Below are positions 1-32,407 of a stretch of DNA of 32,407 bases, one piece after another. Source of the stretch: Accumulibacter sp. Lineage in GTDB: Bacteria; Pseudomonadota; Gammaproteobacteria; Burkholderiales; Rhodocyclaceae. Location of the stretch: positions 1 through 32,407 of the forward strand of contig NZ_JAMTDQ010000024.1 of NCBI RefSeq assembly GCF_023806635.1. Reading direction: 5' to 3'. The position numbers and the translations under genes are program-made. The notes below the pieces were generated by a model. It was given only the letters and a program-made list of their open reading frames with translations. It was not told the DNA's origin and ran no database searches. Position 1 is the stretch's first letter; each line of letters begins with the position of its first letter.

Positions 1-2
1 TC

Positions 3-446
3 GTCCAGCCGCAGGTGGCGCTCTTCGGCAAGAAGGACTACCAGCAGCTGATGGTCCTGCGCAACATGAGCCGGCAACTGGCGCTGCCGATCGCGATCGT
101 CGGCGGCGAGACCGTTCGCGCCGCCGATGGCCTCGCCCTGTCGTCGCGCAACGGCTACCTGTCGCCCGGCGAGCGAGCCGAGGCGCCGCGACTGTACCGG
201 CTGCTGCAGCGGATCGCCACCGCCGTCGCTGCCGGCGACGCCGACTTCGGCCGCCTCGAAGCGGACGCGGCGGCCGAACTCGACCGCAACGGCTGGCGAA
301 CCGACTATGTTGCGTTGCGGCGACAGGCCGATCTGCAGCCGCCGCGCAGCCCCGACGACGGCCCGCTGGTCGTCCTCGCCGCCAGTCGCCTGGGCAGCGC
401 GCGGCTGATCGACAATGTCGAAATACCTGCCTGCGACGGCCGTTGA
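3..446 (+). CDS. panC: Pantothenate synthetase, C-terminal part (5' end outside window)
   Basis: Condenses pantoate with beta-alanine using ATP to give pantothenate, in the cytoplasm. The open frame runs in from the window edge with no start; the first visible residues are [16 protein letters not shown]. That matches the conserved PanC segment around the FGxKDxQQL motif, followed by the SSRNGYL motif of the ATP/pantoate site. About 147 residues are present, roughly the C-terminal half of a normal ~280-residue enzyme. The stop codon overlaps the -35 box of the panD promoter. Adjacent panD supplies the beta-alanine substrate, so the pair forms a pathway unit. Identification is firm; only the extent is limited by the window. 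Confidence 0.96.
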
Positions 447-470
447 CAGGTCGCCATGAGCAGCTACAAT
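443..470 (+). promoter_or_regulatory. Sigma70-type promoter for panD
   Basis: A perfect -35 TTGACA (443-448) is separated by 16 bp from a near-consensus -10 TACAAT (465-470). The -35 box overlaps the panC stop codon (444-446). Transcription would start near 477, about 25 nt before the panD ATG. This suggests panD can be transcribed independently of panC. Inferred from sequence match only. Confidence 0.7.
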
Positions 471-502
471 GCGCTTCCCCAAACTCCCAATCCGGTGAAT
501 CC

Positions 503-886
503 ATGCAGAGGACCATGTTGAAGTCGAAGCTGCACCGCGTCAGCGCCACGCACGCCGAGCTTCACTACGAGGGCTCATGCGCCATCGACGAGGATCTGCT
601 CGATGCCGCGAACATCGGCGAGTACGAGCAGATCGACATCTGGAACGTCAATAACGGCGAGCGCTTCACGACCTACGCCATCCGCGCCGAGCGCGGCTCG
701 GGCGTCATCTCGGTCAATGGGTCGGCGGCACGCCGCGCCGCACCCGGGGACATCCTGATCATCGCCAGTTTCGCGGTGTACAACGAGGTCGAACTCGCCA
801 AACATGCACCGTTGCTGATCTACGTCGACACGCAGAACCGCATCGTGCGCATGGCCGGCCAGATTCCGGCACAGGCTGCCGCCTGA
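503..886 (+). CDS. panD: Aspartate 1-decarboxylase proenzyme
   Basis: Decarboxylates L-aspartate to beta-alanine for pantothenate synthesis; it is a pyruvoyl enzyme made by self-cleavage. The start at 503 ([12 protein letters not shown]) gives 127 residues, the usual family length; the frame is open upstream to 443, but that extension is not PanD-like. The Gly24-Ser25 self-processing site sits in YEGSCAID, and Lys9, Arg54 and Tyr58, the known substrate or processing residues, are all present. A GGTGA lies 5-9 nt upstream as a modest ribosome binding site. It is preceded by its own promoter and followed by a hairpin terminator, so it looks like a single-gene unit next to panC. Confidence 0.97.
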
Positions 887-915
887 CGACGCCGGGCGCC
901 GTCTGCCGCCCACCG

Positions 916-947
916 AAGCCGCGACCGCCGTCGCGGCTTTCGCGTTT
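916..947 (+). terminator. Rho-independent terminator after panD
   Basis: A 10-bp GC-rich stem (916-925 with 930-939, loop CGCC) is followed by TCGCGTTT. It lies 30 nt after the panD stop and just before the 3' end of the convergent NYN gene. The T tract is short, so efficiency is uncertain. Confidence 0.65.
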
Positions 948-982
948 ATGGGGCGGGCAGCGGCGCCGCGGCGCCCGCATGC

Positions 983-2383
983 TCAGGCGACGTCGACCGG
1001 TACCTTCGGCTTGCGTGGGCGTCGTGGCCGCGCGGCGGGCTTCCTCGCCGACGGCACGGCCGCCGCATCGGCGGCCGTGCCGACCTCGCCCACCTCTCCT
1101 GCCACACCCTCCTCGCCGGCTTTGCCCTCCTCGCCGACCTCGCCCACCTCTCCTGCCGCACCCGTCTCGCCGACCGCGGCCGGCTGGGCTGCGGCAGCCT
1201 GCTCCGGCACCACGGCCGGCGCATCGTCCGCCGCCACCGCCACCGGCGGCGGGGCACTCGCTGCCGGCTCGGCGTCCGTCCCGGACCGGTCGACGGCTGC
1301 CGCTGCCTCTGCCGCCGGTAGCACGTCCGTCACGGCGGCGACGCCGGTTTCCCCGGCATCCTTCGGCGCACGCGCACCTCGCTTGCCACCCTTGTCGACC
1401 GCCTTGCGCCTGCCCTCGCTCTTCCGGCGCGGGGCGGGCGCGCCGGCAGCAGCGTCGCCCGCCGGCTCGTCGGCCGCACGCGCCGCCTCGGGCAGCGGCG
1501 CCGGCGACGAATCGCGGGTCTCGTCGAGCGGCACTTCGGAGCCGGACTCGCCGGCGGCCGCGAGCCCGTTGCGCCGGAAGACATAGGTACCGGACTTCTC
1601 GTCGCGGCCGATCGCCAGCAGACCGCGCGCCTGCGCCTCCTCGAGCAGGTTGCCGAAGGCGCGGAAGCCGTAGTAGGACTCGTTGAAATCCGGCTTGCGG
1701 CGCTTGATCGCCTCCTTCAGCATCGACGCCCAGATCTTGCCGCTGTCGCCGCGTTCGTCGACCATCGCGTCGAAGGTCGCGACCGCCAGCTCGATCGCCT
1801 TGCTCCGCCGCGCCTCGAGTTCGGCACGCCGCTCGGCATCCTCCTCGGGCGTCCGCCTCGTCGCCTGCGCCGCCTCGCGCGAGTCGCGCCGCGCCGCGCG
1901 CTGCATCTCGCGCACCAGGTCGTCGTAGAAGATGAATTCGTCGCAGTTGCCGATCAGCAGATCCGAAGTCGATTGCTTGACACCGACGCCGATGACGTAC
2001 TTCGCGTTCTCGCGCAGCTTCGAGACCAGCGGCGAGAAATCCGAGTCGCCACTGATGATGACGAAGGTATCGACGTGCGACTTCGTGTAGCACAGGTCGA
2101 GAGCGTCGACGACCAGCCGGATGTCGGCCGAATTCTTGCCCGACTGCCGCAGGTGCGGGATCTCGATCAGCTCGAAACTCGCTTCGTGCATCGTCGACTT
2201 GAAACCCTTGTAGCGCTCCCAGTCGCAGTAGGCCTTCTTGACGACGATGCTGCCCTTGAGCAGCAGCCTCTCGAGGACCGGTTTGATGTCGAACCGGTCG
2301 TACTTCGCGTCACGGACGCCAAGGGCGACGTTCTCGAAGTCGCAGTACAGCGCCATGATGGCGGTTTCGGGCGCTACGGCCAT
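983..2383 (-). CDS. NYN-domain (LabA/DUF88-type) protein with OST-HTH/LOTUS-like domain and low-complexity tail
   Basis: Probably an RNA-binding protein or endoribonuclease. Residues about 10-150 form an NYN (PIN-like) domain: the first acidic site is in YCDFENV (Asp15, Asn18), with later acidic residues in SADIRLVVDAL and in ISGDSDFSPLV. Residues about 195-275 resemble the OST-HTH/LOTUS domain (GDSGKIWASMLKEAIKRRKP, then a YYGF-FGNLLEEA segment), a usual partner of NYN. The remaining ~190 residues are Ala/Glu/Pro-rich, include a tandem Gly-Glu-Val repeat (DNA about 1080-1165), and end in an Arg/Lys/Pro-rich segment. Start at 2383 has GGAGAAG upstream; Met10 is an alternative. Convergent with panD. 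The in vivo RNA target is unknown. Confidence 0.85.
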   Translation of the reverse strand: MAVAPETAIMALYCDFENVALGVRDAKYDRFDIKPVLERLLLKGSIVVKKAYCDWERYKGFKSTMHEASFELIEIPHLRQSGKNSADIRLVVDALDLCYTKSHVDTFVIISGDSDFSPLVSKLRENAKYVIGVGVKQSTSDLLIGNCDEFIFYDDLVREMQRAARRDSREAAQATRRTPEEDAERRAELEARRSKAIELAVATFDAMVDERGDSGKIWASMLKEAIKRRKPDFNESYYGFRAFGNLLEEAQARGLLAIGRDEKSGTYVFRRNGLAAAGESGSEVPLDETRDSSPAPLPEAARAADEPAGDAAAGAPAPRRKSEGRRKAVDKGGKRGARAPKDAGETGVAAVTDVLPAAEAAAAVDRSGTDAEPAASAPPPVAVAADDAPAVVPEQAAAAQPAAVGETGAAGEVGEVGEEGKAGEEGVAGEVGEVGTAADAAAVPSARKPAARPRRPRKPKVPVDVA

Positions 2384-2551
2384 GATTCATCTTCTCCGCA
2401 AAGGAATGTTGCGCCACGCCGACGGGTGGCTGCCCGCCGCGTGCTCGACGCCGGCGGGCGCTGGCTCTGGATGCCCAGAGCCGAGATGGTAAACCCTTGG
2501 CGACAGGAAGCAAGCGCGACGCCGGCTGGCGGATCGCCGCCGCGGCCGGGG

Positions 2552-3082
2552 TCAGGCTGGCGACCGGCCGGTGGCCGGCACTTCGGCGACGTCGACCACC
2601 TGCCCGCCGGTCATCGCCAGCAACTCCCGTGGCGAGAGGCTGAAGACGCAGTGCGGATGGCCGGCGGCGGCCCAGATGCGGTCGAAGTCCAGCAGCAGCC
2701 GGTCGACGAGGACGATCGTCGATCGCGGGTGGCCCAGGGGGCAGACGCCGCCGATCGCGTAACCGGTGTGCTCGCGGACGAACGCGGCGTCGGCCTTGCC
2801 GAGCGGACCGACCAGCGCCGCCACCCTGCCCTCGTCCACCCGGTACGCGCCGCTGGCGACGACCATCACCGCCGTGTCGTCGGCCAGTTGCCGGAAGACG
2901 ATCGACTTGGCGATCTCGGCGACGCTGCAGCCGAGCGCCGCAGCGGCTTCCGCCGAGGTCCTGCCGCTCGCCGGCAGCCGCAGCACCGCTGCGCGGTGGC
3001 CCAGCGTGCGCAGCAGGTCGGCCACCCTCTGCGCGCTCCCGGGAAGTCCGTTCTCCATGGCCATCGATTCGTCCTGGCTCAC
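2552..3082 (-). CDS. YbaK/ProX-type aminoacyl-tRNA deacylase family protein
   Basis: The family hydrolyses mischarged aminoacyl-tRNA (for example Cys- or Ala-tRNAPro) in trans. The 176-residue product shows the YbaK fold signature: GCSVAEIAKSIVFR with the conserved Lys59, then GYAIGGVCPLGHP, matching the GxGGvxPxGH family pattern. Length is typical. Met1, Met7 and Met9 are all possible starts; I keep the longest. It is transcribed leftward, away from the acyl-CoA dehydrogenase, from a shared 123-bp intergenic region, and lies 168 bp upstream of the NYN gene. The exact substrate cannot be read from sequence. Confidence 0.9.
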   Translation of the reverse strand: MSQDESMAMENGLPGSAQRVADLLRTLGHRAAVLRLPASGRTSAEAAAALGCSVAEIAKSIVFRQLADDTAVMVVASGAYRVDEGRVAALVGPLGKADAAFVREHTGYAIGGVCPLGHPRSTIVLVDRLLLDFDRIWAAAGHPHCVFSLSPRELLAMTGGQVVDVAEVPATGRSPA

Positions 3083-3105
3083 TCACGAGGTTGCCGGCGT
3101 GCCGG

Positions 3106-3187
3106 CGGCGGCAGTTTACTGCAACCGGCACCGCCGGCGATAGCCTGTCGCCAGGCGGCCGCCGGCAGATGGTGTAAACTGCCGCCG
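3106..3187. promoter_or_regulatory. Divergent intergenic region with 14-bp inverted repeat containing paired TAAACT boxes
   Basis: A perfect 14-bp inverted repeat (CGGCGGCAGTTTAC at 3106-3119, GTAAACTGCCGCCG at 3174-3187) lies between the divergent ybaK-like gene and the acyl-CoA dehydrogenase gene. Each arm carries TAAACT facing its own gene, in a position suited to a -10 element. The arms may therefore be two mirror-image promoter cores, or an operator for one regulator acting on both genes. No clear -35 boxes were seen. Confidence 0.5.
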
Positions 3188-3205
3188 ACCAGCACGAGGA
3201 TCGCC

Positions 3206-4366
3206 ATGCAAACCACCGCCGACCTGCACCCGGAGATCCGCGAGGCCATCCGCGATCTCTGTCGGCAGTTCCCCGACGAGTACTTTCGCCGCATCGACGA
3301 ACAGCGCGCCTACCCCGACGACTTCGTCGCCGCACTGCTCGCAGCCGGCTGGCTGGCGGCGATGATCCCCGAGGAGTACGGCGGCTCCGGTCTCGGTCTG
3401 ACCGCCGCCAGCGTCATCATGGAGGAGATCAACCGCTGCGGCGGCAACGCCGCCGCCGTGCATGGCCAGATGTACAACATGGGCACGCTGCTGCGCAACG
3501 GCAGCCCGGCGCAGAAGGAAAGGTACCTGCCGGCGATCGCCGCCGGCCGGCTGCGCATCCAGTCGATGGCAGTGACCGAACCGACCACCGGCAGCGACAC
3601 CACGCGCCTGCGCACGACCGCCGTGCGCCGGGATGGCTGCTACGTGATCAATGGCCAGAAGGTCTGGATCTCGCGCGTCCGCCATTCCGACCTGATGATC
3701 CTGCTCGCCCGGACGACGCCGCTCGCCGAGGTGCGGCGAAAAGCCGAGGGCCTGTCGATCTTCATCATCGACCTGCGCCAGGCGATCGGCAACGGCCTCG
3801 AGGTACGGCCGATCGCCAACATGGTCAATCACGAGACCAACGAACTCTTCTTCGACGGACTCGAGGTTCCGGCCGAGAACCTGATCGGCGAGGAGGGCCA
3901 GGGCTTCCGCTACCTGCTCGACGGGCTCAACGCCGAGCGCGCGCTGATCGCCGCCGAGTGCATCGGCGACGGTTACTGGTTCGTCGAGCGTGCCACCCGC
4001 TATGCCGGCGAGCGCATCGTCTTCGAGCGACCGATCGGCAGCAACCAGGGGGTGCAGTTCCCGATCGCCGAGGCCTTCATCGACATCGAGGCGGCCAACC
4101 TGATGCGCTACGAGGCCTGCGCCCGCTTCGACGCGCAGCGTCCCTGCGGCGCCCAGGCGAACATGGCGAAGCACCTCGCCGCCAGGGCCTCGTGGCAGGC
4201 GGCCAACGTCTGCCTGCAGACGCACGGCGGTTTCGGTTTCGCCAGCGAGTACGACGTCGAGCGCAAGTTCCGCGAGACGCGCCTCTACCAGGTGGCACCG
4301 ATCTCGACCAACCTGATCTTCGCCTACGTCGCCGAGCACCTGCTCGGCCTGCCGCGCTCGTACTGA
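3206..4366 (+). CDS. Acyl-CoA dehydrogenase family protein
   Basis: FAD-dependent oxidation of an acyl-CoA to the 2,3-enoyl-CoA, passing electrons to ETF. The frame is open well upstream, but the start at 3206 has GAGGA 6 nt before it and gives 386 residues, the normal length. Visible motifs: AVTEPTTGSDTT near residue 122 (flavin site), GQKVWIS near 150, and QTHGGFGFASEYDVERKFRE near 338-357. The usual C-terminal catalytic Glu position (YEG in medium-chain enzymes) reads YQVAPIST. A Glu in LNAERALIAA (Glu244) instead matches the catalytic Glu of isovaleryl-CoA and long-chain enzymes. It is followed after 15 bp by a CoA-transferase gene, suggesting activation and oxidation of one organic acid. 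The substrate is unknown. Confidence 0.92.
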   Translation: MQTTADLHPEIREAIRDLCRQFPDEYFRRIDEQRAYPDDFVAALLAAGWLAAMIPEEYGGSGLGLTAASVIMEEINRCGGNAAAVHGQMYNMGTLLRNGSPAQKERYLPAIAAGRLRIQSMAVTEPTTGSDTTRLRTTAVRRDGCYVINGQKVWISRVRHSDLMILLARTTPLAEVRRKAEGLSIFIIDLRQAIGNGLEVRPIANMVNHETNELFFDGLEVPAENLIGEEGQGFRYLLDGLNAERALIAAECIGDGYWFVERATRYAGERIVFERPIGSNQGVQFPIAEAFIDIEAANLMRYEACARFDAQRPCGAQANMAKHLAARASWQAANVCLQTHGGFGFASEYDVERKFRETRLYQVAPISTNLIFAYVAEHLLGLPRSY

Positions 4367-4381
4367 TCGGCGGAGCCCGGC

Positions 4382-5560
4382 ATGCGCCCACTCGACGGCA
4401 TCACCGTCGTCACCCTCGAACATGCCATCGCCGCGCCCTTCTGCACGCGCCAGCTCGCCGACCTCGGCGCACGCGTGATCAAGGTCGAGCGGCCCGGCAG
4501 CGGCGACTTCGCCCGCGCCTACGACCAGCGCGTGCACGGCCTGGCCTCGCATTTCGTGTGGACCAACCGCTCGAAGGAAAGCCTGACCCTCGACCTCAAG
4601 CATGCCGCGGCGCCGGCGCTGCTCGCCCGGCTCCTCGCCAGGGCCGACGTCCTGGTACAGAACCTCGCACCGGGTGCGGCCGCCCGTCTCGGCCTGTCCT
4701 ACGAGGATCTGCGCGCGGACTGCCCGCGACTGATCGTCTGCGACCTCTCGGGCTACGGCGGCGACGGCCCGTATCGCGACCGCAAGGCCTACGACCTGCT
4801 GATCCAGAGCGAAGCCGGCTTCCTCTCGGTCACCGGCAGCGCCGACGCGCCGGCCAAGGCCGGCTGCTCGATCGCCGACATCGCCGCCGGCATGTACGCC
4901 TACAGCGGCATCCTCGCCGCCCTGCTGCAGCGTGCGCAGAGCGGCTGCGGCTGCCGGATCGAAGTCTCGATGCTCGAGAGCATGGTCGAGTGGATGGGCT
5001 ACCCGCTCTACTACGCCAGCGCCGGCGCCGCACCGCCGCCACGCGCCGGCGCCGCGCACGCGACGATCTACCCCTACGGCCCCTTCGCCGCCGGCGACGG
5101 CAGACTGGTCATGCTCGGCGTGCAGAACGAGCGCGAGTGGCAACTCTTCTGCCGGCAGGTCCTCGAACGACCGGATCTGGCGGATGACCCGCGCTACGCG
5201 TCGAACGCCAGCCGCAGCGCCAAGCGCGACGAGTTGCAGGCGCTGATCGCCGAGCAGTTCTCCCGCCTGGGCAGCGAGGAGCTGATCGCCCGCCTCGACG
5301 CCGCGCGCATCGCCAACGCGCGCATCAACGACATGCACGAAGTCTGGCAACACCCACAGCTCGCCGCACGCCAGCGCTGGACCGAGGTGGCGACCCCGGC
5401 CGGTCCGATCCCAGCCCTGCTGCCGCCGGGCAGCAACAGCGGCTTCACGCCGCGCATGGACGCGGTACCCGCGCTCGGACAGCACACCGAAGCCATTCTC
5501 GGCGAACTCGGCTGCGACGCAGCGGCGATCGCCGCCCTGCGTGCCGCTGGCGCCGTCTGA
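4382..5560 (+). CDS. CaiB/BaiF (family III) CoA-transferase
   Basis: Moves CoA between carboxylic acids through an aspartyl-CoA anhydride. The 392-residue length is typical. The N-terminus (LDGITVVTLEHAIAAPFCTRQLADLGARVIKVERP) carries the family's nucleotide-fold signature, and Asp166 in GCSIADIAAGMYA matches the catalytic Asp. A GGAG lies upstream of the ATG. It follows the acyl-CoA dehydrogenase by 15 bp on the same strand and is probably co-transcribed and functionally paired with it in catabolism of a CoA-linked acid. The acid cannot be named from sequence. Confidence 0.93.
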   Translation: MRPLDGITVVTLEHAIAAPFCTRQLADLGARVIKVERPGSGDFARAYDQRVHGLASHFVWTNRSKESLTLDLKHAAAPALLARLLARADVLVQNLAPGAAARLGLSYEDLRADCPRLIVCDLSGYGGDGPYRDRKAYDLLIQSEAGFLSVTGSADAPAKAGCSIADIAAGMYAYSGILAALLQRAQSGCGCRIEVSMLESMVEWMGYPLYYASAGAAPPPRAGAAHATIYPYGPFAAGDGRLVMLGVQNEREWQLFCRQVLERPDLADDPRYASNASRSAKRDELQALIAEQFSRLGSEELIARLDAARIANARINDMHEVWQHPQLAARQRWTEVATPAGPIPALLPPGSNSGFTPRMDAVPALGQHTEAILGELGCDAAAIAALRAAGAV

Positions 5561-5676
5561 GCGGCCACCGTGGTCGGCGCGACGGCTGCCGCCCTGCCGG
5601 AGTGGCGCCATCCGCGCGGGCTGGAAAAACCGAAGCGGCACTTGCCGCAGCGACAACCGTTGGAGAGCACTGCGCG

Positions 5677-6048
5677 ATGAACAACTGGACTCCCGGCTCC
5701 TTTCTCCTGGCCCTCGCAGCCGCCATCCTGCTGCCGGCACTGATCGTCCATTTCACCCTCGGCAGGAAAGGCGGCCACCAAATGTTCCGCGATCTCCCGC
5801 CGGAAAAGGTCAGGGACCTGCCTTTCGCCATGCTGCGCTCCAGGCTGCGCAACGACCTCCGGGGATCGCTGGCAACGCTCGCCGGAATCGGATTCGCGCT
5901 CGCGGTCTATCCCCTCGCCTGTCGCTGGGGCGTGCCGATCAACTTCCTCGGGCTTTCCGAGCGGCAGCTCGTCTTCTCGCTGATCCTTGGCGGCGGCCTG
6001 CTGTTCATCGTCGTGGTCGCGCTGTTGCGCCGACGCCGGCCGGACTGA
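5677..6048 (+). CDS. Small membrane protein of unknown function (three predicted membrane segments)
   Basis: I do not recognise the family. The start at 5677 (MNNWTPGS) has TGGAG about 11 nt upstream; a longer frame to 5602 exists but adds an unlikely extension. The 123-residue product has hydrophobic segments at about residues 8-28, 62-82 and 97-117, a charged cytoplasmic-looking middle (KVRDLPFAMLRSRLRNDLRG), and a basic RRRRPD end. It lies 116 bp after the CoA-transferase and 109 bp before the cytochrome, so it may belong to either unit. No catalytic motif is visible. Confidence 0.65.
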   Translation: MNNWTPGSFLLALAAAILLPALIVHFTLGRKGGHQMFRDLPPEKVRDLPFAMLRSRLRNDLRGSLATLAGIGFALAVYPLACRWGVPINFLGLSERQLVFSLILGGGLLFIVVVALLRRRRPD

Positions 6049-6110
6049 AGCACCGGCCACCGGCGACGGCCTGCAGGACGCGGCGGCCGGCACCGGCGGG
6101 TGGCCCGCGG

Positions 6111-6119
6111 TGCTATCAT
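6111..6119 (+). promoter_or_regulatory. Extended -10 element before the multiheme cytochrome
   Basis: TGCTATCAT has an extended -10 form (TGn plus TATCAT) and lies 38 nt before the cytochrome start at 6158. No good -35 box was seen, as is normal for extended -10 promoters. Inference only. Confidence 0.4.
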
Positions 6120-6157
6120 GCGCCGTCCCGCCACCGCCCCGCCCAGACCCCCTCCCG

Positions 6158-8548
6158 ATGACCCGAAAAGCCAGGCGCCAGGCCGCCGTCACCACGCCCG
6201 CGGCAGCCGCCGTGCGGGCTGCCGCGAATGCCGCGCCAGGTGTTCCGGCGGCTCGGCAACAGCGGAACCTGCTGCCGCTCGGCCTGCTGCTGCTCTTCGC
6301 CGTCGCCATCGTCACCGGCATCGTCCTCTACCTGACGCGCGACCGCCTGCCCGAATCGCCAGCCCGCGCGGCCCCCGCGGCCCCCGTGGCGGGCGCCGCG
6401 GCCGACGGCACGCCAGCCGGCCACGTCGGAGCCAGCGTCTGCAAGAACTGCCACGAAGCCGAATACCAGGCGTGGTCCGGATCGAACCATGATCGCGCCA
6501 TGCAGCACGCAACGCCGGAGACGGTGCTCGGCGACTTCGCCGACGCCAGGTTCCGTCAACACGGCGTCGAATCCCGCTTCTACCGGCGCGGCGACGGCTT
6601 CTTCGTGCGCACCGAGGGTCCCGACGGCAAGCTCGCCGACTACGGGATCAGCTACACCTTCGGCGTCTACCCGCTGCAGCAGTACCTGGTCGCTTTCCCA
6701 GGCGGCCGCTACCAGGCGCTGTCGATCGCCTGGGACTCACGCCCGAAGGCGATGGGTGGACAACGCTGGTTCCACCTGCAACCCGAGCGCCGGGTCGGCC
6801 ACAAGGATGCGCTGCACTGGACGGGCAACTACCAGAACTGGGCCCTGCAGTGCGCGGAATGCCACTCGACCAACCTGCGCAAGGGCTACGACGCCGCCAG
6901 CAACACCTACCGCACCACCTTCAGCGAGATCAATGTCGCCTGCGAAGCCTGTCATGGTCCCGGTTCGCGCCATGTGGCGTGGGCCGCCGGGGCAAGGCCA
7001 CCGTATCCGGCGCAGGGCGACATCGGCCTGCCACGACTCGGCAGCCGCTGGCTCGAGGCGTGGAAGTTTCCTGCCGCCGACGCCCGCGTTGCCGTGCGCG
7101 AACACCCCGCCGACCCTGCCGGCATGAACGTCTGCGCCGCCTGCCATGCCCGCCGGTCAACCCTGAGCGAAGAGCGCAGGCCCGGCGCGGTACTCGCCGA
7201 CAGCCACCGGCTGGCGATGCTCACCGCCCCCAACTACCACGCCGATGGCCAGCAGCGGGAAGAGGTCTATGTCTGGGGCTCCTTCCTGCAGAGCCGGATG
7301 CAGCAGAGCGGCGTCACCTGCATGGACTGCCACGAACCGCACTCGCTGCAGACCCGCGCCAGGGGCAACGAACTCTGCAACCGCTGCCACAACGCCGCCG
7401 AGCATGATGCGCCGACGCACCACCGGCACCAGACCGGGGGCCCGGGCGCGCAGTGCATCAACTGCCACATGCCGACGCAGAACTACATGGTCATCCACGC
7501 CCGGCAGGACCACAGCCTGCGCGTTCCGCGCCCCGACCTCTCGCTCGCGCTCGGCACGCCGAACGCCTGCAACCAGTGCCACGTCGACCGCAAGCCGGAG
7601 TGGGCTGCGCAGGCGATGGACCGCTGGTACGGCAGGGCCTGGCGCGATCGCCCGAGCTACGGGCCGACGCTGCATGCGGGGGCAACGCGCGGCATGCAGG
7701 GCTTGCCCGGCCTGCTCGAACTCGCGCGCAACCCGGCGGCACCGGGCATCATCCGGGCAACGGCAGCGACCCTCGCCCAGCCACACGCCACCCCGGAGAC
7801 GCTGCAGACGGCGCACACGCTGCTCGCCGATCCCGATCCGCTGCTGCGCATCGCGGCACTCGGGCTGCTCGATGCGGCGCCACCCGATGTGCGCCTGCGG
7901 ATCGCCGCGCCACTCCTCTCCGACCCCGTGCGCGGCGTCCGCATCGAGGCGGCGCGCCTCCTCGCCGACGTTCCCGGCGAGCGATTCGGCGCCGCACGGC
8001 AGGCCGCGCAGGCGGCGGCGATGCAGGAATACGAGAACGCACTCGACCTGGATGCCGACTGGCCATCTGGCCGCGTCAACATCGGCATCCTGCGGCTGCG
8101 GCAGGGGCGTGGCGACGAGGCGCTGGCGGCCTTCGAACAGGCGATCGCGCTCGATCCACTGTTCGAGCCGGCTTACGTCAATCTCGCCGATACCCTGCGC
8201 CGGCTCGGCCGCGACGCCGAGGGAGAACGGGTGTTGCGGCGGGGGCTTGCCCAGCTGCCGCGGAGTGCCGAGCTGCACCACGCGCTCGGCCTGCTGCTCG
8301 TGCGCCAGGGCGACCAGCGAGCAGCGCTGCGCGAGATCTCGGAAGCCGCGCGCCTCGCCCCCGACAACCCGCGTTTCCTCTACGTCGAAGCGATCGCCCT
8401 GCACAGTGCCGGCAGGAAGAGCGAAGCCCTGGCACTCCTGCGCCGCGCCGACCAACGCCATCCCGGCAACCCCGACATCCTCGCCGCCCTCAAAACTTTC
8501 GGTGACAGTATACAAAACTCGCCATCGCCGGCATCACCCGGGAGGTGA
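6158..8548 (+). CDS. Membrane-anchored octaheme cytochrome c with C-terminal TPR domain
   Basis: Likely periplasmic electron carrier or multiheme redox enzyme. The start at 6158 gives 796 residues. A basic N-terminus and a membrane segment (about 39-59) act as anchor. Eight CxxCH heme sites follow, starting at Cys95, 232, 262, 326, 388, 407, 433 and 471. This layout is like the cytochrome c554/NrfA-like multiheme proteins that carry TPRs. Residues about 570-650 look like HEAT-type helical repeats, and about 660-780 hold TPRs (for example ALAAFEQAIALDPLFEPAYVNLADTLRRLG). The last ~15 residues are encoded by the transposase-linked repeat at 8501 and its continuation, so the native C-terminus was probably replaced. 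The 3' end overlaps the convergent transposase gene by 15 bp. Confidence 0.88.
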   Translation: MTRKARRQAAVTTPAAAAVRAAANAAPGVPAARQQRNLLPLGLLLLFAVAIVTGIVLYLTRDRLPESPARAAPAAPVAGAAADGTPAGHVGASVCKNCHEAEYQAWSGSNHDRAMQHATPETVLGDFADARFRQHGVESRFYRRGDGFFVRTEGPDGKLADYGISYTFGVYPLQQYLVAFPGGRYQALSIAWDSRPKAMGGQRWFHLQPERRVGHKDALHWTGNYQNWALQCAECHSTNLRKGYDAASNTYRTTFSEINVACEACHGPGSRHVAWAAGARPPYPAQGDIGLPRLGSRWLEAWKFPAADARVAVREHPADPAGMNVCAACHARRSTLSEERRPGAVLADSHRLAMLTAPNYHADGQQREEVYVWGSFLQSRMQQSGVTCMDCHEPHSLQTRARGNELCNRCHNAAEHDAPTHHRHQTGGPGAQCINCHMPTQNYMVIHARQDHSLRVPRPDLSLALGTPNACNQCHVDRKPEWAAQAMDRWYGRAWRDRPSYGPTLHAGATRGMQGLPGLLELARNPAAPGIIRATAATLAQPHATPETLQTAHTLLADPDPLLRIAALGLLDAAPPDVRLRIAAPLLSDPVRGVRIEAARLLADVPGERFGAARQAAQAAAMQEYENALDLDADWPSGRVNIGILRLRQGRGDEALAAFEQAIALDPLFEPAYVNLADTLRRLGRDAEGERVLRRGLAQLPRSAELHHALGLLLVRQGDQRAALREISEAARLAPDNPRFLYVEAIALHSAGRKSEALALLRRADQRHPGNPDILAALKTFGDSIQNSPSPASPGR
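8501..8513 (-). repeat. REP-like motif, left-end orientation
   Basis: GGTGACAGTATAC on the + strand, the reverse complement of GTATACTGTCACC. It lies inside the last codons of the cytochrome gene and forms an inverted pair with 9264-9276 around the RAYT gene. Confidence 0.8.
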
Positions 8549-9229
8549 AGCCTCCTCCTGGTCGTCAGCTTCGGGCCGTGGCCTGGGGCCGCGCTTCTGC
8601 GGTCGCAGCCGCCGATTCAGCCGACCTTCCAGTTCCTCGACGAACGCTTCCTCGCCCAGTGGTCGACCTGTTCGGGTATGGGCATGGATCTTGTCGACAA
8701 GGGACTGCTCCACCGCCGCACCGAGGTACTCGGGCCAGTTCCCAACCATGGCCAGCAGCGGCGCGACCCTTGCCAGGCCGTCGTCCTCTCCCCGCAGGTG
8801 TGCGCGGACACTCGACCACGGCCATTCCTCGGCATGCGCGCACAGGCCGGCACGAACCGGGTTGTTCTCGACGTAGCGCACGGCGGCCAGCAGGTGCGTC
8901 TCATCGAGCAGGAAGGAATGGAAGCGCTCCTGCCAGAGATGGCCCTGCCACCCCTCGCGAACATTGATGCGTCGCGTGAATCGCCGGTGCGTCTCGCTGA
9001 TCGCGCGGCGCAGGCCGTCGCTATCCTGCGGCACCATGATCAGGTGCACATGGTTCGGCATCAGGCAATAAGCCCACACCTCGGTCCCGGCAAGAGCACA
9101 TGAAGCCGACAACAGGCGCAGGTACTCGCGATAATCGTCGTCGCAGAAGAAGGTCTGCTGACGCCGGTTGCCCCGCTGCGTCACGTGATGCGGATAACCC
9201 GCCGCCACCACCCTTGCAAGTCTCGCCAC
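8534..9229 (-). CDS. RAYT / IS200-like Y1 (HUH) transposase
   Basis: REP-associated tyrosine transposase: a single-strand DNA nuclease thought to move or maintain REP/REPIN repeats. The start is GTG at 9229 (MARLARVVAAGYPHHVTQRGN), with GGAGG 6 nt upstream; the frame extends to 9298 but without support. The 231-residue length is typical. The HUH motif is in MPNHVHLI (His60, His62), and the likely catalytic Tyr119 is in VRYVENNPVRAGL. The C-terminus is Arg/Pro-rich and acidic, as in DNA-binding RAYT tails. It is bracketed by an inverted pair of the window's dispersed motif, about 35 bp from each gene end, which links enzyme and repeat family. It converges with, and slightly overlaps, the cytochrome gene. 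Confidence 0.93.
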   Translation of the reverse strand: MARLARVVAAGYPHHVTQRGNRRQQTFFCDDDYREYLRLLSASCALAGTEVWAYCLMPNHVHLIMVPQDSDGLRRAISETHRRFTRRINVREGWQGHLWQERFHSFLLDETHLLAAVRYVENNPVRAGLCAHAEEWPWSSVRAHLRGEDDGLARVAPLLAMVGNWPEYLGAAVEQSLVDKIHAHTRTGRPLGEEAFVEELEGRLNRRLRPQKRGPRPRPEADDQEEASPPG

Positions 9230-9263
9230 AGCTGTCCTCCAGAACACGTTTGCCGGGAGTTGA

Positions 9264-9276
9264 GTATACTGTCCCC
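9264..9276 (+). repeat. REP-like motif, right-end orientation
   Basis: GTATACTGTCCCC, 35 bp upstream of the transposase start. Paired inversely with the copy at 8501-8513; together they delimit a 776-bp RAYT unit. Confidence 0.8.
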
Positions 9277-9294
9277 GTGCGGGTGGAGGGATCC

Positions 9295-9353
9295 GCAACG
9301 CCGGGGAAGTTGCGCAGTCTCGTGGGAAGTTAACGCTGCTGTCGCCTTTTCCC
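9295..9353 (+). repeat. 59-bp direct repeat, left copy (contains degenerate REP motif)
   Basis: Begins GCAACGCCGGGGAAGTTGCG and ends in CTGTCGCCTTTTCCC. It matches 10572-10631 with a 1-bp gap and roughly a dozen mismatches by eye. The REP core here is degenerate (GTTAACGCTGCTGTCGCC at 9329-9346). The two copies flank the Rpn-type gene. Confidence 0.8.
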
Positions 9354-9397
9354 GACAGTGATACGATGAGGCTTCAGCGAGTTGGCGGAGACCGCAC

Positions 9398-10423
9398 ATG
9401 ACGGCGTTGAACAGCCCTCACGACCGCTTTTTCAAGGCGGTGTTCGGGCGGACCGAGGTGGCGGCGGAGTTTCTCGAGCGGTATCTGCCGGCGACAGCCG
9501 CGCAGGCACTGGACTGGAAGACCTTGCGCACCGCCAAGGATTCCTTTCTCGATCCGGAACTGGCGCTGCATCCCGCCGACCTGCTCTACACTGTCGATCT
9601 CCGCGGCGGCGGAGCCGGCTATGTGCACGTGCTGTTCGAACACAAAAGCTACGTCGAGTCGCGAATCGGCCTCGACCTCCTGCGTTACCGCGTGCGGATC
9701 TGGGAACAGTGGCTGAATGCCGGGAATTCAGGTCGACTGCCTGTTGTCGTACCGGTCGTGGTCCATCACGGCACGGCGACCTGGCGCGTGAGCCGGCAAT
9801 TCGCCGATGAGGTGGAAGACGTTCCGCCGCTGCGCGACTACGTGCCGGCATGCGTCTATCACCTGATCGACTTGAGCGGATACCGCGACGACGAGCTGCA
9901 GGGCGCGGTCATGCTGCATACGGCGCTGCTCACCCTGAAGTACATCTTCCGGAACGAGTTGAGCCAGCGGCTGCCGGAAATTCTGGGACTGCTGCGCGAC
10001 CTCGCGCAGAGCTCGATGGGCTTGGACTATGTCCGTACGCTCTTGCGGTACCTGGCGCAGGCGGCGAGCATCGATCGCTTGACCGGTGACCAGTTGCGCC
10101 AGGTGGTGACAGAAACTTTGAGTGGTGGAGGTGAACTCATGCTGACGATTGCCGAGCAATGGGAACAACAGGCGATGGAGAGAGGGATCGAGAAAGGGAT
10201 CGAGAAAGGAATCGAACAAGGCATCGAAAGGGGAATTGAACAAGGAATCGAGCAAGGCGAAGCACGGCTGCTGAAGCAGTTGTTGAGCTGGCGCTTCGGA
10301 GCCTTGCCATCCTGGGTCGAAAGCCAGCTCGCAGGCGCTGGGCCGGAGCGCCTGGAGGCATGGGCGAAGCGAGCACTCGATGCACCCGATCTCGCGACCG
10401 TGTTCGCCGAACGATCCCGGTAA
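9398..10423 (+). CDS. Rpn/YhgA-like family PD-(D/E)XK nuclease (transposase_31 domain)
   Basis: The family is annotated as recombination-promoting nuclease or putative transposase, and in E. coli RpnA-type proteins are DNA endonucleases with mobile-element or defence links. The 341-residue product starts MTALNSPHDRFFKAVFG, the usual Rpn N-terminus. The nuclease core is visible: Asp61 in ADLLYTVDL, then Glu81 and Lys83 in VLFEHKS. Near residues 262-285 it has tandem GIE(K/Q/R) repeats (DNA about 10180-10260), as is common before the DUF4351-like C-terminal part (LLKQLLSWRFGALPSWVES). GGCGGAG precedes the start. The gene sits between 59-bp direct repeats and next to the RAYT unit, suggesting it arrived as a module. 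Confidence 0.9.
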   Translation: MTALNSPHDRFFKAVFGRTEVAAEFLERYLPATAAQALDWKTLRTAKDSFLDPELALHPADLLYTVDLRGGGAGYVHVLFEHKSYVESRIGLDLLRYRVRIWEQWLNAGNSGRLPVVVPVVVHHGTATWRVSRQFADEVEDVPPLRDYVPACVYHLIDLSGYRDDELQGAVMLHTALLTLKYIFRNELSQRLPEILGLLRDLAQSSMGLDYVRTLLRYLAQAASIDRLTGDQLRQVVTETLSGGGELMLTIAEQWEQQAMERGIEKGIEKGIEQGIERGIEQGIEQGEARLLKQLLSWRFGALPSWVESQLAGAGPERLEAWAKRALDAPDLATVFAERSR

Positions 10424-10472
10424 CCGATCGGGATGTGAAAGGCCATCCGGAGCCGCGCCGCGGTCGGTACCC

Positions 10473-10530
10473 AAGGGGATCGGTGACTGATTGCCGATGT
10501 TGAACACCCGATGCGGCGCATCACTGCTCT
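10473..10530 (-). pseudogene. Remnant of a UDP-glucuronate epimerase gene
   Basis: The leftward frame reads APHRVFNIGNQSPIPL, matching APYRVFNIGNHQPVPL of the longer epimerase at 19406-20413. The DNA aligns without gaps to 19608-19665 with 10 mismatches in 58 positions by my count. Homology stops on both sides, so only a scrap of a diverged paralogue remains. It lies between the Rpn gene and its right-hand direct repeat. Confidence 0.75.
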
Positions 10531-10571
10531 GTAGACGCATTCAGCGGCGATCAACGGCGTATCCCGCTGAC

Positions 10572-10631
10572 GCAACGCCGGGGAACTTGCGAGGGCTGGT
10601 GGGGGAGTTAACCATACTGTCGCCTTTTCCC
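10572..10631 (+). repeat. 59/60-bp direct repeat, right copy (contains REP motif)
   Basis: Begins GCAACGCCGGGGAACTTGCG and ends in CTGTCGCCTTTTCCC. It contains a less degenerate motif, GTTAACCATACTGTCGCC (10607-10624). Pairs with 9295-9353 and ends 46 bp before the ATPase start. Confidence 0.8.
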
Positions 10632-10677
10632 CATTCAAGCCTTGCAATCAACGCACCAAAGTTCCACAATTGCAAGC

Positions 10678-11841
10678 ATGATAAAGCGAACGCTGGCTAC
10701 CGAACTCAAGGCCGCAGTCGACTACACCCCTGCCGTTGCGCTGCTTGGACCGCGTCAGGTCGGGAAAACCACGCTGGCCCTGGAAATCGGCCGCCAGATC
10801 GACGCACTCTATCTTGATCTCGAGTCGGAACAGGACCGCGCCAAGCTCGCCCAACCCGAGCTCTACCTGGCAGACCATCAAGACAAGCTGGTCATCATCG
10901 ACGAAGTGCATCGTGCCCCCGGGTTGTTTCCAGTACTGCGCGGATTGATCGACCGCGCTCGGCGAGCAGGTCGCACAACCGGTCAATATCTGCTGTTGGG
11001 GTCCGCGTCGCCTGATCTGCTCAAGCAGTCAGGCGAAAGCCTGGCCGGACGCATCAGCTATCTTGAGTTGGCGCCTTTCAGCGTACTGGAAACACCCAAT
11101 CTGCCAAGCGATGAACTCTGGCTACGCGGTGGGTTTCCGGACAGCCTGCTCGCGGCCAATGCAGCCCGCAGCCTGCGATGGCGCCAGGATTTCATCCGCA
11201 CCTATCTGGAGCGCGATATTCCACAGTTCGGGCCTCGCATCGCCGCCGAAACCCTGCGTCGCTTCTGGGGCATGCTGGCCCATCATCAGGGCGGTCTGCT
11301 CAACATCGCCCAATTCGCGCGCAACCTGGGCGTAGACGCCAAGACCGCCGCGGCCTATCTCGACCTGTTGGCGGACTTGTACCTCGTGCGCCGTCTGCCC
11401 GCCTGGCATGCCAACCTGGGCAAGCGTCTGGTCAAATCGCCCAAGGTCTATGTGCGCGACAGCGGCCTGGTCCATGCCCTGCTGGCCATCCCCGAGAAGG
11501 AAACCCTGCTGGCACATCCGGTGGTCGGGCAAAGCTGGGAATGCATGGTCATGGAAAACCTGCTCATCGCCGCTGCCGGCAAGGCACAAGGTTACTTCTA
11601 TCGCACCAGCGGCGGTGCCGAAATCGACCTCCTGCTGGTTTGGCCGGACAACAGCCTATGGGCGGTCGAAATCAAGCGCAGCCTCAATCCAAGAGTCGAA
11701 CGCGGCTTTCATGCCGCCTGTGAAGACCTGGCCCCCGCGCGCAAGTTCGTCGTCTACCCCGGCCAGGAACGCTATCGAATGGCCCACGACATCCAGGCCG
11801 TCTCACTGCTCGAACTGGCAACCCGAGTTGCCGAAGGCTGA
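10678..11841 (+). CDS. AAA_14/DUF4143 ATPase (first copy)
   Basis: P-loop ATPase of the family pairing AAA_14 with a C-terminal DUF4143 domain; the biological role is unsettled. The ATG at 10678 gives 387 residues; a TTG at 10642 is a weaker alternative. Walker A is GPRQVGKTT (24-32) and Walker B is KLVIIDEVH (Asp75, Glu76). A sensor-like region reads YLLLGSASPDLL. The C-terminal part ends with a PD-(D/E)XK-like set, GGAEIDLLLVWPD then AVEIKRS, so a nuclease-like domain is possible. It starts 46 bp after a REP-containing direct repeat, and a REPIN follows 130 bp after the stop. It is related in architecture to the ATPase at 16289 but clearly diverged. Confidence 0.88.
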   Translation: MIKRTLATELKAAVDYTPAVALLGPRQVGKTTLALEIGRQIDALYLDLESEQDRAKLAQPELYLADHQDKLVIIDEVHRAPGLFPVLRGLIDRARRAGRTTGQYLLLGSASPDLLKQSGESLAGRISYLELAPFSVLETPNLPSDELWLRGGFPDSLLAANAARSLRWRQDFIRTYLERDIPQFGPRIAAETLRRFWGMLAHHQGGLLNIAQFARNLGVDAKTAAAYLDLLADLYLVRRLPAWHANLGKRLVKSPKVYVRDSGLVHALLAIPEKETLLAHPVVGQSWECMVMENLLIAAAGKAQGYFYRTSGGAEIDLLLVWPDNSLWAVEIKRSLNPRVERGFHAACEDLAPARKFVVYPGQERYRMAHDIQAVSLLELATRVAEG

Positions 11842-11973
11842 CTACAGCACCGGCAGGGCCACGCCGCTCCGATTACCGATACCCACCCTCATGGCGATGA
11901 GGCGCAGCCGAAGTGGCAATCCAGTGCCACCCGACGCGGTGGTCACAAGTTACAGGTCGCTCGCCGCTAATTC

Positions 11974-12052
11974 GGTGACAGTATATTAATTCGGAACTGC
12001 GCCTGCTTGCTCCCCCGATCCAGGGCACGAAGAAATTAAGTATACTGTCACC
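11974..12052. repeat. 79-bp REPIN-like palindromic unit
   Basis: GGTGACAGTATAT at 11974 and GTATACTGTCACC ending at 12052 form inverted ends, extended inwards by TAATT and AATTA. The ~45-bp middle is non-palindromic, so the unit could fold into a hairpin on single-stranded DNA. This is the classical REPIN layout and a plausible substrate for the RAYT at 8534-9229. No gene lies inside. Confidence 0.75.
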
Positions 12053-12151
12053 ATTTTCAACCGTTTTCCGCGAAAGCGCGACGACAACTCGCCGAGATCT
12101 CGCAAAAAAGCAAGACCTGACCGCTGGCGCACTGAAAATGCCTCCCCGCAT

Positions 12152-12164
12152 GGTACAAAATGTA
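12152..12164. promoter_or_regulatory. Putative toxin-antitoxin operator (GTACA-AAA-TGTAC palindrome)
   Basis: A perfect palindrome, GTACA-N3-TGTAC, ends about 32 bp before the antitoxin start at 12197. This is where Phd/YefM-type antitoxins usually bind to autoregulate. TGTACA-type half-sites also precede the second antitoxin at 15156-15175. Confidence 0.55.
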
Positions 12165-12196
12165 CAATTTGATCGTAACGTTTTATGGAGATCGCC

Positions 12197-12445
12197 ATGC
12201 GCACCGTAACTGCCACCGCCGCCAAGCAGGGTCTGGCCCAGGTCATCGAAACTGCTGCCCGGGAACCCGCGGTCATCCAGCGCCAGAAGCGGGACGTGGC
12301 CGTCGTTCTTTCCATCCAGGAATATGAGCGGCTCACCCGTCTCAATGTCGCCGAGTTCCAGCGCTTTTGCGACCGTGTGGGGGCCGCTGCCGAAGCCGCC
12401 GGCATGACCGAGGAGACGCTGGCCCAACTGCTGGCCGATGATTGA
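12197..12445 (+). CDS. Phd/YefM-family antitoxin
   Basis: Likely antitoxin and autorepressor of the following PIN toxin. The start at 12197 (MRTVTATAAKQGLAQVIE) has GGAG 6 nt upstream, which favours it over the in-frame ATG at 12185. The 82-residue product has the Phd/YefM N-terminal pattern: an early beta strand, a helix with AKQGLAQVIE, and the VIQRQKRDVAVVLSIQEYERL segment. The C-terminal half (FCDRVGAAAEAAGMTEETLAQLLADD) would neutralise the toxin. It overlaps the toxin start by 8 nt, indicating translational coupling. A TGTAC palindrome upstream fits autoregulation. Confidence 0.88.
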   Translation: MRTVTATAAKQGLAQVIETAAREPAVIQRQKRDVAVVLSIQEYERLTRLNVAEFQRFCDRVGAAAEAAGMTEETLAQLLADD

Positions 12446-12863
12446 GCAATGCCTGTGGGTGCTGGACACCAACGTCCTGGTCAGCCGCATGCTGACGCCC
12501 AAGAGCATGGCCGGCCAAGCCGTTGACCACGCCCTGGAGCGAGGCATCCTGCTGGTTTCCGAGGCTACGTTGAATGAACTGGCAGAGGTGCTGGGCCCGT
12601 CCAGGTTCGACCCGTACGTCAGCCGCGCGGACCGTAGACAGTTCCTGGAATTGCTGGGCGGCGTGGCCAGGGTCATACCCATAACCCGCATGTTGCACGC
12701 CTGCCGCGATCCCAAGGACGACAAGTTCCTTGACGTGGCGGTGAGCGGCAACGCTGATGCCATCGTTACCGGCGACCGGGATTTGCTCGAGTTGGACCCG
12801 TTTCACAGCGTGCGCATAGTCAGTCCGGCAGACCTCCTGGCCGGGACCTGGCACCGCCTCTAA
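12438..12863 (+). CDS. PIN-domain toxin (putative toxin-antitoxin component, PIN_3-like)
   Basis: Likely Mg2+-dependent ribonuclease toxin. The 141 residues show the PIN acidic set: Asp10 in VLDTNVLVS, Glu47 in SEATLNELAEVL, Asp95/Asp99 in RDPKDDKFLDVA, and Asp113 in TGDRDLL. The pattern resembles the COG1569-type toxins. The start overlaps the antitoxin end by 8 nt. The pair is intact as read, unlike the yefM-yoeB pair at 14594-15138. REP copies lie on both sides of the module (12040-12052 and 13026-13038), both in the same orientation. Confidence 0.9.
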   Translation: MIEQCLWVLDTNVLVSRMLTPKSMAGQAVDHALERGILLVSEATLNELAEVLGPSRFDPYVSRADRRQFLELLGGVARVIPITRMLHACRDPKDDKFLDVAVSGNADAIVTGDRDLLELDPFHSVRIVSPADLLAGTWHRL

Positions 12864-13025
12864 CGGTCATTGCAGTTGCGGCCGCCCCGGATGATGAAGG
12901 AAGATGCGGGCGGGGAGGCATCGGGTAGAGGTCGCGCAATATTTTGGTGGTCGGACCCCGAAAGCTAACGCGACCCGCTGAACCGACTCGTACCCCGGAT
13001 TGCTGCCATCGAGCGCACACATTAA

Positions 13026-13038
13026 GTATACTGTCACC
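13026..13038 (+). repeat. REP-like motif
   Basis: GTATACTGTCACC, preceded by ATTAA as in the REPIN arm at 12036. It lies between the PIN toxin and the 3' end of the convergent EamA transporter gene, 33 bp from the transporter stop. Confidence 0.8.
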
Positions 13039-13070
13039 GCTTTCGACCGCCCACGGGTCGGCAATCGTCG

Positions 13071-14111
13071 TCAGTGTGCGTGCCGATGATGAACATCCGG
13101 GAAATGCGGATGCTTGTGGGTCACCGCCGCGTGCGTGTGGTGGTGGGAATGGGGCTCGCGATCATCGTCGGTGCAATCGTGTTCGTGCTCGTGATGTGCG
13201 TCGTGACGATGGACGTGACTGTGCCCGACAGGCTCGTGCGTGTGTTCGTGCTCATGCTTTTCCGTGAGGTGCAGCCAAACGCCCCATGCCATCAACGCGC
13301 TCGCCAGCCAGAACGTGGGGCCGACTGATTCGCCCAGCACGACCACTGCCAGGAAGGCACCGATGAAGGGCGCGGTGGAGAAATAGGCTCCCGTGCGTGC
13401 CGTGCCGAGTCCGCGCAGGGCCAGCACGAACAACACCAGACTGACGCCGTAGCCCATGAGTCCGAGGGTCATGACCGTTGCCGTTGTGGCGGCCTCGGGG
13501 ATCGTTGCCCCCAGGCTCAGCGCCAGGGCACAATTGACCAGACCTGCGATCAGGCCCTTGCTGCCGGCGATGAACAAGGCATCCGATGCCGACACCTTGC
13601 GCGTCAGGTTGTTGTCGATGGCCCAGCACAGACAGGCCAGGATGATCGCGAACGGGCCCAGCCAGCCATTGCCTCCCGCGGCGCCTGGCAACCAGGACAG
13701 CAGCACGCCTCCGGCGACGATCGCGACCATGCCGAGGACGATGCGCCGGTCGGCGTTCTCCTTGAATACCACCCAGGCGATGACGGCGGTCAGAACCGCT
13801 TCGAGGTTCAGCAGCAGGGATGCGGTCGATCCACTGGTTTCAGACAGCCCGAACATCAATGCGACGGGCCCCAGCACGCCGCCGAACAGGATCGCACCGA
13901 ACAGCCAGGGCCACTCCCCGTGCGTGATGCCCGAGGATCGCCACCCCCGATCACGGATCAGCCGGGCAAGCGCGAGGCCCAGGCCGCTGCCCAAGTACAG
14001 CAAGCCGCCCAGCAACAGTGGCGATGCTGCCCCGATCAGCAGTTTCGCCAAGGGTGTGCTGGCCCCGAACAGGGCAGCCGCCGCGATGGCGCAGAGAACA
14101 CTTCTGTTCAT
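13071..14111 (-). CDS. EamA/DMT-family transporter with histidine-rich C-terminal tail
   Basis: Inner-membrane transporter with two EamA halves and about ten hydrophobic segments over residues 1-283. The C-terminal tail (about 284-346) holds 24 histidines in 63 residues (HEHEHTHE, HSHVHRHDAHHEHEH and so on), plus a Cys and acidic residues. Such tails bind Ni, Co, Zn or Cu, so metal export or metal-controlled activity is a reasonable inference; the DMT fold itself does not fix the substrate. The start at 14111 (MNRSVLCAIAAAALFGAS) has GAGGAG about 8 nt upstream. Its DNA is less extreme in GC than the 1-8 kb block. The 3' end faces a REP copy. Confidence 0.87.
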   Translation of the reverse strand: MNRSVLCAIAAAALFGASTPLAKLLIGAASPLLLGGLLYLGSGLGLALARLIRDRGWRSSGITHGEWPWLFGAILFGGVLGPVALMFGLSETSGSTASLLLNLEAVLTAVIAWVVFKENADRRIVLGMVAIVAGGVLLSWLPGAAGGNGWLGPFAIILACLCWAIDNNLTRKVSASDALFIAGSKGLIAGLVNCALALSLGATIPEAATTATVMTLGLMGYGVSLVLFVLALRGLGTARTGAYFSTAPFIGAFLAVVVLGESVGPTFWLASALMAWGVWLHLTEKHEHEHTHEPVGHSHVHRHDAHHEHEHDCTDDDREPHSHHHTHAAVTHKHPHFPDVHHRHAH

Positions 14112-14386
14112 CGGGACGCATTCTCCTCGCTTTTTCCTTCAATTGACAACGTGATCTCGGCGAGCAGCAAACTGCTGGCCACTTCCGCCACAGGAGTTGC
14201 CGGCGACAGCCGGCCACTGCCAAATCCCTGCCCATACGGAAAGTGACCGCGCGCACAGTCACGAGACCACCAGCGAGAAACCCAGGGCAGAGAGGCCGCG
14301 AAGGGCAGGATGGCACGGGAACGGCAGCGGCGCCGCCCGCGAATCCAACCCGCGAAGTTCCGCCAGGGCGCGCCACGGCCAGACGC

Positions 14387-14413
14387 AAAAAAAGCCCGAA
14401 ACGGGTTCGGGCT
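14387..14413 (-). terminator. Rho-independent terminator, leftward
   Basis: The stem AGCCCGAA (14394-14401) pairs with TTCGGGCT (14406-14413) around CGGG. On the minus strand it is followed by a run of eight T. It would stop leftward transcription arriving from the yefM-yoeB remnant, or mark the end of a gene now lost, and it insulates the EamA gene. Confidence 0.8.
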
Positions 14414-14523
14414 CTCGAAGGTGGTGCTGCCGAGGCTGCCGAATGAAGGCCAACCGTCCGGGCGCGATGGAAACCACGCCGCGCACCCTGGATCCATCGG
14501 ATGAAAAGGCGCTCTCGCATTAA

Positions 14524-14565
14524 ATATACTGTCCCCGCATTAACACAATTACATATACTGTCCCC
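14524..14565 (+). repeat. Two tandem REP-like motifs
   Basis: ATATACTGTCCCC occurs at 14524-14536 and again at 14553-14565, in the same orientation 29 bp apart, followed by a partial echo GTCCCCGTTTCTA (14573-14585). The double copy lies just beyond the 3' end of the broken yoeB. Confidence 0.75.
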
Positions 14566-14593
14566 GTTTCTAGTCCCCGTTTCTACGTGGATT

Positions 14594-14863
14594 TCAATAG
14601 TGATACTGCCCCTGCAAGAACTCCACGCGATCGGCTTTCACCAAGTAGACACAGCGATGCTCTTGGGTCATGCGCCGCGACCATACGTCACCGCCCAGGT
14701 ACTTCAGAGGCTCTGGCTTGCCGATCCCGTCAAATGGGTCCCTCAACACCGCCTCTACCAGTTCAAGGAGACGTCTGGCTGTACGACGATCAGTCTCGAC
14801 CCATTAGCGCAGGTCCTCGATAAACTCCGGCTGGAACACCGCAAGCCGGGCGACCTTAGCCAT
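14594..14863 (-). pseudogene. yoeB: YoeB/Txe-family toxin gene with in-frame TAA at codon 20
   Basis: Intact, it would be a ribosome-dependent mRNA interferase. From the ATG at 14863 the frame reads MAKVARLAVFQPEFIEDLR, then TAA (14804-14806), then WVETDRRTARRLLELVEAV, and continues to YLGGDVWSRRMTQEHRCVYL and the terminal FLQGQYHY. The last His-Tyr pair and the Arg before MTQEHR are the family's catalytic residues. The stop replaces the aromatic residue of the usual DLxYW pattern, consistent with Tyr (TAC/TAT) to TAA. The frame is otherwise undamaged over 89 residues, so the loss looks recent, or is a sequencing error. It lies directly after the frameshifted antitoxin. Confidence 0.85.
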
Positions 14864-15138
14864 CAAACCCCAGTTCCTGCTTCAGGGTATTCACAGGCGT
14901 CGGCTGCACCTCGCCCCCCCCGAGCGCGTGCCAGGGCAGAGAGCATTCGCTCTGCGTTCTTGGGGGAACGCAGAAGGTGAGCGGTTTCTGTAAGACTCTC
15001 CAGTTCGTCCGCAGCAATAATGGCCACTGCCCCGCCGGAACGGCGACGCACCACCACAATCTCGCGATCATCCACGGCCCGATCCATCAGCGCTTTCAAC
15101 TGATCACGGGCCTGGCTATATGTTGTCTCGATGGTCAT
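14856..15138 (-). pseudogene. yefM: YefM-family antitoxin, frameshifted at a run of eight G
   Basis: The start at 15138 (MTIETTYSQARDQLKALMDRA) has GGAG 6 nt upstream. The N-terminal ~75 residues are a normal YefM/Phd domain. After ALARARGG the reading frame slips at a homopolymer (eight C on the + strand, 14914-14921) and ends in an unrelated tail at 14863. The other frame continues EVQPTPVNTLKQELGFDG to a stop at 14856, which is the normal YefM C-terminus and would overlap yoeB by 8 nt. DNA binding may survive, but toxin binding is probably lost. Phase variation or a sequencing error in the homopolymer are alternatives. Confidence 0.82.
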
Positions 15139-15155
15139 AGCCAACTCCAGATAAC

Positions 15156-15175
15156 TTGTACAGAATCATTGTACA
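15156..15175. promoter_or_regulatory. Two direct TTGTACA half-sites before yefM
   Basis: TTGTACA occurs at 15156-15162 and 15169-15175, a spacing of 13 bp (just over one helical turn), 18 bp upstream of the antitoxin start. YefM-type operators carry TGTACA hexamers, so this is a likely autoregulatory site. The Phd-PIN pair has related half-sites. Confidence 0.65.
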
Positions 15176-15241
15176 TAAAGCCCTGTTGCATCCTGCACCT
15201 TTTCACCTCGGAATACGCTGACGGAATGTGGTGACTCATTC

Positions 15242-15254
15242 GGTGACAGTATAC
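15242..15254 (-). repeat. REP-like motif, left-end orientation
   Basis: GGTGACAGTATAC within ATTCGGTGACAGTATACTCA. It lies upstream of the yefM promoter and forms an inverted pair with 15965-15977, bracketing 736 bp that hold no recognisable intact gene. Confidence 0.8.
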
Positions 15255-15740
15255 TCAATGCATGCGCCCCGGCCGTGGGCAATCGGCGTGGCAGCATCCC
15301 GGGCCTTGACTTCGTGCCTTCGCAACCCGGATCTCTCGTATGGCCGACGCGTTCCCGCGCGATCCGGCCGGCGAACGCCGGACGCTGGCGATCGGGACAA
15401 CGCAACGCCGGCGCAGCCGCTGCGGTCGGGGCGTGCTACACCCTCCCCGGCTGCCAACCGTGCCAACGACTTCGCCGACCGGCAGCGCGCGACCACACCG
15501 GCTCGTGCCCTGTGCCTCGCGCCCCTTGAACCGAAGCGTCGACCGCTGTGGCCGGAACGATTGGAGCGCGAGCGGGACGCTCTGCCTGCCCGGCGAGGTT
15601 TGGCTGCGGGCAAGGAACACCACCTGACCCCGGCGCGTGCAACGGGGAGGCCAGACGGTCGCACGGGCTGCGGCGGATCAACGGGGTCTGCACGCCTGAG
15701 ATCAAGACCATGCTCGGCAGCGACAAACCGGAACGCGAGC
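15255..15740. other. Gene-less GC-rich DNA inside a REP-bracketed segment
   Basis: Several long frames exist on both strands, but all read as Arg/Pro/Ala-rich translations typical of non-coding high-GC DNA. I recognise no domain. It probably represents decayed chromosomal sequence to the left of the dehydrogenase remnant at 15741. Confidence 0.45.
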
Positions 15741-15801
15741 CATCCGATGGCGTGGCATTCGAGCCCGCGGTTGCGGGCGAGGGCCGGGTCGAAGAAGCTG
15801 C
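15741..15801 (-). pseudogene. Remnant of the 3' end of a UDP-glucose dehydrogenase gene
   Basis: The leftward frame reads FFDPALARNRGLECHAIG, matching [18 protein letters not shown] at the C-terminus of the gene at 17878-19206. The DNA aligns without gaps to 17891-17950 with about 13 mismatches in 60, mostly at third codon positions. It is thus a diverged paralogue once under selection, not a fresh copy. Homology ends on both sides. Confidence 0.78.
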
Positions 15802-16288
15802 GCTCGATCCGATCTCGAATGCCGCCGTCCTGGCAGACGAGGCCGACCACCGGCAGTGACGTCGGATGAACCCCGAAACACGGCGCCGACGCAGACAGGT
15901 CGGCTCCTCAGCTTGCGGGCGCTCGGCTCCCGTATCCTATCGGGGATCGCCCGCCTGCAATTAAGTATCCTGTCCCCACAAAAGCGGAGACGCTGTTGCT
16001 CTCCCTGACGAAGCCGACGCCGAAAACCGGCGGCAAGCGGTCCTCCTGCTTACAGCGGCCGGAACGTCTTGCGTGCCCTTCTCGCCAAAGCCAGCAGTCG
16101 CGTCCACTGGAGGATCCACTTCTGTCGCCCCATGACCAGGCACGACCATCTGCCATCCGAGAGACAGCCATGCCCGGCTGTCGTGCGGACTGCGTAGCAC
16201 CAGAGAGCGTTTGGCTTACTGCCGCCGTTTTCGCCACGCGGATCGGTAAAAAGTGACAAACTGATGATCCCGTTGATAAAATGTCAGC
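15802..16288. other. Intergenic stretch before the second DUF4143 ATPase
   Basis: It contains the REP copy at 15965-15977. Between 15980 and 16259 a leftward frame (SLFTDPRGENGGSKPN near its start) could be part of a lost mobile-element gene, but I cannot assign it. AT-richer DNA just before 16289 (TTGATAAAATGTCAGC) is a plausible promoter/leader for the ATPase. Confidence 0.4.
15965..15977 (+). repeat. REP-like motif, one substitution
   Basis: GTATCCTGTCCCC, preceded by ATTAA. It differs from the consensus at one position (A to C) and pairs inversely with 15242-15254. Confidence 0.7.
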
Positions 16289-17518
16289 ATGTATCGTCAC
16301 AGAATGGTCTCCGAACGGTTGCAACGGCTGGTGGAAGCCTTTCCAGTGGTCGTTCTCAGTGGTGCCCGCCAAGTTGGCAAGACCACCTTGCTCCGCCACC
16401 TTTTCCCCAAACTCGACTACGTGGTGTTCGACGCCAGCCTGGACGTCGAAAATGCGCGGCGGGAGCCCGATCTTTTTCTGCGCAACCATCCCGCACCGGT
16501 CATCCTGGATGAAATCCAGTATGCGCCCGAGGTAGTGGCAGCCATCAAGCGTCACGTCGACCGTGACCCCCATCGTGTGGGCCAATATCTGGTGACCGGA
16601 TCGCAACAGTGGCAGGTTCTGCGTTCCGTTTCGGAAAGCCTGGCCGGACGTGCAGCCTTCCTGGACCTCTATGGTTTTTCCCTGCAGGAAATCGCCAATT
16701 CAGATACCGGCTGGCTAAGCCGCTGGCTCGAAGCGCCGGATGCCTTCTGCGACTGGAGCCGCCACGCTGCACTTCACGAAACCAATCTGCCGTTATGGCT
16801 CTGGCGGGGAAGCCTGCCCCGCGCAACCGAAATCGACGAAGACCTGATACCGGACTTCTGGGCCGGCTACCACCGCACTTACGTCGAGCGAGATGCCAGG
16901 CTGGCCGGTGGCATCGAAGACTGGCAGGACTTTGGCCGCTTCGTTCGTCTGATGGGCGCGCTGACCGCCCAGGAAATCAACTACAGCCAGTTGGGCCGGG
17001 AAATCGGGATGACCCCACAAACCGCCCGGCGTTGGTTGGGCATCATGGAAGGCACGTATCAGTGGTTTTCCCTCCCGGCCTTCTCGGGAAACCCCGCCAA
17101 GCGAGTCTCCTTACGCCCCAAAGGACACCTCGCTGACACCGGCCTGGCCTGCCACCATGCGCAAATCTCCTCTCCCCGGGCCTTGACCGCCCACCCCCTG
17201 TTCGGCGCCTTGTTCGAAACGGCCATGGTCAGTGAACTGATCAAACAAGCTTCCCGGCTACCCACCCGCCCAACATTTCACCACTGGCGCGCCGCCGGCG
17301 GGGCCGAGGTCGACATCCTCCTGGAACGTGACGGCATGCTCTATCCCATTGAGATCAAGCTCACCGCCAACCCAAACCGGCGCATGGCAAAAGGTATCGA
17401 AGCCTTCCAGGCCGCACATGCCCATTTGAACTGTGGCCCAGGCGCACTCCTCTGCCCCGTGGAACAAACGCGCTGGGTCAGTGAAAACGTCTTGGCAATA
17501 CCGTGGAACCTGATTTGA
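16289..17518 (+). CDS. AAA_14/DUF4143 ATPase (second copy)
   Basis: Same architecture as the ATPase at 10678 but strongly diverged. The 409 residues include Walker A GARQVGKTT (25-33) and Walker B PVILDEIQ (Asp74, Glu75), then TGSQQWQVLRSVSESLAGR, the sensor-like block typical of the family. The DUF4143 part includes YHRTYVERDAR. The C-terminus again has a PD-(D/E)XK-like set, GGAEVDILLERDG then YPIEIKLT. The start at 16289 follows a short AT-richer leader. The stop lies within the start of a cluster of REP end fragments (17528-17584). The function of this family is not established; nuclease, transport and toxin-like roles have all been suggested by context. Confidence 0.88.
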   Translation: MYRHRMVSERLQRLVEAFPVVVLSGARQVGKTTLLRHLFPKLDYVVFDASLDVENARREPDLFLRNHPAPVILDEIQYAPEVVAAIKRHVDRDPHRVGQYLVTGSQQWQVLRSVSESLAGRAAFLDLYGFSLQEIANSDTGWLSRWLEAPDAFCDWSRHAALHETNLPLWLWRGSLPRATEIDEDLIPDFWAGYHRTYVERDARLAGGIEDWQDFGRFVRLMGALTAQEINYSQLGREIGMTPQTARRWLGIMEGTYQWFSLPAFSGNPAKRVSLRPKGHLADTGLACHHAQISSPRALTAHPLFGALFETAMVSELIKQASRLPTRPTFHHWRAAGGAEVDILLERDGMLYPIEIKLTANPNRRMAKGIEAFQAAHAHLNCGPGALLCPVEQTRWVSENVLAIPWNLI

Positions 17519-17527
17519 TGAATTCGA

Positions 17528-17584
17528 TGAATTCGGTGACAGGATGAATTCGGTGACATGAATTCGGTGACAGTATACTCAATG
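17528..17584 (-). repeat. Cluster of one full and two truncated REP left ends
   Basis: ATGAATTCGGTGACAG occurs at 17528-17542, again at 17544-17558 (ending GTGACA), then in full at 17559-17578 as TGAATTCGGTGACAGTATAC followed by TCAATGG. The first two copies stop just before or within the TATAC core. It begins only 10 bp after the ATPase stop codon. Confidence 0.75.
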
Positions 17585-17862
17585 GCAAGCTCGGACAGCT
17601 CACACCTCGCCGCCCTCATCCCCCCAGCGCCATCTTTCGCAACAACAACCCGCGGGGTAATTGACCACACCGCCCTCTGGCACGATGGGCTGGGGTGGAT
17701 TGAAGCAACCTCAGGGCAGCGCTTGGCTGGCACGCCGCGCATTACGCTGTAGGAACCCGTTTCATCGGGCGATTTGAACTGACCGTGAGGTGACGATCCT
17801 CCCGATCACCTCAACTGCCCACAACAATCCGCCGACTGTCGGCCAGAAGCCTCCCAAGATAG
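17585..17862. other. Gene-less segment between inverted REP ends
   Basis: No credible gene. It includes an 8-bp inverted repeat, TGAGGTGA/TCACCTCA (17786-17793 and 17806-17813), without a T tract. The segment is bracketed by the REP left-end cluster (17528-17584) and the right end (17863-17875), resembling the 15242-15977 unit. Confidence 0.45.
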
Positions 17863-17875
17863 ATATACTGTCCCC
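17863..17875 (+). repeat. REP-like motif abutting the UDP-glucose dehydrogenase 3' end
   Basis: ATATACTGTCCCC ends 2 bp from the dehydrogenase stop codon (17878-17880). The repeat therefore sits exactly at the gene boundary and could act as a transcript end for leftward transcription. Confidence 0.75.
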
Positions 17876-17877
17876 AA

Positions 17878-19206
17878 TTACGCTTCCCCTCGCCCGATGG
17901 CGTGATACTCGAGCCCCAGGCTGCGGACGAGGGCGGGGTCGAAAAGGTTGCGGCCGTCGAAGATCAGCGGCTGCTTGAGCAGCGCCCGCATCTGCTCGAA
18001 GTCCGGGCTCTTGAACGCTCGCCACTCGGTGACGATCAGCAGCGCATCGGCATCGCGCAGCGCGTCCGCCTGGTGGCTGGCGAAGCTTAGCCCCGGCAGG
18101 TCGCCGAACACCCGCCGCGCTTCGTCCATCGCCACCGGGTCGTACGCCCGGATCGCCGCGCCGCGGCGCAGCAGTTCGTGCACGATCACCCGGCTCGGCG
18201 CTTCGCGCATGTCGTCGGTGTTCGGCTTGAAGGCCAGGCCCCAGAGGGCAAAGCAGCGTCCCTGCAGATCCTCGCCGAAGCGGGCGACGACCTTGTCGAC
18301 CAGCACCCGCTTCTGGCTATCGTTCGCCGCCTCGACCGCAGTCAGCACCCGCAGATCAACGCCCAGGTCGTGGCCGGTGCGGATCAGCGCCTTCACGTCC
18401 TTGGGAAAACACGATCCCCCGTAGCCGGTACCGGCGTAGAGAAAGTGGGTGCCGATGCGCGGGTCGCTGCCGATGCCGTGCCGCACCAGTTCGATGTCGG
18501 CGCCGACCCGCTCGGCCAGCCGCGCCAGTTCGTTCATGAAGCTGATGCGCGTCGCCAGCATGGCGTTGGCCGCGTACTTGGTGAGTTCGGCGCTGCGCGT
18601 ATCCATCAGCAGCAGCTTGTCGCGGTTGCGGGAGAACGGCGCGTAGATCGCCCGCATCAGCAACCTGGCGCGCTCGTCGTCGGCGCCGATGATGATGCGG
18701 TCGGGGCGCATGAAGTCGTCGACCGCGGCGCCTTCCTTGAGAAACTCCGGGTTGCTGACGACGGCGAAGTCCACGCTCTCGCCGCGTTCGGCCAGCACTT
18801 CCTGCACTGCGGCGCGTACCCGGTCGGCGGTGCCGACCGGCACCGTGCTCTTGTCGACGATCACCTTGTAGTCGGTCATGTGCTGGCCGATGCTGCGCGC
18901 GGCGGCCAGCACGTACTGGAGATCGGCCGAACCGTCCTCGTCGGGCGGCGTGCCGACGCCGATGAACTGCAGCGTCCCGTGATGCACCGCGGCGGCGATG
19001 TCGGTGGTGAATTGCAGCCGGCCATCGGCGGCATTGCGCTTGACCATCTCTTCCAGACCCGGCTCATGGATCGGGATGCCGCCGCTGTTGAGGATCTCGA
19101 TCTTGCGCTTGTCGACATCGAGACAGAGCACGTGGTTGCCCATTTCCGACGGGCAGGAGCCGGTGACCAGGCCGATCTAGCCGGTACCGATAACGGTGAC
19201 TTTCAT
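17878..19206 (-). pseudogene. ugd: UDP-glucose 6-dehydrogenase with TAG at codon 10
   Basis: The enzyme oxidises UDP-glucose to UDP-glucuronate with 2 NAD+. The full-length frame starts at 19206: MKVTVIGTG, then TAG (19177-19179), then [22 protein letters not shown]. The stop falls in the GxGxxG NAD loop, where Tyr is usual (GTGYVGL). Beyond it the frame is intact to 17878, with KSTVPVGT, the catalytic GGSCFPKD cysteine, and LGLEYHAIG near the end. With the stop ignored it has 442 residues, a normal length. An ATG at 19143 could give a 421-residue protein lacking the first Rossmann strand and glycine loop, unlikely to bind NAD. A point nonsense mutation is the simplest reading; a base-call error must be excluded. 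Confidence 0.85.
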
Positions 19207-19228
19207 GAGATGCCAACTTTCCTTTCAA

Positions 19229-19404
19229 CCTAGATTCCTCTGTTAAGCCTTGACCGGATTTGATGAACGCCAGATTTGGCAAGGCTTTGCGGCCGATTTT
19301 GGCAACTGCGCCACAGTTCCTTTTGGGTGTCCCAGAGACATTCGAAAAATCCAATCTTCATAGCAACTTAGCTGCCATTCCTGGCTTCAACTGAGGAATC
19401 TAGG
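19229..19404. mobile_element. 176-bp MITE-like element with terminal inverted repeats and 5-bp target duplication
   Basis: The ends CCTAGATTCCTC (19229-19240) and GAGGAATCTAGG (19393-19404) are perfect inverted repeats, with imperfect extension inwards (TGTTAAGCC against AGTTGAAGCC). TTCAA flanks both sides (19224-19228 and 19405-19409), consistent with a target duplication. There is no coding capacity. It separates the epimerase from the dehydrogenase and ends at the epimerase stop codon. It is unrelated to the REP family. The parent IS family cannot be named with confidence. Confidence 0.75.
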
Positions 19405-19405
19405 T

Positions 19406-20413
19406 TCAAACCTGGTAGTAGTGGCGATACCAATCGACAAAGCGCGCGATGCCTTCAGACAGCGGCGTGCCCGGCGCGAAGTCGATCCACTGTTCGAGGG
19501 TGGCGGTGTCGGCGTAAGTGGACGCCACATCGCCCGGCTACATCGGCAGCAGGCGCTTCTCGGCCTGGCGCCCGAGCTGCTGCTCGATACAGCCGATGAA
19601 GTCCATCAAGGGGACCGGTTGATGATTGCCGATGTTGAACACCCGGTACGGCGCGTCGCTACTCGCCGGATCGGGGTTGGCCGCAGTGTAATGGGGATCG
19701 GGCGCCGGCACCCGGTCGTTCACCCGCAGCACGGCTTCGACGATGTCGTCCACGTAGGTGAAGTCGCGCTGCATGCGGCCGTGGTTGAAGACGTCGATCG
19801 GCCGACCTTCAAGGATCGCCCGGGTGAACAGGAAGGGCGCCATGTCGGGCCGGCCCCACGGTGCGTAGACGGTGAAGAAGTGCAGGCCGGTCGTCGGCAG
19901 ACGATAGAGGTGGCTGTAGGTGTGCGCCATCAGCTCGTTGGCCTTCTTGGTCGCGGCGTACAGGCTGACCGGATGATCGACGTTGTCGCGTTCGGCGAAG
20001 GGCATGCGGGTGTTGCCGCCGTAGACGCTGGAACTCGAGGCGTAGACCAGATGCTGAACCGCGTGCTGGCGGCAGCCTTCGAGCACGTTCACGAAGCCGA
20101 CCAGATTGCTGTCGACGTAGGCGTTGGGGTTGAGCAGCGAGTAGCGCACACCGGCCTGGGCGGCCAGGTGGATCACCCGCTCGAAACCTTCACCGGCGAA
20201 CAACGCAGCCATCGCCGCCCGGTCGCCAATATCCCTCTCGATGAAGCGAAAATCGCCCTGCCCTGAGAGGCACGCCAGGCGGGCGTGCTTGAGGTGAACG
20301 TCGTAGCAATCGTTAAGGTTGTCGATGCCGACGACCGTGTCACCGCGACGAAGGAGGCTCTGCGCGGTGTGCATGCCGATGAAACCGGCGGCGCCGGTGA
20401 GGAGGATTTTCAA
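19406..20413 (-). pseudogene. UDP-glucuronate 4-epimerase-type SDR with TAG at codon 292
   Basis: An extended SDR that would convert UDP-glucuronate to UDP-galacturonate. It starts at 20413 with MKILLTGAAGFIGMH (the GxxGxxG NAD site); the catalytic Tyr and Lys are in SLYAATKKANE. The product halts at TAG (19538-19540) after RLLPM, but the frame continues as PGDVASTYADTATLEQWIDF to DWYRHYYQV and TGA at 19406. The usual family sequence here is LPMQPGDV, so CAG (Gln) to TAG is likely. Without the stop it has 335 residues, the normal length. The 291-residue truncated form keeps the NAD domain but loses the last ~44 residues of the substrate domain; residual activity cannot be excluded. Confidence 0.85.
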
Positions 20414-20528
20414 GCTTGCTGACTCCGATCAAACCGGTACCTTACACCGCCGTGCGGCAAAAGGAAGTGGGTCTCCCCATTTCTCAAGGAACAACCCGCA
20501 CACGGGGCGGCGCATGACCTGGAGTTAA

Positions 20529-20541
20529 GTATACTGTCCCC
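20529..20541 (+). repeat. REP-like motif
   Basis: GTATACTGTCCCC, preceded by GAGTTAA. Upstream of the epimerase start, in the opposite orientation to the gene. Confidence 0.8.
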
Positions 20542-20620
20542 GTATTCATTCCAACTTGGTAGGGAATGCGAGGCAGTATGGCAGTTGCGAGCCGCCGCCC
20601 GCGACCACCTAGAGAATGGA

Positions 20621-20639
20621 GTTAACGATACTGTCCTCG
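20621..20639 (+). repeat. Degenerate REP-like motif
   Basis: GTTAACGATACTGTCCTCG, about 90 bp from the copy at 20529 and in the same orientation. It is followed by GTCCCCGTTTTT, echoing the double copy at 14553-14585. Confidence 0.6.
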
Positions 20640-20672
20640 TGTTCCGTCCCCGTTTTTGCATGACAAAGCGCC

Positions 20673-20750
20673 GGATTGCCGCGCTACGCTCGGAATGACG
20701 GCAACCCCCCGGCCCGTCATTCCGAGGCGGCGGAACCAACGCGGCAATCC
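20673..20750. repeat. Second intergenic palindrome family (imperfect hairpin)
   Basis: GGATTGCCGCG (20673-20683) pairs with CGCGGCAATCC (20740-20750), and CGGAATGACG (20691-20700) nearly with CGTCATTCCG (20715-20724). The nested arms would make an almost 80-nt hairpin. The sequence resembles a common proteobacterial interspersed repeat and differs from the GTATACTGTC family. It may also act as a bidirectional transcript end. Confidence 0.65.
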
Positions 20751-20793
20751 AGCGCGTCCCCCTTACGTAACCCAAACATCCGAGAGCGCCGCT

Positions 20794-21555
20794 CTACCCA
20801 AAAAAACCAACCTTCTGCTTCAACACATGCCACACGAAGATCGGCGCGGACACAAACATCCGCCGCCACAGCCTTCGAGGTTGCTGAACTAGCCTTGGCA
20901 GCCACTCCAAGCCCAGGCGTTGAAAAACCGGATGCGAACGCTTGACCCGCCCGGTATAGAAATCGAACACCGCCCCGATCGCGCCTGCAAATTTCACATT
21001 CAACCGGGCGCGATTCTCGAAAATCCACTTCTCCTGCTTCGGCGCCGTCATGCCAACCCAAAGAACATCGGCTTTGCTGGCGTTGATTGCCGCGATCATC
21101 GCGTTATTGTCCTCGGCCGAATATTCCGGCTTGAACGGCGGCGAATACGTCCCGGCAACCCGAATTTCGGGGTGATCCACTGCCATGCGTGCACGGATCG
21201 CTGCCAGCGTTTCCTCGGTTGCCCCCAAAAAGAACACGCTCATGCCACCCGCCGCAGTCATGCGCCGGTGCAAGCCAAAAAACACATCCGACCCCGTCAC
21301 TCGCTCGGCGATACGCCCTCCCTGCAACCGGGAAGCCAGCACCACGCCGGCGCCATCGGGTATCAACCAATCCGCGGCGCGCAAGGCGCGAGAAAATGTT
21401 GGGTCATCCAATGCGACCGCATACGAATGCGGGTTAAGGCAGGCCAGCCAGGCGCAACGCCGAACATCCGCCCCTTGCACTGTGGAAAAAAGGCTGTCCG
21501 CGCACGCCTCAACCGAAAGCGCTTCCACCCCATAACCCAGAACAGCCTCCTTCAT
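20794..21555 (-). CDS. WecG/TagA/CpsF-family glycosyltransferase
   Basis: Transfers a sugar, in the family typically N-acetylmannosamine or its uronate, to a lipid-linked intermediate at the inner membrane face. The 253 residues include the signature LNPHSYAVALDDPTF, DGAGVVLASRL (the family's catalytic-region Asp), VFFLGATEETL, and GMTAPKQEKWIFENR. It ends in TAG. Its ATG overlaps the upstream GT4 stop by one base (TAATG), showing coupled translation. It is the last gene of the leftward operon before the repeat-rich gap. The donor sugar cannot be assigned. Confidence 0.92.
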   Translation of the reverse strand: MKEAVLGYGVEALSVEACADSLFSTVQGADVRRCAWLACLNPHSYAVALDDPTFSRALRAADWLIPDGAGVVLASRLQGGRIAERVTGSDVFFGLHRRMTAAGGMSVFFLGATEETLAAIRARMAVDHPEIRVAGTYSPPFKPEYSAEDNNAMIAAINASKADVLWVGMTAPKQEKWIFENRARLNVKFAGAIGAVFDFYTGRVKRSHPVFQRLGLEWLPRLVQQPRRLWRRMFVSAPIFVWHVLKQKVGFFG

Positions 21556-22754
21556 TACCGCCCTCCAGCGCGCGAAACGGCCATGGCCTGCTTGTAAATC
21601 GCCATCAACGCGGCGTAATTGGCATCTTCCGTATATTTCTCCTCAAACTCGCGCCGGGCGCCTAGACCCAGGTGTTGCAAGCAGCCCTCGGCCTCCCAGG
21701 CCGCACGTACTTCTTGCAGTAAAGACTCAGGCGAAGCCGCCTGAAAAACCACACCGCTCTGCCCATGCCGAACAATGCTGGCCAACGGCCCCAGGTTGGA
21801 GACCGCCGCCGGCGTACCAAAGGCAAACGCCTCGCGCACCACCATAGGAAACCCCTCGAACCACTCAGAGGGCAACACCAACAAACGCGCCCCGGCAATC
21901 TGAGTCTGGGCCTCGGCACCGCTAAGCTGACCAAAAAAGCGCACAGGCAAACCTTCGGCCATGGCCTCAAGCTGAGGGCGCAACTCACCATCGCCCGCCA
22001 AACGTAATTCTGGTGCTCCAGGCCCCCACAGTCGCCAGGCTCGCAGCAACGTGGCCACGCCCTTTTCCGCCGTCAACCGGCCGGCAAACACCACATAGTT
22101 GCCACGTTCATGCCAGGGGGCTACGGGTGGCATGCCGGGGTAGAAGTTGGGCTTTACATGCACCTTGGACAAGGGCAAACCGGCATCCGCCATCACGTTT
22201 CGCTGGAAGTCGGACAGTGCCACGAAGGCATCCACCTGGTTGCGCCAGGTTCCCATGGCGCGTCGCAGCCACACACTGAAAGCCAACGGTGCCGTGGCCA
22301 CACGGCTGCCCCGGTAACAGCCATGCCGCATGGCAGGGAGGCTGCCACGAGCATCCAGGCAATCGGTGCAAACCTTGCCGGCCCGCATGGGAATGCCCGC
22401 CGGACAAAACAGGCGATAGTTATGCAGCGTCAACACCCGCGCGGCACGGTCGCCAATCGCATGAAAAATACCCGGTGAAATCAACGGAAAGGTGTTGTGT
22501 ACATGCACCACATCCGGCTTTAGCCGCTCCACTTCTCGCCGAACCGCCCACGTCATCCACGGGTTCCACGGCGTGGACAATCCACCGCGCACCGCGCCCC
22601 AAGCACCCTGCCCGCGTATCTCATCGCTGTGCCGGGTGAACTCGACTACCTCATGCCCCCGCGCCCGCAGCAGGGTTCGTTCCGCTTCAAACACCTGGTT
22701 CTCGCCGGAAGGCGCGGCGGAACCGTAGAAGTTATGCACCAGCAAAACCTTCAC
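21555..22754 (-). CDS. Glycosyltransferase family 4 (GT-B)
   Basis: Retaining transferase of the polysaccharide pathway, acting in the cytoplasm. The 399 residues start MKVLLVHNFYGSAAPSGENQV, the acceptor-side motif of a GT4 subgroup. The Cys-rich stretch FCPAG...CTDCL...CYRGS (about 127-158), typical of that subgroup, may bind metal or be structural. The donor-binding region reads FAGRLTAEKG and EGFPMVVREAFAFG, the E-x7-E motif. It overlaps the upstream GT4 by 4 nt and the WecG-type gene by 1 nt. The sugar is unknown. Confidence 0.93.
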   Translation of the reverse strand: MKVLLVHNFYGSAAPSGENQVFEAERTLLRARGHEVVEFTRHSDEIRGQGAWGAVRGGLSTPWNPWMTWAVRREVERLKPDVVHVHNTFPLISPGIFHAIGDRAARVLTLHNYRLFCPAGIPMRAGKVCTDCLDARGSLPAMRHGCYRGSRVATAPLAFSVWLRRAMGTWRNQVDAFVALSDFQRNVMADAGLPLSKVHVKPNFYPGMPPVAPWHERGNYVVFAGRLTAEKGVATLLRAWRLWGPGAPELRLAGDGELRPQLEAMAEGLPVRFFGQLSGAEAQTQIAGARLLVLPSEWFEGFPMVVREAFAFGTPAAVSNLGPLASIVRHGQSGVVFQAASPESLLQEVRAAWEAEGCLQHLGLGARREFEEKYTEDANYAALMAIYKQAMAVSRAGGR

Positions 22755-24013
22755 GACACCACCTGCGCAGATTCATGCATGACCCGGCGATAAAGCTTGT
22801 CGACCACCTCAGCTTTTTTATCCCATTCGAAGTCGTGCGCGCGCTGAATGGCGCCGTGTGCCAAGCGGCTGCGCAACGCCTCATGCTCCGCCAGACGTTG
22901 CAACGCCAGCGACAGGCCGGCAATGGTTTCAGCGGGGTGGGTCACCGGCACCTTGATGCCGCATGACTCATCCACCACGCCAGCAAACCCGCAATGATCG
23001 AGGCACACGATGGGCAGCCCCATCGCCATGGCCTCGATAGTGACCGTGGATGTCAAATCGCGCAGGCTGGTAATCAGCATCGCATGCGCCTCGGCCATCA
23101 CCTTCAGCGCGGCTTCGCGCTCCAGCCAGCCATAAAAATAGCAGCGATCGTTTAGGCCAAGGTCACTGGCCTGGACCTGCCATGCCGCCGTAAGGGGCCC
23201 TTTGCCCAATACATGCAATTCCCATGGTAAGTTTTTGGGTAATGCCGCCAAGGCATCCAGCCCTAAATTCAATGCCTTGCGAGGTACGTGCAACCCAGTC
23301 CAAACAATACGCAAAGGCTCATCCGGCAACCTGACACTGGGTGTCACAGACAAGCCTGCCAGCGGCAAGCCCACCTCACTCATCAAGGTGCTGACACACC
23401 CCCAATAGCGTTCCGCGCCAGTCTGGTTTTCTGGCGTGGCGGCAATAAGCCCGGCACCCGCCGCGCGCGCAGCGAAGCGAGGGCGCCGCGAAAAGTTCAT
23501 TTGCCACAAGTTAAGGAAGTTGTAACCCAGGTAATACAAAGCGCCATAGGCACCTAAGCGCGGCAAGAAACGCCATGGAAACGCTCCCATGCCCCCCACC
23601 GGCCCCCAAACGAAGGGAATGCCCAGCCGCCACAGATAGCCAGGTTCGCGAAATCCGACCATGGTGAGTTGGTGTGCTACATCAAAGCCCACTTCGGCAT
23701 CCAGTTCCCGCGCCCGGTCATAGGCTTGCGCATGCCAGCGCCGGTAATACCAGTAATAAGACGGTGGCCACAACTTGCGCAGCCAGCGATTGCGCTGCTT
23801 ACGTAGAAAATGGAAGTGCACGTTGCTGGCGAATTCAGGGTGTTCCGCCAAGTAACGCTCGATGTCCGCGCGGAATTTCTCTTCCTCTACCAGCACCCAC
23901 AAATCATGGTGCTGGGCCAGGGCTGCGACAAACCCCCAACCAACGCCCGGCTCCGACCCCTTGTACGGGCTGCACGCATAAGCCGAAACCAACACCTTCA
24001 AGCGCCTGCTCAC
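22751..24013 (-). CDS. Glycosyltransferase family 4 (GT-B)
   Basis: Start chosen as GTG at 24013 ([23 protein letters not shown]); this makes a GTGA overlap with the upstream kinase-like gene, and the longer frame to 24085 adds an unlikely N-terminus inside that gene. The 420-residue product has the Cys-Ser-Pro-x-x-G-Ser-Glu-Pro-Gly motif of a known GT4 subgroup, the donor domain IVWTGLHVPRKALNLGLDAL, and TSTVTIEAMAMGLPIV in place of the full E-x7-E: the first Glu is not conserved while the second is. Coupled by 4 nt to the next gene. Donor and acceptor are unknown. Confidence 0.92.
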   Translation of the reverse strand: MSRRLKVLVSAYACSPYKGSEPGVGWGFVAALAQHHDLWVLVEEEKFRADIERYLAEHPEFASNVHFHFLRKQRNRWLRKLWPPSYYWYYRRWHAQAYDRARELDAEVGFDVAHQLTMVGFREPGYLWRLGIPFVWGPVGGMGAFPWRFLPRLGAYGALYYLGYNFLNLWQMNFSRRPRFAARAAGAGLIAATPENQTGAERYWGCVSTLMSEVGLPLAGLSVTPSVRLPDEPLRIVWTGLHVPRKALNLGLDALAALPKNLPWELHVLGKGPLTAAWQVQASDLGLNDRCYFYGWLEREAALKVMAEAHAMLITSLRDLTSTVTIEAMAMGLPIVCLDHCGFAGVVDESCGIKVPVTHPAETIAGLSLALQRLAEHEALRSRLAHGAIQRAHDFEWDKKAEVVDKLYRRVMHESAQVVS

Positions 24014-25380
24014 CGCCAACTCCGCGCCAGCAACACCAACAATTCTCCATAAAGGCCGGTCTTGTCCTGGCGGCCTAACAACCAAAGCGCAAGATAAAGC
24101 TGAGGATCAGGGAGAACCCCGCTTACGGTAGCCATTTTCTTTGCCAACGTTTCACCCATATGCAAAGCCTTTGCCAGGGCTGTTTCGGCTTTGGCATTGC
24201 GTTTCATCAATAGCACCGGGGCAATGGCGTAATAGAACGCATCGCCCAAGGCAAGCCCATTCACCATGCTTGCTTCCCAATCGAATACATACAGCCCCTG
24301 ATCGGTCCAGGCGCAATTCCAGGGCGCAAAATCGCCATGCGTACGGTGGCGGTGAATCACCTGAGCTGACTCCGCCAGTTTTTGAAGGCGATCATGCAAA
24401 TCCCGGCACGCATGCAGCACCTCGCCTGGCATGGTTTCATCCATACATTCCGAAACATGTGCCAAATAGTCTGCCAACGGCACCGTTTCCAGCTCCACCA
24501 TAGCCAGTTGCCCAAGAAACTCAGCCACGGATTCATCCAACTTACGGGCAGATATCCGCCGGCGTGGCCGGTATTCCTGATAAAGCGTTATCGCCGCATC
24601 AGACGAGACTAAATCAACCAACCGTGGCACGGAACCCGAAATGAGGGAGCCCGATAACGCCGATAGCGCCGCAGCTTCATTGTGGAGTGAAGCGCAAGCC
24701 CTCGGAGTCTCTGCCACTTTGAGGATGACGCTGGGCAGTTCGTCGCCCAGTGGCAGGACCACAGTTTTCCGGTTGTCGTCCGGTGTGCCCAGATACAGGG
24801 CGTAATCAGTAACCTGGCGGCCAACGCGTGCAGGTACTCCCGCCAGTACCGCACCGTGTTGGACAAAGCCGGGGGACTTTGTGGCGATTAGAAGAACACG
24901 GCCGCGCAGCAGATCAAGATAACCGAACCGTGCCAACGTGCGCGCAAGCATCACCCCCATCCGCGCAACCCGTCTTCCTGGCCGATGCAGGCTCAAAGCC
25001 ATGACCGCATGACGAGCGGAGGTAAGTGGCACAACAACACGCGGATTGCCGGCCGGCAACAGCCCGTATTCGCGAATCGATACAAACTGCGTTGGCAAAC
25101 TAGCGCGGAACTTGGTGACTTGTCTATGGTTTCCCCAAGCACAAAGCCAATTCAGCCCTGCGAGGTCTCCGGGTGCTGGCATTGCATAGTCGACCAGTGC
25201 TATCAGCCCGCAGGTGGGGGTAGACATGGTTGGCGAATCTGGGGCCTGACCTTCGGCGCTTCGCCACCAGGCGGTATCCGCGTCGCTGAGGCCGCTAAAG
25301 GAAAGCGGCCCGTCCGCCCGGAAAGGCAGCAGCCAGCGCCAAGCGAATAGATAGTCGCGGGAATTCCGATGGATCGTCAT
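24010..25380 (-). CDS. APH-like (aminoglycoside phosphotransferase fold) protein of the polysaccharide operon
   Basis: The C-terminal half carries the APH/choline-kinase active site: [14 protein letters not shown] (catalytic Asp and metal-binding Asn, about residue 355) and YVFDWE (second metal-binding Asp). The N-terminal ~200 residues have no family I recognise; they are Trp-rich at the start ([18 protein letters not shown]). Length is 456 residues. Such proteins in O-antigen or capsule loci probably phosphorylate a sugar or glycan component, not antibiotics. The start at 25380 overlaps the acyltransferase stop by 4 nt and the stop overlaps the GT4 start by 4 nt, so it is embedded in the operon. 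Confidence 0.8.
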
Positions 25381-25862
25381 CGTTCAGCGACTGCGCGGCG
25401 ATTTTGTTGGCCACGGAAGCGGATCGTTCTTGCAGGCGCGCCGCCAACAACCGCTAGTGGAGGGACATCCTTGGTTACCACGCTGCCGGCGCCGATCACG
25501 GCGCCATGACCGATCGTGATTCCCGGCATGATGATCGCGCGGGTGCCAATCCACACGTCATTGCCGATTATGACGGGGCGAATTGGCAGAGCGCCCTGTT
25601 GATTGATCGGTATCTCCAGACTATCGAATGCGTGAGAGCTGGTCATCACCACAACATCCGGCCCCATCAACACGTCGTCACCAATCGCGACGTCATTTCC
25701 GATTCGGCAGTTATGACCGAGTTGCGACCGGCTTCCTATCCGCAAGCCGATGCCCGCACCAATCTGCGCATTGTGTTTGACCACAACTGACTGTCCAACG
25801 GATTCGGCAATGCGCTTGAGCAGCACCCGACGAAGCAGGTAGCCGAGTTTCCATCCGGGCAT
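25377..25862 (-). CDS. Hexapeptide-repeat (left-handed beta-helix) acyltransferase
   Basis: Likely O-acetyltransferase modifying the polysaccharide. The 161 residues contain consecutive hexapeptide repeats ([35 protein letters not shown]), then MTSSHAFD with the probable catalytic His, then [21 protein letters not shown] and the common C-terminal [12 protein letters not shown]. This is the WcaF/LacA-type pattern, compact in length. It overlaps the downstream kinase-like gene by 4 nt; 101 bp separate it from the upstream fusion gene. The acetyl acceptor is unknown. Confidence 0.92.
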
Positions 25863-25963
25863 TGGTTAAGTCGGAAACCACCGGGCGAATCCGTAATAAA
25901 CCAATAGACAGAGCATTTTCATTTTTTCTACGCCTGTTACTTGAAGCGGTTTGCGCGCAGCGC

Positions 25964-27316
25964 TCAGTTGCGCGAGGGGCGTGAACAACAGCCCGCCAGT
26001 TCCATCAGTACTTCATCTCGGGTCTGCTCTATCGGACCGTCGGTAGATACCAGAAGCGCCCGCGCATTCGCCGCTGCAAATGTCTTGATTGCCCTGACCT
26101 GACGCGCTACTTCGGCGAGGGGCAGTTCGTTTTTCCGGTTGGCCAGTGTTTGCGGATCGCCATGCAAACAGAAGACTCGATCGGGCAACGGGGCCAGCTT
26201 GGTGACCAGCGAGATTAGCGCGATCGGTAGATTGATGCGAAATCGCCAGGGATCGAGGATCATGTCATATGCGTACCGGTCAAAGATCACGACGGTCGGC
26301 AGCTTGGCGATCCGCGGGCGAATCTTCAACCAATAGCCGAGCGAGTAATCCAGCATCAAATACAGCAGGCGCAAGCTTGAGCCAAGCCGGCCGGAGGGCT
26401 TGGCGCCGTGCGGATCCGTGGTCGCGCCGACAGTGGCGGCGGATTTTCCCTTGAGACGTGCAAGTGGGGGCAACAGTCCTGGTTTCAGATGCTGAACATA
26501 AATCGAATTGTGCGTCGCCTGGTCAAGTACCGGTTTGATTGCGTCGATAAGAGTGGACTTGCCTGCGCCATCGACACCGAGGATGGCAATCAGTTTTCCC
26601 TGTGGTCGAAGGTATCGCCCCAATTTGGATTGAATGTTGCCGAGGCGCCCCAGAAGCAGTTCAAGCGGGTGGGAAGCAAGCCCGCTGGCACCAACCAGAG
26701 CGCCTAGCTGGCTTGCCCCGCGTTGCCGTATCGCCGACCCGGCCTCGGCCAAAGCCATCTCTTTGAACATGACCAAACTCTTGTGCCCTAGCGGTGCCAG
26801 CAAGGCCGCAATCTGATCCCAGGATTCCTCAACACCCCGGCGGGCAGCGGTGGCATAGCGCTCCGGATAGACGCGGTTATTGAGAACTTCCTTGAGGACG
26901 CCCAGGATGCCGGCAAACCCGTCGGTCAGCACCGGAATATTCCTGTACATCAGAATGGGCCACGGGGCATGTGCGGATAGCAGGGACTGCCCTTTGTAAA
27001 ACAGGCCCACGTTCACATCGATACACAGTCCCCACCACGCCAACGGCGCTTCGGGAGTGGTTCCAAACGCGCAGGTCTTGAAGAATCCAGTGGATCTGCT
27101 GACGCCAATACAGACGCCATGGGCGTCGCGCACGGCCGCCTCGATTGCCGCGCTAGCGGCCTCGCCGTCGGCCGGGTGAACCATCAGGTCGAGATCGCTA
27201 CCACCCGCGCTTTCGGGAAGCGGTTCGTGATTGCGCATGACGGCAAAGCGGACATTTCGGTGGGCCAGTTGCCGGAACAGCGAATGCAGCAAGACCGCTT
27301 CTGGAGACTTGTCCAT
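25964..27316 (-). CDS. Nucleotidyltransferase-like / P-loop (thymidylate kinase-like) fusion protein
   Basis: Residues about 20-180 contain GGSDLDLMVHPADG, the metal-binding motif of minimal nucleotidyltransferases, followed by a WGLCIDVNVG strand that could provide the third acidic residue. Residues 247-255 are a P-loop (GVDGAGKST), with FDRYAYDMI matching the DRY-type lid or substrate motif of thymidylate-kinase-like enzymes. Total length is 450 residues. Such two-domain proteins occur in surface-polysaccharide loci; the reaction is not established, though phosphorylation or nucleotidylation of a sugar or lipid is reasonable. It follows the GT2 gene after 3 bp. The downstream gap of 101 bp is the largest within this part of the operon. 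Confidence 0.82.
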   Translation of the reverse strand: MDKSPEAVLLHSLFRQLAHRNVRFAVMRNHEPLPESAGGSDLDLMVHPADGEAASAAIEAAVRDAHGVCIGVSRSTGFFKTCAFGTTPEAPLAWWGLCIDVNVGLFYKGQSLLSAHAPWPILMYRNIPVLTDGFAGILGVLKEVLNNRVYPERYATAARRGVEESWDQIAALLAPLGHKSLVMFKEMALAEAGSAIRQRGASQLGALVGASGLASHPLELLLGRLGNIQSKLGRYLRPQGKLIAILGVDGAGKSTLIDAIKPVLDQATHNSIYVQHLKPGLLPPLARLKGKSAATVGATTDPHGAKPSGRLGSSLRLLYLMLDYSLGYWLKIRPRIAKLPTVVIFDRYAYDMILDPWRFRINLPIALISLVTKLAPLPDRVFCLHGDPQTLANRKNELPLAEVARQVRAIKTFAAANARALLVSTDGPIEQTRDEVLMELAGCCSRPSRN

Positions 27317-27319
27317 GGG

Positions 27320-28105
27320 CTAGGCAAAAAAGCGCCGGGTAACCCGAACTGCCAGCCAGAAGCGAAGCATCACACCATAAACGAGGGTACGAAGCCATGC
27401 TGGCTCGGGAATGCCGCTGTAGCGATCCTGGACAAGTCGACGTTCCACACGTCGCCGCTCGACCTGAACCGAACTGATATTGGTGTCGTGCCAGGTGAAA
27501 CTAGCCAATACCCGGGGTATATGGGCGATACGGTAGCCGGCTTTGGCGATCCGGACATACCAATCGAAATCCATCGTGACCCTGAATTCCGGTGCCAGCA
27601 ACAATCCTGCATCGATCACCCGGCGGCGAACGAAGGTCGTACAACTTGGGAGGTAGCATCCGTAATAGACCAGCATTGACTTGGAGAAAAAGTACTCCCG
27701 CTTGGTCTTGATCAGTTTTCCGTCACTGCCGACGAAATCGCAATCGCCAAACACCACATCGACTTCGGGGTGCGCCGCAAAGAAACTTGCTACCGTCGCA
27801 AGAGTCGAGGGCTTGTAATACTCATCGGTATTCAGCCAGCAGAAAATATCGCCGCTGCCCATCAAGAATCCCCGATTGATGGCATCGGTTTGACCGCGGT
27901 CCGGTTCAACAATGGGGATCAGCTTCACGGTGTCGGGATTGGCCTGATAGGTCCGCAGGATATCTCCTGTTGAATCCGTCGAGCAGTTGTCGAGAACGAT
28001 GTGCTCGATTTCTATGGTGCTATCGGTTTGGGCCTTGATGCTGTCGATACATTTTTGAAAGTACTTTCCCTGATTGAATGAGGGAGTAATGATCGATACC
28101 TTCAC
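27320..28105 (-). CDS. Glycosyltransferase family 2 (GT-A)
   Basis: Inverting transferase. The 261 residues begin MKVSIITPSFNQGKYFQKCI and contain VLDNCSTDSTGD, EPDRGQTDAINRGF, the metal-binding FCWLNTDEYY (variant DxD), and FDWYVRIAKAGY near the acceptor site. The C-terminal 25 residues are hydrophobic (LVYGVMLRFWLAVRV) and may touch the membrane. The start overlaps the upstream Wzy/ligase-like gene by 4 nt (ATGA); the stop is TAG. It is related to the GT2 at 29327 in the same operon. The sugar is unknown. Confidence 0.92.
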   Translation of the reverse strand: MKVSIITPSFNQGKYFQKCIDSIKAQTDSTIEIEHIVLDNCSTDSTGDILRTYQANPDTVKLIPIVEPDRGQTDAINRGFLMGSGDIFCWLNTDEYYKPSTLATVASFFAAHPEVDVVFGDCDFVGSDGKLIKTKREYFFSKSMLVYYGCYLPSCTTFVRRRVIDAGLLLAPEFRVTMDFDWYVRIAKAGYRIAHIPRVLASFTWHDTNISSVQVERRRVERRLVQDRYSGIPEPAWLRTLVYGVMLRFWLAVRVTRRFFA

Positions 28106-29298
28106 GGTGCACTCGCAGGAGATCGTGGAACCGGATTATTGATGGCGGTATTGGCGTTCCATAAGCAGAGCAAGAAGAAAATATGGATTGGCAGTACGGT
28201 GGCGGCGTCGTGTGCTTCCGTGATTCCCCGGGTCAACGCGAACATCACAATGGCGACACCGAAGGCAGCCTGAGCGTTGCTTTTTTTTGAATGGGAATAG
28301 AGTGTGATCGCGCGCTTTAGGAAAAGCACGTAGCTTCCCAGGAGAAAAGTCAACCCAATCGCACCATAGGCGAAGAGTGTCTGAAATATCTCATTATGGG
28401 CATGTACCAGTTGCACATCGGCGATTTGCGGCCCATAGTCGGCAAAGGAACGTACGCCATAGCCGAAAAACGGTTCATCAAAAATCGAGTCGATGGTTTC
28501 CAGCCATATGAAAGTTCTACCCGAGAGGCTTACTAAGGCTTCACCATCCTGTGCCTGGAAGAAATACACATCTAGATAATCAGATAAATAAAAGAAGGCG
28601 GCACCGCCAACGAGAATAACGAGCGCGAGACCGCGCAACTTCACCTTGATGCTGTTAGCGCTGATAATGAAGAAGACAAAAGATGCCAGCAGAAAGGCCA
28701 GAATGGCTGTCTTGCTCAAACTACAAAAAAGAGATATTCCAACTACAGCGGCCATGATCGATAGGTGAATCCTCTTCTTAACATTCGGTTCATGGTTTAT
28801 TACATATATTGCGCACAACAAGCACAGGCCAAGTATTCCGCCGATATAGTTCGCGCCGAGAAAATCTGAATTAGCATCCCGAATATTCAGGCCGCGTGCC
28901 GCGAAGAACAATACCTGCATCGATACGGCAACACCACCCCAAAGGACTCCGAGCATGGACTGTTCGCCTATCCGCATTGGGCTTCCTAGGCGGAAAATCA
29001 GGTAGATCGCCAGGAGGTCGAATGCGGTGTTCAACCAGATCAATAGCGCGGGGAGCACATTGTCGTGGCCGCGCCAAATAAAGCTGAGGCATGCCCAGGC
29101 CCAGAACAAGATCAAGGATATCCCAGCGGCACTGATCCTGACCTGCTTGTGTCGTTTATTGAACGCATAAATACTGGCAACGACAAATACAAAGCCGGCG
29201 TCAAATCCAGGCAAGGGAATTGCCGCACTCTTGAAAAAGAAAAATACAAAGGCAAGCGTGGCAGCATTAATACCGCCGGGTTGCCCTAGCTTGGCCAT
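28102..29298 (-). CDS. O-antigen polymerase/ligase-like membrane protein (Wzy_C family)
   Basis: Polytopic inner-membrane protein that would polymerise repeat units or ligate chains in the periplasm. The start at 29298 (MAKLGQPGGINAATLAFVFF) avoids overlap with the upstream GT2 stop at 29327; the open frame extends to 29505 inside that gene. The 398 residues have about 10-12 hydrophobic segments. The characteristic loop GYGVRSFADYGPQ...LVHAHNEIFQTLFAYG carries the conserved His-Asn of the family. Polymerase and ligase cannot be told apart by sequence alone; with a Wzx-like flippase in the same operon, a Wzy role is more likely. Its DNA is visibly less GC-rich than the left arm. Confidence 0.87.
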   Translation of the reverse strand: MAKLGQPGGINAATLAFVFFFFKSAAIPLPGFDAGFVFVVASIYAFNKRHKQVRISAAGISLILFWAWACLSFIWRGHDNVLPALLIWLNTAFDLLAIYLIFRLGSPMRIGEQSMLGVLWGGVAVSMQVLFFAARGLNIRDANSDFLGANYIGGILGLCLLCAIYVINHEPNVKKRIHLSIMAAVVGISLFCSLSKTAILAFLLASFVFFIISANSIKVKLRGLALVILVGGAAFFYLSDYLDVYFFQAQDGEALVSLSGRTFIWLETIDSIFDEPFFGYGVRSFADYGPQIADVQLVHAHNEIFQTLFAYGAIGLTFLLGSYVLFLKRAITLYSHSKKSNAQAAFGVAIVMFALTRGITEAHDAATVLPIHIFFLLCLWNANTAINNPVPRSPASAP

Positions 29299-29326
29299 TG
29301 TTCTTGGGGATGTATCCAATTGGCTA

Positions 29327-30286
29327 TTACCTGCGGTGTGTATTGGTGCAGAGTGAAAGGAGCGATTCTGTATTGATCGCTGACTTAACTGTGTTGTCAG
29401 TCTTGAGGAACTGCGGTAATCCGGCTCGGAAGCAAGCTGCCAAATTGAAACTACTTTGTTGATTTGATGCCCACTCGATGAAGTTCTGCCAGCCCAGCCG
29501 TCCATTCAAGCCATAGGAAAGGCTAAAGCGGGCCATCACCACCCTGGTTGCCAGCAGACGCCTAACGCGGGCCATCCAGCGCAAGTGCGATTTCCCGCTG
29601 GCGTGGCCGCGTAGTCTGGCGAACTCAAGGTAGAGCTGGTCGCGGTATGTCTCGCGCAGGGTTTCGCCATGGTCGATCTGGACTGCCATCATTTCCGGAA
29701 TTTTGCTCGGGGGAAAGCCGTTTTGGGCGCAACGTAGCCAGTAATTACAGTCGGCCAGTAAGCGGAACGATGGGTCGAAATGACCGATTTTCTCAAGAAC
29801 CACGCGGTCGAAGAAGACCGTCGGCTGCATTAGCGTGGCGACATCCTTGTAATACTCAAAATTGAAGCTGCGAGAAAAGCTCAGCTCAGTCGAGAGCCTT
29901 TCCGGTTTGCTCTGAACGATACATCCGTCGCCGAAAACAATAGGATGTCCGGCCAAAATCGCGTCAACAGCGACTTGAACCGACCAAGGGAAATAGAGAT
30001 CGTCGGTGTTGAGATAGGCCAGGATTGTGCCATTGGCCATGCGCATGCCCTTGCCTATGGCATCGTACATGCCGCTGTCTTTCTCGCTTACCCAGCGTAA
30101 ATTGTACTTATCTGCATACCGCTCAAGAATCGACAGGGTATTATCCGTCGAGAGGCCATCGACAACAACGTGTTCTATATTCTGATAGGTTTGGCCCTGA
30201 ATTGAGCGCAGGCAGTTTTCTATATGTTCCCCACGGTTCAATGCGGGAGTAATGATCGAAACGAGCGGATATTGTTGTTTATTCAT
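29327..30286 (-). CDS. Glycosyltransferase family 2 (GT-A)
   Basis: Start at ATG 30286 (MNKQQYPLVSIITPALNRGE); an in-frame TTG four codons upstream is less likely. The 319 residues show VDGLSTDNTLSIL, SEKDSGMYDAIGKGM, the DxD-equivalent AYLNTDDLYFP, and RLLADCNYWLR near the acceptor end. Closest in layout to O-antigen GT2 enzymes. It is separated by 28 bp from the downstream Wzy-like gene and by ~190 bp of AT-rich intergenic DNA from the flippase gene, so a promoter may lie there. Donor unknown. Confidence 0.92.
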   Translation of the reverse strand: MNKQQYPLVSIITPALNRGEHIENCLRSIQGQTYQNIEHVVVDGLSTDNTLSILERYADKYNLRWVSEKDSGMYDAIGKGMRMANGTILAYLNTDDLYFPWSVQVAVDAILAGHPIVFGDGCIVQSKPERLSTELSFSRSFNFEYYKDVATLMQPTVFFDRVVLEKIGHFDPSFRLLADCNYWLRCAQNGFPPSKIPEMMAVQIDHGETLRETYRDQLYLEFARLRGHASGKSHLRWMARVRRLLATRVVMARFSLSYGLNGRLGWQNFIEWASNQQSSFNLAACFRAGLPQFLKTDNTVKSAINTESLLSLCTNTHRR

Positions 30287-30480
30287 TTCAGCGGACAATA
30301 TTCACTTTTATGAAAAGACGGCGAATGTTTTGTTCGGTCGATGGTGCCAGATCCAGCGAGCTGTCTTGGTCTGCGGTTCTAAAATACTCAAGTATATTGA
30401 TCACTTAGTGGTCACGATGATTTAATTGATATAGGTATGTGCGCAAAGCGATTTGCCGATTGCGGGGCCAAGGCAGTGCT
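30287..30480. other. AT-rich intergenic region, possible internal promoter
   Basis: About 190 bp between the flippase and the GT2. It contains short palindromes (AATACTCAAGTATATT near 30381; a near-palindromic TGATCACTTAGTGGTCA near 30399). These could be an operator or promoter for the downstream genes; no consensus -35/-10 pair stood out. Confidence 0.35.
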
Positions 30481-31893
30481 CTATTTGTCTTTCCTCAGGC
30501 TCCCTAGGACCTCTGAGAAACTTGCTGAAATGGCATTGCGTGTATTTCTGTCTGCCGCTGTCAGCAGACCGGTCAGTAGAACGGCCAACGCTGCCAATGG
30601 GGCCGAGGTGACGAGGGGGGTTAGCAAGGCCGGGAGACTATAGGCAAAGAGGCGGGCGGCTGTGCCGTAGGACACGGTGCCGAAATGTGTTTTTACATGG
30701 CGGTTCAGTATGAAATAGCTGAACAGTGCAAGTATTTCACCGAGAAGGTAACCACTGGTGCCGAGAAGGGGGAGTGCAAAGACGGTGATGGCGATAACGG
30801 TGACTACGTTGGCAATATGGAAGTGATTGACTTGGGTATTGTTTCCGTTGCCATATAAGGCCGCCACATGCATGCTGAAGGTACTGTTGGTGACTACGGT
30901 TAAAGCCAGGATCGGGTAGATTGGCAGGACGCCGAGCCATTTTTCGCCCAGTAATGGCACGATCCAGGGCATCAGGGGAGCGGAGAATGTCAAGATGCCG
31001 CCTACGAACATGACTTGATACAACACGCCCTTGCTGATGGCGCGGCAGAGGCGTTCTGGATCGTCCTGCAGGTTGGCCAAAGCGCTCAGCGATACTCTCC
31101 AAATCACGGAGCGGAAAAAAGTCAGTTTCGTGACGACTTGAGTGGCCGCGCTGACTACGCCAGCAACTTCAACCCCGCCGAGACGGGAAAGGATCAGCGG
31201 GATCAGCATGTCCCGGAGATGCCAGGTACAAACAGTCAGTTGGTAGCTGAGCGACTTCTTCAGATTGATGACTAGACTCTGAACGTCGATTCGGAACTGG
31301 AGGGCAAGGGGGTGGGCTGCGTAGGTGTAGATACTCGTGATCATCGTGCTGACCATGGTTCCAGCGACAATTCCCCAGTAACTGCCACCCAGCATTACCC
31401 AGGGAATCGCAACCAAGTAGTAGGCCAGTTGGGACACGAGTTCAATTATGCTCAGCTCCCGAAAGCGCATCTCCTTTTCCAGGATGGTGCGACCGATAAG
31501 CCCGAACTGCTTAAAGATGAAACTGATTCCCACAAAGCGAATGACCGGGCCGATATCGGCATGATTGCCGAACTCGGCAATCAGGTCTGCGGAGAGAAAT
31601 ACGCCGGTGTAGATCAGCAATATGACGGCGATGAGGGCGGAAAAAAGGGCATTCAAGTCGCTTCGGTCGGGCAGAGCCTTGAGTCTGATGAGATAACCGT
31701 CGACGCCAAGAACGGCGATCATTCCAAGGAAGGTCCAGGTGCCTTGCGCAACCGCGACAATGCCAAATTCAGCAGGCGTCAGATAGCGGTAGAAAACAAT
31801 CAGGGATAGGAACGAAAGAGCAATCCCCAAGATCTGACGCCCTACCACATAGACGCTTGAAGCAAGGATCTTTTGACGTAACCCGTCAGACAT
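30481..31893 (-). CDS. Wzx-type polysaccharide flippase (MOP superfamily)
   Basis: Would flip the lipid-linked repeat unit across the inner membrane. The start at 31893 (MSDGLRQKILASSVYVVGRQ) gives 470 residues; the longer frame to 31941 is less likely. About 12-14 hydrophobic segments follow, with the typical N-terminal FYRYLTPAEFGIVAVAQG and an FKQFGLIGRTILEKEMRF loop as in polysaccharide transporters (Polysacc_synt/MVIN-like). It is the most upstream complete gene of the leftward operon in this window. Low GC compared with the left arm suggests horizontal acquisition with the rest of the locus. Confidence 0.92.
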   Translation of the reverse strand: MSDGLRQKILASSVYVVGRQILGIALSFLSLIVFYRYLTPAEFGIVAVAQGTWTFLGMIAVLGVDGYLIRLKALPDRSDLNALFSALIAVILLIYTGVFLSADLIAEFGNHADIGPVIRFVGISFIFKQFGLIGRTILEKEMRFRELSIIELVSQLAYYLVAIPWVMLGGSYWGIVAGTMVSTMITSIYTYAAHPLALQFRIDVQSLVINLKKSLSYQLTVCTWHLRDMLIPLILSRLGGVEVAGVVSAATQVVTKLTFFRSVIWRVSLSALANLQDDPERLCRAISKGVLYQVMFVGGILTFSAPLMPWIVPLLGEKWLGVLPIYPILALTVVTNSTFSMHVAALYGNGNNTQVNHFHIANVVTVIAITVFALPLLGTSGYLLGEILALFSYFILNRHVKTHFGTVSYGTAARLFAYSLPALLTPLVTSAPLAALAVLLTGLLTAADRNTRNAISASFSEVLGSLRKDK

Positions 31894-32018
31894 GGCTATC
31901 TGTCCCGGTGACGGACAAGATGTCGCGAATCCGCTCCGCAAGAGAAAGAATCAATAGAACAGTCACACCGTGCCGGTCGCTGTGAAGTGCTGTTGAGAGC
32001 GGATTCCTGAGGCATGCT

Positions 32019-32250
32019 TTAGATCGTTCTGCCGGCAAAGTCCGCATACGCTTGTGCGAGTCCATCATTCAGTCCGACGGTAGAACGAATACCCATTGCA
32101 CTTAATCTGGAAACGTCCATGAGTTTGCGTGGCGTGCCGTCAGGCTTGCTCGGATCGAATTCGATGACACCGCCAAAGCCGATGACCTCGGCAACCGCTT
32201 CCGCCAGTTGGCGAATGGTGATGTCCTCGCCGGTGCCTACGGTTGTTAGT
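32019..32250 (-). pseudogene. fcl: GDP-L-fucose synthase (Fcl/WcaG) C-terminal fragment
   Basis: The leftward frame reads VGTGEDITIRQLAEAVAEVI, then FDPSKPDGTPRKLMDVSRL and a terminal AYADFAGRTI before TAA at 32019. These are the conserved C-terminal blocks of GDP-4-keto-6-deoxymannose epimerase/reductase. Upstream of about 32250 the frame stays open to the window edge, but the translation (SQPDIRASSQPL preceded by Ser/Pro/Thr-rich residues such as CRTIGRPATQKPESVPTTDH) does not look like the enzyme. The gene is therefore probably cut and joined to foreign sequence; the break position is approximate. If intact in relatives it would supply GDP-fucose to this locus. Confidence 0.65.
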
Positions 32251-32254
32251 GGCT

Positions 32255-32407
32255 GCGAAGAAGCGCGGATATCTGGCTGCGAGCGGTTGAGGATGTGGTC
32301 GGGGGAGGAATGGTCCGTGGTCGGGACCGATTCGGGTTTCTGGGTGGCTGGTCGACCGATGGTGCGGCAGGAGGGCGCGTCGGAAGGAGCCCGAAGGGCG
32401 ACTGGAG
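32255..32407. other. Sequence of unknown origin joined to the fcl fragment
   Basis: GC-rich DNA without recognisable coding content, distinct in composition from the fcl fragment and the flippase. It contains a short internal echo (GGTCGGGGGAGGAATGGTCC and GTGGTCGGGACC). It could be the end of a mobile element or an assembly junction. Confidence 0.4.

Follow-up and report, generated by a model that had tools for sequence, protein, structure and literature searches.

Within a window of 32,407 bases, the whole stretch of DNA analysed here, a gene for a Y1/HUH tyrosine transposase (RAYT-like, TIRYT) lies on the minus strand at 8534..9229 and encodes 231 aa when taken from a GTG start; the mechanical open reading frame extends to 9298. 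The assignment rests on profiles and on fold. The protein matches the Pfam profile Y1_Tnp at 42.7 bits and the NCBIfam model REP_Tyr_transpos at 82.0 bits (cut-off 80), so that the transposase reported by an earlier sequence-only reading is real, and the best PDB match by fold is 4er8, the E. coli TnpA-REP. Residues H83, H85, Y142, N146 and P147, unchanged across 22 aligned rows, constitute HuH and Y---NP motifs, as required of the Y1 HUH transposase in a TIRYT/TIRtron. The structural model has C-terminal helices at residues 188-193, 198-210 and 217-227, and no Pfam HTH family matched at E 0.1.

The gene sits among copies of a short repeat. When the window was searched for GTATACTGTC[AC]CC with up to two mismatches, 12 matches were found, each with at most one mismatch, as compared with 0.38 expected and a maximum of 2 in shuffled windows. 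These clear copies all lie within 8501-20541, and the remainder of the window has none. Allowing three mismatches added three degenerate, family-like copies, namely those at 10612..10624 and 20626..20638 (both plus strand) and one at 17535..17547 (minus strand, within the reiterated outer flank of the copy at 17566); the other eight matches at this level (3107, 3114, 3174, 12627, 14054, 20639, 27021 and 30291) look like chance. The approximately 15 copies previously proposed for 8.5-20.64 kb thus correspond to 12 clear and three degenerate ones. The proposed inverted pairs 8501/9276, 11974/12052, 15242/15977 and 17566/17875 are all present, and each left-oriented clear copy in the window is followed by a right-oriented one, as had been suggested. 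The first pair does bracket the transposase gene: its left member (8501..8513, minus strand) lies next to a homology-block edge at 8497 and its right member (9264..9276, plus strand) coincides with block edges at 9275-9276. The 79-bp pair at 11974..12052 (11974-11986 minus, 12040-12052 plus) has a weak (74%) relative at G023 C109:22810-22892, and the 310-bp pair at 17566..17875 (17566-17578 minus, 17863-17875 plus) has relatives at G023 C109:23957-24262 (83%) and G021 C15:47101-47410 (92%). Motif matches also define a 736-bp pair at 15242..15977 (15242-15254 minus, 15965-15977 plus), solo copies at 13026..13038 and 20529..20541, and copies at 14524..14536 and 14553..14565 (all four on the plus strand), the last with a tandem scar on its outer side (13-nt unit, end at +7).

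We compared 28 Candidatus Accumulibacter congeners, one genome per species, taking at least 76% identity as membership of the transposase clade. Six carry a clade transposase, in one full copy per carrier genome, and five of these have 14, 14, 7, 23 and 14 exact copies of the motif. The sixth, G013, whose ends are variant, has the transposase yet no exact copy, which counts against the explanation that we favour below. Among the 22 congeners without a clade transposase the exact motif is absent from 21 and occurs once in G015; many copies are thus found solely with the enzyme, and we found no genome in this set with abundant repeats and no clade transposase. Outside the genus, the motif was found once in 33 genomes, a count of the motif alone, enzyme content not having been surveyed there. 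In G007, where the transposase is 50% identical, there are 8 exact copies of GTAAACTGTCACC and none of GTATACTGTC[AC]CC. Moreover, the repeat motif tracks the transposase tree across phyla: on a tree of 31 transposases, end class changes six times, when five is the least possible and 11.5 the mean after shuffling, and none of 200 shuffles reached as few as six. Transposase and repeat are therefore a cognate pair, going together and changing together. That the motif is instead an operator or promoter element of an island regulon, as its palindromic GTATAC core might suggest, is scarcely credible given that none of the 22 clade-free congeners has more than one copy of it, that its copies bound blocks present elsewhere, and that tandem scars lie on its outer side.

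Several genomes together gave 225 copies; where two neighbours lay no more than 800 bp apart, they were arranged outward (L-R) in 35 cases, R-L in 8 and in the same direction in 33. The excess of outward over R-L neighbours indicates an orientation beyond chance, and the predicted enrichment of inverted pairs was thereby borne out. The interiors of 19 of the 35 outward pairs have no detected relative, although three of those 19 were too short to compare. For the pair that bounds the transposase gene, homology with G027 and G023 covers the window from 8497 to 9275-9276, and block edges and site comparison define a unit of transposase and both terminal repeats (8497..9276) that occupies different sites in different species. 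In G023 this unit begins 10 nt past the guaA stop, a position at which no repeat was seen in the 24 other genomes readable there (approximately 90 nt inspected). Internally deleted derivatives occur as well, one of 407 bp at G021 C40:14734-15140 (95% over 274 nt to the full element of G021) and one of 528 bp adjoining the full element of G013. Taken together, the differing sites and the deleted derivatives argue that the transposase gene acts as a unit whose extent is set by its two ends. (At the guaA site, the element-free G024 reads TAGCCGCAGGTTCGG and G023 reads TAGCCGCAGTTTCGGGGACAG, possibly a near-empty site.)

Terminal inverted repeats that face outward, together with numerous gene-less pairs, are also what would be seen if the repeats delimited short elements mobilised by a DDE-type transposase, with the Y1 gene as a passenger. 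We consider this very improbable, since target-site duplication, the mark of a MITE, was absent from 36 pairs (1.56 vs 1.61 shuffled), the repeat varies with the Y1 protein across phyla, and Pfam scans of 19 window proteins revealed no DDE transposase. HUH enzymes, for their part, are expected to leave no target duplication.

The sequence-only reading took the repeats to be REPs and REPINs. A canonical RAYT of the E. coli and Pseudomonas kind, whose repeats are GTAG-tagged imperfect hairpins that combine in pairs into larger ones, would fit the match above cut-off to the NCBIfam equivalog for REP-associated tyrosine transposases, the closest solved structure and the enriched outward pairs; likewise, the accessible accounts of RAYT/REP and REPIN systems describe a Y1 nuclease whose cognate repeat is dispersed and occurs in inverted pairs (PMC3116915, PMC8049555, PMC2817692, PMC8266576). 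Unlike those systems, however, the repeats here lack a GT[AG]G foot in the column composition of their consensus, and a hairpin in the single copy is not supported: complementarity between the two sides of a copy was 2.80 as compared with 2.64 +- 0.07 after shuffling (223 copies), and no fixed pairing diagonal rose above z 1.42 (220 copies). Furthermore, the 4.47 Mb genome holds 48 copies at up to one mismatch, that is, tens and not hundreds, whereas REPs usually exceed 100 copies per genome according to the text consulted of PMC2817692, and the site of the transposase unit varies, in contrast to REPtrons, which do not appear to transpose as units according to part of the survey by Quentin et al. 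2018 (PMC6006769). With the 19 of 35 pair interiors that lack a relative, these findings leave the strict REP/REPIN designation unsupported, and we regard a canonical RAYT system as improbable. They also suggest that databases, by naming the enzyme 'REP-associated', indicate a substrate of the wrong type for this clade. (Pairings noticed by eye within the repeat, AATT...AATT and GAGTTTC...GAAACTC, were rejected because they did not exceed shuffled partners.)

TIRYT/TIRtron, a class that has been studied little, is the better filing. As described in the available part of Di Nocera et al. 2013 (PMC3733652), a TIRYT is a Y1 gene that has terminal inverted repeats containing GGGGWSAS on either side, and such repeats are further scattered singly, as dimers and in groups. 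The same dispersal is seen here, GGGGACAG at 9264-9276 fits GGGGWSAS, GGTGACAG at 8501-8513 fits it with one mismatch, and GGGGACA adjoins the transposase in most of the relatives listed. Beyond what that part of the account covers, the present system has within-genus presence and absence, movement of the unit, deletion derivatives and the outer tandem scar. In the portion of PMC6006769 at hand, 20 of 26 TIRYTs belong to TnpA-Y1 subclass 2.1 (RAYT group 1), the second largest Y1 subclass (14.9% of strains), near whose genes REP-like sequences were not found. Our enzyme resembles subclass 2.1 in its HuH and Y---NP motifs and may do so in its C-terminal extension, which in that subclass is helix-turn-helix-like, a likeness of features and not a formal subclass assignment, and differs from the subclass as surveyed there in that a dispersed cognate repeat family is evident. 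With IS200/IS605 elements, as presented in excerpts of PMC8266576, it shares the HUH fold, a single tyrosine and the lack of any target duplication seen; set against those elements are its ends, which are linear inverted repeats and not subterminal hairpins, and its single full transposase per carrier genome. No published repeats of the GTATACTGTC or GACAGTATAC type were found by motif among the titles searched, and no publication on a RAYT in Accumulibacter was found.

The outer tandem scar consists of a truncated end plus flank repeated in tandem on the outer side of a copy. It was found on the outer side of 41 of 246 copies and on the inner side of 1 of 246, and such a tandem repeat was present in 103 of 19,785 random windows. 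Scar units have a nearly fixed end and a variable start; for 34 of the 41 the end can be placed at +7 to +9 nt outside the motif, and micro-homology at the joint amounts to 0 or 1 nt in 33 of the 41. In other phyla, near relatives have scars on the outer side of 20 of 95 copies and the inner side of 1 of 95; placement of the end at +7 to +9 is possible for 14 of the 20, although 11 of these 20 belong to a single genome, on two of its contigs; in a small sample of paralogous Y1 families the figures were 4 of 15 outer and 0 of 15 inner. No description of such a scar was found in the accessible text of the literature searched on RAYT/REPIN, TIRYT and such repeats. The outer flank is A+T-rich over about five positions, and the scars might therefore be plain replication slippage in which the enzyme has no role. 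This is unlikely, since the inner flank is about equally A+T-rich and yet almost free of scars, and since neither the scant micro-homology nor the fixed end with variable start fits it. Slippage at a lesion made by something other than the enzyme could also be a source. Judged from these sequence features, we infer that the scar is what remains after DNA is nicked and joined again at one constant position. Of the outer patches themselves, the two belonging to a pair are weakly alike in the inverted sense (1.75 vs 1.23 +- 0.27 shuffled, largest shuffle 2.08), and the outer A+T patch may thus partly travel with the element.

A TIRYT system ('TIRtron') of the Y1/HUH transposase superfamily is, with good probability, the best explanation of enzyme and repeats together. 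The 231-aa protein would be a single-strand nuclease that recognises a non-palindromic terminal repeat of approximately 25 nt, roughly gAATTwa-GTATACTGTC[AC]CC-gWAWT, and two inverted copies bounding its gene would allow movement as a unit, with internally deleted and gene-less pairs as putative non-autonomous derivatives. The enzyme would nick a single strand at a point 7-9 nt beyond the motif and so expose a 3' end, from which re-synthesis and re-joining would sometimes append truncated end fragments, producing the scar. The outer scar places the predicted cut with a precision of a few bases, which puts it within reach of a simple cleavage assay. A cognate partner for a subclass 2.1-like enzyme is evident in presence and absence, in co-variation and in the changing sites of the unit. 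More tentatively, and with odds that we place somewhat below even, TIRYTs may be true transposases with a chemistry peculiar to them: they would nick at a constant point, 7-9 nt beyond an end that is linear and lacks a hairpin, and would disperse fragments of that end through partial copying anchored at the target, leaving a tandem 'stutter' of truncated ends that can be likened to the truncated copies left by LINE elements. If so, the stutter would be a fossil by which the entire TIRYT family could be diagnosed, across the end types GTATAC-, GTATGG-, GGGGTCAG- and GGGGCCAG-.

Ends of the homology blocks shared with seven relatives fall into 83 clusters in the island, and 12 of these lie near repeats, as compared with 3.6 by chance, which makes some shuffling plausible; recombination or transposition at repeat ends may have helped to rearrange it. 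Of the proposal that a RAYT-REPIN system seeded and perhaps shuffled an accessory island, the cognate enzyme and repeat and the plausibility of shuffling therefore stand, and the REP/REPIN identity in the strict sense is not supported. All nine dispersed G000 copies compared with G027, picked for alike-looking flanks with five further dispersed copies left out, occupy the same places there, so the system may at present be little active or inactive. The comparison has one genome per species and so contains no site seen both occupied and vacant in the same species, and at two G000 C4 loci the edges of precise empty sites could not be placed because the intergenic DNA is too diverged. Solo copies, where compared, are old. 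Between G000 and G027 one pair has a different interior and one copy has decayed in G000, and at one of the two C4 loci decayed remnants of the motif are present in G015 and G025.

The window encodes, on the minus strand at 8534-9229, a Y1/HUH transposase of 231 amino acids with a GTG start (the mechanical ORF extends to 9298). The protein matched the Pfam profile Y1_Tnp, the NCBIfam model REP_Tyr_transpos (with a score barely over the cut-off) and, by both sequence and fold, E. coli TnpA-REP 4er8, which confirms the RAYT-like gene proposed in the sequence-only reading; the mean pLDDT of its AlphaFold model was 82. The left repeat lies 20 bp beyond the stop codon, and the right repeat, 34 bp upstream of the start codon, is the element's right-hand terminus. 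When the whole window was searched for GTATACTGTC[AC]CC, allowing up to one mismatch, 12 copies were found, all within 8501-20541 and none in the rest of the window, versus 0.38 matches expected by chance. With three degenerate copies the total is 15, as that reading had estimated.

In the window's whole genome (G000) we counted 14 exact copies of GTATACTGTCMCC and 48 copies of RTATACTGTCMCC at up to one mismatch; the reversed-pattern control for the latter gave none. (Note that three of the 48 read GTATACTGTCGCC, are without the A+T flank and look unrelated to the repeat family.) At least one exact copy was present in seven of the 61 genomes searched: one of 33 outside the genus (G046, one copy) and six of 28 inside it (G000, G003 and G027, 14 each; G023, 23; G021, 7; G015, 1). 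A transposase search confined to the genus hit 21 of the 28 congeners at E 1e-15, but identity reached 76% or more in just six, G000, G027, G003, G023, G021 and G013; in all six of these carriers the gene is open from the conserved start (223 amino acids in G021 and 231 in the other five). At least seven exact copies occurred in five of the six carriers and in none of the 22 non-carriers. Among these congeners, high numbers of exact copies were thus confined to carriers of the transposase clade. The sixth carrier, G013, has the variant ends AAAGGGACAGTATACTTAA and ATATACTGTCCCC. G015 and G025, which seem to retain only a gene remnant, contain one and zero exact copies of GTATACTGTC[AC]CC, and 10 and 9 copies of RTATACTGTCMCC at up to one mismatch (one and three of them exact). 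In six other non-carriers the range was 0 to 5, with no exact copy among them, versus 0 to 4 for the reversed control.

Over the transposase, the homology that the window shares with G027 or G023 runs from 8497 to 9275-9276, coinciding with each repeat's outer edge. The G003 element is inserted where the window's is. At that site G015 and G025, which seem to have lost the gene, show a decayed repeat together with a transposase 3'-end remnant (79.5-79.9% identity over window 8303-8605). The full element of G023 begins 10 nt past the guaA (GMP synthase) stop codon, and a 156-nt remnant lies at a second site in that genome. Note that guaA matched along the entire query in 27 of 28 genomes (only weak matches in G012), and that the repeat was absent from the ~90 nt inspected downstream of it in all 24 readable genomes among the 26 rows besides G023. 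Deletion derivatives with the same ends were found on another contig of G021 (407 bp, 95% identical over 274 nt to its own full element) and adjoining the full element of G013 (528 bp, which may be a local duplicate). Judged from these alignments, the transposase with its two ends is a unit that occupies different sites in different species.

The repeat sequence changes with the enzyme. G007, from the same host genus, encodes a transposase 50% identical to the window's (the gene is interrupted by the contig end) with GTAAACTGTCACC adjoining; its genome holds eight exact copies of GTAAACTGTCACC and none of GTATACTGTC[AC]CC. We fetched 41 relatives' loci and inspected the flanks of 36, three of them Accumulibacter. 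The end is GGGGACAGTATA[CT] in most Desulfobulbales, Geobacter and Desulfuromonas relatives, GGGGACAGTTTAC, GGGGACAGTTAAC or GGGGACAGTGAC in gammaproteobacteria, GGGGACACCATAC at Nitrospirae and Phycisphaerae loci, and GGGGACACGAACC or GGGGACACAATAC in Planctomycetes. (A single end was visible at some of the 36 loci, and no end stood out in the flanks of L245, L258 and L260.) On a tree of 31 transposases (27 from the relatives' loci, the window's and three from Accumulibacter), end class, judged by eye chiefly from the upstream end and with L234 (GTTAAC) grouped with TAAAC, required six changes, the minimum possible being five; the shuffled mean was 11.5, and none of 200 shuffles was as low. 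The G007 protein fell among gammaproteobacterial TAAAC/GTCAC rows; its branch is long and its support modest.

Orientation was tabulated for neighbours within 800 bp, using the copies listed (at least 225, from several genomes). Outward pairs, in which a left-oriented copy precedes a right-oriented one, numbered 35, versus 8 inward and 33 same-direction (27, 5 and 15 after removal of five dense contigs), and outward inverted pairs are therefore enriched among them. Sixteen of the 35 fall into sets with related interiors (seven transposase-derived, four of a 310-bp type, three of the C57 type and two of 98 bp); for the other 19 no relative of the interior was detected, three being too short to compare and others possibly missed as short. 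The window's 79-bp pair has a weak relative (74%) in G023.

Strict REP identity was not supported. The complementarity of a copy's two sides was not clearly higher than that of shuffled partners (mean 2.80 versus 2.64 ± 0.07; 223 copies), stems of 5 or more numbered 19 versus 19.4 in the same copies, and fixed pairing diagonals reached a z of at most 1.42 (220 copies), which disfavours REP hairpins. Direct repeats were absent from the edges of 36 outward pairs (1.56 versus 1.61 shuffled), which disfavours a DDE enzyme. Both negative results are in keeping with linear ends as the substrate of a Y1 enzyme.

Many copies carry an outer scar: a perfect tandem duplication of 8-22 nt that begins in or beside the motif and ends in the outer flank. 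It was found at 41 of 246 non-redundant copies, versus 1 of 246 when the inner side was tested in mirror image and 103 of 19,785 random windows of the same loci (0.5%); under a stricter setting the figures were 31 of 220 outer and 0 of 220 inner. The end of the first unit was compatible with +7 to +9 nt past the motif in 34 of the 41 scars, the start was variable, and micro-homology at the joint was 0 or 1 nt in 33. At 37 near-relative loci outside Accumulibacter the scar marked 20 of 95 outer versus 1 of 95 inner sides (an end at +7 to +9 is compatible with 14 of the 20, and two contigs of a single Phycisphaerae genome supply 11), and in paralogous Accumulibacter families whose ends differ (GGGGTCAGGTCTT, GGGGCCAGGCTCA) it marked 4 of 15 versus 0 of 15. 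A near-fixed outer edge and a variable inner edge would be expected if a strand were nicked at one constant position beyond the repeat end and end fragments were re-copied or re-joined at that nick. Intervals for the scar start covered motif position 8 (before GTC) 14 times and position 10 nine times. According to PMC8266576, TnpA-REP enzymes of the E. coli type cleave at CT, with CA used by one of them as well, and the cleavage site is thought to be selected via the GTAG motif; the agreement of a position-8 start (ACT|GTC) with a CT cut is only suggestive.

Some shuffling of the island, as proposed, is plausible. Compared with seven genomes, 19.9 kb is a mosaic of homology blocks, and 12 of 83 block-end clusters in 8400-20700 have a repeat no more than 5 bp away, where 3.6 were expected (P ~0.0004); the remaining 71 lie elsewhere, frequently at gene edges, and therefore repeats are at most one cause of the mosaic among others. 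G027 C12:27567-27606 and G000 C4:16351 are one locus in two species, with outer flanks alike and pair interiors of 14 nt and ~74 nt, respectively; the left copy in G000 is degenerate. All nine dispersed copies compared between these genomes occupy the same places in both, within blocks of ~88-93% identity. Nine of nine is a biased figure, since the copies were chosen for similar-looking flanks, but this comparison shows that much of the copy population is old; long-term persistence is also reported for REPINs (PMC8049555).

A 2013 paper (PMC3733652) described TIRYT genes that have GGGGWSAS ends and small families of repeats, and a 2018 text places most TIRYTs in subclass 2.1, for which it found no REP-like sequence (PMC6006769). 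Since every TIRYT feature examined other than the C-terminal domain is present in the window's system, we count it as a further TIRYT, one with better documented enzyme-repeat coupling. For the C-terminal domain the picture is mixed: helices are modelled at 188-193, 198-210 and 217-227, and the Pfam scan gave no HTH hit at E 0.1. Within the literature searched we found no printed account of end/enzyme co-variation, of the unit's different sites or, above all, of the outer scar.

Other Y1 genes in G016 (L073), G008 (L074), G017 (L085), G005 (L064) and G002 (L066) have long inverted ends of their own (GGGGTCAGGTCTTTC, GGGGCCAGGCTCATTT), and outer tandem stutters accompany some of these; twelve further Y1 loci inspected had no such ends. 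A sister family of repeats, in which the conserved inner arm (...CTCTGGAATGAATTTCATATACTGTCACCTCTATT) is longer, forms dense arrays at G000 C57:1200-17300 (L086), where three of ten scanned proteins are Rpn-like (DUF4351; weak Transposase_31), and in G023 C165, G021 C15:26-31 kb, G003 C56 and G015 C1:4.467-4.469 Mb. Within the window, an Rpn-type nuclease gene (9398-10423) lies between repeats near 9295-9355 and 10573-10635 that, by eye, look like a direct repeat of ~60 bp including degenerate terminal-repeat remnants. Two AAA_14/DUF4143 ATPases (10642-11841 and 16289-17518) both match the PADLOC candidate model PDC-S01, the second being a 1.26-kb block with 93-96% identity in G015, G023, G025 and G027, and a Phd/YefM antitoxin and PIN-domain pair (12185-12863) adjoins the 79-bp inverted pair. 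The epimerase at 19538-20413 is probably a pseudogene: its frame ends at a TAG near 19540, and homology to relatives runs on to ~19405. Between the UDP-glucose dehydrogenase and epimerase genes, a segment of ~185 bp (~19224-19409) whose ends are inverted (CCTAGATTCCTC...GAGGAATCTAGG) has the look of a short, unrelated mobile element; it has a 97% relative at G021 C1:53203-53387, and its flanking blocks adjoin directly in G021 C15.
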